Below are positions 1 through 64,000 of a DNA stretch of 64,000 nucleotides, piece by piece (positions within the stretch are counted from its first letter, which is position 1; each line of letters begins with the position of its first letter). Source of the DNA: an uncultured Gemmatimonadales bacterium (GTDB lineage: Bacteria > Gemmatimonadota > Gemmatimonadetes > Gemmatimonadales > GWC2-71-9); assembly GCA_947259405.1 (NCBI GenBank), contig CAMYLY010000009.1, positions 1-64,000 on the forward strand. Reading direction: 5' to 3'. The translations under genes and the position numbers were made by a program. The notes under the pieces are model-generated. The model ran no database searches. It was not told the DNA's origin and was given only the letters and a program-made list of their open reading frames with translations.

Positions 1-99
1 GTCGTTAATACGAGTGGTTGCCGTTGATATGAGTACCTTCACTGATGCGCGTGGCTGGCAAGCGTCGATGCGCGCAAGTCATTTGCAGGGACGTTAGGC
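1..99 (+). repeat. attC-like site, right part (cut by window start)
   Basis: The R' box GTTAGGC lies at 93-99, preceded by the right arm GCAAGTCATTTGCAGGGAC, which matches right arms of later sites (for example the one ending at 3436). The internal motif TTGATATGAG, found in several attC-like sites of this window, is at 24-33. The left half is outside the window, so the cassette array probably continues leftwards. Confidence 0.6.
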
Positions 100-149
100 G
101 GTGCCTGGGACCAGCCCTTTTCGGCGTGCGATAGGCTCGGTGAGACGCG

Positions 150-710
150 ATGATGAGGAAGGAATACCGTTGGGCCGTCCGTGAGCGCTTCTCACGTGGT
201 ATCGCTGAGCTTCTGCCCGGCTTCGTTCCTCGGAAGGTCCGATCCCAGCTGCTGTTCGGGGACGAAACCGTTTTCGCCTGGGAGGCGGGCCAAGGGTTAT
301 TGGTGTTCGTCCTGCTCGTACCCGATGCGAAGGGCCGACAATCTTTCACGGTGGAGCTCGGTTGGTCGGTCCACAACCGCTTTCCGGAGGGATCTATCCG
401 GCCGTCGATCATCCTCGGCCCCACCGAGGAGATTCCACCCGATCTTGAGGAGGCGATCATCCGCCTTGGGAGTCTCGTCTCACCAACTGATCTTTGGTGG
501 GATCTTCCCGATCCGGCGTTGGAGCGGCCAGGCGACTTAGAGGCGCTGCGCGCTGGTTTGGAGCCGATCGAGCGCGACATAGCGATCGCGCATGCGGAGG
601 CCGCCGTTTCTGCAGCTCTGGACACGCTCATGGAGAAGGGGCTGCCTCTCTTGGAATCCGTGGCAGCCGTTCACACCGGCCAAGAGGTGTCGCCGCGAGG
701 CGACGCCTAA
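150..710 (+). CDS. hypothetical cassette protein, 186 aa
   Basis: This is a soluble-looking acidic protein without signal peptide or membrane segment. I recognise no family. The middle (about residues 50-80) alternates hydrophobic beta-like stretches with charged turns, and the last third is helical and rich in Ala and Glu. The start is the first of two tandem ATG codons. It lies 50 bases after an attC R' box, and the TAA stop sits inside the R'' box of the next attC, which is the usual layout of an integron cassette gene. Confidence 0.7.
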   Translation: MMRKEYRWAVRERFSRGIAELLPGFVPRKVRSQLLFGDETVFAWEAGQGLLVFVLLVPDAKGRQSFTVELGWSVHNRFPEGSIRPSIILGPTEEIPPDLEEAIIRLGSLVSPTDLWWDLPDPALERPGDLEALRAGLEPIERDIAIAHAEAAVSAALDTLMEKGLPLLESVAAVHTGQEVSPRGDA

Positions 711-804
711 CAAGCAGTTGCTGCTGTCGCGGCACCCGTGAGGGTCGCGCGCTTCGCTTGCGGTTGGCATAGTGGTGCACAGCAGAACTGCAAATCCGTT
801 AGAC
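705..804 (+). repeat. integron attC-like recombination site
   Basis: R'' GCCTAAC is at 705-711 and R' GTTAGAC at 798-804. The inner arms are CAGTTGCTGCTG on the left and CAGCAGAACTG on the right; they pair almost perfectly with one unpaired base, as is typical of attC bottom-strand hairpins. The stop codon of the upstream gene is inside R''. Confidence 0.75.
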
Positions 805-870
805 CGACTGAGTTGTGGTTGTAGATGCGGCGCCATTTCACTTCTTGCACACCCTGTAGATGAGGTGGTC

Positions 871-1620
871 ATGCAAAATCCATTCTTCCACGGCGTCGGC
901 GGAGTTCTAAGCGCAGATATTGCGGTGCCGGACCATGAGCGGGAACTCGGTTTCTACTCGAAAGTTCTTACGACGGGACCGGCGCCGCTGTGGCGAGACG
1001 ATCTGACCAACAACCAAGGTACGCCGGTCATCGGCTTGGGGGCACGTTCACCTGAGTACGAAGCCCTCCCTCTGCAATGGATGCCGCACTTCCAGGTTTC
1101 CGATGTCGCCGCGAGCGCCGCGCGTACACTCGAACTCGGAGGCCAGGAGCTGATGCACGGCAAGGGCGACGACGGGCAAAGTCAATGGGCAGTTCTGGTT
1201 GACCCCACTGGCGCTGCGTTCGGCGTAATCCCTGTCGTTGTCGATGAATCAAACGGTGCAAGTCATCTCGATAGAATTGGTTGCATCTCTTGGCTCTCGC
1301 TCGTGGTCTCGGACGTTTCCTCGGCGTGCGAATTCTACGAACAAGTTATCGGATGGTCGGCGGCGTCTGCCGCCATCGAAGGTAGACGCGAAATGCGGCG
1401 ACCGGATGGTGTCGCCGCGGCGGAAATCTGCCCGATGAATGACGACACTGAGGGTATCCCTTCCGTCTGGTTACTTAGTCTGCCCGTCGACGACTTCGCG
1501 GAGAGTCTTAGACAAGTTCGCGAGGGCGGCGGTGAGATCGTTGGGGAGGTAACAGGGGCCGGACACGCCGTCATTCGGGACCCGGTCGGTGTCTACGTAG
1601 CGTTGCAGGCCAACACGTGA
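871..1620 (+). CDS. two-domain VOC (glyoxalase/bleomycin-resistance fold) protein
   Basis: The 249-residue protein holds two vicinal-oxygen-chelate modules, about residues 10-120 and 135-249. Each opens with the typical strand plus helix (DIAVPDHERELGFY; LVVSDVSSACEFYEQVIGW) and ends with a strand of the form DPTGAAFGV or DPVGVYVALQ. Such tandem VOC proteins are usually predicted lyases, dioxygenases or drug-binding proteins; the substrate cannot be read from sequence. An upstream start at 772 would overlap the attC, so the ATG at 871 is preferred. It is the second cassette-like gene in the window. Confidence 0.8.
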   Translation: MQNPFFHGVGGVLSADIAVPDHERELGFYSKVLTTGPAPLWRDDLTNNQGTPVIGLGARSPEYEALPLQWMPHFQVSDVAASAARTLELGGQELMHGKGDDGQSQWAVLVDPTGAAFGVIPVVVDESNGASHLDRIGCISWLSLVVSDVSSACEFYEQVIGWSAASAAIEGRREMRRPDGVAAAEICPMNDDTEGIPSVWLLSLPVDDFAESLRQVREGGGEIVGEVTGAGHAVIRDPVGVYVALQANT

Positions 1621-1707
1621 CGCGCAGCGGCCTAAGTTGAAGTGTCTCGTTGTCCGTACTGTTCGCGCTGCTTGATGCAACACCCTTCGGTGGTGCTTTC
1701 GGAGTAG

Positions 1708-2145
1708 ATGACGTTGCGATCACAACACTTCATGTCGGATCAGGCGCACGCCGCATCCTATGAGACCACCGCGCAGCGCTGGTTGTGGTGGCACAACCAG
1801 GTAGCGGTGCTCGTGTTGGTGGCCGTGGTAGTCCTGGCGTTGCTGGTAATGGACCACAGTGCATTCGCGGCCCGCTACGGGCCGTATGTAGGCCGGGTTT
1901 ACGGCGGGGCGATCGCTCTTGCTAGCGTCGAGGTGCTCCTGTGGCACTTCTTGTACCGCCATGGCGGGACTGAAGCGCGCTGGGCCGCCGGCCTGATGGG
2001 TGCGTGGTTTGGGATTCTCATTGTGATCCAACTTGCTCGTGCTTCAATCGATGTGCCGATCAGCGTTTGGAATCTCGTTGTCGGTGGATACATGGCCCTT
2101 TCGCATGTCGGTTATGCGTTCTTCGGAAGTCGAGCACGACATTGA
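1708..2145 (+). CDS. small integral membrane protein, about 4 TM
   Basis: The 145-residue protein has four hydrophobic segments, at roughly residues 27-48, 62-80, 90-108 and 117-137, and ends in a basic tail. No family is recognised. GGAG lies just before the ATG at 1708; an in-frame ATG at 1732 is an alternative start. A degenerate R''-like GGCCTAAG at 1629-1636 precedes it, so it may be a cassette gene whose upstream attC has decayed. Confidence 0.65.
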   Translation: MTLRSQHFMSDQAHAASYETTAQRWLWWHNQVAVLVLVAVVVLALLVMDHSAFAARYGPYVGRVYGGAIALASVEVLLWHFLYRHGGTEARWAAGLMGAWFGILIVIQLARASIDVPISVWNLVVGGYMALSHVGYAFFGSRARH

Positions 2146-2259
2146 TCCCGTTTGACGAGTGTTGTTGAGGTGAACGCGTGGCCAGTGGCGTTGATATGAG
2201 CGCACCTATAGATACGAATAGCTGGTCGGGGACCTGCACGCCTGCAGGCCGGGGACCTC

Positions 2260-2451
2260 GTGTCCCGACGAGTCGCGCTGGTGGGCGTTGGCGCGTGCGC
2301 GCTCACCGTCGTGGCGATGGGGTTGGTTGCCTTGGGCGTGGCTGACATGATGGTGGCAGCGCCAGTGGGCTTCGTCGCTCATGTCATGATCGGCTATCTC
2401 GGGGTCGTGATAGCTAGCCGAGGCGCGGGATCACTGATTCGCTCGGAGTGA
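2260..2451 (+). CDS. small membrane protein, 63 aa
   Basis: The 63-residue product has two hydrophobic helices (about residues 5-27 and 31-52) rich in Gly, Ala and Val, and a short charged tail. It starts at GTG and is followed 30 bases later by an attC-like site, consistent with a small cassette. The DNA just upstream (2146-2259) carries the TTGATATGAG motif at 2191-2200, a relic of another attC. Function is unknown. Confidence 0.5.
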   Translation: MSRRVALVGVGACALTVVAMGLVALGVADMMVAAPVGFVAHVMIGYLGVVIASRGAGSLIRSE

Positions 2452-2480
2452 GCCTCGTCGGACTCCACGCCCGCGGCTCT

Positions 2481-2577
2481 CTCTAACGGCGATTGCCACT
2501 GACGCGGCTTCGCGGGTAGGTACGCGCTTCGCGCTTGTGTCGGGAGGCCCGCGCAGCAGAATCGCGAGACGTTAGGC
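2481..2577 (+). repeat. integron attC-like recombination site
   Basis: R'' is CTCTAAC (2481-2487, one base off consensus) and R' is GTTAGGC (2571-2577). The inner arms GGCGATTGCC and CAGAATCGCGAG pair imperfectly. The next gene starts 35 bases after R'. Confidence 0.65.
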
Positions 2578-2611
2578 AGCACGACGACTTTCAGGAACTG
2601 ATGCCAGGCGT

Positions 2612-2977
2612 ATGATCAATCAACTCTTCGCGCTAATCGTGGACGAAAGCAAGTGGCTGACGGCGTCGATGGGCTTCGCGCTGCTGGCCGTCACCGTCCT
2701 GCTCTATCGGCACCGCCTTTCGAAACTCTCCACCCGACGTCGGGTTCTGGCAGCGATGAACCTGTTTTTCGGGGTGACAATCGGGACAATGGCTTTTGGC
2801 CACCTCCTAGCCGTGACTACCAAGCTCGCATTGACCACACTGGAAGGTTCTGTCCCCATGTTCTACCTGATTGGCATCGCCTTGGCCGTCCCCTCTTGGT
2901 GGCTCATCTATCACACCCGAGAGATATTGGTGTCCAGCAATGATCACGGGCGAGCGACGCTCGGTCTCAACGCGTGA
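2612..2977 (+). CDS. membrane protein, N-terminal part before an in-frame TGA
   Basis: The 121 codons encode at least three membrane helices (about residues 16-32, 51-70 and 80-98). A TGA at 2975-2977 stops the frame, but the same frame stays open for another 69 codons and encodes two more hydrophobic stretches. The context around the stop (GLNA, stop, LALSLLALG) is what would be expected if a TGG tryptophan codon mutated to TGA. The full product would be about 191 aa. It is either a recently inactivated cassette gene, a read-through gene, or a sequencing error. Confidence 0.6.
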   Translation: MINQLFALIVDESKWLTASMGFALLAVTVLLYRHRLSKLSTRRRVLAAMNLFFGVTIGTMAFGHLLAVTTKLALTTLEGSVPMFYLIGIALAVPSWWLIYHTREILVSSNDHGRATLGLNA

Positions 2978-3187
2978 TTGGCGCTGTCGCTGCTCGCACT
3001 GGGGATCCAGAACCTGCCGCTCGCCGCACCGGGTTTCCTTAACATCGGGTACCATCTGCATTCTGGCCGGGTCGCGGGTTGGGCAATTGTAGGCATCGCG
3101 GTCGTTGTTAATGTGGGCCTGTTCGTTGGATCGGTGATATTCCTCGCCAGCGGCCAAAACTTCGAGCAGTTCCGCGGGATTCAATAA
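2978..3187 (+). pseudogene. C-terminal continuation of the membrane protein after the in-frame TGA
   Basis: This is the in-frame continuation of the gene at 2612. It encodes hydrophobic segments at about residues 2-20 and 34-56 followed by a polar tail ending in FRGIQ. The TTG codon directly after TGA could restart translation, but no ribosome binding site is evident. It is best read with the upstream half as one 191-residue protein. Confidence 0.5.
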
Positions 3188-3289
3188 ACCGTAGGACCCT
3201 TGGCGACCCAAGACCGCACATCGAACTTTCGGTTAGGACGGACGGAGAAACTGTGAAGCAGCACTGCAATGACCTGAAGCCGCCGTGCT

Positions 3290-3436
3290 GCCTCACAGGC
3301 AAATGGACTTGACGAGCGCCCCCCGAATCTTGAGGAAGTCTTTGGTACGAGCGCCTGGCATTGATATGAATCCGTTCACCACAACATGCGCCTGGCCTGC
3401 GAGCACGCTCGCAAGTCATTTGCCGAGTCGTTGGGC
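3290..3436 (+). repeat. integron attC-like recombination site (long form)
   Basis: The R'' position is GCCTCAC (3290-3296, degenerate) and R' is GTTGGGC (3430-3436). The left arm GGCAAATGGACTTGACGAGC and right arm GCTCGCAAGTCATTTGCC are near-perfect complements. The internal TTGATATGAA motif is at 3361-3370. The site is about 147 bp, at the long end for attC. Confidence 0.7.
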
Positions 3437-3468
3437 GGCGCGGTGACACAGATGGGAGAGTACGGCGA

Positions 3469-4296
3469 GTGAAGATCGGACCGTGGGCCCTTGTCTTGGC
3501 GAGTCTATGGCTAGCCCGGCCCGCTTCGGCGCAGGGGGAGTGCAGGCTCGTCGCGTTGGACATGGGCGCCGTGCATACCTGCATCGCGGGCACAGGTCCG
3601 GTGACGGTCGTTCTGGCGGCCGGTGCTGGGCAGACGTCTCGGACGTGGGCTCCACTTCGATCTAGCCTGGCAGCTGGAGCACGCGTTGTGACGTTCGACC
3701 GACCAGGGTTGGGAGAGAGCCCACCGGGCGAGTCCCCCCGCACACCGACCCAAATCGCCCGAGAGCTTCGGGCCGTTATCGAGGCTCTGAATCTGGTCGG
3801 GCCGTTGGTGCTGGTCGGGCACTCCATGGGCGGAGTTCATGTACTTCGATACGCAACACTGTATCCTGAGCAGGTAGCTGGGGTCGTGATCTTAGATACC
3901 CCCCCGCCGCATTTCGAAGAGCGGCGCCTGGCCCTTCTCACCTCCGAGGAACGAGAAGCACGCCAACAGGCCCTACGGATCGGTCTTGAACGCAGTCCCG
4001 CAGCGGTCCGGCTCGAACGTGAGGGAGCCCAGTCACCTTCGGCATGGGACTTTACTGGCTTCCCTCACACGGCTCCGCTCGTTGTGATTGTGGCGGATTC
4101 TCAGGACTTCGGAGCCCTTGGTGAACAGGAGGCGCACCGACAGCTCTGGGTCGAGGAGTCGCGCGCGTGGCTGGACCTCTCGGAAAATGCCCGTCTGAGC
4201 ATCGCGGAGGGTAGTGGTCACATGGTGCACCACGATCGTCCCAGCATTGTGCTCAGTGTGGTCCGCGCGATGATGGCGCAGGGCGGGGATCGGTGA
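3469..4296 (+). CDS. secreted alpha/beta hydrolase
   Basis: The protein is 275 residues with a signal peptide cut near ARPASAQ (residue 22). The alpha/beta-hydrolase fold is shown by the nucleophile elbow GHSMGG (Ser119), the FDRPGLGES loop near residue 76, and a C-terminal histidine in GSGHMVHHD (about 251). An acid residue is likely in VIVADSQD. The family covers esterases, lipases and peptidases; the substrate is not predictable. It starts at GTG 33 bases after an attC R' and is followed by another attC, a clean cassette arrangement. Confidence 0.82.
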   Translation: MKIGPWALVLASLWLARPASAQGECRLVALDMGAVHTCIAGTGPVTVVLAAGAGQTSRTWAPLRSSLAAGARVVTFDRPGLGESPPGESPRTPTQIARELRAVIEALNLVGPLVLVGHSMGGVHVLRYATLYPEQVAGVVILDTPPPHFEERRLALLTSEEREARQQALRIGLERSPAAVRLEREGAQSPSAWDFTGFPHTAPLVVIVADSQDFGALGEQEAHRQLWVEESRAWLDLSENARLSIAEGSGHMVHHDRPSIVLSVVRAMMAQGGDR

Positions 4297-4312
4297 GGCT
4301 CATCGGTGCGCA

Positions 4313-4419
4313 GCCCAACAAGGAATTTGCTGCTGTCCGCGAAGGCTAATCGGCATCTCTGGTAACGCCTTGGTTTGCTAAGCGGGCGGGTGCGGCAGCA
4401 GAATTCCAGGACGTTGGGC
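4313..4419 (+). repeat. integron attC-like recombination site
   Basis: R'' GCCCAAC (4313-4319) and R' GTTGGGC (4413-4419) are exact complements and fit the consensus. The arms GGAATTTGCTGCTG and CAGCAGAATTCC pair with a small bulge. The site is 107 bp, lies 16 bases after the hydrolase stop and 30 bases before the next start. Confidence 0.82.
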
Positions 4420-4449
4420 CGCGGATCACATTCAGCAAAAGGGACTCTC

Positions 4450-4941
4450 ATGAGACTTCTGCCCCTCGCTCTCTTGATCTCAGGTACGGCATCGGGCGTG
4501 GCTGTTGCTCAGAACACTGGCTCCGTTGCGGTCGATTCGGCCGCGATCATGTCAGCCGTCGAGAACTGGGAGCGAGCGTGGCAGGTTCTTGACCCCGAGC
4601 TGGCGGTTCGTGACTACGCAGTTGACGCGGACTGGACCAACGCCTTCGGGATGCGCCGGCATGGACGAGACAGTATCCAGACGCTCGTGGCGGAGGTGTT
4701 TGAGCTCCCCTTTGTGGTTGCCGGCGAGACCACCTACGAGTACCACGACCTACAGTTCCTGACATCGTCGATCGCGCTACTGCGTAGTCGTGCCATCCGA
4801 GTGGGACAACAGCTGCCGAGCGGGGAGGTGGAGGAACCGCGGCGGACGAATCACCTTCGGGTCTTCGTCAAGCGTGATGGGCAATGGCTCATCCGGAGTC
4901 ACTTGATTGGGGACGAACGAACCCCTGGTCGGCCACGTTGA
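4450..4941 (+). CDS. secreted SnoaL/DUF4440-like (NTF2-fold) protein
   Basis: The 163-residue protein has a signal peptide (cut after GVAVAQ) followed by an NTF2-like cone fold: a helical start with VENWERAWQVLDPELAVRDYAVDADW, then strands with HDLQFL and LRVFVKRDGQWLIRSHLI. Members bind small molecules or act as isomerases or cyclases; many secreted ones have no assigned role. The ATG at 4450 is chosen because it begins the signal peptide and lies just after the attC R'. It is one of four NTF2-like proteins in the array. Confidence 0.75.
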   Translation: MRLLPLALLISGTASGVAVAQNTGSVAVDSAAIMSAVENWERAWQVLDPELAVRDYAVDADWTNAFGMRRHGRDSIQTLVAEVFELPFVVAGETTYEYHDLQFLTSSIALLRSRAIRVGQQLPSGEVEEPRRTNHLRVFVKRDGQWLIRSHLIGDERTPGRPR

Positions 4942-4956
4942 GAGCCGAGATCCGCT

Positions 4957-5092
4957 GCCTAACAGGCGTTAGGAGCTGACGGGCGCGGCGGGTGGCGTTG
5001 ATATGAGCGCCCTGATAGATACGAGTAGGTCCAGCTGAGAGGGCGCGCCTGGCCGGGTGGTCGCCCGCCGCTCAAACGCAGAGCCGTTAGGC
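4957..5092 (+). repeat. integron attC-like recombination site (long form)
   Basis: R'' GCCTAAC (4957-4963) and R' GTTAGGC (5086-5092) are perfect complements. The left arm GCGTTAGGAGCTGACGGGCG pairs with CGCCCGCCGCTCAAACGC on the right. The internal TTGATATGAGCGC motif starts at 4999. The same arm family is used by the site at 18289-18433. Confidence 0.82.
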
Positions 5093-5120
5093 GGCAGGAC
5101 GTACGCGGGGCAGATCTACC

Positions 5121-5498
5121 ATGGCCAATTTGAACGCCTCAGACATCAAGACTTTCGTCGGGTCGAAGATCTTCGATGAGTCACGAGATTTTTATGTTGC
5201 GATGGGATGGAAGCTGAACTTCGATGCTGGCGACCTTGCGGAACTCGAGTTGGGAGGCTGCCGCTTTTATTTGCAGGCTTACTATCAGCGGCAGTGGTGC
5301 GAGAACTGCATGCTGCACATAACCGTGGAGGACGCGGAGGCCTGGTACAGGCACGCCTTAGCTGTTTTAGAAGCGAGATCGTACGGAGCGGCGCGCGCCC
5401 AAGCACCCCGGAAACAGCGTTATGGGGCTCTGGTCACCCATGTCTGGGATCCAGCCGGCGTCCTGTTGCACTTTGCCCAGCCTCTCGGAGAAACATAG
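5121..5498 (+). CDS. VOC (glyoxalase-fold) family protein
   Basis: The 125-residue protein has the VOC pattern: an opening IKTFVGSKIFDESRDFYVAMGW, a central strand ELGGCRFYLQ, and a closing strand VTHVWDPAGVLLHFAQP. This single-module length is normal for dimeric VOC proteins. Whether it acts on a metabolite or binds a drug cannot be told from sequence. It begins 29 bases after an attC R' and ends 37 bases before the next attC. Confidence 0.75.
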   Translation: MANLNASDIKTFVGSKIFDESRDFYVAMGWKLNFDAGDLAELELGGCRFYLQAYYQRQWCENCMLHITVEDAEAWYRHALAVLEARSYGAARAQAPRKQRYGALVTHVWDPAGVLLHFAQPLGET

Positions 5499-5534
5499 TG
5501 CGCATGCCAACTCCACCGGCTACTGGTTGCTGCC

Positions 5535-5679
5535 GGTTAACAGGCAAATGCACCTGCCGGGGCGCGTACGTTGATTAAGGAATACAGCCTTTATGCGCAA
5601 GCCGGCGATTGTGCACGTTTAAGTCAACCATAGCAGCCTGCGGCGGGTCGCCCGCAGGTGATTTGCAGGGACGGTAGGC
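5535..5679 (+). repeat. integron attC-like site with altered core boxes
   Basis: The R'' position reads GGTTAAC (5535-5541) and R' reads GGTAGGC (5673-5679), each off consensus, so recombination activity may be lost. The arms GGCAAATGCACCTGCCGG and CCGCAGGTGATTTGC still pair well. Bases 5601-5643 are identical to 19906-19948, a shared internal block. Confidence 0.65.
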
Positions 5680-5706
5680 GGCGCAGGAGTCAGGGGAAGA
5701 GAAGCT

Positions 5707-6699
5707 GTGGCAACATCTTGCAGATCATGGTGGCGTAATTGTGCCCTGGAAGCTGATTCCGAGATTCTGGCCATCGACAGGATGGAGGAACATGTCGCCC
5801 CCGTCGGTCCAGACGTATCGAGGGTGCGCGAGCTCATTTCGAGTCTCGAATTGTGCCATCACAAAGCCGATCGATGGGTCTACAACATCATTGCGGCAAT
5901 CGGTGCAGGAGAAACGCCAAAGGGGCTAGGCACACGTTCGCCTGTTCAGCAACACCCTGCCGAACAAGTGTGGCAAAATGCCTGCGCGTCCCTCTCGGCG
6001 TGGTGTGCGGGATGTCCAAGCACAAAGGTCGATTTGTCTATCGACACCGTTCCAGCTTCTCGACTCCTTGCTTGCCTTGGGGATCGCTCACCGTTGAAGG
6101 AGTGGCAGGTCCAGAGGGTGATTGAGAAAGTCCGAAGTGCAATCCATTGGCCGCAATCCTGTAACGATCCAACGGCACAGTACGTGTGGATTCTCCTGAA
6201 CGAAGACGAATATGATGTTGCTTACCGCAACCGGTGCCCCGAACACTACAAGGAACACGAAGATTTCTGGCTGGCAACGGTTCGGACCATCATTCATGAC
6301 ACTGAGAATGGCGATAAGGCAGATCTTTCGTTGGGCCTCGCCATCGACATGCTTATGCCCTGCCACTGGAGGTTTGTGGAGAATCTCGGGATTGTTCTTG
6401 AGGCGATTGGTGGGAAGCTGAATCCGGAGAAGCCGTTTGCAGCGTGTGGCAGGAACATAACCCTGCTACCGATTCGCCGCCGGATGGAAATTGTGTCCAA
6501 CACTCTGAATGCCTTCTGCAACGACGCGGCGTCAAACGAGGAGGTGGACAGGGATCTACTCGAGTTGCTTGGAAAGCCAACGCAAGCGAAAAAGTGGCTT
6601 GCCGCTTCCTTGGAGAAGACAATAGGGCTTCAGTTGAACCCGCCGGCCGAACTACGGGCGATGTCTGCCCTGGCCGGGCCTGACTGGATAAGGCAATGA
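5707..6699 (+). CDS. orphan hypothetical protein, 330 aa
   Basis: I do not recognise this family. The protein is soluble, mostly alpha-helical by composition, unusually rich in Trp and Cys for its surroundings (for example SAWCAGC, CHWRFVENLG), with no signal peptide. AGGGGA lies 9 bases before the GTG start; an in-frame ATG at 5782 is a possible internal start. Its codon use is less GC-biased than its neighbours, hinting at a different donor. It lies between two attC-like sites and is the largest cassette in the first 9 kb. Confidence 0.65.
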   Translation: MATSCRSWWRNCALEADSEILAIDRMEEHVAPVGPDVSRVRELISSLELCHHKADRWVYNIIAAIGAGETPKGLGTRSPVQQHPAEQVWQNACASLSAWCAGCPSTKVDLSIDTVPASRLLACLGDRSPLKEWQVQRVIEKVRSAIHWPQSCNDPTAQYVWILLNEDEYDVAYRNRCPEHYKEHEDFWLATVRTIIHDTENGDKADLSLGLAIDMLMPCHWRFVENLGIVLEAIGGKLNPEKPFAACGRNITLLPIRRRMEIVSNTLNAFCNDAASNEEVDRDLLELLGKPTQAKKWLAASLEKTIGLQLNPPAELRAMSALAGPDWIRQ

Positions 6700-6789
6700 G
6701 GATCCTCGGAAGCGCTCCAGAACCTCCTGTTCATGGTGTCCGTGGCATTGATCGTCTCTACGGTGGCACGTGCCTGGCGAATGAGCGCC

Positions 6790-6921
6790 GCCTAACAGGC
6801 AAATGAAGCTGCCGAACGCTGGGGGGCAATCGGTTTGATTGCATGGTGAACACACCGTGGACAAAACCTTTCAAGGTGCTGGAGAGCTTGCGTTCGCAGC
6901 TTGTTTGCAGGGTCGTTGGGA
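6790..6921 (+). repeat. integron attC-like recombination site
   Basis: R'' GCCTAAC is at 6790-6796; R' is GTTGGGA (6915-6921, last base off consensus). The arms GGCAAATGAAGCTGCCGAACGC and GCGTTCGCAGCTTGTTTGC are long near-perfect complements. The neighbouring gene starts 65 bases downstream. Confidence 0.75.
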
Positions 6922-6985
6922 AGCGGCCCGCGTGGGCAGCATCATAACATCACGCCCCAAGGAGCATTGGCCTCCGAGGATCTGT

Positions 6986-7897
6986 ATGCTCCGCCCGATT
7001 CTACTGCTCTTGATCCTCGTCGTGGGTTGCGGTCCGGCGGCCGAGATACCTGCAGGCGCGGAAGCACCCGATGGCACGGTCAGAGTCCCCGGCGGTCGAT
7101 TCCTCATGGGCACCGACTCTACGGATCTACCGCAGATCATGGAGCGGTTCGGGATTACGCGCATCGAGATGCTGCTGCCCGAGCTCCCCCAGCATTTGAT
7201 TGAGGTGGACGAGTTCTTCCTCGATCAGACCGACGTTACGAATGCTCAGTTCTTCCAATTCGTGCAGAGCAACCCGCAGTGGAGTCGGACAGCCGCTGAC
7301 GCTGCTCGGCACAACGGTCGGTACTTGGAGCACTGGAGCCCAGAAGGACCACGTGAGACCGACCTCGATCGACCCGTGACCTATGTCACCTGGTATGCAG
7401 CCAAGGGCTACTGCGAATGGTTGGGTAGAAGGTTGCCCACTGAAGCCGAATGGGAGTACGCAGCAGGAGGGGGAGATCCAAGTAGGATCTTCCCATGGGG
7501 CACTTCCCCGCCGTCGAACGACGTGGTGACGTGGAGCGGCAGCGGCCGCGAAGAGCCTGATCCCGTAGCTTCACATCCGCCGAACGCACTCGCCCTCTAT
7601 GACATGGCGGGCAACGTCTGGAAGTTCCTAGCCGACGTGTGGCGTGATTCCTATCACGAGCCACAGCTGTCGGGCTTGCCTCCCCCAGACACTCGAGCTG
7701 TCGACACCCGGTACGTCGTGCGCGGAGGAAGCTATGGCGCAAGCGCCGTCAACATGCGCATCCGGTACAGGGATAGCCACCGTGCTAATGACGCGCGGGA
7801 GATGGTTGGCTTTCGCTGCGCGAGCTCGAACTCGACGGAAGAGGCGACCGTCTACGCGTTCGAGTTCCGTCCGGTCGCGGAGAGCGGCCCGGCCTAA
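6986..7897 (+). CDS. formylglycine-generating-enzyme-like (SUMF1 family) lipoprotein
   Basis: The 303-residue protein has a lipoprotein signal (LLLLILVVGC, lipidated Cys near residue 15) followed by a full FGE-sulfatase domain. Family hallmarks are PGGRFLMGTDS, DQTDVTNAQFFQFV, VTYVTWYAAKGYCEWLGRR, LPTEAEWEYAA, FPWG, DMAGNVWKF, VRGGSY and the C-terminal GFRC. True FGEs convert a sulfatase Cys to formylglycine, but many bacterial members serve other secreted roles and no sulfatase is in this window. The ATG at 6986 is chosen because it begins the signal peptide. Confidence 0.85.
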   Translation: MLRPILLLLILVVGCGPAAEIPAGAEAPDGTVRVPGGRFLMGTDSTDLPQIMERFGITRIEMLLPELPQHLIEVDEFFLDQTDVTNAQFFQFVQSNPQWSRTAADAARHNGRYLEHWSPEGPRETDLDRPVTYVTWYAAKGYCEWLGRRLPTEAEWEYAAGGGDPSRIFPWGTSPPSNDVVTWSGSGREEPDPVASHPPNALALYDMAGNVWKFLADVWRDSYHEPQLSGLPPPDTRAVDTRYVVRGGSYGASAVNMRIRYRDSHRANDAREMVGFRCASSNSTEEATVYAFEFRPVAESGPA

Positions 7898-7930
7898 ATT
7901 GTCACTTCGGTCCGGCGCTTCGACTACCGG

Positions 7931-9250
7931 CTATCGCAGGGTCGAGGCCGTCGTCAGCGGATTCACCACGTCGAGGTGACTCAGAAGCACGAGCTCCCCA
8001 GTCGTGGCGACGTCGGTGTAGTCGTACTGGTCGAGGCCGTCGGGACCGACCACGATTGCCAACGGCGGAATGAGTATGACATCGTACGTCTCGTTGCTCG
8101 TTTCGAATGCGATCAGGTCAATGTTCATGGGGTCGGTCGCGTCGTATACCTTGAGCCCGGCGACGCCGTCGCACACGAACAATGTGGCGCCGTCAATCCC
8201 CAGACCGAAGGGTCCCTGCATCGCGTAGCTCTCGACCATCAGCGGATTCGTGAGGTCGCTAATGTCAAGGATGTCGAGTCGATTCACGCCTCCCCCGCAG
8301 AAGCTCTCCGCCCTCAGTGTCACGTAGGCATAGTCGCCTTGGGCCACCACGGGATCGCAGCTGGTGACGTGTGCAAACGCGGAGAGCTGCTTCGGGTTCT
8401 CAGGGTCGGTATTGTCGTATATGAACATCCCCGTGGTGGATCCAATGAACAGGTAGTCCCCGTACGGAAAGATCGTTTCGATACCCCAGCCGACGTCGAC
8501 CGTGCTCCAGAGACTTGGATTGACGGGATCGTCAATCCGCACGAGCTGGATGTATGAATCGTGGAGGGCGTACAAGAAGGGGTCGACAATGGTGAACCGG
8601 GCCATCGATCCGCCGGTGCCGGTCGCGCTCGTGGGGGCCGCCGCCCTATCGGCCGCGTTCTGATTGACGACATCAAGGATGAAATTCGTGGGCACGCGCT
8701 CGGTTCCCGTCTGCTCCCATCCCACGACGACGCCGATGCGCTCATCGGGAGCCTCGACTTGACTGCCGGCGACGAAATCTTCCGCGATCCAGGGCGATGG
8801 GGTCATATACGGAAAGGCGTCTTCGATCCGTGCGACCTCAACGGCATTCAACACGTCGGCGATATCAACGGCGACGAGGTCCACATAGCTGTCGGCGTAC
8901 AGGGTGGTGCCCTTTATCGCCATGTCGACGTTGCCGGGGATCGGGATGAAGGCAATCTTCTGCGGCGAGGATGGGTCGGTGTTGTCGATGACGTGGATCC
9001 CATCGTAGAGCTCGTTGACGTAGATGTAGCTGTCTTTGACGTAGATCTTGCCGGTGGTGCCGATATCTACGGGGTCCACCGCCATGACCGGCGTTCGGAG
9101 CTCCGCGTAACTGAGGTAGATCGGCGAGAACACCGGTACACGCTCGTAACTCGTGCAACCGGTAACCACGGACACTGTTGCCGCTACTGTCACAACCGCG
9201 GCAAAGACGGGCGACGCCCAAAGGGCTTTTCGCATTTTCGCATGTTCCAT
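7931..9250 (-). CDS. LVIVD-repeat lipoprotein (beta-propeller)
   Basis: The 439-residue secreted lipoprotein has a lipobox-like ATVSVVTGC near residue 30. The body is a series of LVIVD-type repeats, each with a D-I-xx-P-xx-P turn (VIDNTDPSSPQKI, IYDNTDPENPKQL, ILDISDLTNPLMV, VYDATDPMNIDLI), which build a beta-propeller. GGAGG lies 7 bases before the ATG at 9250. It is antisense to the cassette direction, has no clear attC at its 3' end and is probably transcribed from its own promoter. Such proteins are surface or periplasmic and of unknown substrate. Confidence 0.8.
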   Translation of the reverse strand: MEHAKMRKALWASPVFAAVVTVAATVSVVTGCTSYERVPVFSPIYLSYAELRTPVMAVDPVDIGTTGKIYVKDSYIYVNELYDGIHVIDNTDPSSPQKIAFIPIPGNVDMAIKGTTLYADSYVDLVAVDIADVLNAVEVARIEDAFPYMTPSPWIAEDFVAGSQVEAPDERIGVVVGWEQTGTERVPTNFILDVVNQNAADRAAAPTSATGTGGSMARFTIVDPFLYALHDSYIQLVRIDDPVNPSLWSTVDVGWGIETIFPYGDYLFIGSTTGMFIYDNTDPENPKQLSAFAHVTSCDPVVAQGDYAYVTLRAESFCGGGVNRLDILDISDLTNPLMVESYAMQGPFGLGIDGATLFVCDGVAGLKVYDATDPMNIDLIAFETSNETYDVILIPPLAIVVGPDGLDQYDYTDVATTGELVLLSHLDVVNPLTTASTLR

Positions 9251-9273
9251 TGTCACGCCTCCTGGCTTTCCGG

Positions 9274-9364
9274 AGTGACCCGAAGCCTGCTAGTCGGCTC
9301 CCGAAGAAGCCTCTCGCAGCCCGTATCACGGCTCATGCAGCAAGCTAGCAAGCTTCGGGTCACT
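9274..9364. repeat. 20-bp inverted repeat upstream of the LVIVD gene
   Basis: AGTGACCCGAAGCCTGCTAG (9274-9293) is repeated in inverted form at 9345-9364 with a single mismatch. The two arms are separated by 51 bases and lie upstream of the minus-strand lipoprotein. It may be an operator pair, a cruciform, or the ends of a lost element; no transposase is nearby. Confidence 0.5.
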
Positions 9365-9449
9365 GTGGTTGGTCTCATGAGTGGGACGCTCCATTGTGGA
9401 ATACCCCGGATCCCTGCTCCGCGTCACACAGAGCAGGCCGGCGATCCGC

Positions 9450-9720
9450 CTTCGTTGCAGACACTCACGTGCCCCATCTCACCGGAGATCATCTCAGCAG
9501 CGGCAGGGGATCGGTATGATGCTCTTGAACGCCTTGGTACGACTGGGCCCGGGATGCCAGCGCCCGCCACGTCGTCCTCCGGGTCACGTCTGGTGACACG
9601 GCGGCGTGGCACCTTTATCTCAAGGCTGGTTTTCGCCCATGTTCGGAGCCGGAGCCGCTGCGGCCCGGCTCGCAGACATTGACACAGCCAATGCAGCTGG
9701 ATCTAAACCCCGCAGTCTAA
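9450..9720 (+). pseudogene. frameshifted GNAT acetyltransferase remnant
   Basis: One frame encodes APSHRR followed by QGIGMMLLNALVRL (around 9470-9545), which matches the acetyl-CoA binding motif of GNAT proteins. A second frame then gives RHVVLRVTSGDTAAWHLY and LKAGFRP, typical of the GNAT C-terminus, up to TAA at 9718-9720. The two halves need a frameshift to join, and the N-terminal part is not recognisable, so this is a decayed gene. It occupies most of the 9257-9873 gap; I see no other gene there. Confidence 0.55.
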
Positions 9721-9873
9721 GGGCCGCGAGCTGCCGCGCCCTACCGCGACCGCGCACCCAGTGCGATTTTCGATGTGCGCGACGGTAGGGACTCTTCGTT
9801 ACCATGAGACCGCTGCGAGCACCCTAAACGAGGGGCCAATCGACCCTTCTTCATTTGTTCCCGGGAGTACGCT

Positions 9874-12800
9874 GTGAGAGCTACAGGAACCGCGCTTTGC
9901 TTGACCCTCCTCCTGGCCACGGGGCTCGACGCCCAGCAGGCCACTCGCACCGAGCCCGTCGCGGCTATGCGGGACAACGGAACCGGATACCACGCCCTCG
10001 TGGGCGCGCGTGTCGTCACGGCTCCGGGACAGGTCATCGACAACGCCACGATCGTGATCCGGAACGGGCTGATTCAGTCCGTCGGCCGGAACCAGGATGC
10101 ACCGGCCGGCGCCCGTGTCTGGGATCTGACGGGTCACACCATCTACGCCGGCTTCATCGATGCGCACGCCAACCTCGGCATGGACTCCGTCCCCGAGGGT
10201 GGTGACGTCGGGCCGACGCACTGGAATCCGCAGGTGCGGGCGTGGTTCAGCACCACCGACAACCTCCAGGACGACGAGGAACGGCGGCAGGCGGTTCGGT
10301 CGCAGGGCTTCGGAACTGCGCTCGTGGTGCCCAAGCAGGGCATCTTCCGCGGCATGGCCTCGGTGGTCAATCTCGGGGACGCGGGTGTCCGTGACCGCGT
10401 GCTCCGTCCGGACCTCGCCCAGTCGATGGGGTTCCAGCGGTCGGGGGACCTGGGCGACGAGCGGTATCCCAACTCCGCGATGGGTGTGATCGCACTCATG
10501 AAGCAGACCTTCATGGATGCAGACTGGTACAAGCGCGCGTGGGAAGCCTATGAGGCGAGCGGCCGGGCCTTCCTGCCGCCGGAGACGAGCGCGGCGCTCG
10601 AGGCGCTCGAACGGGTCATCCAGGGTCAGCAACCCGTACTCTTCGAGAGTCGGAGGGAAGAGGACTACCTGCGCGGCCACCGCGTCGCGTCTGCCTTTGG
10701 CCTCACACCCTGGTTTCGCGGCAGCGGCCACGAGTACCGGCTCGTGGACGTCCTACAGGGGCGCACCGATCCTCTCATTGTGCCGGTGAATTTCCCGGAC
10801 GCCCCTGATGTGGACGATCCCGAAGCGGCGTTGAACGCCAGCCTCGCCGAGCTGCGGCACTGGTACCTCGCACCCGCCAATCCGGCGACGCTCGCGAACG
10901 CCGGAATCGATTTTGCGATCACTACGGACGGGTTGAGTGCCATCGACGATTTCCTTCCGAACCTACGCATCGCCGTCGCGCGTGGGCTTTCCTCCGAGGA
11001 CGCACTCGCTTCGCTGACGACGACCCCGGCCGGGTGGCTCGGGATCGATCGCACGCACGGGACGATCGAGGAGGGCAAGGTGGCCAACCTCGTGGTGAGT
11101 GAGGGCGATCTCTTCACCGAGGAAGCCACGGTACGGGATGTGTGGGTCCATGGGGTGGTGTACGGTGTCACCCGGGCCGCGCAGATCGACCCGCGCGGGA
11201 CCTGGATGATCTCTTCCAGTGATCGAGGTGGCTTCGAGGCGCAGTTGCGACTCGAAGGCACGCTGAACCGGCTTCGCGGCTATATCGACGTCGCGCCGGG
11301 TGGGCGCGTTGAGGAAGGGGTACGAGTCGATATCGAGTCGGCCTCGGTGGTGACCGAGACCGGTCGCATCGAGGTTCGCTTCGACGGTGAGTTTCTAGGA
11401 TTCGAGGGCACCGCACTCCTCGCCGGGTCGGTCAGCGGTGACGAGTTCTACGGATGGTCCTCCCTTCCGAATGGCGCGAGCCCGTCGTTCCGAGGCACGC
11501 GCACTGAACCCTTCGAGGGCCCCAGTGGTAGCACCGTGGCCTCCGAGGTGCCGGAGGTCGACCTGCCCTTCATCCGGCCCGCGATGGAGTACGGCGTGAG
11601 TTCCCTGCCCGACCAACCCAACGCCGTCGTCGTCCGGAACGCGACGGTTTGGACGCAGGGACCGCAGGGCCGCCTGGAGAACGCCGACCTCCTGGTCCGC
11701 GACGGACAGATCGTGGAAGTTGGAACGAACCTCAATGCACCGGGAGGCGCGGTGGAGATCGACGGAACGGGGAAGCACGTCACGCCCGGAATGATCGACC
11801 CCCACATCCACTCCGGCGTGAGCAGCGTGAACGAGACCGGCGCGACCATCGTTCCCGAAGTGCAGATGGGGGACGTGATCACGCACAACAATGTCTGGAT
11901 GTACCGCCAGGTGGCGGGTGGCCTCACCAGTGCCCAGATCAAGCACGGCTCCGCCAACCCCATCGGTGGTGAGGGCATCGTCGTGAAGATGCGCTGGGGC
12001 GGGCTTCCCGACGAAATCAAGTTCGAGGGAGCGGCCCGACTGGTGAAGTTCGCCTTGGGGGAGAATCCGAAGCGCTGTTGCTTCGAGGGCCGTTATCCGG
12101 ACACACGGATGGGGACCCAGTCCATCATCCGCGATCACTTCATGGCCGCGCGCGACTACGAGCGCGAGTGGCAGCGCTGGGAGGCGACCAGCGAGGGTCT
12201 GCCACCGCGCCGTGACCTCCGCATGGAAGCCCTCCTCGACATCCTGAACCAAGAGCTGTTGATCTCGTCGCACGGGTATCGGGCCGACGGATACCTCGCC
12301 CTGGTGCGCCTCGCCGAGGAGTTCGGCTTCCGGGTCCACACCCTGCAGCACGCGGTTGAAGCGTACAAGCTGGCGCCAGAGCTCGCCGAGTCCGGCGTCG
12401 CGGCGGCGGTGTGGAGCGACTGGGGAGCTTTCAAGATCGAGGCGTACGACGCCACGAAGTACAACGCCCGGATCCTGATGGAGGCGGGCGTGACGGTGTC
12501 GCTCCACTCGGACAATGCGCAGATTGCCAGCCGGATGAACTGGGAGGCCGGGAAGCTCCTACGCACCGGCCTCACCGAAGAACAGGCGCTCACCACCGTT
12601 ACCATCAACGCGGCCCGAGTGCTCGCGATCGACGACCGTGTCGGTTCGTTGGAACGCGGAAAGGACGCGGACTTCGTGGTCTGGAGCGGGAACCCGCTCT
12701 CGCAGTTCACTCGAGCGGAGCAAACCTGGATCGACGGCCGGCGGTACTTCTCCCTCGAGGAGGATGCCGCACGGCGCGAGCAGATGCAGCACGAACGTCA

Positions 12801-12879
12801 GCAGCTCATTCAGGCCGTGCTCGCGGTCAGTGAAGATGACCAGAACGGCGGGCGACGTGGGAGGGGAACCGAGCAATGA
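9874..12879 (+). CDS. large secreted amidohydrolase-family protein (two amidohydrolase halves)
   Basis: The 1001-residue protein has a signal peptide (cut after ATGLDAQ). It contains two amidohydrolase-like halves. The first (about 40-430) has the composite-domain lead ALVGARVVTAPGQVIDNATI but reads DAHAN where the metal-binding HxH is expected. The second (about 585-975) has TPGMIDPHIHSG with an intact HxH, and later SLHSDN and GKDADFVVWSGNP. A separate beta domain lies between them. Members hydrolyse C-N bonds (imidazolonepropionase or dipeptidase-like). It overlaps the next gene by four bases and is probably co-translated with it. Confidence 0.82.
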   Translation: MRATGTALCLTLLLATGLDAQQATRTEPVAAMRDNGTGYHALVGARVVTAPGQVIDNATIVIRNGLIQSVGRNQDAPAGARVWDLTGHTIYAGFIDAHANLGMDSVPEGGDVGPTHWNPQVRAWFSTTDNLQDDEERRQAVRSQGFGTALVVPKQGIFRGMASVVNLGDAGVRDRVLRPDLAQSMGFQRSGDLGDERYPNSAMGVIALMKQTFMDADWYKRAWEAYEASGRAFLPPETSAALEALERVIQGQQPVLFESRREEDYLRGHRVASAFGLTPWFRGSGHEYRLVDVLQGRTDPLIVPVNFPDAPDVDDPEAALNASLAELRHWYLAPANPATLANAGIDFAITTDGLSAIDDFLPNLRIAVARGLSSEDALASLTTTPAGWLGIDRTHGTIEEGKVANLVVSEGDLFTEEATVRDVWVHGVVYGVTRAAQIDPRGTWMISSSDRGGFEAQLRLEGTLNRLRGYIDVAPGGRVEEGVRVDIESASVVTETGRIEVRFDGEFLGFEGTALLAGSVSGDEFYGWSSLPNGASPSFRGTRTEPFEGPSGSTVASEVPEVDLPFIRPAMEYGVSSLPDQPNAVVVRNATVWTQGPQGRLENADLLVRDGQIVEVGTNLNAPGGAVEIDGTGKHVTPGMIDPHIHSGVSSVNETGATIVPEVQMGDVITHNNVWMYRQVAGGLTSAQIKHGSANPIGGEGIVVKMRWGGLPDEIKFEGAARLVKFALGENPKRCCFEGRYPDTRMGTQSIIRDHFMAARDYEREWQRWEATSEGLPPRRDLRMEALLDILNQELLISSHGYRADGYLALVRLAEEFGFRVHTLQHAVEAYKLAPELAESGVAAAVWSDWGAFKIEAYDATKYNARILMEAGVTVSLHSDNAQIASRMNWEAGKLLRTGLTEEQALTTVTINAARVLAIDDRVGSLERGKDADFVVWSGNPLSQFTRAEQTWIDGRRYFSLEEDAARREQMQHERQQLIQAVLAVSEDDQNGGRRGRGTEQ

Positions 12880-14273
12880 TCACGACAACCAGCGAGCGAC
12901 ACATCATGACCTCAGGAAGAACCCGATTGCGAGCAGTGGCCCGGAGCATCACCGCCATCGGCGCGGTGCTGGCCCTCGCCGTCGTCGTAGCGCCGAGCCC
13001 ATCGGCTGCCCAGGTGAGAATGACGGTGCCGACGCAGTCGGAACCGATCGCCCTTCGGGGTGCGACGATCCATACCGTGACGAACGGCGTGATCGAAAAT
13101 GGCACCATCGTGTTCGACAACGGGGTGATCACGGCGGTCGGTGCCGACGTGACGATTCCGTCGGGAGCTCGCGTCATCGACGTGAGCGGCAAACATATCT
13201 ACCCCGGAATGGTGGACGCTTACACGACGGTGGGCATCTCGGAGATCGGTGCCGTCGACATGTCGAACGACGTGCGGGAGGTCGGTGACTTCAATCCCAA
13301 CATCCGCGCCGAGCTGGGCGTGAATGCCGAAAGTCGGCATATCGGGACCAGCCGCTCGGCCGGGGTTCTCACGGCGTTGACCACGCCGGCAGGCGGGCTC
13401 ATCTCGGGGATGTCCTCGGCGATGGCGCTCGAGGGCTGGACCTGGGAGGAGATGTCCCTGGAAGGTGCTGCGGCACTGAACGTGAACTGGCCCGATCCTA
13501 ACCCGCGTCGGCGAGGATTTGGAGGGTTCGGAGGCTTCGGACAGAATCAGGGTGAGCGACCGACCTACGCTGAGCGCGTGCAGCAGCTCAAGGACTTCTT
13601 CGCGGAAGCCCGCGCGTATCGCGATGCCGTCGAGGCTGGCGAGGAGGTCCTGACCGACTCACGCTACGATGCGATGATCCCCGCCCTCAACGGAGACATC
13701 CCCGTCGTCGTGGCGGCCAACGGGATCGCGCAGATCAACGACGCCATCACCTGGGCCACAGCGGAAGGACTCCGGTTGGTCATCCGCGGCGGTAACGACG
13801 CGATCCATGTGGCCGACCGCCTCGTGGCGGAGCAAATCCCCGTCATCCTGACTTCGACGATGGCTGCGCCGGGCCGGGCTCACGAAGGGTACGACGGGGC
13901 CTATCGGCGTGCCGCAGATCTGTACGAGGCCGGCGTGAAGTTCGCGATCTCCGGCGGGTCGGGCGCGCTCTACACCGATCGTCTCGGGTACGAGGCGGGC
14001 GTCGCCGTGGCCTTTGGGCTCCCGGAGGAGGAGGCCGTCAAGGCGGTCACGATCAACGCGGCGGAGTTCATGGGCCTCGACGACCGGGTTGGATCGCTCG
14101 AGCCAGGCAAGCAGGCCACGCTGTTGATCACAACCGGCACACCGATCGACATGACCAGCAATATCGAGCAGGCCTACATCCAGGGACGTGAGCTCGATAT
14201 GAACGACATCCAGAAGCACTTCTTCGAGAAGTACATGATCAAGATCCAGCAGCGGCTTCGGATCGTGATGTAA
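12876..14273 (+). CDS. secreted amidohydrolase-like protein lacking HxH
   Basis: The 465-residue protein starts within the ATGA overlap; an in-frame ATG at 12906 is an alternative. A signal peptide ends near SPSAAQ. The fold is shown by LRGATIHTVTNGVIENGTIVF, GKHIYPGMVDA and the C-terminal VGSLEPGKQATLLITTGTPID. The normal HxH metal pair after GMVDA is replaced by YTT, so the metal site is altered or lost. Paired with the larger upstream protein it probably forms a heteromeric or accessory unit acting outside the cytoplasm. Confidence 0.8.
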   Translation: MITTTSERHIMTSGRTRLRAVARSITAIGAVLALAVVVAPSPSAAQVRMTVPTQSEPIALRGATIHTVTNGVIENGTIVFDNGVITAVGADVTIPSGARVIDVSGKHIYPGMVDAYTTVGISEIGAVDMSNDVREVGDFNPNIRAELGVNAESRHIGTSRSAGVLTALTTPAGGLISGMSSAMALEGWTWEEMSLEGAAALNVNWPDPNPRRRGFGGFGGFGQNQGERPTYAERVQQLKDFFAEARAYRDAVEAGEEVLTDSRYDAMIPALNGDIPVVVAANGIAQINDAITWATAEGLRLVIRGGNDAIHVADRLVAEQIPVILTSTMAAPGRAHEGYDGAYRRAADLYEAGVKFAISGGSGALYTDRLGYEAGVAVAFGLPEEEAVKAVTINAAEFMGLDDRVGSLEPGKQATLLITTGTPIDMTSNIEQAYIQGRELDMNDIQKHFFEKYMIKIQQRLRIVM

Positions 14274-14285
14274 GACCGTTCGCGC

Positions 14286-14477
14286 TTGAGCCTAGTGGAA
14301 CCTGATCCTTCTGAGAAGAACTCAGCTGTGGGTACAGCTGTCGGCCTGGGGGCCGCCTTTGGTGCGGCCTTCGGTGCGGCCCTTGGAGACGTCGCCATTG
14401 GGGTAGCGCTCGGAGTCGCACTGGGCGCGGCGTTCGGGGCGGCGTTCGGGGCGGCGTTCGGCTCCAAGAAGGAGTAG
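14286..14477 (+). CDS. glycine-zipper small membrane protein
   Basis: The 63-residue product consists of an acidic N-terminus followed by about 45 residues of repeated GxAxGxAxG pattern (GAAFGAAFGAAL, GVALGVALGAAF) and a basic SKKE end. Glycine-zipper helices pack tightly in membranes or form small pores. Similar tiny proteins are common in Gemmatimonadota-type genomes, by recollection. It starts at TTG, so the exact start is uncertain. It follows the amidohydrolase pair by 12 bases. Confidence 0.6.
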   Translation: MSLVEPDPSEKNSAVGTAVGLGAAFGAAFGAALGDVAIGVALGVALGAAFGAAFGAAFGSKKE

Positions 14478-14490
14478 CGCGCGGCTTCAT

Positions 14491-14895
14491 TTGGAACCTC
14501 TTGCCATCGTCACAGCGTTCTTAGCCGCTCTGATTGTTTTGGGACGAGGCGGTCTTGTCGTTGCCCCACGGGCAACAGTGAATCTTTACCTACGCCTCTT
14601 TTCAAGTCCCATGCGACTCAGGGCCCTAGGCCTAGCCGGGCTCGTCCTGGTTGCCGCTCCCTTGATAATCACGGCCCGGCAAGCCCCTATCGGCGTACAG
14701 GAAACAGCCAGTTTGCTCGAGGTCCTCGGCTGGATCGCGGCCACAGGTGGCGTATTGCTCATTGCTGCACCCGGGGCCTTACAACGTCTCGCACCTCTCA
14801 TCGTTGGAGCGCCGGACTTAGTACTGAGGGTCTTTGGCGTACTCGCCGTGGCCTTCGGTCTCCTCCTCGGTTGGGTAGCGTTCTTTGTTCTATAA
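14491..14895 (+). CDS. small integral membrane protein, 134 aa
   Basis: The protein has about four hydrophobic segments (near residues 3-22, 45-62, 75-95 and 110-132) with few charged residues. No family is recognised. It starts at TTG shortly after the glycine-zipper gene and overlaps the start of the next gene by 11 bases, suggesting a small operon with the downstream lipoprotein. Confidence 0.55.
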   Translation: MEPLAIVTAFLAALIVLGRGGLVVAPRATVNLYLRLFSSPMRLRALGLAGLVLVAAPLIITARQAPIGVQETASLLEVLGWIAATGGVLLIAAPGALQRLAPLIVGAPDLVLRVFGVLAVAFGLLLGWVAFFVL

Positions 14896-15778
14896 GCACC
14901 GGCAGGCGTATGCCCTGCCCATCCTCTCCTGCGGGATGGCACTCGCCTGCGTGCCCGACGACGGGCCCCAGGGACGGTCGTCCCCAATGGAGCCAGCGGT
15001 CGTCTTGCTCTCCGCACACGACTATCGCTTCGATGCCCCCGACACGATCGTGGTCGGCTACACCTCCTTCCGGTTCGTCAACGAGAGCGATCAGTTACAT
15101 ATGGCGCATCTCCTCATGCTCGACTCGGGTCGGACCGTTCACGAGTTGCTTGACGCATATGGCGCAGGCGATCCCTCGGCACGCACCGTACGACCGACAT
15201 TCACAGACTTCGTGAAACGCGTTCCGTGGGCACGACGGTTCGGTGGTCCGGCGGCCGATGCGCACGCAACGTCGGCGGAGGTGATACAGCACCTCCCCGC
15301 CGGCCGCTACGCTTGGATCTGCCTCAGGAGCACGATCGACGGCGTTTCGCACTTCAGCCGTGGCATGACACACCCCTTCGTGGTTCGTCCTACTGAGGAT
15401 ACGGCGCAACCGGCGATGGGGCACGAAGCCGAAGTGGTCATTCGGTTAACCGACTACGCGTTCGCAGTCAGTAGTCCGCTTACCGTCGGACGAACCACGA
15501 TTCGCGTTGAGAACATCGGCCCGGAGCCTCATGAGCTTGCACTCCTGAAACTCGAGCCCGGGAAGACAATGGCGGACTTTCTGTCGTACCTGGACGATCC
15601 CCAAGGGCCGGCCCCCGCCAGTCGAGTAGCCGGGGTGACGGCACTCGATCCCACGCTCGAGGCATACCTCGATGTCGACCTGACCCGCGGCGACTACGTG
15701 CTCGCATGCTTCATTTCGGCGCCGGACGGCCGTTCGCACATCGCACATGGGATGATTCGGCACATCCATGTCGCGTGA
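14885..15778 (+). CDS. lipoprotein with two cupredoxin-like repeats
   Basis: The 297-residue protein has a lipoprotein signal (LSCGMALAC). The body holds two similar modules, about residues 40-165 and 183-297. Each begins with LSAHDYRFDAPDTIVVGYTSFRFVNES or the matching LTDYAFAVSSPLTVGRTTIRVENI, and each includes an H-x-L or H-E-L stretch and a closing GxYxxxCxxSxxDGxxHxxxGM motif. This is the arrangement of copper-binding cupredoxin-like domains; whether metal is bound is unproven. It uses a TTG start overlapping the previous membrane protein gene. Confidence 0.65.
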   Translation: MFYKHRQAYALPILSCGMALACVPDDGPQGRSSPMEPAVVLLSAHDYRFDAPDTIVVGYTSFRFVNESDQLHMAHLLMLDSGRTVHELLDAYGAGDPSARTVRPTFTDFVKRVPWARRFGGPAADAHATSAEVIQHLPAGRYAWICLRSTIDGVSHFSRGMTHPFVVRPTEDTAQPAMGHEAEVVIRLTDYAFAVSSPLTVGRTTIRVENIGPEPHELALLKLEPGKTMADFLSYLDDPQGPAPASRVAGVTALDPTLEAYLDVDLTRGDYVLACFISAPDGRSHIAHGMIRHIHVA

Positions 15779-15885
15779 CAGGTGCATACCATGGCAGCCG
15801 CCGCCTTCGGGTTCCAAAGGCCGAGGGCCGCATGTATCATGAGAGCCACGAGTGGGCGCTTCGTCGCGACTTCGACGTTGGCGCG

Positions 15886-15980
15886 TCGTAACACGCCAAT
15901 GCACCTGTCGGGCGCGCTCGCTTCAAAGGACGGTATTGATATGAGTGCGCCACTCACGGCTGAGCGGCAAGTCGTTAGGC
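15886..15980 (+). repeat. attC-like site, partly decayed
   Basis: R' GTTAGGC (15974-15980) is intact. The R'' position reads GTCGTAAC (15886-15893) and is off consensus. The conserved internal motif TTGATATGAGTGC starts at 15936. The pairing arms are weak. It marks the return of the cassette pattern after the attC-free stretch at 9.9-15.8 kb. Confidence 0.55.
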
Positions 15981-16020
15981 GGCTGATAACACGAGATTCA
16001 GTACCACTATCGGAGTTGAC

Positions 16021-16377
16021 ATGGCCCATTACGTTGATGGATTCGTCTTTCCCGTTCCGCGCGATCGTCTAAGCGAATACAAGCGTGTTGCGGAAGCGGC
16101 TGCAGAGATCTGGAAGGAACATGGCGCACTCGACTACTGCGAATATGTCGGTGACGATTTGAAACTGAAGGGAACGCGCTCGTTCACCGATCTCGTCGCT
16201 GCGACGGAGGATGAAACCATCGTGTTCGGCTGGGTGGTGTTCGATTCTCGTGAGGCACGTGATCTGGCAAACGAGAAGGTAGCGGCCGACCCAAGGATGG
16301 CGGATTTGATCGAGTCATCGAATTCAGGTTTTGATGCTAAACGGATGGCGTACGGTGGGTTCGAGTCGCTCGTCTGA
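16021..16377 (+). CDS. DUF1428 family protein (YbaA-like)
   Basis: The 118-residue protein matches the DUF1428 family along its whole length: YVDGFVFPVPRDRLSEYKRVA at the start, then WKEHGALDYCEYVGDD, the strand TIVFGWVVFDSREARD, and MAYGGFESLV at the end. The family includes E. coli YbaA and folds like a dimeric alpha/beta barrel; its function is unknown. The ATG lies 41 bases after an attC R' box. Confidence 0.85.
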   Translation: MAHYVDGFVFPVPRDRLSEYKRVAEAAAEIWKEHGALDYCEYVGDDLKLKGTRSFTDLVAATEDETIVFGWVVFDSREARDLANEKVAADPRMADLIESSNSGFDAKRMAYGGFESLV

Positions 16378-16396
16378 TCGTCGCTCAATCCACGCC

Positions 16397-16415
16397 GCCT
16401 AACAAGCCGTTAGGT
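16397..16415 (+). repeat. collapsed mini-attC (R''-R' only)
   Basis: GCCTAAC (16397-16403) and GTTAGGT (16409-16415) are separated by only five bases, and the flanks extend the palindrome (GCCGCC and GGTGGC). All inner arm and loop sequence is missing. It looks like a site that lost its stem by deletion, or a primitive simple-site form. Confidence 0.6.
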
Positions 16416-16440
16416 GGCGCGGGGCGGGATCGAGAAGCAG

Positions 16441-16551
16441 ATGACTATGGATGGTGTGCCCCCGGATCGCGACGAGCTCCAAAACGAATTCGATCGAGCG
16501 GTCACCGATCAGATCGCGCTGGCTGACCGCGCTCTCTCACGTAATCGATGA
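16441..16551 (+). CDS. short ORF, 36 aa, possible gene fragment
   Basis: It lies 25 bases after the mini-attC and encodes a charged amphipathic peptide (MTMDGVPPDRDELQNEF then RAVTDQIALADRALSRNR). Its place directly after an R' box suggests either a tiny cassette gene or the truncated start of one. No family is recognised and no strong ribosome binding site is seen. Confidence 0.3.
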   Translation: MTMDGVPPDRDELQNEFDRAVTDQIALADRALSRNR

Positions 16552-16610
16552 TGGTCTGTGCAGCGTTAACCCGAGCGTCCGATGACCGCCAGAGGAGTCT
16601 CCGAGCTGAC

Positions 16611-17003
16611 TCACCGTTCACTCACGCACTGCCGGAGGTGCACGTCGATCCGGCAGATGTGTTCGGAGAGCCACCGGTCTACCGCATCGACGAACTTGCG
16701 AGCATCGACCGGGTCGTAGCCGGTCCGCTCGTAACGTTGCCGAAAGTCGGACAGGACCTCCACGAACTTTCCGTGGGCCTCTTTGTTTTCCTGTGCAACA
16801 GGGCACCGATGTTCCTCCATGCAGCGTTCCTCGAAGCCGAAGTGGTGCCGGCAGTAGGAGTCCATGATGTCGAGCACCATGTCATAGGTTCCCCCCTGCC
16901 CAACGTCGAGGCATTCTCGAAAGTCCTCTGCCATCTTGAAGATCATCTTGTGCTGCTCGTCGAGGCGTGCAACGCCCGTAGCGTACTGATCAGACCACCT
17001 CAT
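16611..17003 (-). CDS. bacteriohemerythrin
   Basis: The 130-residue protein is a four-helix hemerythrin. Probable diiron ligands are His18 (LDEQHK), His54 and Glu58 (CRHHFGFEE), His77 (KEAHGKF), His115 and Asp120 (LSEHICRID). The position where a further His is common (about 73) reads Asn, so one iron may have an unusual environment. Hemerythrins bind oxygen or sense or store it in the cytoplasm. AAGGAG lies seven bases before the ATG. It is antisense to the cassettes and so probably has its own promoter. Confidence 0.85.
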   Translation of the reverse strand: MRWSDQYATGVARLDEQHKMIFKMAEDFRECLDVGQGGTYDMVLDIMDSYCRHHFGFEERCMEEHRCPVAQENKEAHGKFVEVLSDFRQRYERTGYDPVDARKFVDAVDRWLSEHICRIDVHLRQCVSER

Positions 17004-17405
17004 CGTGGGCTCCTTGGATTTCCCTCAGTCATATGTACCGAACGGATTCCACCTCGTTACTGCTTTGTATTCAACTGACGAGGAATTCTGCAGCTAATGC
17101 AGTGTGGGCGCCAGTCCGGACGACGATGGTGTAACCCATGTTCTGCCATGGGGTGCGTTGGGAGTGGGGAATTCCGGCAGACGCGCCGGAGGACCTCGCG
17201 AGCCCGCGATGATACGTGATATCCTTGAGTAGTGTACGGACTGCTGCCCCTGTCTTCCTTCCTGTACTTCGACCGGCAGCGGCCGAACCTGTCTGCAGAC
17301 CGTGGCTTCATAGACCACGGCGGTGGTAGCCCCTCAATGGCGGAGGAGCCGTGTCCCAACTTCAACGAATACCTGTATGGTTTTGATGGCCGGTGCGCGG
17401 GCTAG
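17004..17405. other. intergenic stretch between divergent genes
   Basis: This region separates the minus-strand hemerythrin from the plus-strand aspartyl protease and must contain both promoters. I see no convincing gene, attC site or strong hairpin in it. Short open frames here lack family features. Confidence 0.5.
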
Positions 17406-18278
17406 ATGAACATCCGCCGTCTCCTGGATACCAGCGCCGTGCTCCTGGCGATTGCACCTCTCTTCACTGAGACCGTGCGGGCGCAGGCCCCGTGGTGGCT
17501 CGATTCACTCGCCTACTCATCTGCGGAGCTCTCCCCGATTCGCGTGGGCACCGACGGGTTCCCGTATGTGCGCGTCCGAGTCGACACCACAGAACTGTGG
17601 CTCCTCTTCGATACCGGCAACATGGTCGGGCTCACGGTGGCAACGCAGCACTACGACCGCCTCGAGCTGCCGGTGACAGGAACCGTCCGCCGGCGAAGCT
17701 CTTCGGGCGAGTTCGTTGGGGAGTTCCGCGTTGGTCAGGCCGAGCGAGTCGAGGTCCTAGGGCATACGGCGAGTGGGGTGGCAATCCGGGAGTTTGCGCA
17801 CCCTCGGCTGACGGGACTCTTTGGACCCGACGATCTTCCCGGCAGCCGGTTCACACTGGACTACAGAAGGCAACTGATCGCTGCAGCCAACTCGACTTTG
17901 GCATTGGGCGCGGCGAGTAGAGCACAACGGTTGATCCGCTCGACACGACACCCCCGGTTAATTGTGGTCGAGGGGCGGTTTCGCGGACGGCGCGTCTTGA
18001 TTGAGCTGGACACGGGCAAGAGCCGCACCGTCGTTGATCCAGCGTGGGCGCGTAGTGTAGGCCTCGCGGTAGGCCAAACGGACACTGTTGCCGTCGGAGA
18101 GATCGAGTTGGGAGGGGCAGTGTTCCACGTGAGCGACGCGAAGCCCGTCGGGCTCGGCGGGATCGACCCGAGTTTGCCGGCGCCACTTGTGCTGAGCCTG
18201 GGCTCTGACTCGCTGTCTCGCTTCATCCTGACTGTTGACTATGCCCGTGGGCTCGTGCTGCTATGGGAAGCAGAGTGA
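17406..18278 (+). CDS. secreted retropepsin-like aspartyl protease
   Basis: The 290-residue protein has a signal peptide ending near TETVRAQ. It carries two aspartic-protease-like active-site motifs, LLFDTGNMVGLTV (about residue 72) and LIELDTGKSRTVVDP (about 200), so one chain could supply both catalytic Asp residues. Middle strands such as VEVLGHTASGVAIREF match the gag-asp / clan AA pattern. It would cleave peptides outside the cytoplasm. It starts just after a TAG stop and is followed 11 bases later by an attC-like site. Confidence 0.75.
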   Translation: MNIRRLLDTSAVLLAIAPLFTETVRAQAPWWLDSLAYSSAELSPIRVGTDGFPYVRVRVDTTELWLLFDTGNMVGLTVATQHYDRLELPVTGTVRRRSSSGEFVGEFRVGQAERVEVLGHTASGVAIREFAHPRLTGLFGPDDLPGSRFTLDYRRQLIAAANSTLALGAASRAQRLIRSTRHPRLIVVEGRFRGRRVLIELDTGKSRTVVDPAWARSVGLAVGQTDTVAVGEIELGGAVFHVSDAKPVGLGGIDPSLPAPLVLSLGSDSLSRFILTVDYARGLVLLWEAE

Positions 18279-18288
18279 CACGAGCGCC

Positions 18289-18433
18289 GTTTCACACGCG
18301 TTAGGAGCTGACAGACACGGGCGGTTTTGACGGAAGGCGTTGCTATGGGCGCAACCCAGCCTCATCGTTACGGTGGGGAAGCCACCCGCCCTGCGGGCGG
18401 GTTGTTTGCAGCTCAAACGCAGGGACGTTAGGC
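18289..18433 (+). repeat. attC-like site (long form, R'' decayed)
   Basis: R' GTTAGGC is at 18427-18433 with the right arm GCAGCTCAAACGCAGGGAC. The left arm GCGTTAGGAGCTGACAG is shared with the site at 4957. The R'' position reads GTTTCAC. A diverged internal motif (TTGCTATGGGCGC) is near 18340. A GC-rich hairpin of CCCGCC and GGCGGG repeats is inside the loop. Confidence 0.6.
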
Positions 18434-18462
18434 GGCTGCCGGAAGAATTGGAGCAAGCGACT

Positions 18463-19113
18463 ATGCTCTCGCCCGTTGAGGCACGTCGAGTCTACGATCG
18501 AATCGGATCGCTTCAGGATTCTCAGGCGTTCTACGAAGATCGCGCTACCGAGTTGCTTCTGCGCAACGGGGCCTTCGGATCGGCGGAGGCCGTGTTCGAG
18601 TTTGGCTGCGGGACCGGGCGCTTTGCGCTGCGGCTATTCACGGAGTGCCTTCAGCCGGAGGCCCGGTATCGTGGAGTAGACGTGAGTCCGAAGATGGTCC
18701 ATCTGGCACGGCAGCGCCTTGCCCGGTACTCGGCCCGCGCCGCGGTGCTCCTTACCGAGGGTGGCCCTCCCGTCGGCGAGGCAGAGGGCTCCTGTGATCG
18801 CTTCCTCTCCAATTACGTCTTCGACCTGCTCTCGGAAGAGGACATCCGATCGACCTTGCGAGAAGCTCGGCGTATGCTCCGTCCGGACGGCTTGGTGTGC
18901 CTCACAGGCCTTTCGACGGGTGTTGGTCCGCTTTCACGGGCGGTGGCCGGGGTGTTGAGCTGGGTTCAGGTTCATCGACCATCCGCGGTTGGCGGTTGCA
19001 GGCCCATCGATCTGCTACCCTTCCTACGTGGATCCGACTGGGATGTTCGCTTCCACCAGAAAGTGGTAGCGTTCACCATCACGTCGGAGGCACTTGTCGC
19101 CCAACGGTGCTGA
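18463..19113 (+). CDS. class I SAM-dependent methyltransferase
   Basis: The 216-residue protein has the SAM-binding motif I VFEFGCGTGRFALRL (about residues 45-59), a motif II acidic residue in YRGVDVSPKMV, and the motif IV/post region SNYVFDLLSEEDIRSTL and EARRMLRPDGLVCLTGL. These are typical of small-molecule methyltransferases of the UbiE-like group. The substrate is unknown. The ATG at 18463, 30 bases after an R' box, is preferred over the open frame upstream, which runs through the attC. Confidence 0.8.
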   Translation: MLSPVEARRVYDRIGSLQDSQAFYEDRATELLLRNGAFGSAEAVFEFGCGTGRFALRLFTECLQPEARYRGVDVSPKMVHLARQRLARYSARAAVLLTEGGPPVGEAEGSCDRFLSNYVFDLLSEEDIRSTLREARRMLRPDGLVCLTGLSTGVGPLSRAVAGVLSWVQVHRPSAVGGCRPIDLLPFLRGSDWDVRFHQKVVAFTITSEALVAQRC

Positions 19114-19123
19114 TCGGTCAGCC

Positions 19124-19152
19124 GCCTAACAGGCAAATGGACTTGGCGAGCG
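19124..19152 (+). repeat. attC-like left half
   Basis: R'' GCCTAAC (19124-19130) is followed by the left arm GGCAAATGGACTTGGCGAGCG, the same arm as in the sites at 3290 and 6790. No matching R' box is found before the next gene start at 19290, so the right half has decayed. Confidence 0.55.
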
Positions 19153-19289
19153 TCGCACGTATTGTAAGGAATACACAGCATACTCGCTTTCCCCTTCGGA
19201 GTCTTACAGGATCGCGATTTGCGGGTGCGCGTGCGCATTCCTATCGTTCAACGCGACACCGGCGCACACCCTCAAAAGCGGGAGGCTCC

Positions 19290-19766
19290 ATGCGTTCTCA
19301 CATTCTCGTGACGGTCTTTCTCGTTGGCTGTGCTGGAGGGACGTCCTTCCCGGCCGTTGATGTCGAAGCGGACAAGGCCGCCATCCGTGCCCAGATCGCC
19401 GATGCCGTCGCAGCTCACAATGCGGCTGATGCCGAGGCGTGGGCGAACGTATCGGCAGAGGACATCGTTTTCATGGTCGACGGCGGCCCGAGCATCTCCG
19501 GGCGTGCCGCGATAACCGACTGGATCAGAGAGTTCTACGCGGCCAACAGAGTGTCGGACATGACAGCGGAAGCTCTGGAGATCGAGATTGCAGGTGACTG
19601 GGCGTATTCGCGAGACCACGTCTCCGCTATGCTCACCCCCCCTGCTGGTGGCGAGCCGGTGCGTCTGGACGTGAAAGAAATCGTGATTTGGCGGCGGCAG
19701 GCTGACGGAACGTGGCGTGCTTGGCGGAGCATCTTCAATTCCAATACTCCGCCCGAGGTCCCGTAG
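19290..19766 (+). CDS. SnoaL/DUF4440-like lipoprotein
   Basis: The 158-residue protein has a short lipoprotein signal with lipobox LVGC (Cys at about 14). The NTF2-like domain starts with DKAAIRAQIADAVAAHNAADAEAW and continues with DIVFMVDGGPSISGRAAITDWI and a last strand EIVIWRRQADGTWRAWRSIF. This is the usual architecture of secreted DUF4440 proteins of unknown function. GGGAGG lies a few bases before the ATG. Confidence 0.75.
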   Translation: MRSHILVTVFLVGCAGGTSFPAVDVEADKAAIRAQIADAVAAHNAADAEAWANVSAEDIVFMVDGGPSISGRAAITDWIREFYAANRVSDMTAEALEIEIAGDWAYSRDHVSAMLTPPAGGEPVRLDVKEIVIWRRQADGTWRAWRSIFNSNTPPEVP

Positions 19767-19905
19767 CTGTAACCGGAGCGCCCAGGCACGGCGAACCGTC
19801 TCTCAGATCCGTCGCGCTCTTTCGTCTCGAGAAGGCATGCGGTGCGTCCCGGTGGGCAGGCCGACGTCGCTGGGCATGTGGCGTCCCACGGGTGTATGGT
19901 TGCTT

Positions 19906-19998
19906 GCCGGCGATTGTGCACGTTTAAGTCAACCATAGCAGCCTGCGGCTGCCCGCCTGGTGGCGGGTCGCCCGCTGGTGATTCGCAGGGCGTTAGAT
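19906..19998 (+). repeat. attC-like right half with block shared with 5601-5643
   Basis: R' GTTAGAT is at 19992-19998 with the right arm GGTGATTCGCAGGG. Bases 19906-19948 are identical to 5601-5643 in the site at 5535. A GC-rich CCCGCC/GGCGGG hairpin follows. The left half is not clear (a GTAAC at about 19768-19772 is a weak R'' candidate). Confidence 0.55.
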
Positions 19999-20011
19999 AG
20001 ACGAGCGACAT

Positions 20012-20260
20012 ATGGCTGGTGTTAAGCGAGTAGACTTGGGACCGCGGGGCAAGGCGGTCACGTGGGTTGCAGCCGTCGTCTTGGCAATTGGCGCCGTCGT
20101 AGCGGCTGTGCTCCGCTCTTGGGTCGGTGCCGGCGCGGCGGTCTTCCTGGCTGCGCTATTTAGGTACGTCGGCTGGCTCGGCGTTCACAAGGCCGATGGC
20201 GAGCCACACCGATCGTTCCGTCATAGCGACGGCGATCACGACGCCACCGAATCTGGGTAG
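20012..20260 (+). CDS. small membrane protein, 82 aa
   Basis: The product has a basic N-terminus, two hydrophobic helices (about residues 17-35 and 38-55) and a polar tail rich in His and Asp (HSDGDHD). No family is recognised. It begins 14 bases after an R' box and ends 18 bases before the next R'', a very compact cassette. Confidence 0.55.
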   Translation: MAGVKRVDLGPRGKAVTWVAAVVLAIGAVVAAVLRSWVGAGAAVFLAALFRYVGWLGVHKADGEPHRSFRHSDGDHDATESG

Positions 20261-20277
20261 TGGGTTCCGCTGTTGCT

Positions 20278-20338
20278 GCCTAACAAGGACCTGAAAGCTT
20301 GCGGCGTGGCCGCGCAACAGAATCGCGTGACGTTAGGC
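20278..20338 (+). repeat. integron attC-like recombination site (61 bp)
   Basis: R'' GCCTAAC (20278-20284) and R' GTTAGGC (20332-20338) are perfect complements at the classic 60-bp spacing. Inner arm pairing (AAGGACCTGAAAG against CAGAATCGCGTGAC) is weak. Start and stop codons of the flanking genes are both within about 20 bases. Confidence 0.75.
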
Positions 20339-20360
20339 GGACAAGACCGAAGAGCGACTG

Positions 20361-20957
20361 ATGACACCTGATCGCAAACCGTCGTGGATCCTCGTCCCGC
20401 TGGGGCTGCTGGGTGGCCTGGCCCTCATCGTTTTCATTTCTCTCGTCGCGTATCGGCCAGACCGTCCTGTCGCCACGATCGTCCCGGGATCTTCGTCGGG
20501 CCCGGCGTTCGTGGTGCAGATCATCCGGCCGCGCCTCGGCCTGCCGCTCGGCGGGATCCTTCCGCCACAGCTCTTTGGGCTCGAGGCGCACTTGGGGTTC
20601 GACTCGCAGAGCGCTGGCGCCTCCATCGGCAGCGTCGACCCCAGGCGCATCGCGCTCGGTGCCGACAACTGGGAGCTGGTCCTCGTTCTCGACGGCGACG
20701 GGCGGGTGTCGACCGAGACCCGGGTGGCCTTCGAACTCATGTTCGAGGGGCGCCTCATTGGTATGCAGTGCCAGCCCGCCGATCCGGCCATCGGCACCCT
20801 GACCGTCAGTGCGCTGGCTGAGACAGGAGAACTCAGCGGCCGCTTCGACATCGAGGTCCGCAACTGCGAGAATGCCGAGACGGGAGAGCCCCTTACTTGG
20901 CCGACGACGCCCCTCGTCCTCCACGGAAGCTTCGACCGGCTCCCGCTCAACAACTGA
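20361..20957 (+). CDS. membrane-anchored hypothetical protein, 198 aa
   Basis: A single N-terminal membrane helix (about residues 9-30) is followed by an extracytoplasmic domain of alternating beta-like segments (LVLVLDGDGRVSTET, VAFELMFEGRLIGMQC). I recognise no family. The Cys in MQCQP and the later one in RNCENA could form a disulfide. It starts 23 bases after an attC R' box. Confidence 0.6.
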   Translation: MTPDRKPSWILVPLGLLGGLALIVFISLVAYRPDRPVATIVPGSSSGPAFVVQIIRPRLGLPLGGILPPQLFGLEAHLGFDSQSAGASIGSVDPRRIALGADNWELVLVLDGDGRVSTETRVAFELMFEGRLIGMQCQPADPAIGTLTVSALAETGELSGRFDIEVRNCENAETGEPLTWPTTPLVLHGSFDRLPLNN

Positions 20958-21121
20958 GCGAAGCGACGCCGAGCCTCTGGCGAGCAGCCTTTGCACCGAG
21001 CGGCGAGTAGTCAGCTTTACCGGTAGCCTAGTGCTAGGTGGATTCTTCCTCACACCGGGCACCGCCTGACACACTGCGGATCTGGTGTCCGCGTTTCTTC
21101 ACAAGAAAGGGTGTGATTGAA

Positions 21122-21595
21122 ATGAAGCCGATTGTTCCCGTGCTGGTCGCTCTCGTCCTGGTCAACTCCGCACCGGTATCGGCGCAGAGTTCCACTACGC
21201 CGCGGGATAGGGACGCGGAACAGGAAATACTGGATCTTTCGAGGATGAAGTGGCGCTGGATGGCAGAGCAAAACGCGGACACGCTTGCTGCACTGTTCCA
21301 CGAAAAGGCGCGATTTGTCCACATGAGCGGCACCTGGGGGACGGCCGCGGAGATCGAGATAATCAGAAGCGGGAGCATCCACTACAAGCACGCCGATGTC
21401 CACGAAGTTGTCGTAGAAGTTATTGACGACACTGCCATCCTGTGGAACCGCATTACTCTCGTGGCTGTGGTGCGAGGCAATGAGGTAACGAACCAGTTTA
21501 CGGTTACCGAGGTCTACAAGAGGCAAGCGGATGGGTGGAAGATGTTGGCCATGACGTTTAGCAGCGTGCGAAGCGAGCATCGCATTGAGCGCTAA
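21122..21595 (+). CDS. secreted SnoaL/DUF4440-like protein
   Basis: The 157-residue protein has a signal peptide (cut after SAPVSAQ) and an NTF2-like domain: EQEILDLSRMKWRWMAEQNAD, HEKARFVHMSGTW, then strands with VVVEVIDDTAILWNRITLVA and YKRQADGWKMLAMTF. AAAGGG lies upstream of the ATG; a GTG at 21113 is an alternative start. No clear attC separates it from the gene before, but a mini-attC follows about 100 bases after its stop. Confidence 0.75.
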   Translation: MKPIVPVLVALVLVNSAPVSAQSSTTPRDRDAEQEILDLSRMKWRWMAEQNADTLAALFHEKARFVHMSGTWGTAAEIEIIRSGSIHYKHADVHEVVVEVIDDTAILWNRITLVAVVRGNEVTNQFTVTEVYKRQADGWKMLAMTFSSVRSEHRIER

Positions 21596-21698
21596 GGGTT
21601 GTCAGCTCTTGCCCATCGTGGTCGTTGCCGATGGCTTGCTCAGGTCGTCGCGCCCGAGTCGCCGCAGTGGCTTGCATCGTGCTGGTGACCCTGTCGCC

Positions 21699-21716
21699 GC
21701 CTAACGCACGTTAGGC
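21699..21716 (+). repeat. collapsed mini-attC (R''-R' only)
   Basis: GCCTAAC (21699-21705) and GTTAGGC (21710-21716) are perfect complements separated by four bases (GCAC), with flanks CGCC and GGCGG extending the palindrome. It is the second site of this collapsed type in the window and lies 16 bases before the next start codon. Confidence 0.65.
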
Positions 21717-21732
21717 GGACAGCTCCGAACCC

Positions 21733-22155
21733 ATGAGCAAGATCTTCTTCTACGGCCTGTTCATGGATCGGTCTCTTCTCACTGAGAAGGGTCTTCACCC
21801 AGAGATTATCGGGTCAGCAGTGCTACCCGACTACCGCATCCACATCGGCGAGCGAGCAACATTGCTGCGATCCGCTTCGAGTCGCGCCTATGGAATCGTG
21901 ATGGAGCTCGCCGACCATGAAGCTCGCGCGCTCTACTCGGAACCGAGTGTTCGCGAGTACATACGAGAACGTGTACGGGTGGAGCTGTTGGACACAAGCG
22001 AAGCTGTCGAGGCGTACTGCTACAACCTGCCGCACGAGTTGGGCCTAGCCGGGGCGAATCCCGCGTACGCGACCGAGCTATCACAGTTGGTTGAGACGCT
22101 GCAGTTCGATTCAGCATACGTGGAAGAAATCGCTGCGTTTGGCAAGGTGTCGTAG
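21733..22155 (+). CDS. gamma-glutamylcyclotransferase-like (AIG2/GGCT fold) protein
   Basis: The 140-residue protein opens with IFFYGLFMDRSLL, the YG-containing substrate-binding loop of the GGCT fold, followed by YRIHIGERATLL and SRAYGIVMELADHEARALY, where a catalytic Glu is expected. The family includes enzymes that cyclise gamma-glutamyl amines or peptides, but many members have other or unknown substrates. Length is normal. It directly follows a mini-attC. Confidence 0.72.
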   Translation: MSKIFFYGLFMDRSLLTEKGLHPEIIGSAVLPDYRIHIGERATLLRSASSRAYGIVMELADHEARALYSEPSVREYIRERVRVELLDTSEAVEAYCYNLPHELGLAGANPAYATELSQLVETLQFDSAYVEEIAAFGKVS

Positions 22156-22201
22156 TTTCGTATCTGCGGCCCCTCGAGAACCTCAAATGGTGGAGAAGTC
22201 G

Positions 22202-22312
22202 ATGAGGCGACCTTCTGCCCGATCCGTTTGGATGACCCTCGCACTGGCCGGGTGTGCCGACGAGGACGCACCGTATCTTGAGGAAGTCGTCGATACGAGC
22301 AGCAGGTATTGA
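22202..22312 (+). pseudogene. lipoprotein start truncated by an attC-like remnant
   Basis: The 36-codon frame encodes a lipoprotein signal (MTLALAGCADED) and then runs into sequence shared with attC loops: CTTGAGGAAGTC at 22277 and TTGATATGAGTGC at 22309 also occur together at 3333-3370. The rest of the lipoprotein is missing, so a recombination or deletion seems to have joined its 5' end to the loop of an attC. Confidence 0.45.
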
Positions 22313-22404
22313 TATGAGTGCCACACTAGTGCCACTGAACCACAACCTGCGGGGTTCTTCACAGCGAAATGCGCCCGCACTTTGGAACCGTGAGGACGAG
22401 GCAA

Positions 22405-22923
22405 ATGAATGGGAAAAATGAAACCGGTTGCTGTCCACGATTCAACCCTGCGCGATGGGACGACCAAGAGATCAGTTGGCAAGACAAGCTCTTCGTACGA
22501 GACCGGGTACGGAGCCTGTTTCACGTGCCTCTGAACTTCGGCCGTGTGATGCAGAGGAACATGCAGGGTATCGAGGCTGCGGGCGCCTTGGATCCTGACC
22601 ATCTGATGCTCAGCGACGAGAACTCCCTCTGGGGTGCCGACGTGTACATCGCTGTGTCAAAGGAAATTCCGGGCGCACAGATGGAACGCATTTCCGGTGT
22701 CTTCTTCACCAAAGCCTTCGAGGGGCCGTACAGCAAGGCGAGACAGTGGGCCAAAGAGGTGACGACCCTCATGGAACAACGGGGTCGCCCGCCGAAGAAC
22801 CTGTATTTTTGGTATACCACGTGTCCAAGGTGCGCCAAGGCCTATGGCGAGAACTACGTTGTCCTGGTTGCCGAGCACGCGACAGACGCTCCACCACCAT
22901 GCGCACAGGCAGACAATGGCTAG
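22405..22923 (+). CDS. conserved protein of the family often labelled 'hydrolase'
   Basis: The 172-residue soluble protein has conserved-looking blocks CCPRFNPARWDDQEISWQDK, HVPLNFGRVM, SVSKEIPG-like AVSKEIPGAQM, and a cysteine cluster YTTCPRCAKAYGENYVVLVAE near the C-terminus that could bind zinc. Proteins with this layout are widespread in bacteria and often annotated only as hydrolase; I know of no proven activity. GAGGACGAG precedes the ATG at 22405. It overlaps the next gene by eight bases. Confidence 0.6.
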   Translation: MNGKNETGCCPRFNPARWDDQEISWQDKLFVRDRVRSLFHVPLNFGRVMQRNMQGIEAAGALDPDHLMLSDENSLWGADVYIAVSKEIPGAQMERISGVFFTKAFEGPYSKARQWAKEVTTLMEQRGRPPKNLYFWYTTCPRCAKAYGENYVVLVAEHATDAPPPCAQADNG

Positions 22924-23335
22924 CCTACCAGATCCAACCGATCCCATCCGTCAGAAGGCGGTCACGTACCCTGGTGTTGCGAAGGGAACCTCTTGTACCC
23001 AAAGCTCGTTTAAGGCCGGGTCCGGTACCTTCCTGTTCATCGGCCCAGGGCCAAGGGGCCAAGGATTCAAAGCGATGTTCAAGCTGAGACGGTCGATGCC
23101 GCAAGCGGAGAAGCTTGCGGCAAAGGATCCGAGCCGATTTGAGATTGGTTCGACGGGATGGGTCACCACGCGTTTCACGAAGGAGCAGCCGCTTCCCAAA
23201 ACCATTTGGCAAAAGTGGTTGGAGGAATCCTACGAAGTCACGTACGGCCCCAAGGCGGCCACCAGTAAGCGTGAAGCCGGAGCAACCCAACGCCAGCGTG
23301 CCCGGCACAAGGGGAAACCCAAGTCAAAGCAGTAA
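22916..23335 (+). CDS. MmcQ/YjbR-like family protein
   Basis: The 139-residue protein resembles the MmcQ/YjbR DUF: YPGVAKGTSCTQSSFKAGSG at the N-terminus, a central FKLRR strand, DPSRFEIGSTGWVTTRF, and a helical end LPKTIWQKWLEESYEV. A basic, Lys/Arg-rich tail of about 25 residues follows and could bind nucleic acid. The ATG at 22916 overlaps the previous stop, so the two genes are probably translated together from one two-gene cassette. Confidence 0.6.
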   Translation: MASLPDPTDPIRQKAVTYPGVAKGTSCTQSSFKAGSGTFLFIGPGPRGQGFKAMFKLRRSMPQAEKLAAKDPSRFEIGSTGWVTTRFTKEQPLPKTIWQKWLEESYEVTYGPKAATSKREAGATQRQRARHKGKPKSKQ

Positions 23336-23405
23336 GCCGACAAGCGCTTAATGTTGATGGGAGTGAGGAATGCGTCGCATGGCGCGCAGTCGGTGCGCAC
23401 CCGCG

Positions 23406-25112
23406 TTACGGGAACAAACGACGGAAGGCCTCGCGTTGGTGCGCGCTGCCGACGGCGACCAGCGCTGACCCCCTTGCCAGACGCTGATCAGGCCTCGGGT
23501 GCGTCACGACCCCACCGTCCGTCTGGAGTGCGATGACGTTGAGACCGGTGCGCCCGCCCACGTCGGCGTCGCCCAGTGTCTGGCCATCCAGCGTATCCGG
23601 GCAAGGCACATAGAACAAGTCGACGCTCTCACCCATGATGATCAGTTCACGTCCCTGCACGATCGAGAACACCGCCTGCACGCCGAGAAACGCATAGCTC
23701 AGCACGAAGTCGGCGCCGGCCCGATGAATCGCTTCGACGTTGCGCTCGTGCGTGACGCGCGTCAGGATGCGCGCGTCAGGATTGAGCCGCCGGCAATAGA
23801 CGGTCAAATAGACGTTCATCGCGTCATCGTGCGTGGTGAGCAGAATGGTCGGCGCCTCGGCGATGCCGGCTCGGTCGAGTACCGTCCGGTCTGCTGCGTC
23901 ACCGACGATGAAGCGGTTCGGGACACCGAGGCTCTTGTCTTCGAGTTCGGGGTTCCGTTCGACGATATTGACGGGGACGCCACGAGCGTGGAGCGCGCGA
24001 GCCGCCGAGCGTCCCACCTTGCCGCCCCCAACGATCAACACCGGGTTGGGATTGGCGTCGTAGATGACGAGCACCTCGTTCAGCTCGTCGATCTGCTCTT
24101 CCGTACCGATCACGACAGGCACGGAGAGAGGCGACAGCGTGAAATCTGGGGCCGCCGGCTGAAACCGGCCGCGTTCCCACACACCCACGATCGTCACCCC
24201 CGTGAATTCGCGCAGACTCGTTTCCTGAATGGTCTTGCCCTGGAGCGGCGTGTTGTGGACCGGAAACTCCGCAAGCACCAAATCGTGGAACTTGCCGATC
24301 CGGTTGGCCTGCGCTGAGCCGGCACTCACGCGGTTCGCAAGATGCTCGCCGAGCTGCCGCTTGAGCGGCAGCACGTGCGTGGCCCCGCTGAGCTCTAGCA
24401 CATCGATCGAATCGTCAGAGTCGGCAAGCGCCACGACGGCGACGGAGTCGGATAGCTCCCGCAGCGTGAGGACGATGTTGGAATTGACCGTATCCGAGTC
24501 GTTCGCCAACACCAGACGGGAGCTGGCGGCGCGAGCCGCCTTGTACGTTTCCACTGCGTCAATCTCGCCAATCACGACGGGCAGGTCGGCGTCCTCCATC
24601 CGCATCGCGAGCTCGGGGTCTGCCTCGATCAGGTACGTTGGAACACCCGCTAATTCGAGCCGCTGCAGCAGCCCGAGCGCGATCGGGTCGTTCGCACAGA
24701 TCAAGACATGACCCGAAATCTCCGCTGGTACGGCTTGCAGCCCTTTGATGCGTGACCGGCTCCGTTGTTCGAGCCACGGCGCGTACACGATCCTGATGAA
24801 GAGGAACGGCAGAATGACGAGCAGGAGGATGACCCCAGTGATCAGGACGATCGAGCTGAAGAGGCGTCCGAGATCCGACTCGAACGTGATGTCACCAAAG
24901 CCCAGGGTGCTCATCACTGTCAACGCCCAGTAGACGCCTGTGAACCAGGAATGATTCTGGCCCTCCCACGCCATGATGACGTGAAACAGCCAGCCGTACA
25001 CCAAGACCACCGCGACGAGGAGGACGACGTAGCGGCCGAAGGGAACCAGCCGCCTCCGGACTCCGGCACCACCCTCGAGCAGTGTGGCGAGGTGAGATCC
25101 GACGGTCTTCAT
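23406..25112 (-). CDS. potassium channel with two RCK domains
   Basis: The 568-residue protein has two membrane helices (about 27-47 and 86-108) around a pore loop with selectivity filter TLGFGD (residues 69-74; GFG rather than GYG). Two cytoplasmic RCK modules follow, each with a Rossmann start (HVLICANDPIALGLL at about 133; PVLIVGGGKVGRSAARAL at about 330) and a TrkA_C-like end. It would gate K+ flux in response to a nucleotide or ion. On the minus strand GTTAGAC lies nine bases before its ATG and its TAA sits in CCCGTAAC, so it looks like a cassette in reverse orientation. Confidence 0.85.
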   Translation of the reverse strand: MKTVGSHLATLLEGGAGVRRRLVPFGRYVVLLVAVVLVYGWLFHVIMAWEGQNHSWFTGVYWALTVMSTLGFGDITFESDLGRLFSSIVLITGVILLLVILPFLFIRIVYAPWLEQRSRSRIKGLQAVPAEISGHVLICANDPIALGLLQRLELAGVPTYLIEADPELAMRMEDADLPVVIGEIDAVETYKAARAASSRLVLANDSDTVNSNIVLTLRELSDSVAVVALADSDDSIDVLELSGATHVLPLKRQLGEHLANRVSAGSAQANRIGKFHDLVLAEFPVHNTPLQGKTIQETSLREFTGVTIVGVWERGRFQPAAPDFTLSPLSVPVVIGTEEQIDELNEVLVIYDANPNPVLIVGGGKVGRSAARALHARGVPVNIVERNPELEDKSLGVPNRFIVGDAADRTVLDRAGIAEAPTILLTTHDDAMNVYLTVYCRRLNPDARILTRVTHERNVEAIHRAGADFVLSYAFLGVQAVFSIVQGRELIIMGESVDLFYVPCPDTLDGQTLGDADVGGRTGLNVIALQTDGGVVTHPRPDQRLARGSALVAVGSAHQREAFRRLFP

Positions 25113-25120
25113 GGCTCTTA

Positions 25121-25294
25121 GTCTAACGCCGGGAGTTGGAACTGGACACGGGTTGAGCGCCGGAGCACCCTCATGGCGGTAATGCGGTCGGCCAGAACTC
25201 AGCGTGAGGTGAATGGTCACCGCTCCGCTGGTCAGTCCCTTAGCGCGTCGCTTGGGCCTGTGGACCACGCAGCAGAATTCGCGAGACGTTCGAC
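25121..25294 (-). repeat. attC-like site between divergent genes
   Basis: On the plus strand GTCTAAC (25121-25127) and GTTCGAC (25288-25294) take the R'' and R' positions, with the arm CAGCAGAATTCGCGAGAC before the right box. Read on the minus strand, GTTAGAC becomes an R' box immediately before the K+ channel start. Because the element is palindromic it serves both flanking genes; minus is given because the consensus box points that way. Confidence 0.6.
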
Positions 25295-25326
25295 GGCATG
25301 CGACATTGGAACTGGAGGGCACCACT

Positions 25327-25776
25327 TTGCAGCCGACCATCGTTACCTGGGTACTCATCGTATTTGGTGCGATTACCTTGGCACCACTTGTATTGGCCCA
25401 AGTCGTCATGCTAACAAAGCCGCATAGTCAACAGGCAAAAGACATCCTGGTCGCGAAAGGTGAAGACTGGCGAGACAAGACGCACTTTCGATCCGCTCTG
25501 GGGTTCGCCTGGGCGGATTGGCTGCTTGTTGTCCCATTGGTGATTTCGGGAAGCATCGGTGTGATTCTTGGGCATGCCTGGGGTTATGTCCTTTGGGGTG
25601 CGGCTGGATCGATTTCTCTGTACATCAACATCGTGTTGTGGATCATGGAGAAGGAATACGTTTATCCTTCTCGTGGAGCGCTTGCCTACTACACCTACTA
25701 TTGGGGTTTCTTTGTGTATTGGGGGGCTCTTGCTTTAGCATACGCAGCCATGCGTCTCGGCGGCGTAGAACTCTAG
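25327..25776 (+). CDS. integral membrane protein, 149 aa
   Basis: The protein has about four membrane helices (near residues 4-26, 57-77, 80-100 and 120-143), with a soluble loop between the first two (KDILVAKGEDWRDKTHF). Aromatic residues are frequent (EYVYPS, YYTYYWGFFVYWG). No family is recognised. The TTG at 25327 is chosen because GGAGGG lies about eight bases upstream; an earlier in-frame start at 25213 would run through the attC. Confidence 0.6.
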   Translation: MQPTIVTWVLIVFGAITLAPLVLAQVVMLTKPHSQQAKDILVAKGEDWRDKTHFRSALGFAWADWLLVVPLVISGSIGVILGHAWGYVLWGAAGSISLYINIVLWIMEKEYVYPSRGALAYYTYYWGFFVYWGALALAYAAMRLGGVEL

Positions 25777-25822
25777 ACCCGATATGGTGATGGCGGCAGA
25801 CGAGTAGGAAGTAACTCGATAG

Positions 25823-26227
25823 ATGCCTGTGAACCGACTCATGCGTTTCCCCAGTGCGGTCAAGCGAGATCCCGACATCGACAGTTGGATGAATGAGCAA
25901 TCGGATGAGCTGGGGCCAATTGCGCGGTATTGGTTTGACGTCATGCGCGAGCGTGGAGACGATGTTCGCGAACTCTTGCATGACGGCCATCCGACCGCGT
26001 GCATCGCGGACGCGGCATTCGCCTACGTCAACGCGTTCAAGGCTCACGTCAACGTTGGGTTCTTCCATGGTGCCGAGCTTTTGGATCCAGACCGTCTGCT
26101 AGAAGGCACTGGCAAATTCATGCGCCACGTGAAGCTCAGGCCCGAACATGAGGTCGATGCGGCGTCGCTGATCAAGCTGATCGAGACTGCTTACGCTGAT
26201 ATGAGGAGACGTCTGCGGGCCGAGTAG
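25823..26227 (+). CDS. DUF1801 domain protein
   Basis: The 134-residue protein fits the DUF1801 (YdhG/YjhX-like) family: HDGHPTACIADAAFAYVNAFKAH, then VNVGFFHGAELLDPDRLLEG, and TGKFMRHVKLRPEHEVD before a C-terminal helix. The fold binds small molecules or partners in related proteins, but no activity is established. It is 46 bases after the membrane protein gene, probably on the same transcript. Confidence 0.8.
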   Translation: MPVNRLMRFPSAVKRDPDIDSWMNEQSDELGPIARYWFDVMRERGDDVRELLHDGHPTACIADAAFAYVNAFKAHVNVGFFHGAELLDPDRLLEGTGKFMRHVKLRPEHEVDAASLIKLIETAYADMRRRLRAE

Positions 26228-26290
26228 TGCGTGGATATCCTGGGAGGCCCGTAGCTCATGGCACGCTCCTGCCTCCCGCGACCATTCCCC

Positions 26291-26374
26291 CGCTTCGGAA
26301 AGCCATTTCGAAGCTTCGGCATAGCGTACGGGAGCTTCGGCATAGCGTACTGAAGCTTCGGCACGGCCTGTCGG
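26291..26374 (+). repeat. 21-bp tandem repeat encoding heptads
   Basis: AGCTTCGG-type units start at 26291, 26312, 26333 and 26354, an exact 21-base period. Read on the plus strand within an open frame (26227-26457, GTG start) they encode the heptads KLRHSVR, ELRHSVL and KLRHGLS, with Leu and Val spaced as in a coiled coil. A related array with the same period and a similar downstream sequence lies at 29730-29800. It is unclear whether the frame is translated. Confidence 0.55.
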
Positions 26375-26470
26375 AAATGGGTTCCAAACAATGCAAATGG
26401 CTTTCTGGCAGACACTTGAGCCTCCTTCGGGCCCATCGCACCTCGTGCACTCGCTAGCGCCTTGCGGTTC

Positions 26471-26498
26471 CCGGCGGCAGAATTCCGAGTCGCTGGAC
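26471..26498 (+). repeat. attC-like right-arm remnant
   Basis: GGCGGCAGAATTCCGAGTCG precedes GCTGGAC (26492-26498), which is one base off an R' box (GTTGGAC). The same right-arm style (GGCAGAAT) occurs at 4400 and 29930. The next gene starts about 50 bases downstream. No left half is visible. Confidence 0.4.
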
Positions 26499-26548
26499 AG
26501 CGGATGTCCGCGCATCTTGTCGAACCGTCGCAAATGGAGCTTCGAACC

Positions 26549-27028
26549 ATGACCACCCCAAGGTTGTCCGCGTACGTCGCGTTGCTGGGAGTTGTTACCG
26601 CCTGCGCCCCTACGATCGACCTCGAAGCAGAACGGGCCGCGCTTCGCGAGACGGACGAGGCCTGGGCCGCCGCCGCCTCGGCCGGAACAGACGTCGAGTT
26701 GATGGCGTCATATTGGTCCGATGATGCCACCGTCTATCCCAATGACGCGCCCATGGCACAGGGTACGGACGCGATTCTCGCGTTCGTGCGATCGAGCCTC
26801 GAGATACCCGGCTTTTCCGTGAACTGGCAGCCGCAGGAAGTTGTCGTGGCAGAAAGTGGCGACCTCGGATGGACCTCGGGCACGAATGAATTCACGGTTC
26901 CGAATCCCGAAGGAGGGACGATGACGATCCGCGGCCACTACGTGGCGGTCTGGCAGAAGGACGCCGACGGCAATTGGAAGTGCGTGGTCGATATGTTCAA
27001 CACGAGGTCGCCGGGCGGGACCGGATGA
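26549..27028 (+). CDS. SnoaL/DUF4440-like lipoprotein
   Basis: The 159-residue protein has a lipoprotein signal (LGVVTAC, Cys near residue 19). The NTF2-like domain follows: ERAALRETDEAWAAAASAGTD, MASYWSDDATVYPND, GTDAILAFVRSSLEIPG and the terminal strand VAVWQKDADGNWKCVVDMFN. It is the fourth protein of this fold in the array. A second in-frame ATG at 26534 is a possible earlier start. Confidence 0.78.
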   Translation: MTTPRLSAYVALLGVVTACAPTIDLEAERAALRETDEAWAAAASAGTDVELMASYWSDDATVYPNDAPMAQGTDAILAFVRSSLEIPGFSVNWQPQEVVVAESGDLGWTSGTNEFTVPNPEGGTMTIRGHYVAVWQKDADGNWKCVVDMFNTRSPGGTG

Positions 27029-27073
27029 CCGCGGACCGCGGACGCACGGGATCGTAGTACGCGAGGAATTCTC

Positions 27074-27820
27074 GTGCGCTTAGGATTCGTTCTCCTCGTT
27101 GCAGCGGTGAGCGGAATCGCCAGCTCACCCGGGCCACAGCACGACTTGCGCACCTACGTGATCGTCCACGGGGCATGGGGCGGTGGCTGGGATTGGCGCG
27201 CCGTGGACTCCCTGCTCACGCTGCGCGGTCATCGCGCCGTGCGAGTCACGCTCACCGGTCAGGGCGAGCGGGTACACCTGGCCTCTCCAAGTATTGGTCT
27301 GTCGACTCACGTGGACGACGTCGTGAACACGATTCTCTGGGAGGATCTGCGCGACGTAGTGCTCGTCGGGCACAGCTACGGTGGCATGGTGATCACGGGG
27401 GCGGCCGACCGAATACCGGATCGGATACGCCACGTCGTCTACGTCGATGCGTTCTTGCCCAACTCCGGGGAGAGTCTTTTAGGCATGTTCGACTCTTCCT
27501 CTGCGGCTTCCTTTCGACAAACAGTGCGGGACGGCATGAGCGTCCCTCCGTGGGTCACCGACACGCTGGCCATACCCCGTGACGTTCCTCACTCTTTTCG
27601 CACCCTTACAGACACACTGCGGCTCATGTCCCCAGCCAGTCGGCGCGCGCCGGGCACCTACATCCTCACTGTCGAGTCCACCGTGGAGACCGACGCGTTC
27701 CAGCAGTTCGCTGACCGCGCCGCCGCGCGTGGGTGGCCGGTCTACACGATTCAGTCCGACCACAATGCGCAGCGCACGGCGCGGGGGCCACTCGTCGAGT
27801 TACTCGATGCCGTGCCGTAG
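27074..27820 (+). CDS. secreted alpha/beta hydrolase, esterase-like
   Basis: The 248-residue protein has a short signal-like N-terminus and an alpha/beta-hydrolase domain with oxyanion strand TYVIVHGAWGGGWDW, the GQGER loop typical of salicylate-esterase / methylketone-synthase-like hydrolases, nucleophile elbow GHSYGG (Ser101) and a C-terminal His in SDHNAQ (about 230). GCGAGGA precedes the GTG start. It is 45 bases after the SnoaL-like lipoprotein gene. The substrate is unknown. Confidence 0.8.
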   Translation: MRLGFVLLVAAVSGIASSPGPQHDLRTYVIVHGAWGGGWDWRAVDSLLTLRGHRAVRVTLTGQGERVHLASPSIGLSTHVDDVVNTILWEDLRDVVLVGHSYGGMVITGAADRIPDRIRHVVYVDAFLPNSGESLLGMFDSSSAASFRQTVRDGMSVPPWVTDTLAIPRDVPHSFRTLTDTLRLMSPASRRAPGTYILTVESTVETDAFQQFADRAAARGWPVYTIQSDHNAQRTARGPLVELLDAVP

Positions 27821-27978
27821 ACTCGCGAGGAATAGCAGGCGTCCAGCCCACAGGGAAGACGAGCGCCGTGGCCGCCATGAACGTCGAGCGCGTCGTCGAC
27901 GGCCGCATAGCAGAGAACGGGGCGCCGCAAACCTCTTGGACCTTTGATGGAGACCGGTGCGGTCGCGCCGCAACGCTT

Positions 27979-28773
27979 CTAGTACACGAACACAACCGGC
28001 CGTACGATCATCCCATCACCATCCTCAATGTTCAGCGGCACGCCGACGAAGTACATGCTCTCCTTGTCCAACAGCCTGTCGACGTTGAAGAGCTGCTCGT
28101 AGATGGGGATACCGCGCGACAGGAACGAGTGGTGGATGGGGACGGCCCTCGCCGTTTCGCTTTCCGCGTCAACCGCGGTCGTATCCATTGATGCCACACT
28201 AAAGGCATCAGTCCCGAACGCTCGCACCGGCACGGTCGCCAGAAACTCCGACGCGGCTCGGGTCAACGCGATCGTCTCGGGCATCGCGTCGTCCGTGGTT
28301 GGCGGCGAGTACCCCGTGTAGATGAGGACCACGTCGCCAGGGCTCACGAATTCACCGAACACCCCTGGAGGCACCGTACGGCCCTTCGCGAAGTCTCGCA
28401 CATCGAACACCTTCAGGGGCCCAGCAAACGCCTCGATGGGATAGCTATCCAGGCCGGCTCCTACACTAACGTGGTTTGGCGCATCCACGTGCGGGCCGCC
28501 ATGATTGGACAGCGTGTAGTAGGCGTTCGATCCCGTTGCTGTCCCGGTACCCGTTTCAAACTCCCAATCGATGACATCGAACGCGTTGGGGCGCTCGAGT
28601 CCCGCTGCGGCAAGCATCGCCTTTCCCCACACGAGTTCGGGTAGGTTCTCGGTGACGAGTGCGCCAAGATCGACGACCTCCACGGGTTCCCGCATTCCTG
28701 CCTCTGGAGCGCAGGCCGCGCACAATACGATGGAGAAGACAGGACCCATCAACACGTGTGACTGCGGCTTCAT
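27979..28773 (-). CDS. cyclase-family (kynurenine formamidase-like) lipoprotein
   Basis: The 264-residue protein has a lipoprotein signal (VLCAAC). The cyclase domain carries the metal-binding motif as SNHGGPHVDAPNHV (about residues 90-103; family form HxGTHxDxPxH) and later GDVVLIYTGYS and VPVRAFGTDAFSVASMD. The family includes arylformamidases and isatin hydrolases that use a divalent metal. GGGAGGTG lies before the ATG. It is antisense to the cassettes and shows no attC at its end, so it probably has its own promoter. Confidence 0.8.
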   Translation of the reverse strand: MKPQSHVLMGPVFSIVLCAACAPEAGMREPVEVVDLGALVTENLPELVWGKAMLAAAGLERPNAFDVIDWEFETGTGTATGSNAYYTLSNHGGPHVDAPNHVSVGAGLDSYPIEAFAGPLKVFDVRDFAKGRTVPPGVFGEFVSPGDVVLIYTGYSPPTTDDAMPETIALTRAASEFLATVPVRAFGTDAFSVASMDTTAVDAESETARAVPIHHSFLSRGIPIYEQLFNVDRLLDKESMYFVGVPLNIEDGDGMIVRPVVFVY

Positions 28774-28912
28774 CGTTCACCTCCCACCGGTTTCCACTAG
28801 CGCCAAGATGTTGCCCGACTGCGCCCGGCGCCAGCGATTCGGGTGGAGCTCCCGGGAGCCTTGACCTTCCCCTTCACTTTGCGCAAATCACACGGACACC
28901 CCATGGAATCCC

Positions 28913-29515
28913 ATGCCACTCGCCGTCGTCCTGTACCCATCGATCGCAAGTGATCTACTGGGCCGGATCCGCCGAGCTCACGATCCCTCGGTCCACGCAA
29001 TCGCGCCACATGTCACGGTACTCTTTCCGATACCCGAAACAGGGCAATCTCTGACGCAACACGTCGCACGCGCGGCGAAGCAGATCCAGCCCTTCGAGAT
29101 CTCGTTCGACGGGTTCCACACGGCGCCCGACCACTGGCTGTTTCTCAGGCTCGGCCGGGGAGCCGACCAATGCCGACAACTCCACACCGCCCTCTATGCC
29201 GGTGACTTCGCGCAGTATCGGCGCACCGACATCGAGTACGTACCGCACCTCGCGCTGGGACTCTTTCTTCGCGCCCGCGTGTGGTACGATGCGCGGTCGC
29301 CGAATGCTGACGATCGTGACGTGGTCCGCTACGATCGCGTTCTCGGTCAGGCGCGTCCGCTATTGGATCTTCCTGCCACGACTGTGACTTCCCTGCACCT
29401 CATCGAGATTCCGAGTTCGCTCATGGCGTGGTTCGATGGCGGAGGGGGATCCTACCCGGAGGGTGAGGTCGTGGAGAACGTCGGGGAGGTCACGCTCGGT
29501 ACGCCGACGGGTTGA
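28913..29515 (+). CDS. 2'-5' RNA ligase / LigT-like phosphoesterase family protein
   Basis: The 200-residue protein fits the 2H phosphoesterase superfamily. The first motif is HVTVLFP (residue about 33); the second is HLALGLF (about 104), where the usual Thr/Ser after the His is Ala, so activity may be altered. Such proteins hydrolyse or ligate cyclic phosphodiesters in nucleotides or RNA. It is soluble and starts 139 bases after the divergent cyclase gene. Confidence 0.72.
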   Translation: MPLAVVLYPSIASDLLGRIRRAHDPSVHAIAPHVTVLFPIPETGQSLTQHVARAAKQIQPFEISFDGFHTAPDHWLFLRLGRGADQCRQLHTALYAGDFAQYRRTDIEYVPHLALGLFLRARVWYDARSPNADDRDVVRYDRVLGQARPLLDLPATTVTSLHLIEIPSSLMAWFDGGGGSYPEGEVVENVGEVTLGTPTG

Positions 29516-29707
29516 CTAGCGCCGTGAAAATCCCCTCGCAGTACCTTGGCACATCCCGCGAGTAGAAGCGCATCGGCGCTGTCAGGATCGATGTCGCGAA
29601 GCTGCGGGGCATACTCGCTCACTTGATCGATAAGCGACTCGTCATGCTAGTAAAGCCGTACCGCGGCAGAGCGTCGCCGATCCCAAGAGGAGCACCGGAC
29701 AGGTATA

Positions 29708-29836
29708 GTGACGTTTCGGCACACCATGCCGAAGCTTCGGGATGGCGTACCTCAGCTTCGGTACGGCCTACCCGAGCTTCGGAACGACGTACCGGAATGG
29801 GGTCGGATGAAGTGCAACTGGTTTCCCTACAGGTAG
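29708..29836 (+). CDS. short heptad-repeat ORF, 42 aa
   Basis: The frame starts at GTG and encodes MPKLRDGVPQLRYGLPEL then RNDVPEWGRMKCNWFPYR, with Leu-Arg at seven-residue spacing. Its DNA has a 21-base period and resembles the array at 26291. The ends also match (EMGSKQCKW there, EWGRMKCNW here), which argues that a related peptide or element was copied. It lies between the LigT-like gene and an R' box; translation is unproven. Confidence 0.35.
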   Translation: MTFRHTMPKLRDGVPQLRYGLPELRNDVPEWGRMKCNWFPYR

Positions 29837-29928
29837 TCCAGCCGTTTTGGGACCTAGAGTGGCAACCCTGCGGCGGGTGACGCCGCAACCTCACGGTCGG
29901 TCGCCGCGCACGACGCCGCACCCGGCCG

Positions 29929-29954
29929 GCAGAATCAGCAGACGTGCGTTAGAC
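29929..29954 (+). repeat. attC-like right half
   Basis: The arm GGCAGAATCAGCAGACG is followed by GTTAGAC (29948-29954). On the minus strand this is GTCTAAC and contains the TAA stop of the membrane protein gene, so it fits an R'' box of a reversed cassette equally well. The rest of 29516-29948 holds only the heptad-repeat ORF. Confidence 0.5.
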
Positions 29955-30686
29955 AGCCTCCCTTTCGAGTCGGCCCCGCGCCGCCTTCGCAAACAACACG
30001 GCCGATCCCACGAACAGCGCAACGAAGGCTCCGTTGATCGCGATGATCTCAAATGGCCCGCTGTACGGGGCACCCAACCGCCCGACCAGCGCGATCACGG
30101 CAACTAACGTCTGAGCGAGCGCCGTCGCGAACAACGCGCGCGCCATTCCTTCGGGTTTGAGCCGCGCGATGATGGCACCGATCGCTCCGACAAGGAGCAC
30201 CCCGCCATACATGAGGTTGGCGTTGTTGTTCTCGGATCCGATGATGCCGACGGCTCCGTTCACCCACACGAGGAGCACCGCTGCGCCGAGCGCAAGACCA
30301 ATGGCGGTTCGGTACGCGGCGTTCAGGGTCGTCCTGGATACCAGCTCAACAGTGATACCAATGCCGATGAGCAGGGCCCCGGTCTGCGCAAGAGTGCCGA
30401 TCCAGTTCGGTTCACCCACGAACTGCTTTGCCACCAGCGCGGTCACTAGCATGAGCGCTCCGGCGGCCCAGCACGCTAGCCCCCAGCGACTCCACGCCGG
30501 CCCGTCACTTTTTGCTCCGTTTCCTCCCATGGTCTGCACCTCCGATACCATGTCCTTGTTCGTCGTGCGGGAGAGTGCTCTGACACTCGCAACGGCGCCG
30601 CCGAGCATGAAGCCGAACTCCAGGAACCGAGAGATCGATGCCTGTCCGGGCGTGTGCTTGTTCATTGCTTCCTCATGCCGCATCAC
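29949..30686 (-). CDS. integral membrane protein, about 6 TM
   Basis: The 245-codon frame begins directly after the stop of the serine-hydrolase gene (TGA then GTG), with AGGAGG nine bases ahead, indicating translational coupling. The last 190 residues hold about five or six helices, with a distinctive WVNGAVGIIGSENNNANLMYGG segment shared by a group of small bacterial membrane proteins of unknown role. A second start at 30530 with GGAGGT upstream would give a 193-residue protein starting at the membrane part. The stop lies inside an attC-like box. Confidence 0.65.
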   Translation of the reverse strand: MMRHEEAMNKHTPGQASISRFLEFGFMLGGAVASVRALSRTTNKDMVSEVQTMGGNGAKSDGPAWSRWGLACWAAGALMLVTALVAKQFVGEPNWIGTLAQTGALLIGIGITVELVSRTTLNAAYRTAIGLALGAAVLLVWVNGAVGIIGSENNNANLMYGGVLLVGAIGAIIARLKPEGMARALFATALAQTLVAVIALVGRLGAPYSGPFEIIAINGAFVALFVGSAVLFAKAARGRLEREAV

Positions 30687-32093
30687 TCACTGCCTCCTAA
30701 GAATCATGTGCGCGCCCGGCATACTAAACCGTAGCTCCGTCACCTCTCCACTGTCGCCGTTCGCTCGGCGGAAGATGAACCGCGGGAGTCCGGCGCCGAA
30801 CGTCAAACCCTCGATCCAGGGGATCGGACGCGACGGCCTACCGTCGATGGAGAAGGCGGGTCCCTGCGGTGTCTCCGTCACCTCGACGACCATCTCTTCA
30901 CCCCGTCCCGGCCCGACATACCGGCCTACGAGCGGTGCGGGGTCGCCGGTGAATCGCTTGGGCGGCGGCGGCGTCCGGCCAAGCACCTCGTTGGCGAGGT
31001 TGGTCACCACTTCCTGCGGATCGAGCGGGCCGACGTTGTTGATCATGACGACGACCCCCATCTGCGCCTCCGGATACCAACCCACCTCGACCCAGAAGCC
31101 AGGGGCCCTGCCGCCGTGGCCGATGTACATGAGGCCGCTGGGGTCCGGACCCACCTGAAGGCCCATGCCATAACGGAGCGGCGTCCCATCGTTCAGCCTT
31201 CCGGGCGCGATGAACTCCGTGTAGGACGCGGGTGAAAGTACGCGGCCGCCGTGGAGGGCCTGGAGCCAGGTGACCATATCGCCCACGCTCGAGCACAGCG
31301 AACCGGCGGCGAAGGGCCAGGTATGCCAGATAGTCCACGCGCGGCGGATGACACTGTCGCGCGTGACGAAGTAGCCATGCGCGCGGCGCGGGATGTTCTC
31401 CTCGCTGTGGCAGTACATCGACCGCGTCATGCCCAGCGGTTCGAAGATGTGCTGCTCGATGTAGTCCTCGTACGTCATCCCGCTCGCCTTTTCGATGACG
31501 AGCCCCAGGAGCCAGAACCCCGCGTTGTTGTAGATCTGCATCCCGCCCGGCGCGAACTGCGGAGGTTGCCGCTGTTGCAGTGCATACGCGGAATCGCGGG
31601 GGAAGCGGATGTTCGTCGACAGGCTGCCGAACTCCCGCGCCTCCGTGAAGTCGCCGATCCCTGCCGTGTGCGCGAGCAGGTGGCGCAGCGTCACCGCGTG
31701 ACCGTGTGTGTCGAAGTCGGGGAGCCACTCGGTGATGTCGTCGTCCAGGCTGAGCTTCCCCTCGTCGCGGAGCTGGAGCACGGCCGCGCCAGTGAACTGC
31801 TTGGTGACCGAGCCGATCACGAACATGGCATCGAGCGGCATCGGGACGTCCCACTCGACGTCGGCCCGGCCATAGGATTTGTGGAGTAGCGTTTCGTCGC
31901 CTTTGACCACCGCCGCGACGATGCCGACGGCGTAGTTCCTCTGGACCCAGTGCCCGGCGATGGAATCGAGCCGCTGGGCGAGGGCTGAGTCCGTTTGCGC
32001 GGCCGCTTGGGTGGCCGCGATGGAGACGAGGGCAACGGTGCCGAGGAAGAAGCGGAGACCGGGCCGCGCGAGCGCGGGATGAAGGAGCGACAC
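30687..32093 (-). CDS. secreted serine hydrolase, beta-lactamase/DD-peptidase fold
   Basis: The 468-residue protein has a signal peptide (cut near TQAAAQ) and the class C-type penicillin-binding fold: SVTK with nucleophile Ser95, YNN at 188-190 and HGG at 326-328. A C-terminal domain of about 110 residues (from PPPPKRFTG, with LVGRYVG) resembles the lipocalin-like extension common in these hydrolases. Likely substrates are peptides or esters; true beta-lactamase activity is not implied. The GTG at 32093 follows AAGGAG. It forms an operon with the downstream membrane protein. Confidence 0.85.
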   Translation of the reverse strand: MSLLHPALARPGLRFFLGTVALVSIAATQAAAQTDSALAQRLDSIAGHWVQRNYAVGIVAAVVKGDETLLHKSYGRADVEWDVPMPLDAMFVIGSVTKQFTGAAVLQLRDEGKLSLDDDITEWLPDFDTHGHAVTLRHLLAHTAGIGDFTEAREFGSLSTNIRFPRDSAYALQQRQPPQFAPGGMQIYNNAGFWLLGLVIEKASGMTYEDYIEQHIFEPLGMTRSMYCHSEENIPRRAHGYFVTRDSVIRRAWTIWHTWPFAAGSLCSSVGDMVTWLQALHGGRVLSPASYTEFIAPGRLNDGTPLRYGMGLQVGPDPSGLMYIGHGGRAPGFWVEVGWYPEAQMGVVVMINNVGPLDPQEVVTNLANEVLGRTPPPPKRFTGDPAPLVGRYVGPGRGEEMVVEVTETPQGPAFSIDGRPSRPIPWIEGLTFGAGLPRFIFRRANGDSGEVTELRFSMPGAHMILRRQ

Positions 32094-32125
32094 GGGATTG
32101 AACTCCTTGACAAGGCAGCTGTATG

Positions 32126-32138
32126 AGTACAGAGTACT
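32126..32138. promoter_or_regulatory. candidate operator palindrome upstream of the serine hydrolase
   Basis: AGTAC-AGA-GTACT is a perfect inverted repeat 33 bases upstream of the GTG start on the minus strand, in the region where the promoter should lie. AT-rich DNA follows. A repressor binding here could control the hydrolase and membrane protein pair; the regulator is not identified. Confidence 0.35.
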
Positions 32139-32159
32139 TTGTAACGCAAAGCTTAGCAA

Positions 32160-32595
32160 CCCTGGCCTAGGAGCCGCTGCTCGGCCGCGGTGCGATCACA
32201 AGATCCTCGGCACAGGTATACAATCGCCATCCTGCCACGACCCAGCTCCCGCTCGATGGCGTAGCGGTCGGAGAGAGCTTAGCTGAGACGATCGCTGATA
32301 TCAGTCACCGGTACCACCCAACGTTATTCCGGCGTTGAAACGCCGGCTCGGCGCTGCGCGACGCGTTCTGAAGAACGTCGTCACCGAGTTGCCCTTCAGC
32401 GCACGTCGGCGCGAAAGCGCCCCCGAGCCTGGCTTTCAGGTCAGGAACATCGACTGATGGCTACTTGTCGGTGGAGTCTAAGGTCGTCGGCGAGGGCGGT
32501 CTTGAGGCGAGCAACGGTATCGCTCATGAGATCCTAACCTAGGCTCCAATCGTTCTGTTGGCGAGACGAAGGAAGATGTAGCGGGGGAGCAGGGA
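32160..32595. other. gene-free stretch with one hairpin
   Basis: I see no gene between the serine hydrolase promoter and the end of the AAA ATPase gene. A compact hairpin, CCGGCGTT-GA-AACGCCGG, is at 32329-32346; it has no T-run. The region may be a decayed cassette. Confidence 0.45.
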
Positions 32596-33750
32596 TCAGA
32601 CGATTTCTCCCCTCCACAGTCGTTTCACAAAGGCCTTGGCTGGTAGGATTTCGATGCCGTCATCCGTCTTACGTGACTTGCGTTCGCTGCAGACTACTAT
32701 TCGCCGAGCCACACGTGGATGATCCACTGCCAGGCTACGCAGTCCCTTGAGATGGTCCCGCGTGATCTTCGCGCTCGACTTCGCTTCTATCGCCGCCTCC
32801 ATATCGCCCAACACGAAGTCCACCTCAATGCCACTGGCAAGTCGCCAGTATGATAGAGCCGTGTCGTGCCCGCGGTAGCTCCCATAGGCTGTGAGCTCGT
32901 GGAACACCCAGTTCTCGAACGCCTTGCCATAGAGCTCGGAACCGGGTTGCAGCTCCCCCCGCCGCGCCAACCGATTCACGACCCCGACATCGACGAAGTA
33001 GAACTTGGGCGCACCGATGACGCGGCGTTTGGGTCGTTTGCGGTACGCCGGCAGCCACCTCCCGAGCAGCGTGTCTTCCAGAATCTCAAAGTGGTTCTTG
33101 GTCGTGTGGCTCGACACACCGCACTCGCGGGCGAGGTTGGAGAAGTTGACGATCTCACAATCACTGAGCGCCGCAACATCCAGGAAGTCTGAGAACGTCG
33201 GGAGATTGCGCACCAGCCCTTCGGCGGCGACTTCCTCCTTCAGGTAACCGGCGATGTACGCATCGAGCAATCGCTTTGGCCGATTCGACTCATAGATGCG
33301 TGGCAGGTAGCCATGATTCAACATCCGATCGAGAGCGAAGTCGCCGCCGAGCTCGGCCGCTGTCAGTCCATGCAACTCATAGCGCACGGCGCGACCGCCC
33401 AACAGATTGGCGGCGCCACGTTTCACCTTGCGGGCGCTCGAGCCGCAAAGTGCGAAGTGAAGGCCGCGATTCTCCAGCAGCCAATGCACTTCATCTAGCA
33501 GCGCGGGGACCTTCTGAATCTCGTCAATGACAATCTGACGCCCAGGATCGAGTGGTTCTGCCTCGATCTCCTGACGCAGCAGCTCGGGCCGAGCCACGTA
33601 ACGGCGGAACTCCTCCGCCTTTAAGAGATCCACCCAACGGGCGTCACCGTAGGTCTGCCTCAACAGGGTAGTCTTACCAGTCTGCCGAGGACCCCAGAGG
33701 AAAAAGGTCTCGACTCCTGACGCCGGGAGGACCAAGCTCCGATTGAACAT
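32596..33750 (-). CDS. AAA_14/DUF4143 family ATPase
   Basis: The 384-residue protein has Walker A GPRQTGKTT (residues 20-28) and Walker B QIVIDEIQKVP (about 72-82), followed by a winged-helix segment (ARECGVSSHTTKNHFEIL) and a C-terminal DUF4143 domain with a nuclease-like pattern GIEVDFVLGDMEAAIEAKSS. This is the usual order and length of the family, which spreads horizontally and whose role is unsettled. Start MFNRS is chosen because a promoter overlaps it directly. It seems inserted into an older VOC gene, whose C-terminal remnant lies on its upstream side. Confidence 0.85.
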   Translation of the reverse strand: MFNRSLVLPASGVETFFLWGPRQTGKTTLLRQTYGDARWVDLLKAEEFRRYVARPELLRQEIEAEPLDPGRQIVIDEIQKVPALLDEVHWLLENRGLHFALCGSSARKVKRGAANLLGGRAVRYELHGLTAAELGGDFALDRMLNHGYLPRIYESNRPKRLLDAYIAGYLKEEVAAEGLVRNLPTFSDFLDVAALSDCEIVNFSNLARECGVSSHTTKNHFEILEDTLLGRWLPAYRKRPKRRVIGAPKFYFVDVGVVNRLARRGELQPGSELYGKAFENWVFHELTAYGSYRGHDTALSYWRLASGIEVDFVLGDMEAAIEAKSSAKITRDHLKGLRSLAVDHPRVARRIVVCSERKSRKTDDGIEILPAKAFVKRLWRGEIV

Positions 33751-33785
33751 GTAGTTCAATATATCATGATAACTTGAACCGTCAA
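33743..33785 (-). promoter_or_regulatory. leaderless promoter with two palindromes at the DUF4143 gene
   Basis: On the minus strand TTGACG (33785-33780) and TATATT (33763-33758) form -35 and -10 boxes 16 bases apart. The -10 ends only eight bases before the ATG, so the transcript would start at or next to the start codon. Two palindromes overlap the promoter: TATCATGATA (33762-33771) and TTGAAC-N5-GTTCAA (33743-33759), the second covering the start codon. Autoregulation by the winged-helix domain of the ATPase is a reasonable guess. Confidence 0.55.
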
Positions 33786-33814
33786 CTCGTATTGGGGGAA
33801 AGGGCCACGACTCC

Positions 33815-34027
33815 TGGGTACCCGAGCACAAGCCTGGCGTCGGCGTATCGATCTGTTTCATATGCCGCGACGCGGTGGCCCTCTATCGCGAGTTCATCGC
33901 TCGCGGCGTTGCGGTGAAGCGCCCCTTTGTTGGCAACGGCATGTGGGTGGCTTCTCTCGAGGATCCGGACGGCTACGAGCTGCAGAGCCCGACGGACGCG
34001 CCGGAAGAGAGCCAGTACGAGGAGTAA
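33815..34027 (+). pseudogene. C-terminal remnant of a VOC-family gene
   Basis: The open frame encodes GVGVSICFICRDAVALYREF followed by VKRPFVGNGMWVASLEDPDGYELQ and an acidic tail, stopping at TAA 34025-34027. This is the last half of a VOC protein; the N-terminal half is absent. Its 5' edge abuts the promoter of the DUF4143 gene, so insertion of that gene may have truncated it. It is followed 49 bases later by an R'' box, as for a cassette. Confidence 0.6.
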
Positions 34028-34076
34028 AAGCTGGACTGGCCTTGGTGCCCACCATATCGCTCTTGACTTGCGTGCA

Positions 34077-34137
34077 GCCTAACACCGGCCGATTGTGAGC
34101 AGACTGTTCCGATCTTTGCACACGCGTTTCGTTGACC
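34077..34137 (+). repeat. attC-like site (61 bp)
   Basis: R'' GCCTAAC is at 34077-34083. GTTGACC at 34131-34137 takes the R' position (off consensus). Spacing equals the classic 60-bp element, but arm pairing (CGGCCGATTGTG against CACACGCGTTTCG) is poor. Confidence 0.5.
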
Positions 34138-34149
34138 ATGAGGACAGCC

Positions 34150-34632
34150 ATGAACCGTTTAGGCATTGTCGTGCACACCGTGCTGTTGCTCTCCCTGACA
34201 CTAGACAGTGTCCAAGCCCAAGGAACACTCATGACTCAAACCGCAAAAGGAACATTTGTCGTCTCCTTGCAGCCCATGGCGTTTGAAGGTGTCGACCCCG
34301 AGGTCAAGCTTGGCCGAATGTCAATTGACAAACAGATCTCCGGCGACCTCACAGCGCGCACAAACGGTCAGATGCTCAGCGCCATGACACGCACCGATGG
34401 GTCCGCCGGCTACGTGGCAATCGAGTGGGTGGCCGGTACGCTAAACGGAAAGCGAGGGACTTTCGTGCTGCAACACTCGGGCACCATGAACCGCGGGGTA
34501 CCGTCCCTGTCGGTGACCGTCGTGCCGGACTCGGGCACTGAGGAATTGGTCGGACTCGAAGGCGAGTTCAAGATCAACATCGTAGACGGTGAACACTATT
34601 ATGAGTTTACCTATCGGTTGCCTGCACCGTGA
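34150..34632 (+). CDS. secreted DUF3224 family protein
   Basis: The 160-residue protein has a signal peptide (cut after SVQAQ) and a DUF3224 barrel-like domain: GTFVVSLQPMAF, LGRMSIDKQISGDLTARTNGQML, GYVAIEWVAGTLNGKRGTF, VLQHSGTMNRG and VVPDSGTEELVGLEGEFKI. DUF3224 proteins are usually cytoplasmic and shorter, so the signal peptide is notable. Function is unknown. TGAGGA precedes the ATG at 34150; an in-frame ATG at 34138 is also possible. Confidence 0.75.
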   Translation: MNRLGIVVHTVLLLSLTLDSVQAQGTLMTQTAKGTFVVSLQPMAFEGVDPEVKLGRMSIDKQISGDLTARTNGQMLSAMTRTDGSAGYVAIEWVAGTLNGKRGTFVLQHSGTMNRGVPSLSVTVVPDSGTEELVGLEGEFKINIVDGEHYYEFTYRLPAP

Positions 34633-34704
34633 AGAGCGTGTGGTACTGCCCACGGTACGGCGGAGTCGAGCAGGGACTTTGACAGGTTGCATGAACCGGC
34701 TGTT

Positions 34705-34770
34705 GCCTAGCAAGCGCCGGCGGCGGACAGTCCGCTGCCCGGCCCATAGGTGACGCGCAAGTCGTAGGGC
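34705..34770 (+). repeat. attC-like site, degenerate (66 bp)
   Basis: GCCTAGC (34705-34711) and GTAGGGC (34764-34770) take the R'' and R' positions, each one or two bases off consensus. Arms AAGCGCCGG and GACGCGCAAG pair partly. The acetyltransferase gene starts within 25 bases. Confidence 0.5.
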
Positions 34771-34792
34771 AGACTTGTGGATGAGAGGAGCG

Positions 34793-35284
34793 ATGCGAGA
34801 AATCCACCTCGACGCCTTCGATCAGAGCCTGCATTCCGACAGACTCCGCGGCTGGCTGCGCCGACCGCACGTTGCCAGGTGGTGGGGAGACGCGCAACAG
34901 GCGATGGCACACGCGGTGCAGTGCCGTCCGGACGCGCACGCGGTCATCGTCGTAGACGGAACGCCCGTAGGCTATCTCTGCTGGCAGACACCAAGTCCGG
35001 TGGAGCTTGCGGATGCCCGCCTCACTGACCTGCCGGAGGGGTTGGTGGATATCGACATCCTCATAGGCGAGCCGGAACTGCTTGGCCAGGGAGTTGGTTC
35101 GCAGGCCCTCAAGCTGCTGCTAGCCCAATTGCACACGGAGTCGTCGTTCGCATACGCCGGCTTGGGTATGTCGGTGTCGAACGTACGTGCCATCCGGGCC
35201 TGTGAGCGAGCGGGGTTTCGTCTGTTTCGGGAGTTCCAGCATCCGGAATGGGGTCAATGCCGGTACATGGTGGCAGATGTGTGA
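34793..35284 (+). CDS. GNAT acetyltransferase, AAC(6')-like
   Basis: The protein is about 163 residues from the ATG at 34793 (or 167 from 34781). It resembles the aminoglycoside 6'-N-acetyltransferase type of GNAT: an early LRRPHVARWWGD block, DIDILIGEPELLGQGVGSQA as the acetyl-CoA loop, and MSVSNVRAIRACERAGFRL near the end. The same order of motifs occurs in AAC(6')-Ib. Without alignment the substrate is uncertain; related enzymes also act on siderophores or peptides. The location between attC-like sites mirrors clinical resistance cassettes. Confidence 0.72.
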   Translation: MREIHLDAFDQSLHSDRLRGWLRRPHVARWWGDAQQAMAHAVQCRPDAHAVIVVDGTPVGYLCWQTPSPVELADARLTDLPEGLVDIDILIGEPELLGQGVGSQALKLLLAQLHTESSFAYAGLGMSVSNVRAIRACERAGFRLFREFQHPEWGQCRYMVADV

Positions 35285-35810
35285 GGCGTCGCGACATTCC
35301 CTGCGCATTGGCGCCCCAGCGCTGGTCGGACTGCTTGGTGCGGGATGCTGCGACGACTGCGATGGCTTCTTTGGCGAAACCTGGATCGTCGTCGATGCGA
35401 CCACCGTTAACGGGGCGTCCGTCTCGGATGTCACGATTCGCGCCGATAGGCTGAGGACCATGGAGGGGTGGACGGACACGACGCGTGCAAACGGGCGGGC
35501 GGTTCTCCATCTTTTCACGGCGAATTTCCCCGACTCCGTACGGGTATCGGCTGACCCGCCGGCGGAGTTCACGATTCCTGAGTCCGTGGCCGTGAGGGCA
35601 GTCTATGGGGATTCCGTGACTGTTGTGTTCACTCTCGAACCGCTGACCAGTATGGCCGGCTGGGTTACTTGGTTCTTTTGGCGGTCGGCTACGGCTGGTC
35701 CGAGTGAGTCCGTGCGGGCTTATGCGCTTTGCGTATGCAAGGTGATAGCGCCGCAGCTGAGGCGCAGAGCCGTTCGCCAGTCCAAAGGTGGCATCCATCA
35801 AATCGCGTGA
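35277..35810 (+). CDS. lipoprotein whose C-terminus reads into an attC remnant
   Basis: The 177-codon frame overlaps the GNAT stop by eight bases. It encodes a lipoprotein signal (VGLLGAGCC), then an Ig/carboxypeptidase-regulatory-like beta domain (VVDATTVNGASVSDVTIRAD, GRAVLHLFTANFPDSVRV, VYGDSVTVVFTLEPL). The last 45 or so residues are basic and low in structure, and their DNA contains an attC right arm with a mutated R' box (35772-35778). The original stop was probably lost, so the tail is an accidental extension. Confidence 0.5.
   Translation: MCEASRHSLRIGAPALVGLLGAGCCDDCDGFFGETWIVVDATTVNGASVSDVTIRADRLRTMEGWTDTTRANGRAVLHLFTANFPDSVRVSADPPAEFTIPESVAVRAVYGDSVTVVFTLEPLTSMAGWVTWFFWRSATAGPSESVRAYALCVCKVIAPQLRRRAVRQSKGGIHQIA
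35753..35778 (+). repeat. attC-like right half inside a coding frame
   Basis: GCAGCTGAGGCGCAGAGCC followed by GTTCGCC (35772-35778) matches the right arm GCTCAAACGCAGAGCC plus GTTAGGC of the site ending at 5092. The R' box has two changes. It lies ten bases before the GTG start of the acyltransferase gene. Confidence 0.5.
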
Positions 35811-36606
35811 CAGGCCTTTCCGATTAGACCCTATTCCCCGGTATCGGCGTTTCTCCATCGATGCCGGACGCCTCGGGCGTCGGAAACATGTCATCCACGG
35901 TCTCATAGAAGTCGATGTCACCGACGCCAGGCGCGTCTTTCGTGCTTACCATGCCAAGACTGGAGAGAGGCCTTCCCTCACCGCTTTCATAATCTCTTGC
36001 CTCGCCAGGGCCATCGAATCCAACGATCACCTTCACGCCTACAAGGATTGGCGCAACCGTCTTGTGATCTATGACGACGTCAATATCAACGTTCTTCTCG
36101 AAGGAACCATCGATGGAGTGACGGCACCGGTCCCACATCTCCTCAAGGGCGTCAACAAGAAGAGTTATCTCGACATCCACGCAGAAATTCGCAGTGCCCA
36201 AGCGAGTCCGAAGGACACACCAGAGGCCGGGTTCATGCGGTGGTTCTTATGGCTGCCATGGATCCTCCGGCGACCCTTCTACTGGTTTGCCCTGAGGGTG
36301 CCCCGGCTCTCTCGCGAGATCTCAACCCCAGTCTTGGTGACGGCAGTTGGGATGTTTGGCAGAGGACCCGGTTGGGGAATACCCATGGCGAATTTCACTC
36401 TCACGGTGACGCTCGGTGGCATCTCAGAGAAGCCCGCAGTGGTGAACGGAGAAATCACGCCACGAGAGCTCTTGGACATGACGATCTCTATCGACCACGA
36501 CGTTGTCGATGGGGCACCCGCGGCACGGTTCGTCGGCCGCTTCCGCCAGTTGATCGAAGCGTCCGACGGACTTGATGAATTGCTTTCGGCGGTGCAACCC
36601 ACTTGA
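35788..36606 (+). CDS. 2-oxoacid dehydrogenase acyltransferase-like (CAT-fold) protein
   Basis: The 272-residue protein is a free-standing catalytic domain of the E2/chloramphenicol-acetyltransferase superfamily. The active-site motif appears as SIDHDVVDGAPAARFV (about residues 232-247; family form HxxxDG). Strands GIPMANFTLTVTLGGI and KPAVVNGEITPRELLDM precede it. There is no lipoyl or subunit-binding domain, so it is not a normal E2 subunit. It could be an acyltransferase of unknown acceptor, possibly detoxifying. GTG start after an attC remnant; a full attC-like site follows. Confidence 0.75.
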   Translation: MASIKSRDRPFRLDPIPRYRRFSIDAGRLGRRKHVIHGLIEVDVTDARRVFRAYHAKTGERPSLTAFIISCLARAIESNDHLHAYKDWRNRLVIYDDVNINVLLEGTIDGVTAPVPHLLKGVNKKSYLDIHAEIRSAQASPKDTPEAGFMRWFLWLPWILRRPFYWFALRVPRLSREISTPVLVTAVGMFGRGPGWGIPMANFTLTVTLGGISEKPAVVNGEITPRELLDMTISIDHDVVDGAPAARFVGRFRQLIEASDGLDELLSAVQPT

Positions 36607-36623
36607 GGCGCGCCAATGAGGCC

Positions 36624-36712
36624 CGCTAACAACTTGCTGGAGCGGCCGCAGCCTCAGCGCGCTACCATGTCTGGCGCAGCTCTGCTGCACCGCTCAGCTC
36701 CGGCCGTTAGGC
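36624..36712 (+). repeat. integron attC-like recombination site
   Basis: R' GTTAGGC (36706-36712) is intact; the R'' position reads CGCTAAC (36624-36630, two bases off). Inner arms TGGAGCGG and CCGCTCAGCTCCGG pair. The next gene starts 26 bases after R'. Confidence 0.65.
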
Positions 36713-36737
36713 GCCAGCACCATCGACGCACCATTGG

Positions 36738-37427
36738 ATGAAGATGTCAGGCATCGGATTGCTGAATGAAAAACCACTGCACGCATCACTGAAGGCGTGG
36801 TGCGCACAACCGGGCGATCGATTTGAAGTGGCCGTTGATGGGTTTGTGATTGATATTGCCCGAGATGGTCTATTGCTAGAAATCCAGACCGGCAGTTTCG
36901 CGTCCATCAAGTCGAAGCTGACAACTCTGGTGCGTTCACATCAGGTACGATTGATATACCCGATAGCGTGCGAGAAATGGATTGTCAAACTGGCAAAGGC
37001 TGACGGTAGCGGTGGAGTCACACGCCGTAAGTCGCCCAAGCGAGGACGGGAGGAGGATCTGTTCTGGGAAATGGTGAGTTTTCCACGGTTGCTGGCGAAC
37101 CGCAACTTCTCGATAGCAGTATTGATGATTCGGGAAGAAGAGGTGAGACGGTATGAAGGGAAGCGGCAATGGCGAAGGAGAGGGTGGGTGACTGAGGAAC
37201 GCCGGCTGGTGGAGGTCGTAGATCAGCGGTTGTTTGAGGAGCCGGCAGATTGGCTCGCGTTTCTTCCAGAGGGGCTGGAGTCATTTACGGCGAGCGAGCT
37301 GGCGGAAGCGATAGCGGTACGGAAAGAACTGGCACAGAAGATAGCATATTGTCTACGAAAAGCAGACGTAATTCAGTTGGTTGGTAAGCAGGGACGAGCC
37401 AACCTGTACAGAGTGGCTCGCGCCTAA
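36738..37427 (+). CDS. possible nuclease-fold protein with C-terminal winged helix
   Basis: The 229-residue protein starts MSGIGLLNEKPLHASLKAW and contains FVIDIARDGLLLEIQTGSF followed by SIKSKLTTLV, a D-x(n)-E-x-Q / K arrangement like a PD-(D/E)xK nuclease core (about residues 38-60). The C-terminal 55 residues (SFTASELAEAIAVRKELAQK, then RKADVIQLVG and ANLYRVA) look like a winged helix. A basic middle (TRRKSPKRGREE) may contact nucleic acid. I recall similar proteins in other bacteria but no known function. Its base composition is less GC-rich than its neighbours. The stop is within an R'' box. Confidence 0.65.
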   Translation: MKMSGIGLLNEKPLHASLKAWCAQPGDRFEVAVDGFVIDIARDGLLLEIQTGSFASIKSKLTTLVRSHQVRLIYPIACEKWIVKLAKADGSGGVTRRKSPKRGREEDLFWEMVSFPRLLANRNFSIAVLMIREEEVRRYEGKRQWRRRGWVTEERRLVEVVDQRLFEEPADWLAFLPEGLESFTASELAEAIAVRKELAQKIAYCLRKADVIQLVGKQGRANLYRVARA

Positions 37428-37496
37428 CACAGTTTTCGGGCTCCTTTGTCAGATGAGTCGGAAGTCGTTCCGGCGGCGGAATGCCGAAGCGCATCA
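37422..37496 (+). repeat. last attC-like site of the array (R' decayed)
   Basis: R'' GCCTAAC (37422-37428) includes the TAA stop of the preceding gene. The right arm GGCGGCGGAATGCCGAAGCG resembles other right arms (GGCAGAATTCC) but is followed by GCATCAG instead of an R' box. No cassette-like site was found after this point. Confidence 0.5.
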
Positions 37497-37590
37497 GAGG
37501 AGACAGACGTGACGCACTACCTCATTTTGGGCACCGTGAAAAGTCACCCTCATGGGACACTTGGTTGGCCACGCACGGTCTGACAGAGCC

Positions 37591-38700
37591 ATGAGACGCA
37601 CTGCGGCCCCGCTTCTCGCGGCTGTGGCGGTCGGCGCATCCCACGCTCGTGCCCAGACCACGTTTGTCGAAGCCCGACTGATCACCGAGCTACCGCGCCC
37701 GGCCGACGCGGACACGGCGTTCCTGCAGCATCCCGCAGGGGCAACACGCTTTGCCAACGGCACCATCGCCGTGGCCGACGGCATGGCGCCCACCGTTCGG
37801 TTCTTCGATGCGGATGGGAACCTCATTCGAACCGCCGGTCGATCGGGTGAGGGCCCCAACGAATTCGTCAACTTGAATTGGCTGGGACAGTGCGGGCATG
37901 ACACGGCAACGGTGTACGATTTCAGCCTGATGCGATTCACCAACCTGGACGCGACCGGCCGTTTTGTCGGGCAGTTCCCGTTGCGCGACCGATTCGACCT
38001 CCCCCGGCCGCCAGCCAGGCTTTCGTGTTCTCGAAGTGGACATCTGGTGGTGCTACTGAGAATCAGTGGCGACCGCATTCGCGGCCGCGAGGTCAGCATC
38101 ATGACGGCGCCCTTGTTCTTACTCCCATTGATTGGGGACGCTACGCCCATACTCGAGGCAACACCCATCATCGAGTGGATCAACGAGGAGGCAACGTACC
38201 GACCTGTCTCGTTCACGACCGCGTTCGCCGTCTCGGACTCGTTGGTGTATGTCTCACGCACGGACTCGGCCGTGGTACGGACGTACGATTTTGCGGGGGA
38301 TCTCGCGTCGACGATGACCCTGGATCTGAAGCGGCGCACGCCCAGCGACCTCCACGTGCGCCGCAATGCCGAGGAGCTGACGGCCTTTCTGACGAATCTC
38401 GACGGACGCAATCAGATCATCGAGCGCTACATGGGGATGGACCGTCCCGAATACCTACCGTATCACAATGGACTCCACCTCGATCGCGTCGGGCGGCTCT
38501 GGGTGGTCCTGTCATTCCCTGGCGACTCGATGACCGTTCTCAGGGCGTTCGACGGTCGGGGCGTGGCCATTGGTGAAGTCAGAGTGCCTGCCGATATTCG
38601 AGTGCTCGAAGTGGGCGAGGATTATGTTCTTGGAGCTCTCTTGGACGCACGCACGCTGGAACCGAGAGTAGCGCTGTACGGCTTCCAGCTGGACAACTGA
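37591..38700 (+). CDS. secreted beta-propeller protein (NHL/6-bladed type)
   Basis: The 369-residue protein has a signal peptide (cut after ASHARAQ). Repeating blade-like segments follow, for example HPAGATRFANGTIAVADG, PTVRFFDADGNLIRTAGR, SGEGPNEFVNL and GLHLDRVGRLWVVL, with the G-x-G-P-N-E-F turn typical of 6-bladed propeller proteins. Such proteins are common in Bacteroidota and Gemmatimonadota and have no defined role. It heads a plus-strand run of genes. Confidence 0.75.
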   Translation: MRRTAAPLLAAVAVGASHARAQTTFVEARLITELPRPADADTAFLQHPAGATRFANGTIAVADGMAPTVRFFDADGNLIRTAGRSGEGPNEFVNLNWLGQCGHDTATVYDFSLMRFTNLDATGRFVGQFPLRDRFDLPRPPARLSCSRSGHLVVLLRISGDRIRGREVSIMTAPLFLLPLIGDATPILEATPIIEWINEEATYRPVSFTTAFAVSDSLVYVSRTDSAVVRTYDFAGDLASTMTLDLKRRTPSDLHVRRNAEELTAFLTNLDGRNQIIERYMGMDRPEYLPYHNGLHLDRVGRLWVVLSFPGDSMTVLRAFDGRGVAIGEVRVPADIRVLEVGEDYVLGALLDARTLEPRVALYGFQLDN

Positions 38701-38730
38701 TTCCCGACCTCTCCATTCGAGGGAACGATC

Positions 38731-39186
38731 GTGGGCCAACGCCTTTGGATTCGAGTGGGAATCGCGATTGCCATTCTCACACCGCTGACGAGTTGCGACT
38801 CCGGATCTGAGGAACCGGGTCCCGACCCCGGTGCGGAAGAGTCTCCGGCTCAGATCACCGTTTACCTCTCGGATGAGCAGGGCATCCAGATCGACTGCGC
38901 CGCTGTGCGGGCCGAGTCGTGGACGCTGCCTGAGCCACGACCCGATGACGTTCCCTCGGCGGCCGTTCGCCGAATAATCCGAGACGTACACCCGTCCCCG
39001 ACCTTGCACGATCCGGGCACGCGACCTTTGATCGAGTACTTCCGCGGTGTGAGAATAGAGCGCGGTACGGCAATTGTGGCCTTCGAGGGAAAGGCGCTCG
39101 AGTACCTGAACGCCGCTGCGTGCATGCACGTGAACGACGTCTTGTGGGAGATCGATGGAAAGATCTTCACCGAGTGGGACGCATAG
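38731..39186 (+). CDS. lipoprotein with GerMN-like domain
   Basis: The 151-residue protein has a lipoprotein signal (LTPLTSC). After an acidic Pro/Glu linker the domain QITVYLSDEQGIQIDC, AVRRIIRD, HPSPTLHDPGTRPL, GVRIERGTAIVAFEGKAL fits the GerMN / sporulation-and-spore-germination fold found in envelope proteins of non-sporulating bacteria too. GGGAACGATC precedes the GTG start. It ends five bases before the sixA start. Confidence 0.6.
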   Translation: MGQRLWIRVGIAIAILTPLTSCDSGSEEPGPDPGAEESPAQITVYLSDEQGIQIDCAAVRAESWTLPEPRPDDVPSAAVRRIIRDVHPSPTLHDPGTRPLIEYFRGVRIERGTAIVAFEGKALEYLNAAACMHVNDVLWEIDGKIFTEWDA

Positions 39187-39191
39187 GAGAT

Positions 39192-39635
39192 ATGGAACTC
39201 TTCCTGGTGCAACACGGTCACGCCATGGCCAAAGCCCAGGATCCCGATCGGCCGCTCACCCCGGAGGGTGCGGAGACCGTCCGACGGATGGCGCGCTGGG
39301 CCCGCGATGCCGGCCTCACTGTCGCGGCCATCCACCACAGTGGGAAGCTCCGGGCCGAACAGACGGCCCAACTGTTGGCCGACGAACTGACGCCCAGCCA
39401 AGGCGTAAGCATCCGACCCGGACTCGCACCGAATGATGACGTTGCGCCCGTGGCTCGCGGCGCCGACGAGCTGGCGGGATCAATGGTAGTCGGGCACCTG
39501 CCGTTTCTGAGCCGTTTGACCGCACTCCTTGTCGCCGGAGATCCGGAAACCATTGTCGTTCGATTCCGGAATGCGGGAATCATCTGTCTCGGGAAGGAGA
39601 ACGGCGACTGGTCCGTCAGCTGGGTCATGCGGTAG
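39192..39635 (+). CDS. sixA: SixA-type phosphohistidine phosphatase
   Basis: The 147-residue protein belongs to the histidine phosphatase superfamily: LFLVQHGHAMAKAQDPDRPLTPEG at the N-terminus, AAIHHSGKLRAEQTAQLL in the middle and VVGHLPFLSRLTALLV with the second catalytic His. The catalytic motif is QHG rather than RHG, a variant often seen in SixA relatives. SixA removes phosphate from His-containing phosphotransfer domains. AGGAG lies immediately upstream. It is in an operon-like run with the lipoprotein before and the GNAT gene after. Confidence 0.8.
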   Translation: MELFLVQHGHAMAKAQDPDRPLTPEGAETVRRMARWARDAGLTVAAIHHSGKLRAEQTAQLLADELTPSQGVSIRPGLAPNDDVAPVARGADELAGSMVVGHLPFLSRLTALLVAGDPETIVVRFRNAGIICLGKENGDWSVSWVMR

Positions 39636-39640
39636 CGGCT

Positions 39641-40201
39641 GTGGTGGCCGTGCTCCATGAGTCATTTTTCGATTACCCCGTCATGCGATTCGTGCTCGGT
39701 GCTGACGCTCCAGATTACGACAATCAGTTGGCCACGCTCATCAATCTCTTCGTCATGGCGCGCGTGCTGCGACAGGAAACCCTGCTTGGAGTCGGCGACG
39801 CAGGGCACCTGCAAGGTGCCGCGGTCGTTTCACGACCTGACGGGGTGAGCCCACCGGAACTCGGGCGATTTCGTGAACGCGTTTGGGAGGAGCTTGGAGA
39901 TGCGGCCCGCGAGAGGTACGAGGCGTTCGGCGCAGCGTGGGCGCCGTTTCAAGTAGACGCCCCGCACATCCACCTCAACATGATCGGTGTGCGACGCACC
40001 GCACAAGGCACAGGGGTGGGCCGCATATTGATCGATCACGTTCATCTTATGTCTCGAGTGGATCCGCAGTCGGAAGGTGTCACCCTAACAACCGAGGATG
40101 CGGCCAATCTGCCTCTCTACGAGCATCTCGGCTACGAACTCGTAGGCCAGGCGACCGTGGCTCCGGGATTGACGACGTGGGCGTTCTACAGACCGGACTG
40201 A
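39641..40201 (+). CDS. GNAT family N-acetyltransferase
   Basis: The protein has 186 residues from GTG at 39641. GNAT features are LHESFFDYPVMRFVLG near the start, IHLNMIGVRRTAQGTGVGRILIDHVHL as the acetyl-CoA loop and GVTLTTEDAANLPLYEHLGYEL at the end. Homologous-looking residues continue in frame upstream (VRQLGHAVAAVVAV) without ATG or GTG, so the true start may overlap sixA or the gene may be slightly truncated. The acceptor substrate is unknown. Confidence 0.75.
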   Translation: MVAVLHESFFDYPVMRFVLGADAPDYDNQLATLINLFVMARVLRQETLLGVGDAGHLQGAAVVSRPDGVSPPELGRFRERVWEELGDAARERYEAFGAAWAPFQVDAPHIHLNMIGVRRTAQGTGVGRILIDHVHLMSRVDPQSEGVTLTTEDAANLPLYEHLGYELVGQATVAPGLTTWAFYRPD

Positions 40202-40299
40202 CAAGGTCTGGATACCCGTCGTACGGCCTCAACGCCGACAAAGACCGAGAGCTACTGTCGCCGAGTTGATCGGCGTTGCAGCAAGAGGAGAAAGGACCC

Positions 40300-40896
40300 G
40301 TGAGCTTTCACTTTACACAGACCGCGCGTAGCCCCAGAACAATCCGCGCGATCGCCCTGTCGGTGTCTCTCGTGGCGCTAGGGTGCGCGGAGGAGGAGCG
40401 TATCATTCGGCCAGCGACGGGTGATTCCATCATCGTGGCAGTCATCACACCGGCCGGAGCCGTCGTGGAATTCCCGGGGGTGGCGCAGCTCCGCTTTAGT
40501 AGCGGGTCTTTCACGAGTCCGGAGACGGTAACGGTGTGGCTCAGCGGTCTGCCGGCTACGGACAAAGGACTCGAGTACTACAGACTCGGGCGCGGCGGCA
40601 GCCCCCCATACCTTCCGAGGGACATGGCGGTCCGAGGAACGACGCAGCCGCGTCTGGAGCTCGAAGTCATGTTCATGTCAGCTGCGTCCCTGGATTGTAC
40701 TCACGCTAACGCCATCCCACACATCTTCCGAGCATTCATCGGCGGCGGGTCGATGGAGGCGCTCGGCATGTACCAAGCGCTTCCTTCGATCGTTGACGCA
40801 AAGGGGCAGGCGATCCATGCCCCGGTGATTGCGCCGCCGATCGAGCAGGACACGTTGCTCGATGAGGTGTTCCATGTTGGTTGCTTCACACCGTAG
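40300..40896 (+). CDS. lipoprotein of unknown function, 198 aa
   Basis: The product has a lipoprotein signal (SVSLVALGC, Cys about residue 27). The body looks beta-rich: IIVAVITPAGAVVEFPG, AQLRFSSGSFTSPETVTVWL and LELEVMFMSAASLDC. No family is recognised. AAAGGA precedes the GTG at 40300, which is preferred over the TTG at 40276. Two further cysteines (in SLDC and HVGC) could form a disulfide. Confidence 0.6.
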   Translation: MSFHFTQTARSPRTIRAIALSVSLVALGCAEEERIIRPATGDSIIVAVITPAGAVVEFPGVAQLRFSSGSFTSPETVTVWLSGLPATDKGLEYYRLGRGGSPPYLPRDMAVRGTTQPRLELEVMFMSAASLDCTHANAIPHIFRAFIGGGSMEALGMYQALPSIVDAKGQAIHAPVIAPPIEQDTLLDEVFHVGCFTP

Positions 40897-40978
40897 TGAT
40901 AGCTGGGTCGTCGGCGACGAACCCTACGTCTCGCTGCATTTCACTGGTGCCTCCAAGTACGCCAAGGCGGACGCGTGA
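40874..40978 (+). pseudogene. possible C-terminal gene fragment, 34 codons
   Basis: The short frame encodes DSWVVGDEPYVSLHFTGASK then YAKADA and stop. It has codon use like a real gene and looks like the end of a larger domain, but no upstream part is seen. It overlaps the end of the lipoprotein gene. This could be a remnant or chance; confidence is low. Confidence 0.25.
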
Positions 40979-41113
40979 CGCGGGGCATTCGCATCTAGGC
41001 CGGCACCGAGATGGGCCGCATGGGAGGGCCCAACTACCCAATCGCTCGCATTTCTGACAAGGAAGTTGCTAGTTTGGGTGGCGCGTTTGACAAGGAACTC
41101 GGCGGAGCCGAGC

Positions 41114-42391
41114 ATGAGCCCATCAGAAACGAGCCCAACCGCGATTGACGAGATCGAGGCCGCCGTACGGTCGGCCCTCGACGACGAGTATCGGATCGAA
41201 CGACTACTCGGACGCGGCGGCATGTCAGTCGTCTTCCTTGCCCAAGAAAAAGCGCTCAAACGGCCGGTGGCCCTCAAGGTCTTTCCCCTGTCGCTCGCCC
41301 TGGAGAAATTGGCCGCCGATCGGTTCCAGCAAGAGGCGCGGATCGCAGCGTCATTGGACCATCCGCACATCGGGCCAATCCACCGCTACGGCACCGAGAG
41401 CAGCTTCCTGTGGTACACGATGAAGTACATCCAGGGGAGTTCCCTGAAGGAGACGCTCCGTGGCCTTGGGCGCCTGGGCCTGCACAGCGTGCTCAGTCTC
41501 GCTGAGCAAACCGCGAGCGCGCTTTACCACGCCCACGAGCGCGGCATCGTGCATCGCGATATGAAGCCAGCCAACGTGATGCTGGACGAGAACAACTGGG
41601 CGTACGTGTGTGATTTCGGCGTCGCAAAGACAACTGACACCAAGCTGACGCAAACTGGTGGCACCATAGGGACACCGGCCTACATGTCGCCCGAACAACT
41701 CTACGGCCGACCGCTCGACGGTCGATCGGATCAGTATTCGCTTGCCGTGATGGTGTTCGAGTTGCTGTCCGGCCGGCATCCGTTCGAAGCCGACTCGGTG
41801 GCAGACATTATTCAAATGCATTGTACGGCGCCGCCACCGCTCCTATCCGAGTTCCGGGCGGACTTGCCTGACCGCGCGGTGCAGGGCATTGCCCGCGCAA
41901 TGAGCAAAGATCCAGACGACCGGTTCGACTCGGTGCTCACCTTTCTCACATCGATCGGTGGGCGGCGACCGCCGCAGGCGCCGGAGGCGCGCGTCTCCAC
42001 GCACGATACGGAGGCCGTCACCGAGCGGCTGGACTCCCTGCCTGCACCAGTGCCTCAGCGCACGCGGAAGTACTGGCCCTTTGCTGCCAGTGCTACTGGA
42101 GGGGCGCTTCTGACCTGGGCCGTCCTCTCCTTCGCGGGGATCGGGCCGACACCCCAACCCGTCGCACCGGTCGAGCCTGGGCACCTCTGGGTCAGCGCTG
42201 ACCCATGGGGTGAGTTGTATATTGACGGGACCTACGCTGGTAATACCCCAGCACTCAATCTGCCGCTGGGGGCCGGCGAGCATGTCCTGCGCATCCAACG
42301 CGAGGGGTACGCACCGTTCGAGCGTCGCATCGAGTTGATTCCAGGCGAGGAAATGCGGCTGACGGGCATTGTGCTCGAACCCTTGCCGTGA
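41114..42391 (+). CDS. membrane-anchored Ser/Thr protein kinase with PEGA domain
   Basis: The 425-residue protein has a kinase domain at about 27-290: glycine loop LLGRGGMSVVF, Lys55 in VALKVF, catalytic HRDMKPANV (Asp149), DFGVAK (167-172) and GTPAYMSPEQ. A transmembrane helix follows at about 318-340 and a PEGA domain (HLWVSADPWGELYIDG, GEHVLRIQREGYAPFERRI) sits outside. All catalytic residues are present. It would sense the envelope state and phosphorylate cytoplasmic targets. It overlaps the next gene by four bases. Confidence 0.9.
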   Translation: MSPSETSPTAIDEIEAAVRSALDDEYRIERLLGRGGMSVVFLAQEKALKRPVALKVFPLSLALEKLAADRFQQEARIAASLDHPHIGPIHRYGTESSFLWYTMKYIQGSSLKETLRGLGRLGLHSVLSLAEQTASALYHAHERGIVHRDMKPANVMLDENNWAYVCDFGVAKTTDTKLTQTGGTIGTPAYMSPEQLYGRPLDGRSDQYSLAVMVFELLSGRHPFEADSVADIIQMHCTAPPPLLSEFRADLPDRAVQGIARAMSKDPDDRFDSVLTFLTSIGGRRPPQAPEARVSTHDTEAVTERLDSLPAPVPQRTRKYWPFAASATGGALLTWAVLSFAGIGPTPQPVAPVEPGHLWVSADPWGELYIDGTYAGNTPALNLPLGAGEHVLRIQREGYAPFERRIELIPGEEMRLTGIVLEPLP

Positions 42392-43404
42392 TCCGACAAG
42401 CGCTCGTCGCCGTCGCCGTCGTGGTCTCGTTGAACACACCGGCGACGGCGCAGACCGCCCGGGAGCTACTCGATGGCGGTCTCACGGCGTATCGCGCGCT
42501 CGAAATGGAAGCGGCCGCCCGATTCTTCCGCCGGGCGCTCGAGTCCCTCGACCTGTCCGAAGCCGAGGTGCCTTCAACCCTCGCATATCTTGGCGCGGCT
42601 GAGCACTTCCGGAACAGACAAAACCCATCCCGTGAGGCGTTCCAACGCCTCGTGTATCTCGACCCGCGCTATCGCCTCGATCCACTCACCTTCCCGCCGG
42701 ATGTCACAAGGGCCTTCGATGCCGTGCGACTCGCGACCTTGGCGGTGGCCGTCGAGGCACCGCAACGGGTTTCGTTCGAACCGGGTCGTGGTGGGCTCAC
42801 CGCTCGCGTGTACCCGAGCGGACCGCATGTCGTGCGAATCCGGATCGAAGACTCAGACGGAAACGTCGTCAGAGCGCTGCACGACGACGAGGTCGCAGAC
42901 AGCCTGGCGATCACATGGGACGGCACGGGAGACGACGGGGCAACGCTCGAGAGCGCACTGTATGTCATGAGCTTTGCATCCACCGATCGGGGGGGGAGGA
43001 TTAGGAGGACCCTCGACGTTCCGGTACGCCTGGGCCGCACCACCGTGGACGGGCAGCCACTCCCACCCCGCCCCGCCCTGCTCCCCGAGACCGCCACCGC
43101 CGGACCCGCGTTGGTTCGCCTAGGACTTGGGCTCGGCGCGGCAGCGTTGTCCTGGGTCGTGACACCGGCATTCACCGACAACGACACGCCGCGCGTCGCC
43201 CTGACGGTGGGATTCTCCGCTGCCGGCATCATCGGCTTCATCGACAAGCGCCCCGGTAAACCGCTGACAGACAATATCGAAGCCAACCGAGCGACCCTCG
43301 CCGCCTGGGAAGCCCAGGTTCAGCGGGTCAACGCAAACAATCGAGGGCGCCGTCCTGGAATTCGCATCGTGCTCGAAACAGGTCGGCCCAGTATCCGCGG
43401 CTAG
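42388..43404 (+). CDS. secreted TPR-like protein with FlgD-type Ig module
   Basis: The 338-residue protein has a signal peptide (cut after NTPATAQ), a helical TPR-like region (about 24-95: GGLTAYRALEMEAAARFFRRAL), an Ig-like region with HVVRIRIEDSDGNVVRAL and ITWDGTGDDGATLESALYVM that resembles FlgD-type modules, and two hydrophobic segments near 235-275. It overlaps the kinase gene by GTGA and is probably co-translated, so it may be an envelope partner or input for the kinase. Confidence 0.65.
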   Translation: MIRQALVAVAVVVSLNTPATAQTARELLDGGLTAYRALEMEAAARFFRRALESLDLSEAEVPSTLAYLGAAEHFRNRQNPSREAFQRLVYLDPRYRLDPLTFPPDVTRAFDAVRLATLAVAVEAPQRVSFEPGRGGLTARVYPSGPHVVRIRIEDSDGNVVRALHDDEVADSLAITWDGTGDDGATLESALYVMSFASTDRGGRIRRTLDVPVRLGRTTVDGQPLPPRPALLPETATAGPALVRLGLGLGAAALSWVVTPAFTDNDTPRVALTVGFSAAGIIGFIDKRPGKPLTDNIEANRATLAAWEAQVQRVNANNRGRRPGIRIVLETGRPSIRG

Positions 43405-43442
43405 CGTTGCGCGTTCGCCTTGGAGCACACGAGGTACATCCC

Positions 43443-44216
43443 ATGACGTCCCGTCCGAAGTTCCCGTATACGATGATCGGCTGCGCGATTCTGGTCGTCG
43501 GCTGTACCGATCGATCGGAGACGCAAGAGGGACCCTCACAGGAACCAGAGTACCTCGGCGTGCCAGCCTGGATCGGCTTGTACACGACCGAGCAGCTCGG
43601 CTGGCTGGAAAACGAGAACCGGCTGACGCAAATCTGTGGTGCGCGTGACGCCACTCCCAACGACGAGTGGACACGCTGCGCCAATGAGGCTCGCCAACCG
43701 AAGACTCACACAGTCCCCGTCTACGACGGCCCGTCCGCGGACGCACCACGCCTCGGTGAGATCGAGACCGTCGCCACCCCGGGGCAGGGATTGACCGTGA
43801 GCTATCGCCCCAGTGAAAGGGAACCCATTCCCTTCACGCCGGATCTCTATCTGCAGGACTGGGGGTACGGCCCCTACTTTCACCTGAGCGTTCTCACAAA
43901 GGACGAGAACTGGGTCATGCTGCCGGCGGACCCGTTTGCCCGACCGGTGTGGATGGACGTGAGCACACTGCACGAATACGCGTTCCTAGAGCCCTATCTC
44001 GAACAAATCGTCACCACCGGTGACGGTGACTGGGTCATTCTCGGCTTCGAGCACGACGGTGTGTGGCTCCGGCCGGAACAGCCGGCCGACATGTGGTGCG
44101 GCGGCGGCGATCCTCCACCCCTCCAGCCGACAGATTCCGTGTTTTGGTCTGGGGAAGACCTCCGTGATGAGCGTGATCATCTGACCATCCGGCCAAAATA
44201 CATGAAAGGCTGTTGA
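43443..44216 (+). CDS. lipoprotein of unknown function, 257 aa
   Basis: The protein has a lipoprotein signal (CAILVVGC). The body includes an SH3-like stretch (VPVYDGPSADAPRLGEIETV) and WVMLPADPFARPVWMDVS, and is Trp-rich overall. Four other cysteines lie in ICGARD, RCANE, WCGGG and the terminal KGC. No family is recognised. It ends 45 bases before the ECF sigma factor gene, and the sigma promoter lies in that gap. Confidence 0.6.
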   Translation: MTSRPKFPYTMIGCAILVVGCTDRSETQEGPSQEPEYLGVPAWIGLYTTEQLGWLENENRLTQICGARDATPNDEWTRCANEARQPKTHTVPVYDGPSADAPRLGEIETVATPGQGLTVSYRPSEREPIPFTPDLYLQDWGYGPYFHLSVLTKDENWVMLPADPFARPVWMDVSTLHEYAFLEPYLEQIVTTGDGDWVILGFEHDGVWLRPEQPADMWCGGGDPPPLQPTDSVFWSGEDLRDERDHLTIRPKYMKGC

Positions 44217-44221
44217 GCGTA

Positions 44222-44250
44222 GGGAAGAAATTGCCGGCCCTCCCCGTCTA
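44222..44250 (+). promoter_or_regulatory. ECF-type promoter of the sigma factor gene
   Basis: GGGAAGAAATT (-35-like, from 44222) and CGTCTA (44245-44250, -10-like) are 17 bases apart measured from GGAAG. The same two blocks with the same spacing occur at 46425-46453. The start codon at 44262 is only 11 bases after the -10, so the leader is very short. The pattern fits self-activation by an ECF sigma factor. Confidence 0.55.
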
Positions 44251-44261
44251 ATCTTTCAGAA

Positions 44262-44846
44262 ATGGGAATCCCACTCGTGGCGCAGCCGGAATCCGACGCA
44301 GTCGCGCTCGAGGGTTGCCGCCAAGGTGATCCCGAAGCGCAGCGTCGTGTGTTCGAGCGCTACAAGGACCGCGTGTTCTCGATCGCTCTGAACTACCTGA
44401 AGGGCGACGAGCAGGCCGCACAAGATGTCACGCAGGAGGTCTTCGTGAAGGTGTTTCGGGCTGCCCGGTCGTTTCGAGAAGACGCCAGGGTATCCACCTG
44501 GCTCTATCGAATCGTCGCCAACACCTGCATGGACGAGTTGCGACGGGGTCGGCGACTTGTGCTGTTTGGCGACGTTCCGTCGAGCATGCATCCGCGCGTC
44601 GCGCCGACCGAACCAGCCGAACCGAATCGCGAACTCAGCGAGGCGCTGGGACGGCTGTCCCCCAAACTGCGGATGGCAGTGCTGCTGCGGTATTTCGACG
44701 ACCTCTCCTACGACGAGATCGCGGAGGCGCTCGGCGTGTCTGCCGGAACGGTGGCCTCGCGTCTGAACCGCGCACACAAATTCCTGGCCCGCGAGCTGGC
44801 CCATCTAGCGCCGGCCCACGTGACCGCACGAGGAGAAATCGCATGA
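44262..44846 (+). CDS. RNA polymerase sigma factor, sigma-70 family, ECF subfamily
   Basis: The 194-residue protein has region 2 (RRVFERYKDRVFSIALNYLK, DVTQEVFVKVFRA, TWLYRIVANTCMDELRR) and region 4 (LSPKLRMAVLLRYFDDLSYD, EIAEALGVSAGTVASRLNRA), the full ECF layout. Its stop overlaps the start of the FecR-like gene (ATGA), indicating a sigma/anti-sigma pair. It probably recognises the GGGAAG/CGTCYA motif present upstream of itself and of the cytochrome c gene. Confidence 0.9.
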   Translation: MGIPLVAQPESDAVALEGCRQGDPEAQRRVFERYKDRVFSIALNYLKGDEQAAQDVTQEVFVKVFRAARSFREDARVSTWLYRIVANTCMDELRRGRRLVLFGDVPSSMHPRVAPTEPAEPNRELSEALGRLSPKLRMAVLLRYFDDLSYDEIAEALGVSAGTVASRLNRAHKFLARELAHLAPAHVTARGEIA

Positions 44847-45901
44847 AGCCCGAGCTCGAACCCGAACACGTCGAACGGCTCCTGCGACAACTGCCTGTCG
44901 CGGAAGCACCCGATGCGCTTTGGGTCGACATTCGATCGAAACTCGACCGACCGGTGGCCAAATCCGTGACACCGTTCAAACGCCCCGTCCGGTCGCCGGT
45001 ACTCGCTGCGGCGGCGGTCGTTCTTGCAGTGGTGGGAGGCACGTACATCGGAGTCCTCCGCGCCTACGGCGCCCCCAACGAATGGCAGGTCCTTCCTCTC
45101 ACCGGGGTCCCGACCGTCGCTGGCGCGACACTCACGCAGACAAGCGACCTCGCGACGGGCGAGTGGTTGATCACCGACTCGGTCTCCTCCGCCCAGCTTG
45201 CCGTCGGTCGTATTGGCACGGCGGAGATTGGACCCAACAGCAGGGTGCGGTTGGATCGGGGAGGGCGCACGCAGCACCGACTGTCCCTCCAAGAGGGGTC
45301 GCTGGATGCGGTGATCGACGCCCCGCCCCGGCTCTTCTTCGTGGAGACTCCTACCGCCCTCGCGACCGACCTGGGATGCGCCTACACCATGGAGGTCGAC
45401 AGTACGGGCGCATCTCGGATTCATGTCACGGCGGGTTGGGTTGAGTTGCGACAAGGCGAGCGGGTATCGCTGGTTGCCGCCGGACTCAAGGCCGAGGTCG
45501 ACACTGGCACCGGACCTGGGACACCCTATCCCGAAGCATTCTCGATCGAGGCCCGCGAGGCGCTCGAGAGACTGGATCGCGGCGGGGGCGGCATGGCCGA
45601 ACTCGAGACCGTTCTTGCGGCGCTCTACCCAGCCACGGGCTTCGTGACCGCACGCCAACCGAGCGCGATTACGATGTGGCACCTCATCCAGCGGTTGGAT
45701 GGGGATCTCCGAGCGGCCGTGTATGACCGACTGGCCGCACTCTCCCCTCCACCGGCTAGGGTGAGCAGGGAAGGCATTCTGGCCCTTGAACGTCCTATGC
45801 TCGAACGTTGGCGACGGGACCTGAACCCCATGTGGTCCGAAGAGACGCTGCCATTGGTGGTGCGTGCCGCCCGCCGGTTCTGGGAATGGGCCGTTCGTTG
45901 A
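44843..45901 (+). CDS. FecR-like membrane protein, candidate anti-sigma factor
   Basis: The 352-residue protein has a short cytoplasmic N-terminus (about 1-45, HVERLLRQLPVAEAPDALW) suitable for sigma binding, one membrane helix (about 50-72) and a periplasmic FecR domain (AEIGPNSRVRLDRG, HRLSLQEGSLDAVIDAPPRL, FFVETPTALATDLGCAYTM, TAGWVELRQGE). The C-terminal 120 residues are helical and of unknown role. FecR proteins relay envelope signals to their ECF sigma. It overlaps the sigma gene by four bases. Confidence 0.8.
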   Translation: MKPELEPEHVERLLRQLPVAEAPDALWVDIRSKLDRPVAKSVTPFKRPVRSPVLAAAAVVLAVVGGTYIGVLRAYGAPNEWQVLPLTGVPTVAGATLTQTSDLATGEWLITDSVSSAQLAVGRIGTAEIGPNSRVRLDRGGRTQHRLSLQEGSLDAVIDAPPRLFFVETPTALATDLGCAYTMEVDSTGASRIHVTAGWVELRQGERVSLVAAGLKAEVDTGTGPGTPYPEAFSIEAREALERLDRGGGGMAELETVLAALYPATGFVTARQPSAITMWHLIQRLDGDLRAAVYDRLAALSPPPARVSREGILALERPMLERWRRDLNPMWSEETLPLVVRAARRFWEWAVR

Positions 45902-45930
45902 ATGGAAGGCAAAGCGGTGAACCGGCGACC

Positions 45931-46410
45931 ATGAGCGTCGAAAACCAGGTCGACGAACTCGAGCGCTGCGTCGACGCGTTCGCCAACTCCATCGCCTCGT
46001 TGGAGGAGCGTCGCCTGTTCGAAACCGTCACCGGCAGCTGGAGCGCGCGAGACATCGTCGCTCACCTGATTGGATGGAACCGAAATGTAGTGCGGGGTGC
46101 GAGCCAAATTCTATGCGGCGAGCTTCCGTTCTACGACGTTGATCCTGGGCCCAACTACGCGAGCGTGAACGCTAGCTTGGTGCGCGAGATCGACGATACG
46201 GACCGATCGCTGCTGCTGGAGAAGCTGGCCGCTTCGACTGGGGAATTGACGGCCTTTCTCCGGACAGTTGATCCCGGAGCGTGGGATCACGATTTCGGGG
46301 TCCGTCACGAGCGCGAGTCGCTGACGGTGAAGAGCACCGTCGATGACTTGATTGCTGACTACCATCACCATCGAGTCCAGCTTGAGCAGTTCCAGGCGAC
46401 GGCTGAGTGA
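45931..46410 (+). CDS. ClbS/DfsB or DinB-like four-helix protein
   Basis: The 159-residue protein has the pattern of ClbS/DinB-like helical bundles: VDELERCVDAFANSIASL, TGSWSARDIVAHLIGWNRNV, FLRTVDPGAWDHDFGV and DLIADYHHHRVQLEQF. The His in AHLIGW and those in YHHH could bind a metal. Relatives include ClbS, a colibactin resistance cyclopropane hydrolase, and DinB-fold thiol transferases; the role here is open. It lies between the FecR gene and a second ECF-like promoter. Confidence 0.65.
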   Translation: MSVENQVDELERCVDAFANSIASLEERRLFETVTGSWSARDIVAHLIGWNRNVVRGASQILCGELPFYDVDPGPNYASVNASLVREIDDTDRSLLLEKLAASTGELTAFLRTVDPGAWDHDFGVRHERESLTVKSTVDDLIADYHHHRVQLEQFQATAE

Positions 46411-46424
46411 CAAGCACCCGAGTA

Positions 46425-46453
46425 GGGAAGAAATTCCAGCCTGCCAACGTCCA
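46425..46453 (+). promoter_or_regulatory. second ECF-type promoter, upstream of the cytochrome c gene
   Basis: GGGAAGAAATT (from 46425) and CGTCCA (46448-46453) reproduce the sigma-factor promoter: the shared block is GTAGGGAAGAAATT, and the GGAAG to CGTC distance is 17 bases in both. It makes the cytochrome c gene a likely target of the ECF sigma encoded at 44262. Confidence 0.5.
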
Positions 46454-46521
46454 ATACTCAAATGCCGGCGACGGCAGTCGGCTCTAGGATTGGACTGTTG
46501 ACCAGAAGTGGAGGAGGCCTC

Positions 46522-47226
46522 ATGCGACGCGTACTTGGTGTGTTGTTACTGGGAACTGTGCTGATTGCGGCCACCCCAACCGCGTTCGGCGGGTGGGCGG
46601 TCGTTACGCTGTTGGACGTTCCTGAATACCTCGTGGCCGGCGAGGAAACGACGATCGCGTTCAAGATCCGCCAACACGGGAGGCAGCTGCTGGACGACCG
46701 CCAACCGACGGTGGCACTGCGCGACGGTGAGGAGGGCTTTCTGTCGAAGCTGTTTCGCCTCCGCACGGTACGGGCGACGCCCGGCGCCGATCCGACGATC
46801 TACCAAGCCAGCATCACGCCAACCGATACTGGCGAGGTCACGCTCCACATCGATACCGATCTTTTCCGGTGGAAGGTCAAGCTGTTGCCGATGCGCGTCA
46901 TCGCCGCCGGGCACCAACCGGCTGGCTTGTCCCCACCTGATCGTGGGCAGCAGCTTTTCGCTGCCAAGGGGTGCGCGACCTGTCACACGAAGTATGACGA
47001 TCCTGCCTTCGCGGATTACCGAGTCGTTCAGGCGGGACCGGGCCTCGGTGAGCGCACGTTCCCTGCCGGCTGGCTGGCGCAAAAGCTCGCGAACCCCGCA
47101 CTGTCACGCAGTGGATCAGCGAACGGCAACATCATGCCGACCCTCGAGCTTGACGAAGAGGAGATCGCTGCGCTGGTGAGTTACATCAACGGCGGCAGGA
47201 CGACCGTGGAGACTGGCGATCGCTGA
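46522..47226 (+). CDS. secreted cytochrome c with N-terminal beta domain
   Basis: The 234-residue protein has a signal peptide (near TPTAFGGW), a beta domain of about 100 residues resembling YtkA-type proteins (YLVAGEETTIAFKIRQHGRQ), and a C-terminal cytochrome c domain with the haem motif CATCH (about residue 153) and a distal NIMPTLELDEEEIAALVSYI, supplying the Met ligand. It probably carries electrons in the periplasm. GGAGGAGG precedes the ATG at 46522; an in-frame ATG at 46462 right after the promoter is less likely. Confidence 0.8.
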   Translation: MRRVLGVLLLGTVLIAATPTAFGGWAVVTLLDVPEYLVAGEETTIAFKIRQHGRQLLDDRQPTVALRDGEEGFLSKLFRLRTVRATPGADPTIYQASITPTDTGEVTLHIDTDLFRWKVKLLPMRVIAAGHQPAGLSPPDRGQQLFAAKGCATCHTKYDDPAFADYRVVQAGPGLGERTFPAGWLAQKLANPALSRSGSANGNIMPTLELDEEEIAALVSYINGGRTTVETGDR

Positions 47227-47275
47227 AGAGCCGCCCGCATCCCTGCGGACAGTACGGCATCAAGAGCTGGATCGT

Positions 47276-47314
47276 GAGGGTGGAGTGCACTAACTATAGA
47301 GGCACTCCACCCTC
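47276..47314 (+). terminator. strong hairpin after the cytochrome c gene
   Basis: GAGGGTGGAGTGC (47276-47288) and GCACTCCACCCTC (47302-47314) are perfect 13-bp complements with a 13-base loop, 49 bases after the cytochrome c stop. There is no T-run, so it is either a weak or factor-assisted terminator or an RNA-stabilising stem. Confidence 0.5.
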
Positions 47315-47370
47315 GTGCACTATGACCGTTTGCACTTGTGCTCCATACCCCGCCGAGCGGGAGGTCGCCC

Positions 47371-47763
47371 ATGCTTGACCAACTCCTGCTCACGGCTGCC
47401 GGTGTGGCGATCGGCTTCCTCGTCGCGTATGTCGTGCACCTTGGCTGGCGCCTTCGCTACACGAGCGCCATCCGTCGCGACGCGGTGAAGCGCAGTCAGG
47501 CCGTGACCAGTGGCAAAGCCCACGAGCAATTGGTCCCCTACCTCCCGAACTTCGCGTTTAATCCCAGGGATGTCCGTTTCCTCGGCTCCCCCGTCGATCT
47601 CGTCGTATTCGACGGATTGAGCAACGGCCACGTGAACAGGGTGGTCTTCGTGGAAATCAAGACCGGTGCCTCGCGTCTGTCTGACCGCGAGCGCCAGGTG
47701 CGTGACACCATCGAGGCGAGACGCGTCGAATGGCTCGAACACCACCACGAGGTCACCACATGA
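47371..47763 (+). CDS. membrane-anchored Holliday-junction-resolvase-like endonuclease
   Basis: The 130-residue protein has one N-terminal membrane helix (about 3-22) and a small nuclease-like domain with LVPYLPNFAFNPRDVRFLGS, PVDLVVFDGL and VVFVEIKTGASRLSDRERQV, the D...E-x-K order of the restriction-endonuclease fold. Proteins of this layout are annotated as endonucleases related to archaeal Holliday junction resolvases. GGGAGG lies nine bases before the ATG. Activity is not proven. Confidence 0.7.
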   Translation: MLDQLLLTAAGVAIGFLVAYVVHLGWRLRYTSAIRRDAVKRSQAVTSGKAHEQLVPYLPNFAFNPRDVRFLGSPVDLVVFDGLSNGHVNRVVFVEIKTGASRLSDRERQVRDTIEARRVEWLEHHHEVTT

Positions 47764-47803
47764 CCAGGTGGCAACGAGACGGAGTTCCTACCGAGGGGGG
47801 CCG

Positions 47804-48217
47804 ATGAGGGTCCTAGCGATCATTGCGATGACCGTTGGCGCAGCGATCCTCGTCGCCGCGTGGCCGGTCTACCGGTATCAGTCGAGACTCCTCGAGCAGG
47901 ATTTCGCCGCGATTGCCAGCTTCGAACAAGACATCACTGAGTCGCAGGCCAACCTCGCGGTCGCCACTTCGCGGGCCGATTCAACAACCTTGCAGGACCT
48001 GATTTCCGGCAGGCAGGCCGCCGTCCGCAGCCGTGCGTATCACGCCGCCGCTCGCCAGACGACCATCGCCAATTGGTGGAGCCTCACTGGTTCGGGATCG
48101 AGCATGATCGGCGCCGCAACTCTGCTCCTGGTGCTAGGGACCATCGCGCTGCGGCGTGCGCTAACCGCACCCTGGAATCTCCCGCCCGTCGACGCGGCTC
48201 AGGGCCCCCACGGATAG
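47804..48217 (+). CDS. hypothetical membrane protein with coiled-coil middle
   Basis: The 137-residue protein has two membrane helices (about 4-22 and 98-117) around a helical, Gln/Ala-rich segment (FEQDITESQANLAVATSRAD) likely to form a coiled coil. No family is recognised. GAGGGGGG precedes the ATG. It may share a transcript with the nuclease-like gene 40 bases upstream. Confidence 0.55.
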   Translation: MRVLAIIAMTVGAAILVAAWPVYRYQSRLLEQDFAAIASFEQDITESQANLAVATSRADSTTLQDLISGRQAAVRSRAYHAAARQTTIANWWSLTGSGSSMIGAATLLLVLGTIALRRALTAPWNLPPVDAAQGPHG

Positions 48218-48335
48218 GAAGCGGGCGCGGGACGAGCGCATGGGCTGACCTCGCAAGACACGATACCTCCCGATACTTTAGGGAGCGTGATCACGACTGA
48301 TGCCAATCCAACCATCAGCCAACGAGCAGAGTTTC

Positions 48336-48533
48336 ATGACAGCGTACACGTGTGAGCAATGCGGCATGAGCGTCGGGACAATCACTTGCGGACAGTGTGG
48401 CAAGGAGCTGGTCCATTCCACGCTCACCAAACCCGACGGGACCTCAGTCGCGATTTCCGAATGCCCAGACGGGCATGGGAAGATCAAATCCCCGCAATGC
48501 TGCGGGGCTGATATGATGTGTCCGATCGCCTGA
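48336..48533 (+). CDS. small zinc-ribbon protein
   Basis: The 65-residue protein has cysteine pairs YTCEQCGM, ITCGQCGK, SECPDGHGK and SPQCCGADMMC. These could form two zinc-binding knuckles. The GHGKIKSP and CCGADMMC parts match a small conserved bacterial protein that I recall only as uncharacterised. An earlier in-frame ATG at 48300 is possible. Confidence 0.65.
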   Translation: MTAYTCEQCGMSVGTITCGQCGKELVHSTLTKPDGTSVAISECPDGHGKIKSPQCCGADMMCPIA

Positions 48534-48557
48534 TCGACATCCGCGCGTTACTGACGC

Positions 48558-48674
48558 GTGCCCAACCGTACGGTTTTCGGTCATCTTGAAGCTGTTGAAC
48601 GTTCCGGGGAGAAGTGGGTAACGCTCTATGTGAGCGACGGCGGAACACCCGTTGTGGTTGTCATCGTGTCGTAG
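48558..48674 (+). CDS. short ORF, 38 aa
   Basis: The GTG-initiated frame encodes VFGHLEAVERSGEKWVTLYV then SDGGTPVVVVIVS, a plausible small beta-hairpin product. It fills the gap between the zinc-ribbon gene and the TolB-like gene. There is no strong ribosome binding site and no known family. Confidence 0.25.
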   Translation: MPNRTVFGHLEAVERSGEKWVTLYVSDGGTPVVVVIVS

Positions 48675-48686
48675 GAGGATACGAGC

Positions 48687-49571
48687 ATGCACCGCGTACT
48701 GAGCGCCTTTTCACTTCTGGTTGCCCTTGCTCCGCCGACGCTTCAGGCACAGCGTCCCGAGCTGCCGTTCTTCCAGTCGATCGCCTGGGCCCCTGACGGA
48801 AGCGCCTTGGTATTCTGTGCGGTGCTCGAGACATGGGATGATGGATTCCGTCTGTACCGGATCGACCTCGATGGTCGGAACCTGCGGCTTATCGAGACGG
48901 GAGGGCAACGCCATTTGTACCCGGCCTGGTCGCCCGACGGTCAGCTCATTGCGTTCGGCGGCCGCGTTGCTGGAGCAACGAACGTCCTCGTGACCTCACC
49001 AAACGGCGGCTCAGCCCGAGCACTCACGAGTGCGCCGGAGGGCGGGGGCGCCCCCAGTTGGTCGCCCAACGGTGACCGAATTGCGTTTCACTCCAATTGG
49101 GAGGGAGAATACCAGGTGTACGTGATGAACGCCGATGGCTCCCGAGTCCGTCGCGTGACACGGGAGGCCGGAAACAACCTCAACCCGCAGTGGTCCCCGA
49201 CCGGAGACGCGATTCTCTACTACTCGGATCGCCAGGGCGGTGGCGCACACGACACACTGTATGTCGTCGATCAGGACGGAACGAATGAGCGCAAACTGAC
49301 CGGCGGTGTGTTTCCGACGTGGGCCGCCGACGGTAATACGATTCTGTTCACGGACGCGGCGGACGGATTGTCCCACCTGTTCGCGGTTTACGCGGATGGC
49401 CGGAACCGTCGGCTCATCGCCGAGAACATTGTCTACGCCATCCAGTCACCCGACGGCGGCCGCATTGCCGCCATTTCGGTTGAGACGCCCGCATCGGGCC
49501 CCCGCCGGTACGGCGTTCAGCTCATGCAAACGGATGGATCGGGCCGTCACACAATCTTCCCGACTCCATGA
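48687..49571 (+). CDS. secreted WD40/PD40 (TolB-like) beta-propeller
   Basis: The 294-residue protein has a signal peptide (cut after PTLQAQ) and at least five PD40-type blades with the W-SPDG-x-x-I-AF signature: IAWAPDGSALVF, PAWSPDGQLIAFGG, PSWSPNGDRIAFHS, PQWSPTGDAILYYS, PTWAADGNTILF. It resembles the C-terminal propeller of TolB but lacks the N-terminal domain, so it is a periplasmic propeller of unknown partner. GTAGGAGG is eight bases before the ATG. It overlaps the next gene by four bases. Confidence 0.8.
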   Translation: MHRVLSAFSLLVALAPPTLQAQRPELPFFQSIAWAPDGSALVFCAVLETWDDGFRLYRIDLDGRNLRLIETGGQRHLYPAWSPDGQLIAFGGRVAGATNVLVTSPNGGSARALTSAPEGGGAPSWSPNGDRIAFHSNWEGEYQVYVMNADGSRVRRVTREAGNNLNPQWSPTGDAILYYSDRQGGGAHDTLYVVDQDGTNERKLTGGVFPTWAADGNTILFTDAADGLSHLFAVYADGRNRRLIAENIVYAIQSPDGGRIAAISVETPASGPRRYGVQLMQTDGSGRHTIFPTP

Positions 49572-50371
49572 CGCTCACGACAGTGCTCCGACTTTGGCCA
49601 GTCGTTTGCCTGGCGGCCTGTAGCGGAACAGCCCCGAAGGAAGACCTGATCTTCGTCGACGGACGCGCCGTAGCCGCGGCTGGCGACTCACTGCTCGCCA
49701 TGACCCGCCAAGGATCCTCGGCAATAACGGTGCGGGATCGCATCACGGGAGAGATAAGCGTGCACGCCGCTGCGGACCTCCGGACCCCCCTACACATTCA
49801 AGAATCGGGTGGACTCTGGTACGTGTCCGACGTTGTCGATGGGGAAGCGATCATCGTCGTCTTCTCCGCCGATTGGGAGGTACGCGACCGCATCGGTGTC
49901 GACAGCGTCGCCGCCGTCCCACATCAGTTTGCGGTCTTGCCGGATGGCACGCTGGTGCTCGAGAGCGTGGACGGTCGCTTGCTCGCGTTGCGCGACGACT
50001 CGTTGACCACCTTCGCATTGACGGAACAGAGCTCGCGCAACGGGATGCTCGTTGCGGCACAAGGGGGCGTGTTGCACACGATACCGGACAAGACGCTGAC
50101 ACTCTACAACGCAAGGGGCAACCTCCGGTGGCGTCAGGCATGGCCGTGGCACGAAGGGGCGTATATCGCGGACCTCTCCGTAGACGCCAACGGTCGCGTG
50201 CACGTTTTGGCGGGTGCGGAGGGAACAAACGTGTTCTACGCCTTTACCCTATCGCCCGTGACGGGCGAGGCAGTCAGGTGGACGGCGCCATCCCTGATGG
50301 CCACGTTCGTCGTCAAGCAGTTGGGAGAGATTCGGCCGGACAGTACCGAACGCTGGATTGGGGGACCCTAG
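49568..50371 (+). CDS. lipoprotein with propeller-like repeats
   Basis: The 267-residue protein has a lipoprotein signal (VVCLAAC). The body has repeated strand-turn units (GGLWYVSDVVDGEAIIVVF, FAVLPDGTLVLESVDG, LSVDANGRVHVLAGAEG) resembling a 6-bladed propeller. It is translationally coupled to the upstream PD40 protein by ATGA and ends four bases into the convergent dnaJ gene. Confidence 0.6.
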   Translation: MTLTTVLRLWPVVCLAACSGTAPKEDLIFVDGRAVAAAGDSLLAMTRQGSSAITVRDRITGEISVHAAADLRTPLHIQESGGLWYVSDVVDGEAIIVVFSADWEVRDRIGVDSVAAVPHQFAVLPDGTLVLESVDGRLLALRDDSLTTFALTEQSSRNGMLVAAQGGVLHTIPDKTLTLYNARGNLRWRQAWPWHEGAYIADLSVDANGRVHVLAGAEGTNVFYAFTLSPVTGEAVRWTAPSLMATFVVKQLGEIRPDSTERWIGGP

Positions 50372-51459
50372 TGCGGTAACCCGACCTCGTCCGCGAATTG
50401 CTTCAGCAACTCCTGCTGTTCCGCCGACAGCTTCTCCGGAATCCCCACTTCGATCTGGACGTACTGGTCGCCTTTCTTCCCACTCTTCTCGACACCCTGC
50501 CCTTTGAGTCGGAATTTTCGACCAGGTTGTGTCCCCGCAGGAATGTTCAACACGACGCGGCGACCATGCACCGTCCGGACCTTCACCTTCGTCCCCAGCG
50601 TAGCCTGCGCAAAGTTGATGGGGATGGTGCAAAGAATGTCCAGACCGTCGCGAGAGAAGAACCGATCCGGCTTGACGGTGAACGTGACAAGAAGGTCGCC
50701 TGCAGGACCGCTGTCGCGACTGCGTTGCCCCTGGCCTTTGAGGCGCACCTTGTGGCCGTCATCGGTCCCCGCTGGCACCGTCACCAGCAATCGCTTTGAG
50801 ACCTTCACCCAGCCGTCGCCACCGCACCGCGTGCATGACTCGCTTGCCACCCGCCCCCGGCCACGACACGCCGGGCACGGACGCGTTACGCCAAATCCTC
50901 CCTGTCCGAACGTGACCGTGCCACGCCCTTTGCACTCCGAACAGGAGTCGACACTGGCGCCCGGGGCCGCGCCCGACCCACCACATGTCGGGCACGCTTC
51001 CTCCACGGCGACCGTGATCGGGATCTTCCCGCCCAGAACGGCAGTGCGGAAGGGGATCTCGACGGTCGACTCGATCGGCTCCGCGGTCTCCCCACCTTTG
51101 CTTCCCTTTCCGAAAATCGACGAAAACAAATCGCCCAGTCCGCCGAATCCGGACAGGCCGCCGAAGTCGAATTCTTCGAACCGTTGCGAGGTGCCGCCGC
51201 CCGGACTGCGCGTCGAGAACCCTCCGCCGGAGAAGGCCCCGAAGCGACGCATGTTGTCGTACTTCTTCCGTTGTGCGGAGTCGCTCAAGACCGAATACGC
51301 TTCCGAGATCTCCTTGAAACGCTCGGCCGCGGAATGGTCGTTCGGGTTCGCATCGGGATGGTATTGCTTGGCAAGCCGCCGGTAGGATTTCTTGATCTCG
51401 TCCTCGGACGCCTTGTCCGCGACGCCCAGGATCTTGTAGTAATCCTTCGCGCCGGTCAT
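50368..51459 (-). CDS. dnaJ: chaperone protein DnaJ
   Basis: The 363-residue protein has a J domain (DYYKILGVADKASEDEIKKS; HPD at about 36), a Gly/Phe-rich linker (FSGGGFSTRSPGGG), all four zinc motifs (CPTCGGSG, CSECKGRG, CPACRGRG, CTRCGGDG) and the C-terminal substrate domains (DGLDILCTIPINFAQATLG, GRRVVLNIPAGTQPGRKFRL). It stimulates DnaK ATPase and holds unfolded clients. It lies three bases after grpE in one operon. dnaK is not in the window. Confidence 0.95.
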   Translation of the reverse strand: MTGAKDYYKILGVADKASEDEIKKSYRRLAKQYHPDANPNDHSAAERFKEISEAYSVLSDSAQRKKYDNMRRFGAFSGGGFSTRSPGGGTSQRFEEFDFGGLSGFGGLGDLFSSIFGKGSKGGETAEPIESTVEIPFRTAVLGGKIPITVAVEEACPTCGGSGAAPGASVDSCSECKGRGTVTFGQGGFGVTRPCPACRGRGRVASESCTRCGGDGWVKVSKRLLVTVPAGTDDGHKVRLKGQGQRSRDSGPAGDLLVTFTVKPDRFFSRDGLDILCTIPINFAQATLGTKVKVRTVHGRRVVLNIPAGTQPGRKFRLKGQGVEKSGKKGDQYVQIEVGIPEKLSAEQQELLKQFADEVGLPH

Positions 51460-51462
51460 CGG

Positions 51463-52128
51463 TTAGGAATCGCCTTCCTCGTCCGCGGTGGTCATATGCA
51501 CCAGCACCTTGGCCGGTCGCAACAACGTATTTCCGAACCGATACCCCACCTGCACTACCGTTGCCACCGTGCCGTCGGCATCAGGAGACGGGGCCGCAAC
51601 CATCCCGAGCGCCTCGTGGTCGTTGGGGTCAAATCGCTCGCCCTCGGCCCCGACACGCTGCAGTCCGGTCGCCTCCAGATGCTGCAGCAGCTTCCGCTCG
51701 ACCATCTCCACACCGTCCACCACGTCCTGCGTCGATGCCTCGGTCAGGTCCATGCTCACGACCCGATTCAGATCGTCCAATGCCTCGAGGACGTTGAGGG
51801 CCAGGTCTGCCTGGGCCCGGGCGCGCATGTCCTGCCGTTCGCGCGCGGTCCGCTTGCGGAAGTTGTCGAACTCGGCAGCGGTGCGTAGGAGCTGATCCTT
51901 GAGCGTCCCCACCTCCTCCTCGAGCCTCTCTATCGCCTGGTCGGGTGGCTCGACGAGCTCGAGACCCTCGCTCAGGGGACCGTCGGCACCGCCCGCCGGT
52001 GGCGGCGGCGATTCTTCGGAATCGGCCAAGGGGCCTTCCGCTCCGGCACCGGGATCCGCCCCCTGGGCGTCGACCTGGCCCTGGTCCGGCTCCAGAATCT
52101 GCTTCTTGTGCCTCTTCATACGTCTCAC
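51463..52128 (-). CDS. grpE: nucleotide exchange factor GrpE
   Basis: The protein is 221 residues from GTG at 52128 (or from ATG at 52119). A long acidic, Pro/Gly-rich N-terminus (about 1-65) precedes the coiled coil (IERLEEEVGTLKDQLLRTAA, FDNFRKRTARERQDMRARAQ) and the beta domain ending PNDHEALGMV and VVQVGYRFGNTLLRPAKVLV, the GrpE signature. It releases ADP from DnaK. A TATAAT box lies 53 bases upstream of the start. Confidence 0.93.
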   Translation of the reverse strand: MRRMKRHKKQILEPDQGQVDAQGADPGAGAEGPLADSEESPPPPAGGADGPLSEGLELVEPPDQAIERLEEEVGTLKDQLLRTAAEFDNFRKRTARERQDMRARAQADLALNVLEALDDLNRVVSMDLTEASTQDVVDGVEMVERKLLQHLEATGLQRVGAEGERFDPNDHEALGMVAAPSPDADGTVATVVQVGYRFGNTLLRPAKVLVHMTTADEEGDS

Positions 52129-52180
52129 GGGTCAAGTGTCTGATGATTCGAGAATTCCAAACATAGGTTACAGAGCGAGG

Positions 52181-52186
52181 ATTATA
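52181..52186 (-). promoter_or_regulatory. -10 box upstream of grpE
   Basis: TATAAT occurs on the minus strand in the 99-base gap between cinA and grpE; the -35 region 17-18 bases further up (TGTCAG) is weak. It suggests that grpE-dnaJ is transcribed separately from the genes upstream. No CIRCE inverted repeat is visible. Confidence 0.45.
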
Positions 52187-52227
52187 CCAACTCGCCCTGC
52201 CGTTCTGACAGCGCGGATGGCGACCGC

Positions 52228-53469
52228 TCAGTCCGCCAGCAGACGCCGCAGGAGATCCAACGCCGCCTGAGCCGCCCGGCGCCGCACCTCATAACGCGTC
52301 CCCGGGAGATGGCGTTTCACGGCAGCGACATCCCCGGCCATGGCCGCCCCGATCCAGACGGTTCCCACGGGCTTATCCGCTGTGCCGCCGCTAGGTCCTG
52401 CTATCCCAGTGATCGCGACACCGGCCGTCGCCCCGAACCGCGCTTGGACGCCCAAGGCCATGGCCCGCACCGCCTCCTCGCTCACGGCCCCGGCAGCTGT
52501 CAGGACATCCCAATCCACATGGACCTCGCGAATCTTGGCGGCATTCGCGTAGGCTGTGACACCGCCCAGAAAGACGTCAGAAGACCCCGGAATCTCCGTG
52601 AGCCTCGCCCCGATCAGCCCTCCAGTACAGGATTCGGCCACGGCGAGAGAGGCGCCCCGCGAGCGCAGCATGCTGAGCACGAGGGCGGCCAGGTCGTCGT
52701 CATCAGTTCCATAGCAGTGCGCTCCGAGTACGGGCCGCAGAACGGCCTCCGCCGCGTCCAATGCGAGGCTGACCACGGTACGTGGTCCCGCCGCGGTGAG
52801 GCGGACGTCCACGCCCTCGAGCGACGGCAGGAAAGCAACCTCGACTTCGGTCACTGCTTGGAGCCTGTCATCCAGCAGGTTCGCCAGGGCGGATTCACTG
52901 ATCCCGGTCGTGCGGAGCACGCGCGATGCGACCACGCGCGCGGCCTCACCGGTGGACTGGATTCGCGGGATCACATGCGCTCGCACGAGTTCGTTCAACT
53001 CCCGTGGCACGCCAGGAAGAAGCACCACGACCTGGCCGTCCCGATCGATCCATAACCCCGGGGCCGTCCCACGACTGTTTTCCAACACCTGCGCGCCCGC
53101 CGGGACGGCGGCCTGCTTGCGATTGGATTGTGGCATGGGCTGTCCCGGCCGGACCCGGGCGAACCGAGCTTCAATGCTCCGCAGGACATGCGGATCGATC
53201 TCGAGAGGTAGCCCGAACGCCTCCGCGACCGCTTCGCGCGTGAGATCGTCGGCCGTGGGACCCAACCCGCCACTCACGATGACGAATCCGGTGCGATCGA
53301 GCGCCGAGACGACGGCGTCCTGGATCTCGGCGGCGGTGTCACCAACGGTGACATGCCGAACCACCCTCACCCCGGCGGGCGCCAAGGTGCGGGCAAGATC
53401 ACGAGCGTTGGTATTGAGGGTGAAACCGAGCAGCAGCTCGTTTCCGACCGTTACGAGTTCAAGATCCAT
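52228..53469 (-). CDS. cinA: CinA-like protein (molybdopterin-binding plus NMN amidase domains)
   Basis: The 413-residue protein starts MDLELVTVGNELLLGFTLNT, the CinA N-terminal MoCF-like domain, with VIVSGGLGPTADDLTREAVA and VVVLLPGVPRELNELV. The C-terminal domain (about 255-413) has the amidase signature AVAESCTGGLIGARLTEIPG and TAGVAITGIAGPSGGTADKP and VGTVWIGAA. CinA proteins deamidate NMN and may hydrolyse ADP-ribose. The start overlaps the end of pgsA by 11 bases. Confidence 0.93.
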   Translation of the reverse strand: MDLELVTVGNELLLGFTLNTNARDLARTLAPAGVRVVRHVTVGDTAAEIQDAVVSALDRTGFVIVSGGLGPTADDLTREAVAEAFGLPLEIDPHVLRSIEARFARVRPGQPMPQSNRKQAAVPAGAQVLENSRGTAPGLWIDRDGQVVVLLPGVPRELNELVRAHVIPRIQSTGEAARVVASRVLRTTGISESALANLLDDRLQAVTEVEVAFLPSLEGVDVRLTAAGPRTVVSLALDAAEAVLRPVLGAHCYGTDDDDLAALVLSMLRSRGASLAVAESCTGGLIGARLTEIPGSSDVFLGGVTAYANAAKIREVHVDWDVLTAAGAVSEEAVRAMALGVQARFGATAGVAITGIAGPSGGTADKPVGTVWIGAAMAGDVAAVKRHLPGTRYEVRRRAAQAALDLLRRLLAD

Positions 53470-54118
53470 CACCAGCGGCGCGCTTGACCGACGCCCCAAA
53501 GAGGCCGCGGTAGCGCGACACGTACACGCCGAGAGAATAGGCGGTGAGAATCACGGCGACCGCCAACGAGAAGGCGATCGCTGCGCCAAGGAGCCACTCC
53601 CACGCGTTGGCGATCCCGACGTCAAGTCCGAACTCTTCGCGTAAGTCCATCCAGAAGAACCACCCTAGTGCCGTGCCCAGGAAGATGTCTTGGAAGATGG
53701 TCTTGAGCTTCCCGGCTCCCGCTGCTGCGATCACCACCCCGCGGCGTTTGGCGACCTGTCGCATGATCGTCATCAACGCCTCACGCCCGACGAGAAGGAT
53801 GGCGACCCAGGTGGGGAGCACGCCCCACCCCCATGGGATCTGGTACTGCTGGGCGGCGCGTGTCAGGAAGTAGATGGGGACGAGTGACGCGACCAGCAAT
53901 AATTTGTCGGCTAACGGATCGAGAATCTTTCCGAGTTCGGTAATCTCACCGCGCTCGCGCGCGATCCGTCCATCGTAGATGTCGCTGACCGCGGCCGCAA
54001 CGAAGATCAGCACTGCGATCAGCTTCGGCAGGTAGCCGTTGAAGAAAGGCAACAGGGCTATGACCGGTGCGAGTACGATCCTGCCAACCGTCAGGATGTT
54101 TGGAAGCGTCCAGGTCAT
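53459..54118 (-). CDS. pgsA: CDP-diacylglycerol-glycerol-3-phosphate 3-phosphatidyltransferase
   Basis: The 219-residue membrane protein carries the CDP-alcohol phosphatidyltransferase motif in DIYDGRIARERGEITELG and KILDPLADK (about residues 46-73) and begins LPNILTVGRIVLAPVIAL as in PgsA. It has about five membrane helices and makes phosphatidylglycerol phosphate. The region after residue 95 contains an extra loop (FLGTALGWFFWMDLREEFG). It sits between mglA and cinA in the minus-strand operon. Confidence 0.9.
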   Translation of the reverse strand: MTWTLPNILTVGRIVLAPVIALLPFFNGYLPKLIAVLIFVAAAVSDIYDGRIARERGEITELGKILDPLADKLLLVASLVPIYFLTRAAQQYQIPWGWGVLPTWVAILLVGREALMTIMRQVAKRRGVVIAAAGAGKLKTIFQDIFLGTALGWFFWMDLREEFGLDVGIANAWEWLLGAAIAFSLAVAVILTAYSLGVYVSRYRGLFGASVKRAAGDGS

Positions 54119-54128
54119 CTGGATGGCG

Positions 54129-54803
54129 TCAGCTCAACGTCTTGAGCACCATCTTCGCGACTGCGCGGAGCGTGTCAAACACTCCTTCACCGGTGAGCGC
54201 GACCGATTCGAAATACGGTGCGCGAGCGATCCACTCCCCGTCGACCTGCTCGCGCAGCATGCGCCCATCGTTGTACGGGTCGGGTTCTGGGCTCTGCCGC
54301 GAGGGATCATCAATCGGCCACCCAGGATTGAGCTGCGCCTCGAGGTCGGCGACAGGGGCCGCGTTGGGCAAATCTCGCTTGTTGTACTGCACGGCGAACG
54401 GAATCTTCGTCAGATCGTACCCGTATTCCGACATGTTGTCGTAGAGATTCTGCATGGATTCGACGTTGGCCTCCATGCGCTCGACTTGACTGTCCGCCAC
54501 GAACACGATGCCGTCGACGCCCTTCAAGATCAGCTTGCGGGAAGCGTTGTAGTACACCTGACCGGGCACTGTATAGAGGTGGAACCGCGTCTTGAAGCCT
54601 CGGATCGTTCCGAGATCGACAGGCAGAAAGTCAAAAAAAAGTGTCCGCTCCGTCTCGGTTGCGAGCGACACCATTTTGCCACGTGCGTCGGGATTGACCT
54701 TTCCGTACACGTGCTCGAGGTTCGTCGTCTTCCCGCCGAGGCCCGGCCCGTAGTACACGAGCTTGCAGTTGATCTCGCGAGAGGCGTAGTTGATCATCGA
54801 CAT
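54129..54803 (-). CDS. mglA: MglA-type small GTPase
   Basis: The 224-residue Ras-like GTPase has P-loop [10 protein letters not shown] (residues 19-28), switch region [35 protein letters not shown], and the specificity motif YNKRDLP. Pattern GPGLxGKTTNL and TVPGQ are typical of MglA, which controls polarity and, in Myxococcus, motility. A loop near residues 176-195 ([18 protein letters not shown]) is an insertion before the last helix. Its roadblock-domain partner is 17 bases upstream. Confidence 0.9.
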
Positions 54804-54820
54804 CCGACGCCTACCTCCCG

Positions 54821-55324
54821 CTAATCCCCAAACAACCGGTCAATCTCGTCTTCGGCCCCTTCGAGCAGCCCGGATTCCGGCTGCCCCTGCATTCCACCAG
54901 ATGCGGCACGATTGAACATCTCCTCGAAAAGCTGATTGAGGTCGCCTACGGTCTGTTTCACACGCAACCGGACCATCCCGACCGTCGTGCGATTGTCGAA
55001 CAACACGACAAGGATGACACGGCGGGCAATATCCGCCAGATACATCGATTCCTTCTCACCCTGATGGAACAGTGACGCAAACTCCGGCTCGCCAATCATC
55101 TTCGCTAGCTGATCGTTGGCGCTGAAATCCGCGGCGGTCAGCGACGCGAACGTCGTCGGGTCGAAGGACAGCTGTTCACCAGCAGTCGCCAGCAGTTGCC
55201 CGGTCCGGTCCACGAGAAGGGCGCACCGAGCGCTCGACTCCTTCAGCAACGCTTGCAGATGCTCGGTGATCCGGTGGTAGTCACTCTCACCAAGCGACCA
55301 AGTTCCAGCTGAAGTCTCAGCCAA
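54821..55324 (-). CDS. roadblock/LC7 domain protein, MglB-like GAP
   Basis: The 167-residue protein has a roadblock domain with [29 protein letters not shown] and [20 protein letters not shown] (about residues 12-125), then an acidic tail ([20 protein letters not shown]). Directly upstream of mglA, it is the expected GTPase-activating partner MglB. Its start overlaps the small membrane protein gene by eight bases. Confidence 0.85.
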
Positions 55325-55586
55325 GCTTTGCCTCCATCCGACGGATAATCCCTTCGGCTCTCCGCCGAAGCATCGGGTGCGCCTCCCACGAGACGTAATC
55401 GCTCAGCAACCGTACCGCATCGACGCTCGGTCGCCCGTTGAGATAGCCCAGCGCGGACAGTCGGCGCAAGGGGTGTGGACTGAACAAGTCACGCCGATGC
55501 TTCCCCATCGAATGCTGGGCGAGGACCGCACCGAGAACCGTTCCGAATCCCATCGCGACTAAGGCGACGCGAAGGCGCGAGTTCAC
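55317..55586 (-). CDS. small hypothetical membrane-anchored protein, 89 aa
   Basis: An N-terminal hydrophobic helix (about 6-24) is followed by a basic stretch (GKHRRDLFSPHPLRRLSALG) and helices (AVRLLSDYVSWEAHPMLRRR) reminiscent of a single HEAT-like repeat. It overlaps recR by four bases on one side and the mglB-like gene by eight on the other, so all three are co-translated. The role is unknown; its placement suggests a link with MglA/B function. Confidence 0.65.
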   Translation of the reverse strand: MNSRLRVALVAMGFGTVLGAVLAQHSMGKHRRDLFSPHPLRRLSALGYLNGRPSVDAVRLLSDYVSWEAHPMLRRRAEGIIRRMEAKLG

Positions 55587-56179
55587 GACGACATCTCACG
55601 CCTGGCAGTGAGTGCCTGAGCCACCGTGACCGCGTCTGCATACTCGAGGTCACCGCCGACTGGGAGCCCCTGCGCGAGGCGCGACACCCGAATCGCGGGG
55701 TTCGCGATGACACCCCGCACGAGTGTCGCTGTGGCTTCACCCTCCATCGACGGGTTGGTGGCCACGATAATTTCCCTGACCGGCGTCCCGTTTCCCACTC
55801 GCGCCTCGAGCGCCTGCAACCGCAGGTCATCGGGACCAATGCCGTCCAGAGGAGACAGCCGACCACCCAAGACGTGATACAGGCCGCGGTATTCCCCAGA
55901 CCGCTCGATGGCTGTGATGTCGGACGCCTCTTCTACCACGCAGAGCAACGAACCATCTCGTCGCGGGTCCGTGCAAATCTCGCACGGATCGACTTCACTC
56001 AGATTGCCGCACACCGAGCATGGAGAGACGCGTTCCGCCACATGCTCGATCGTCGTGGCAAGTCGGCGCGAAGCTTCCGTCGGTTGCTTCAGCAGGAAAT
56101 ACGTCAATCTCGCCGCCGTTTTCCGGCCGATACCAGGAAGCTTGGCAAACTCGGTAATCAGCTCGTCGATCGCTGACAC
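55583..56179 (-). CDS. recR: recombination protein RecR
   Basis: The 198-residue protein has the helix-hairpin-helix (ELITEFAKLPGIGRKTAARL), the C4 zinc finger (CSVCGNLSEVDPCEICTD), the Toprim domain (LCVVEEASDITAIERSGEYR; GLYHVLGGRLSPLDGIGPDD) and the C-terminal VRGVIANPAIRVSRLAQGLP block. It acts with RecF/RecO in gap repair. It is six bases downstream of the YbaB-family gene in the conserved dnaX-ybaB-recR order. Confidence 0.95.
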   Translation of the reverse strand: MSAIDELITEFAKLPGIGRKTAARLTYFLLKQPTEASRRLATTIEHVAERVSPCSVCGNLSEVDPCEICTDPRRDGSLLCVVEEASDITAIERSGEYRGLYHVLGGRLSPLDGIGPDDLRLQALEARVGNGTPVREIIVATNPSMEGEATATLVRGVIANPAIRVSRLAQGLPVGGDLEYADAVTVAQALTARREMSS

Positions 56180-56184
56180 CGCAG

Positions 56185-56502
56185 CTAGAGCGGGAACTGG
56201 AATGGAAGAGACATGCCGCCGGTCAGTTTCTTGACCTCCGATCGGTACACCTCTTCTGCTTTCCGCTGGGCGTCGGCCACGGCGGCAACGACCAAGTCTT
56301 CGAGCATTTCCACGTCGCCGTCCGCCACAACCGTGGGATCGACCTTCACAGACTGCACTTGCCCTCGGCCGTCGGCAGTCACGGTCACCATGCCTCCACC
56401 CGCTGACCCGGTGACGGTCTGCTGTGCGAGCTCAGTCTGCATTTGGGTGAGCCGACCCTGGACTTGCTGCCCTAGTTGAAAAAGCTGTGAGATATCTGGC
56501 AT
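56185..56502 (-). CDS. YbaB/EbfC family nucleoid-associated protein
   Basis: The 105-residue protein has the family layout: an N-terminal helix (ISQLFQLGQQVQGRLTQMQT), the central beta strands (GMVTVTADGRGQVQSVKVDP) and LEDLVVAAVADAQRKAEEVY. It binds DNA as a dimer. It ends six bases before recR and follows dnaX, as in most bacteria. Confidence 0.92.
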   Translation of the reverse strand: MPDISQLFQLGQQVQGRLTQMQTELAQQTVTGSAGGGMVTVTADGRGQVQSVKVDPTVVADGDVEMLEDLVVAAVADAQRKAEEVYRSEVKKLTGGMSLPFQFPL

Positions 56503-56571
56503 GTGCTCTCGAATGATGGGACTTCTAACTCTATGAGTTGCAAGCTAATAGCGTGGACGAGAGCCCCGCAA

Positions 56572-58257
56572 CTACTCGAGGAGCTCAAGATCGAGGGCCT
56601 CGGCAACAGCATCCAAAGCCGGGTCTTTCTTGCGGTAATGCCGCAGACGTTCCTCCCGATCCTTGTCTCGATCCAGCCGTTGAGGTTCCTCCGATCGCGG
56701 GACGGATTCGCCGCTCTCGGCAGGCCGGTACGCCACGGTGAACGCTCCCCCAATCACAGTGGCGATCGCCCCAGCCACCACCGCCTTGTTGCGCTCCAAT
56801 CCCTCGAGGTGGACGGATGTATCGGCAACGTCGAGCGTAATGACCGATCCTTCGACCGTGGCCGGCCTCGCGTGCGTAAGCGCTTCTCTGACCACCCGCC
56901 GCTGTTTGCCGGCAGCCTCAAGTACCGCGGGCCACGACGCGCGCAACGTCTCCACCGACGTCGACGCAGGGTCCGCCGGTCCTGGCGCCGGTGCGGTGGG
57001 AACACGGGCCGCCGGTGCCCTGGCTTTGGCCGGCGCAGGCGGGCGCTGGCGCGCGGAAGCCCGCTCGGGACTCCGAGGGGGAGCGCTCCGTTCCGACTCG
57101 TGGACGCCCAAGCGGAGGGCCGTGATGACATCCTCGAGTTCCACGGTACGATCCAGCAGCGTCCACTCCAAGAGCAACGTCTCGACGTGAAGCCGGACGT
57201 TCGGACTGCGGCGGACGGCCTGTTCCGCCTCCGCCAGGAGTTTGAGCATCCTGAGCACGTCACCCTGAGCGAAGGATGCCGCATGATGGTCCACGGCACG
57301 ACGAAGCTCGTCCGTCAACCCAGCCGGCTCGTCTCCCAGAATGCGGACCATAAGGGCGCGAAGTACTTCGCCAGCACCGCCCACGAGTTCTGCCAGATCC
57401 GCCCCGGCCTCGACGATCTTGGAGACAAACGGAAACACATCGGTCGTGCGGTGTTGCGCCACGATGTCGAGGAGTTCCGCATAGAGCTCGTCGCTGATCA
57501 ACCCCAGCGCCGATCGAACGCGTTCCGCCGTGATGTCCTCGTCGCCAAACGCCAGCGCCTGGTCCAACAGCGACAGCCCGTCGCGCATACCGCCACGCGC
57601 CACGCGCGCGATCAACACCAGAGCATCCTCTTCCGCGCGGAGTTCTTCAGCCTCCACCACGTACCGCAGGCGCTCGACGATCGCACCGGGTCCGATCCGC
57701 CTGAAGTCGAAGCGCTGCAACCGGCTCATGACCGGCGCGGCCGTGTTCGCGATCTTCTGCGGTTCGGTCGTCGCAAACACGAACACGACGCGTGGCGGCG
57801 GTTCCTCCAGGATCTTGAGGAGGGCGTTCCACGCTTCACGGGTGAGCATGTGCGCTTCATCGATGATGTAGATCTTGAAGCGATCTGCTCCAGAGGCGGC
57901 ATACATCGCCCGCTCCCGAAGCTGCCGCGCGTCATCAACACCGCGGTTGGTGGCGGCGTCGATTTCGATGACATCCAGATTCGTCGATCCCGCCCAGATC
58001 CGCGAACACGACTCGCACATCCCGCACGGTTCGCCGGCGTTCGCACCGTCCGCCGCGCGTTCGTCACAGTTCAGTGCCATTGCGAGGATTCGGGCGGCGG
58101 TCGTCTTGCCGACACCCCGCGGGCCCGTCAACAGATATCCGTGAGCCACGCGGTTCTTGACCACGGCGCCGGTCAGCCCCGCCGCCACATGTTCCTGGGC
58201 GACGAGGTCCGCAAAGCGCTTGGGGCGGTACTTACGGGCGAGAGCAGTATGACTCAT
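56572..58257 (-). CDS. dnaX: DNA polymerase III subunit gamma/tau
   Basis: The 561-residue protein has SHTALARKYRPKRFADLVAQ at the start, Walker A GPRGVGKTT (about 45-53), zinc-binding cysteines (NCDER; CGMCESC), YIIDEAHMLT and the sensor region LEEPPPRVVFVFATTEPQKI. A Pro/Ala-rich linker lies near residue 385 and a tau-like C-terminal domain follows. It loads the sliding clamp. The ATG at 58257 is chosen at the family start; upstream codons belong to the SRP RNA leader. The SRP RNA gene is 13 bases upstream. Confidence 0.95.
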   Translation of the reverse strand: MSHTALARKYRPKRFADLVAQEHVAAGLTGAVVKNRVAHGYLLTGPRGVGKTTAARILAMALNCDERAADGANAGEPCGMCESCSRIWAGSTNLDVIEIDAATNRGVDDARQLRERAMYAASGADRFKIYIIDEAHMLTREAWNALLKILEEPPPRVVFVFATTEPQKIANTAAPVMSRLQRFDFRRIGPGAIVERLRYVVEAEELRAEEDALVLIARVARGGMRDGLSLLDQALAFGDEDITAERVRSALGLISDELYAELLDIVAQHRTTDVFPFVSKIVEAGADLAELVGGAGEVLRALMVRILGDEPAGLTDELRRAVDHHAASFAQGDVLRMLKLLAEAEQAVRRSPNVRLHVETLLLEWTLLDRTVELEDVITALRLGVHESERSAPPRSPERASARQRPPAPAKARAPAARVPTAPAPGPADPASTSVETLRASWPAVLEAAGKQRRVVREALTHARPATVEGSVITLDVADTSVHLEGLERNKAVVAGAIATVIGGAFTVAYRPAESGESVPRSEEPQRLDRDKDREERLRHYRKKDPALDAVAEALDLELLE

Positions 58258-58270
58258 GAGATATGAAAAG

Positions 58271-58369
58271 TGCCCCAGGTTACCCGGAGCTGCGCGAAAC
58301 ATCGCTTAGCGCTGCTACCTTCACGGTCCTGACGCGGTTCACGCGCCCGCACCCTCCGGACCTGGGGCA
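58271..58369 (-). ncRNA. ffs: signal recognition particle RNA (4.5S-type)
   Basis: The ends TGCCCCAGG and CCTGGGGCA pair perfectly. The minus strand contains GTCAGGACCGTGAAGGTAGC followed by AGC, matching the conserved SRP domain IV core (GUCAGG-CCG-GAAGG-AGCAGC). Length is about 99 nt, the small bacterial form. A TATCTT-like -10 lies just upstream. Its position before dnaX is widely conserved. Confidence 0.9.
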
Positions 58370-58440
58370 TGAGTAAGATAACTGATTGCGGATTGCTGAG
58401 TGCAGATCTGTCAGCCATCTGCATTCTGCATTCTGCGATC

Positions 58441-59889
58441 TCACAGATGCCCGCCCCCTTTGTCCCATGTTCCCGGAATGACCAACACAAGCAGCGCATA
58501 GAATTCGAGTCGGCCCAGGAGCATGAGCCCGGCGAGGAGCACGTGAGCACTGGCCCCAAGATCACCGTAGTTGCCCGCGGGCCCGACGGCACCGAGCCCG
58601 GGACCAATACTCGACAAGGCCGCCAGCGCAGCGCTCAACGCCGTGACGAGATCGATGCCCAGGGCCGCCAGCGCGGCAGTGCCCAGCGCGTGCGTGGTCA
58701 TGTACAGGGCGAGGTACCCCAGCACGTTCAGCACTACGTCCGAACGAATGGGACGGGACCCCAACTTCGTGACGAGCACGGCTTGGGGATGGATCACTTT
58801 GCGCACTTCATCCATCGCGTGCTTCAGAACGACGGCGACGCGGACGACTTTGAATCCTCCTCCCGTCGATCCACCCATCGCGCCCGTGAACATGAGCCCC
58901 AACAGCACGACCTGTCCAAAAACCGGCCAAGCACCAAAGTCCGCCGTCGCGAAGCCGGTCGTGGAGAGAATCGCCGCCACATTGAAGACACTCTCGCGCA
59001 CGGTCGTCGCACCGAGTCCCGTCCCCGCCATCCCCAGGGTCACCATCACCGCCACCGCGGAGAGGACGCCAAACGCCAAATACCACCGCCATTCTCGATC
59101 CCGCCATAGGCGGCCGGGCTCACCCGTCAGCGCCCTATAGTGCAGAGTGAAGTTGGTGCCAGCAGCAATCATGAAGATCACGGTGACCCACTGGATGGCG
59201 TGGGAGAACGCGGCAAGTGACGCGGTGTGGGTCGAGAACCCGCCGGTCGCGAGACAGCTCATGGCGTGGTTGACCGCATCGAAGGCCGACATACCCAGAC
59301 TGTAGTAGATGAGCGCCAGCAGGCTGGTAAAGCCGGCATAGATACCCCACAATCGCTGGGCCGTCGATGCGATGCGTGGAGTCAGTCGATCACTGCTGAT
59401 GCCTGGTGCTTCCGCTCGGAAGAGCTGCGCCCCACCCATCCCAATGAGGGGCAGGATAGCTACGCCAAGGACGATGATGCCCATGCCGCCCAACCAATGC
59501 GAGATACTTCTCCATAAGAGGATGCTTCGAGGCAGATCCTCGACAGCGGGAAACACCGTCGCTCCCGTGGTCGTGAACCCCGAGACCGATTCGAAGAACG
59601 CTGCGGCGACGGAATCGGTGACGCCAGTGAACACGAAGGGCAGCATGCCGGCGGCGACGACAGCCAACCAGCCCAGACCGACCACCGCAAGCCCTTCTCG
59701 GGGATTGATCGAGACGCGGCGAGGAGTTAGCAGCCAGAGGCCACCGCCCACCAATCCCGTGACACCGATGCTGAAGACCCAGGGCGGAAGAAGGCCCTCA
59801 CTCACCGCGAAGGTCGCTGGGAAAACCATCGCGGCGGCCGTCCAGGCCAGGAGGGCACCGACGATGTGGAGGACTTCCCGAACGTTCAC
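58441..59889 (-). CDS. trkH: Trk-type potassium uptake membrane subunit TrkH
   Basis: The 482-residue membrane protein has the four degenerate pore repeats of the TrkH/KtrB family, for example VSGFTTTGATVF, CLATGGFSTHTA, ILSTTGFATADFG and LSSIGPGLGAVGPAG. About ten helices are present. It moves K+ with TrkA. Its start overlaps the end of trkA by four bases. Confidence 0.93.
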   Translation of the reverse strand: MNVREVLHIVGALLAWTAAAMVFPATFAVSEGLLPPWVFSIGVTGLVGGGLWLLTPRRVSINPREGLAVVGLGWLAVVAAGMLPFVFTGVTDSVAAAFFESVSGFTTTGATVFPAVEDLPRSILLWRSISHWLGGMGIIVLGVAILPLIGMGGAQLFRAEAPGISSDRLTPRIASTAQRLWGIYAGFTSLLALIYYSLGMSAFDAVNHAMSCLATGGFSTHTASLAAFSHAIQWVTVIFMIAAGTNFTLHYRALTGEPGRLWRDREWRWYLAFGVLSAVAVMVTLGMAGTGLGATTVRESVFNVAAILSTTGFATADFGAWPVFGQVVLLGLMFTGAMGGSTGGGFKVVRVAVVLKHAMDEVRKVIHPQAVLVTKLGSRPIRSDVVLNVLGYLALYMTTHALGTAALAALGIDLVTALSAALAALSSIGPGLGAVGPAGNYGDLGASAHVLLAGLMLLGRLEFYALLVLVIPGTWDKGGGHL

Positions 59890-61235
59890 GACGGAAAGAG
59901 CTTGATGACGTCTTTGACAGCCTTGGGGAGCGCGAACACGATGACGGAGTCTCCGGCTCGAACACGATCTGCGCCGCGTGGAACTGTCACCCTCTTCCCG
60001 TGCACAATGGCCGCCACGACCGCCCCTTCGGGAAAATCGATGTCCTTGAGTTCACGACCGACGACTGGTGCCTGTCGGTCGACGTAGAAGGCAATCGCCT
60101 CTGCCTCGCTTCCCTTGAACGTCGCAACGCGCGTCACATTCCCGCGCCGGACCAAGCGGAGAATCGCGTTCGCCGCCGACAGTCGTGGGCTCACTGCAGC
60201 GTCCAACCCTATGCGTCTTGCCAAGGGTACGTATTCGCTCTTGTTCACCAGCGTGATGACCTGTTTGGCGCCCGAATGCTTTGCCACCAGCGACGACAGG
60301 ATGTTGGTGTCGTCCTCGTCGGTGAGCGCCAGGAACGCATCGGTGCCTCCCACGCCTTCGAGTTCCAAGAGCTCGATGTCCGTGGCATCACCATGAAGGA
60401 TGAGGGCCTTGTCGAGTTTTTCGGCGAGTTCCTGCGCCCGGGCGCGATCGGCTACCAACAGCGTGGACTGCACGCCGTGCTGGTGCAGGATCTGGGACAA
60501 GTAGAACGCCTCGACACTCCCACCCGCAATCATCACGCGCTTGAGTCTGGCCCGCTCATGCCCACAGAGTTGGAGCGCCCGCGGAATCTGATCTACCGTC
60601 GCAGCCACATAGAGTTGGTCGCCAGCCTGCACCATGGTTGAGCCCTTCGGCACCAAGGTCTCCCCATTTCGCTGCACGGCGACGGTGAGCAAATGCTGAT
60701 TCTCCTCGGTGCCGACATCCTGCAGCGTGCGACCGGCAATGGGCGCATCGGCAGTGAGTTGGAGAGCCAGCAACTGGACCGCGCCATCGGCAAACACGGC
60801 GATGTCCGTGGCAGCGGTCGCCTGGAGGAGCCGAATAGTCTCCAACGCCAGCTCGCGCTCAGGGTTGATCAGCACGTCCACGCCGAACCGCTCTGGATGG
60901 AGGTGCTGCCCCTGCCCGTAGAAGTCCGGATTCGACACGCGCGCGACTTTGACGATCCGACTGGAGCTATGCGCGCTCATGCATGAAACGAGATTGACCT
61001 CGTCCATGTTGGTCACGGCGATCAGGAGTCCCGCACCATCGATCCCGGCTTGCTCGAGCACAACGGGACTCGTCCCACTTCCTTGGATGACGGCAACGTC
61101 GAGGTGGCTGGACACGTACTCCAAGCGGTCCCTATCGACGTCGACGACGATGACGTCGTGACGTTCGTTCGTCAGCCGTTCGGAAACGTAATAGCCGACT
61201 TCCCCCGCCCCAACCACGATGACTCTCATAGGCAC
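59886..61235 (-). CDS. trkA: Trk system potassium uptake regulatory protein TrkA
   Basis: The 449-residue cytoplasmic protein has two RCK units, each with a Rossmann motif (RVIVVGAGEVGYYVSERL at 3; KRVMIAGGSVEAFYLSQIL near 232) and a TrkA_C domain (VQLLALQLTADAPIAGRTL; AIAFYVDRQAPVVGRELKDI). It gates TrkH in response to nucleotides. It is the first gene of the trkA-trkH pair. Confidence 0.93.
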   Translation of the reverse strand: MPMRVIVVGAGEVGYYVSERLTNERHDVIVVDVDRDRLEYVSSHLDVAVIQGSGTSPVVLEQAGIDGAGLLIAVTNMDEVNLVSCMSAHSSSRIVKVARVSNPDFYGQGQHLHPERFGVDVLINPERELALETIRLLQATAATDIAVFADGAVQLLALQLTADAPIAGRTLQDVGTEENQHLLTVAVQRNGETLVPKGSTMVQAGDQLYVAATVDQIPRALQLCGHERARLKRVMIAGGSVEAFYLSQILHQHGVQSTLLVADRARAQELAEKLDKALILHGDATDIELLELEGVGGTDAFLALTDEDDTNILSSLVAKHSGAKQVITLVNKSEYVPLARRIGLDAAVSPRLSAANAILRLVRRGNVTRVATFKGSEAEAIAFYVDRQAPVVGRELKDIDFPEGAVVAAIVHGKRVTVPRGADRVRAGDSVIVFALPKAVKDVIKLFPS

Positions 61236-61286
61236 CCAATCATGCCGGGGTCCGATCCAAAGCGCAATCGTGCCCGAGTGGGGAGG

Positions 61287-62306
61287 TCACCGGTCAACCA
61301 CTCGGGCGATGGTGTCCGCCGCCTGCTCGACATCGTCTTTGGCAACGTCAAGGTGCATCACCGCACGCAGCGTGCGGGAACCGAACTCGACGACCCGCAC
61401 TCCCGCCGCATCGAGCTGCGAGACCGCGTCAGCCGATCCCATCTCTCCAGTCAACTCGAGCATCAGGATGTTCGTCTCCGGTTCCCTCGCCGAGACGAAC
61501 TCGTTGTCCGTCAGGCGGTGCGCGAGCAGCCGCGCGAGCCGGTGATCTTCCTCGAGGCGTTCTACATGGTGATCCAGCGCGTAGAGGCACGCGGCGGCGA
61601 GGATTCCGGTCTGCCGCATCCCCCCGCCAAGTCGCTTTCGGATTTCCCACGCGCGTCCCAACACGTCGCGGCCGCCCACCAAACAGCTGCCGACTGGACA
61701 GCCAAGTCCCTTGGAGAAAGAGACCATGACGGTCGTCGCACCTCTCGTCAGACGCTCCAGTGGTATGTCTGCAGCCACTGCCGCATGCCAGATTCGCGCG
61801 CCGTCGAGGTGGATCGGCACCCTGCGCTCGTCGGCGAGACGGACGAGGCCGTCCCAACACTCGAGCGGCAAGAGGCGACCCCCAGAGGCGTTATGGGTGT
61901 TCTCTGCGGCCATCATGCTTATACGCGGGAGGAATCGCGACGCCCGGCGCCACCCACGTCGAGCCGCGGAGGGGGTGAGGATGCCATCCGTCGTGGTTAC
62001 GGGTCGAGCCTGCACGCCGGCGAGAGCGGCCAGCGCCCCCAACTCGTAGTGGATTAAATGCGCGTTCTCTTCGAGGAGAACTTCCGTCCCGGATTCGGAC
62101 AGGACCCACACCGCGGTCTGATTGGCCTGGGTCCCCGAGGGAAAGAAGAGCGCTGCCTCTTGCCCGAACAGCCGCGCGACCCGTTCCTCGAGTCGCGCGG
62201 TCGTCGGATCGCCATCGAGCACGTCGTCACCTACCTCGGCGTCCATCATCGCACGTCGCATCGCGGCCGACGGGTGGGTAACCGTGTCACTGCGAAGATC
62301 GATCAC
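61287..62306 (-). CDS. ltaE: low-specificity L-threonine aldolase
   Basis: The 339-residue PLP enzyme starts at GTG with IDLRSDTVTHPSAAMRRAMM and DAEVGDDVLDGDPT, the threonine aldolase signature. FPSGTQANQ, ENTHNASGG, IHLDGARIWHA and SFSKGLGCPVGS (with the PLP-binding Lys) follow in normal order. It splits threonine to glycine and acetaldehyde. The start overlaps the end of the YihY-family gene by four bases. Confidence 0.92.
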   Translation of the reverse strand: MIDLRSDTVTHPSAAMRRAMMDAEVGDDVLDGDPTTARLEERVARLFGQEAALFFPSGTQANQTAVWVLSESGTEVLLEENAHLIHYELGALAALAGVQARPVTTTDGILTPSAARRGWRRASRFLPRISMMAAENTHNASGGRLLPLECWDGLVRLADERRVPIHLDGARIWHAAVAADIPLERLTRGATTVMVSFSKGLGCPVGSCLVGGRDVLGRAWEIRKRLGGGMRQTGILAAACLYALDHHVERLEEDHRLARLLAHRLTDNEFVSAREPETNILMLELTGEMGSADAVSQLDAAGVRVVEFGSRTLRAVMHLDVAKDDVEQAADTIARVVDR

Positions 62307-63157
62307 GCCAGGATGGCACGCTGCGCGCGTTGGCGTCGCATCAAATCGTAGGTCTCCGCCACTTCCCCTCCAACCAAAAAGACACAGGCGATCAGGTACA
62401 ACCACAACAACCCGAGGATCAATGCGATGGCGTTCGCATTCGACAGTAGGCGGTCGAACGTCGCGAAGCTCGCCAGATAGAGCGCGAACCCGAACTTCGC
62501 AACCTCGAAGCTGAGCGCGGCAACTGCGGAGGCAACGAGCGCGGTGTCCCACTTGATCGGTCGGCTTGGCAGGACGGTGTAGGCCAAGAAAAACAGGAAG
62601 ACGCCGACGGCGAATACGGAGAGCTCCGACACGAAGCGACCAAGCCATGGCGAACGTGCGAAGACCACGGTCAACGCGGCGTTGGCCACGATCAAGACCA
62701 ACGAGGCCAATACCATGGTAAGGTCCAGGGCCTTCCCGAAGAAGAACGGACGGTTCTCATCAGTGTCGAACACTTCGTTCAACGCGGCGCGAGCGCCAGC
62801 AAACAGGCGCATGGCAAGCCAGAGAAAGAGCGGGATACCCCAAAGGGAAAACTGGGTCCGGCTGTCAATCACGCCTTGGACGATGCTCTCGAGCCGCGTA
62901 AGTGACTCCACCGTGCCGGCGCCGGGCAGCAGCGCATCCATGATCTGGACGATGTCCGCCGTGCTCTGTTCGCCGGCGTGCAGGGCGAAGCCGAGCGCGG
63001 ACAACACGAGAAAGGCGAAGGGCAGGAATGCGAGCAACGCGTCGAAGGTGAGCGCACTCGCGAGGAAGAGAATGTTGTCTTCGTAGGCGCCGATCAGGAC
63101 GCGCCGAGCGAAGCCGCTGGGCGAGAACGCCCACCCGCGCCTCGGCTGTGTCGACAA
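62303..63157 (-). CDS. YihY/BrkB family inner membrane protein
   Basis: The 284-residue protein has about six membrane helices and the YihY-family layout: NILFLASALTFDALLAFLPF at the first helix, a periplasmic loop with ADIVQIMDALLPGAGTVESL, then WLAMRLFAGARAALNEVFDT and LLWLYLIACVFLVGGEVAET at the end. The family was once called ribonuclease BN; its true role is unknown. It heads a two-gene unit with ltaE. Confidence 0.85.
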   Translation of the reverse strand: MSTQPRRGWAFSPSGFARRVLIGAYEDNILFLASALTFDALLAFLPFAFLVLSALGFALHAGEQSTADIVQIMDALLPGAGTVESLTRLESIVQGVIDSRTQFSLWGIPLFLWLAMRLFAGARAALNEVFDTDENRPFFFGKALDLTMVLASLVLIVANAALTVVFARSPWLGRFVSELSVFAVGVFLFFLAYTVLPSRPIKWDTALVASAVAALSFEVAKFGFALYLASFATFDRLLSNANAIALILGLLWLYLIACVFLVGGEVAETYDLMRRQRAQRAILA

Positions 63158-63178
63158 CGTGTTGTCAGGCTCGGGGTG

Positions 63179-63589
63179 TTACTCCGAAGCCTCTTCCGCC
63201 GTCGTCACTTTCCGGCGCGAACGCGTTTCCGACAGCCGTTTCTCAAGCTCATCGCGCGCCGTGCTCACGGCCGCCTTGCCCGCGTCGACCGCCTCGCGTG
63301 CTTCCCCGTGGCGCTCTTTGAGTGTCTTGCGAACCGACTCGAACCCGTTCTCGAACCGTTCCTTGGCCTGCTCGTACCTGCCTTCGACGCGCTCGGCGAG
63401 CTCGTCGGCCGCTTCGCTCGCGCGATCCCTCACGCGGCGGCCGCGGTCGCCTATCGCGCGTCGCGTATCCTCGCCACTCTGTGGCGCCATCAGCAGCGCC
63501 GCCACGGCACCCAGTGCCGCGCCGAAGAGGAACGCCCCAACTCCACTCGAACGTTCGACGATTATGACCGGTCGATCATCTTGACTCAT
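63179..63589 (-). CDS. YtxH-like domain protein
   Basis: The 136-residue protein has an N-terminal Gly/Ala-rich membrane segment (GVGAFLFGAALGAVAALLMA followed by PQSGEDTRRAI), typical of YtxH proteins, and then a long charged helix (AADELAERVEGRYEQAKERF) likely to be a coiled coil. YtxH proteins are linked to general stress in Bacillus. It is 21 bases upstream of the YihY-family gene. Confidence 0.8.
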   Translation of the reverse strand: MSQDDRPVIIVERSSGVGAFLFGAALGAVAALLMAPQSGEDTRRAIGDRGRRVRDRASEAADELAERVEGRYEQAKERFENGFESVRKTLKERHGEAREAVDAGKAAVSTARDELEKRLSETRSRRKVTTAEEASE

Positions 63590-63652
63590 CTGTCGCCCCT
63601 AACTCCTCTACGCCCTTGTTTAGCTTGAATTTAGTGCCCCACACTGGCGGCG

Positions 63653-64000
63653 TCAAAACGTCACTGCAAGCCCGTCATATGCCGGTGATACACCGTCCGG
63701 AAGCCGACTTTCCAGTGCGGCATGGGAGAATCGATGCGTCAGGTGGGTCAAGAAGACGCGGGAGGCTCCGATTCGCTCGGCAAGTTGCACGGCCTCATTG
63801 ATCGAAAGATGCGTCGGATGCGGCCGTTCGAACAACGCATTCAGCACCAAGACATCAATGCCCCGAAGCAATTCGACGGCCCTGTTGGAAACAGACTTGG
63901 CGTCCGTCACATAGGCCATGTTCTCAACGCGGTACCCGAACACGGTCGTGCCCCCGTGGTCGACCTCAACAGGAAGTACCGAGAAGCCGGCGATGACCGT
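63653..64000 (-). CDS. metallo-beta-lactamase-fold hydrolase, C-terminal part (partial)
   Basis: The frame is open to the window edge, so the N-terminus, including the HxHxDH motif, is missing. The visible 115 residues hold VDHGGTTVFGYRVENMAYVT, DAKSVSNRA, DVLVLNALFERPHPTHLS, IGASRVFLTHLTHRFSH, which match the end of PhnP-like metallo-hydrolases, with two metal-binding histidines in THLSI and LTHLTH. The substrate may be a cyclic phosphodiester or similar ester. Confidence 0.8.
   Translation of the reverse strand, partial: TVIAGFSVLPVEVDHGGTTVFGYRVENMAYVTDAKSVSNRAVELLRGIDVLVLNALFERPHPTHLSINEAVQLAERIGASRVFLTHLTHRFSHAALESRLPDGVSPAYDGLAVTF

Follow-up and report, generated by a model that had tools for sequence, protein, structure and literature searches.

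A chromosomal integron cassette array in a Gemmatimonadales genome, with its integrase likely across an assembly gap

Gemmatirosa kalamazoonesis, a gemmatimonad, shares its phylum with the genome analyzed here, that of an uncultured Gemmatimonadales bacterium. Gemmatimonadota are among the phyla listed with integrons (PMC8618304), and the IntegronFinder 2.0 paper (PMC9024848) describes a large integron in G. kalamazoonesis KBS708; like the present array it has more than 10 attC sites, and by that description, on which the likeness is drawn, it lies on a very large second replicon of 1.1 Mb. The chromosomal integrons of Treponema (PMC3607928) are described with an inverted layout and a chromosomal array, as proposed here; they differ in belonging to another phylum and in their attC sequences, and the layout we propose joins an intI gene and an array found on separate contigs. 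In the archaeal integrons (PMC9668308) attI is described immediately downstream of intI, and many CALINs are termed expected given fragmented MAGs; these integrons come from another domain and are likened by layout, not by IntI relationship. CALIN elements as described (PMC9024848, PMC8618304) resemble our array in being attC clusters without an integrase on the contig, whereas our genome has an intact IntI at the end of another contig. A literature search on the inverted integrase, Rhodopirellula and dispersed attC found no papers. The initial annotation held that the locus would extend the known range of integrons, which the printed record of Gemmatimonadota integrons (PMC8618304, PMC9024848) does not support. 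The locus itself is an ordinary integron, one more example of a known system from bacteria that have been little studied, and was probably split by the assembly.

The window, i.e. the whole stretch of DNA analyzed, comprises 64,000 nucleotides of contig CAMYLY010000009.1 (C9). It was searched with two covariance models: R1, built from ten window sites, and R2, trained on sites of other genomes only; R2 is not wholly independent of R1, because R1 picked its training sites. The sites and site remnants are as follows.

1-99, + strand: 3′ portion of an attC site, truncated at 5′ where the contig begins; R1 24.9 bits, E 7.4e-4; 70% identity to 3290-3436
705-804, + strand: attC site; R1 72.9 bits; R2 58.8 bits, E 8e-13
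2481-2577, + strand: attC site; R1 64.4 bits; R2 48.9 bits
3290-3436, + strand: attC site, long type; R1 81.9 bits; R2 45.5 bits
4313-4419, + strand: attC site; R1 69.3 bits; R2 45.2 bits
4957-5092, + strand: attC site, long type; R1 86 bits; R2 55.3 bits; bottom-strand fold z -2.93
5535-5679, + strand: attC site, long type; R1 74.2 bits; R2 53.5 bits
6790-6921, + strand: attC site, long type; R1 72.9 bits; R2 38.7 bits; bottom-strand fold z -3.38
15885-15980, + strand: decayed attC site, outside the R1 training set; R1 36.8 bits; R2 27.5 bits, E 1.4e-4; fold at shuffle level
16397-16415, + strand: mini-site, R″ and R′ without inner arms; pattern match
18289-18433, + strand: attC site, long type; R1 84.6 bits; R2 42.3 bits
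19124-19171, + strand: left half of an attC site; 81% identity with site 3290 at its left end
19883-19998, + strand: degenerate attC site, right half; R1 E 0.38 only; 19906-19957 is 94% identical to 5601-5652 (within site 5535)
20278-20338, + strand: short attC site with weak inner arms; R1 29.8 bits; R2 E 0.059
21699-21716, + strand: mini-site, perfect R″-R′ palindrome; sole exact pattern match in this genome
22259-22317, + strand: attC site reduced to its middle part; 80% identity to 3311-3369
36624-36712, + strand: last recognisable complete attC site; R1 42.7 bits; R2 25.8 bits, E 4e-4

The cassette array is real. The box GCCTAAC has 17 copies, none of them outside 93-37428; the number expected for the window is 3.39, and the highest count over 100 shuffles was 10. 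Pair covariation in the ten-site alignment, scored on a structure drawn from the same ten sequences, exceeded all slid controls and, on four of five measures, all 500 shuffles; the fifth was equalled or passed by 12 of the 500. R2 found 11 sites at E ≤0.059 (10 at ≤4e-4), all on the + strand within 705-36712, and no other attC up to E 1; R1 matches in the window below E 1e-3 likewise lie on a single strand, all inside 1-36712. All 11 full sites have both outer boxes, some with one or two bases changed, and most have pairing inner arms; a one-base bulge on the L″ side is visible in seven. The attributes of attC, namely several sites with R″/R′ and L″/L′ boxes and extrahelical base(s), are represented by 11 sites, covariation and the bulge. 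The proposed cassette array is borne out by the covariation, by the R2 matches and by the placement of attC beside intI in relatives. Its size was put at about fifteen sites, of which 11 full ones and the one cut by the contig start stand and the others are remnants; a bottom-strand fold z of -2 or below is reached by only six of the 11. A strict R″…R′ pairing pattern proved too strict, giving eight + strand matches of which just four were true sites, and in an Rfam search of the window the small SRP RNA alone reached threshold.

The array looks decayed towards its far end. R2 scores drop with distance from the start of C9 (rho -0.83, p 0.002, n=11); with R1 scores the trend does not reach significance (rho -0.34, p 0.31). 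Searches with both models detected no complete attC at 7.9-15.8 kb or 23.3-34 kb. Comparison with full sites also identified 2176-2221 as a half-site or middle remnant. The R″-R′ palindromes at 16397-16415 and 21699-21716 had no counterpart in 100 Markov-1 controls; as a family-wide trait the mini palindrome was rejected, being exact in 3 of 61 genomes, below the reversed-pattern control. Further remnants were noted by eye at about 26490, 29950, 34708-34772 and 37422.

The genes between the sites fall in the following stretches.

150-7897, + strand: the array's near end, with nine ORFs on one strand searched in Pfam; glyoxalase-like, alpha/beta hydrolase, DUF4440 and sulfatase-modifying-factor-like matches, five of the nine without a Pfam match over cut-off
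14885-23335, + strand: further part; Pfam matches to DUF1428, aspartyl protease-like, methyltransferase, two DUF4440, GGACT, Bact_hydrolase (PF20603) and others, with one reversed hemerythrin-like gene
25213-37427, + strand: far end, searched in Pfam; mixed-strand genes, remnants and one complete attC site

Most cassettes hold one gene in a single orientation, as judged from 38 array ORFs chosen by hand (150-37427). Seven are on the minus strand, all beyond 7.9 kb, the first 7.9 kb being one strand, in keeping with the initial description of mostly same-strand genes. That description also placed the next start close behind R′, and in 13 of 13 junctions examined (start codons picked by eye; junctions after 16415 and 19998 excluded) the next reading frame begins 16-66 bases past R′. 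The claim that the upstream stop codon lies inside R″ in several sites holds for few: the sites at 705 and 37422, plus a degenerate box near 7892. Among ten array proteins submitted to PADLOC, an AAA/DUF4143 protein was the sole match.

A search for intI found none on C9, in agreement with the window being described as free of an integrase; extended to the whole genome, the search yielded one integron integrase, which is intact and lies on contig C6, 413 bases from the contig start and with its 3′ end pointing to that start. It is the single IntI in this genome over the TIGR02249 cut-off (416 bits; cut-off 265), and it falls short of the narrower model NF011946 (326.6 bits; cut-off 435). Its best solved relative is IntI4 (2a3v), with an alignment through residues 14-321 in which the recombinase motifs align, so that a tyrosine recombinase with the IntI-specific domain is present in the same genome on a different contig. 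A candidate attI core lies at C6:213-224 on the minus strand, about 190 bases beyond the intI stop and one base off GTTRRRY; GTTRRRY boxes occur in 13 of 22 relatives' intI flanks examined, two of them very short. The segment C6:215-330, picked by eye as an attC site, matched neither R1 (E ≤10) nor R2 (E ≤1) and may be part of attI. Repeats of 21 bases near intI were rejected as an integron part: besides the window and the C6 loci, no examined locus reached three matches, and a one-mismatch pattern showed no excess over control in this genome.

The 61 genomes screened for IntI include no second member of our genus in which cassette gain or loss could show. Around other integrases (29 loci), R1 gave 21 matches at E ≤0.03, every one downstream of intI and on the intI strand; R2 added 10 more in relatives, also downstream on the same strand, and a weak R1 match at L058:7669 (E 0.04) is upstream. 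In 80 loci from named genomes there were 45 matches, 30 downstream on the same strand and 15 upstream on the opposite strand. In the IntI tree our integrase falls within a group of 47 rows, 19 of them inverted and none classical; the branch of this group is short and not starred, with an SH-aLRT of 93. The remainder of the tree holds six classical and two inverted rows. The tree drops six of 111 loci as partial or stop-bearing (L077, L078, L122, L139, L142, L150) and omits five second stretches of genomes already included; L142 and L150 are classical, and it thus carries six of the eight loci so labelled. Loci with matches weaker than E 0.01 (L098, L102, L116, L128) were given no layout label.

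In all 22 fragmented assemblies examined, our own included, intI has its nearest contig end on the 3′ side. The count takes one best IntI per genome from 25 of the 29 genomes over the cut-off, and omits second copies; the second IntI of G055, outside the 22, is mid-contig with its nearer end on the 5′ side. Based on (i) the downstream cassettes of relatives, (ii) these 3′-side contig ends and (iii) the grouping of our IntI with inverted ones, we propose that C6 and C9 probably abut, and that the absence of an integrase is probably an artefact. C9 has the two or more clustered attC sites of a CALIN and no integrase; C6 has one at its end, probably next to C9. The classification as a CALIN is therefore probably wrong, since the 3′ side of IntI faces the gap, where relatives have their array. 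C9:1-99 is the only contig-end attC found in this genome (outside the array, 150 of 1524 R1 candidates were scored). On the 5′ side of intI, G050 has two adjacent C6-like genes (68 and 48% identity) and G005 has one (65%); synteny among relatives connected no C9 gene to intI. With the genome at 61% completeness, other contigs may sit between C6 and C9, or take the place of either.

A true CALIN far from intI, either an off-target cassette nursery or a separated array, served in trans, is the strongest alternative and is rather unlikely. It would suit the ends of C6 and C9, which share no overlap and are linked by no read evidence, and it has parallels in whole chromosomes: G019, the source of the closest IntI (71%), and CP070823 show no attC match beside intI and have matches scattered elsewhere, in G058 a second attC cluster lies some 350 kb away from intI, and an array adjoining intI was found in just two, G043 and G058. 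Our genome, too, has solitary attC sites outside the array, at least three among the 150 of 1524 R1 candidates scored (one on C13 and two on C7), and C12 holds a remnant. Against this, the two contig breaks have the direction and position that an inverted layout would give, the contig ends in the 22 assemblies fall as described, and R2 scores are higher near the C9 start.

We consider it likely that the first 37 kb of the window are a chromosomal integron cassette array with an intact intI just upstream, across an assembly gap. In such an inverted layout, attI would lie just beyond the 3′ end of intI and the cassettes would run in the intI direction. IntI is predicted to bind the folded bottom strand of attC, with paired R″/R′ and L″/L′ arms, and to insert circular cassettes by recombination at attI, on the near side of the array; older cassettes would be displaced outward and shed their attC sites, and an insertion off target from time to time could yield the solitary cassettes on C7 and C13. 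That the array instead belongs to a classical divergent integron, its intI on a contig missing from this incomplete assembly, is very improbable: in the same order, none of the 10 loci (nine genomes) with attC beside intI is classical, and the genome already has an intact IntI. That the sites are a family of dispersed palindromic repeats with no relation to integrons, the outcome named beforehand as refuting an array, is scarcely credible in spite of the related sites at a few other genome places, given how few these are, the extended attC structure with covariation, the geometry to intI fixed in other genomes and the spacing of starts behind R′.

For draft genomes there is a trap here, in that contigs with the inverted layout break behind intI, and a whole integron would then be scored as a cassette-less integrase plus a CALIN; integrons split between contigs are described for Klebsiella drafts (PMC9024848). 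A wider reading, to which we give slightly less than an even chance, is that Gemmatimonadota are a stronghold of the inverted integrase, with attC near-universal in the family, small cassette clusters scattered because IntI acts genome-wide, and the integrase sometimes alone. A survey of complete genomes places 93% of complete integrons in gamma-Proteobacteria (PMC9024848). The new point is how common attC sites are in the phylum, a larger by-product than the locus itself, and this frequency makes Gemmatimonadota a place for studying integrons outside pathogens: a model from the group's own sites detected attC in 112 of the 199 good phylum genomes and, within the family, in 33 of the 35 good ones.

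The initial annotation's reading of this region as an integron cassette array is correct, as judged by pair covariation and by matches to two covariance models. The window spans bases 1-64000 of contig C9; the draft genome totals 3.06 Mb over 29 contigs and is 61% complete. Outer boxes of the proposed type are in clear excess, with GCCTAAC seen 17 times against 3.39 expected, and the segments neighbouring them are related repeats that recur in the window. We aligned ten hand-picked window sites, wrote the attC pairing onto the alignment (which we take to be R''/R' followed by L''/L', with a spacer left unpaired), and counted pairs. Paired cells amount to 85.8% vs 73.5% in shuffles, 11 pairs are changed on both sides (25 such cells vs 8.2 in shuffles), and slid controls all fall far below the real structure; these counts are biased in favour of the structure, which was drawn from the same ten sequences.

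A search of the window with the model built from these ten sites (R1) returned 12 matches at E <1e-3; ten are the model's own training sites, recovered by construction, and the untrained two are 15885-15980 and a cut site at 1-99. Weaker matches (E between 0.38 and 2.2) fall at 19883 and 22256 on the plus strand and at 43643 and 40517 on the minus strand. To reduce circularity, a second model (R2) was trained on 21 sites found by R1 beside integrases of other genomes; as a test of the window it is partly dependent, R1 having picked its training sites. R2 identifies 11 sites at E <=0.059, 10 of these at <=4e-4, all on the plus strand, and past 36712 no further site in the window up to E 1. Bottom-strand folding beats shuffles at z <=-2 in six of the 11 sites, and a one-base bulge on the L'' side is present in seven.

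The array had also been described as lacking a visible integrase; a genome search for intI nevertheless located one intact gene on contig C6 (414-1391, minus strand). Its product reaches 416 bits against TIGR02249, where the cut-off is 265; among solved structures the best relative is IntI4 (2a3v), with which the recombinase motifs align. A contig C4 protein, the second PF00589 match, falls far under the IntI cut-off. Between the intI end and the C6 start are 413 bases, containing:

C6:213-224, minus strand: candidate attI core
Cut by the C6 start, reading towards intI: hicA-like toxin gene (HicA_toxin, 70.8 bits)

The hicA-like gene would be consistent with a first cassette in reverse orientation. 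A 21-base tandem repeat around GAAGCTTC occurs upstream of intI (C6:1558-1832), near the start of contig C7 (C7:1090-1302) and twice within the array (26294-26367 and 29715-29788); among the fetched loci, at least three matches to it were found only in the window and the C6 loci of this genome.

Contig ends were analyzed for 25 of the 29 genomes with an IntI over the cut-off, those whose IntI locus was retrieved; three of them are whole chromosomes. In all 22 fragmented assemblies, this one included, intI has its closest contig end on its 3' side, within 613 bases in 12, and assemblies therefore tend to break at the beginning of the array; a second IntI of G055, outside this count, is mid-contig with its closer end on the 5' side. 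Since C6 likewise breaks behind intI, and C9, the contig bearing the window, is the only one in this genome with an attC found at its end (R1, 150 of 1524 candidates scored), we think that C6 and C9 are neighbours and that the window array belongs to the C6 integrase. The apparent absence of an integrase is probably an assembly artefact. In the whole chromosomes G043 and G058 an array adjoins intI. Against adjacency, no end overlap between C6 and C9 was found, and synteny links no C9 gene to intI; moreover, the G019 chromosome, with the closest IntI (71%), has 15 scattered attC matches, none beside intI, and the Gemmatimonadota chromosome CP070823 likewise has none there, its five matches lying in four places.

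The arrangement in relatives was analyzed with both models. R1, trained on window sites alone, gave 21 matches (E <=0.03) in 29 loci around related integrases, all downstream of intI on the same strand (the inverted layout); a looser list adds one upstream match (E 0.04). R2 gave 34 matches in 10 of 34 loci (9 genomes): 31 are downstream on intI's strand, including its 21 training sites, and three are reverse-strand readings of palindromic sites already counted. R2 found no match in the remaining 24 loci; many of these, though neither that of G019 nor that of CP070823, end just past intI. Across 80 loci drawn from named genomes in many phyla, the 45 attC matches (23 loci) show two arrangements only: 30 downstream on the same strand (13 loci) and 15 upstream on the opposite strand (10 loci), the latter being the classical layout. 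In an IntI tree (101 rows, quick method, midpoint root), the present IntI falls in a 47-row group (SH-aLRT 93, branch 0.016) that includes 19 inverted rows and none of the classical ones; six classical and two inverted rows lie on the other side. The inverted layout is reported for Treponema (PMC3607928), and also in Archaea attI is described downstream of intI (PMC9668308).

We regard the locus as an ordinary integron array; what is notable is the abundance of attC in its group. Matches occur in 49 of 61 family genomes and 33 of the 35 good ones (E <=0.01, 62 candidates scored per genome), and across the phylum in 113 of 200, or 112 of 199 good ones (E <=0.001, 19 candidates scored per genome); IntI exceeds its cut-off in 29 of the 61 family genomes, including this one. 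Gemmatimonadota are listed among phyla with integrons (PMC8618304), a large integron is described in Gemmatirosa (PMC9024848), and among the further items returned by literature searches, reviews and papers on resistance, none has a title on integrons in this phylum. DnaX, encoded beyond the array at 56572-58368 with a small SRP RNA at the 5' end, shares 49% identity with its CP070823 counterpart, 49% and 57% (the second value over partial length) with those of two same-class genomes, and 40% with that of one genome sharing only the phylum.

Solitary sites occur elsewhere in the genome:

C7 28310-28415 and 29117-29180, minus strand: two attC sites (R1)
C13 63735-63905 (L067 10000-10170): lone attC (R1)
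C12: attC remnant

By eye, the C7 pair (C7:28310-29180; L068 10000-10870) flanks one reversed gene as a single cassette, and both this cassette and the C13 site are inserted amid other genes. The C7 and C13 sites may represent off-target cassettes.

In all 13 junctions submitted, which were chosen by eye, 16-66 bases separate R' from the next start codon. We picked 39 window proteins from the ORF list by eye, 38 of them encoded in the array and one just past it; 26 exceed a Pfam family cut-off, among them glyoxalase-like, DUF4440, alpha/beta hydrolase, methyltransferase, GNAT and DUF1428 proteins, and 13 do not reach one. The first 7.9 kb carry cassettes on one strand with seven complete attC sites and the cut one; beyond, attC sites are sparse, halved, or shrunk to R''-R' palindromes. 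R2 score drops with distance (rho -0.83, p 0.002, n 11); R1 score shows no significant fall (rho -0.34, p 0.31). Mini R''-R' palindromes between genes at 16397-16415 and 21699-21716 are apparently attC sites stripped of all sequence between their outer boxes; among relatives, one exact counterpart lies on a contig also bearing attC matches (G010:C118). An amidohydrolase gene pair at 9874-14270 (1001 and 465 aa), in a block devoid of attC, contains DNA pieces 70-73% identical and 1448 bases apart, and an AAA_14/DUF4143 protein encoded at 32596-33861 matches the PADLOC candidate family PDC-S01.
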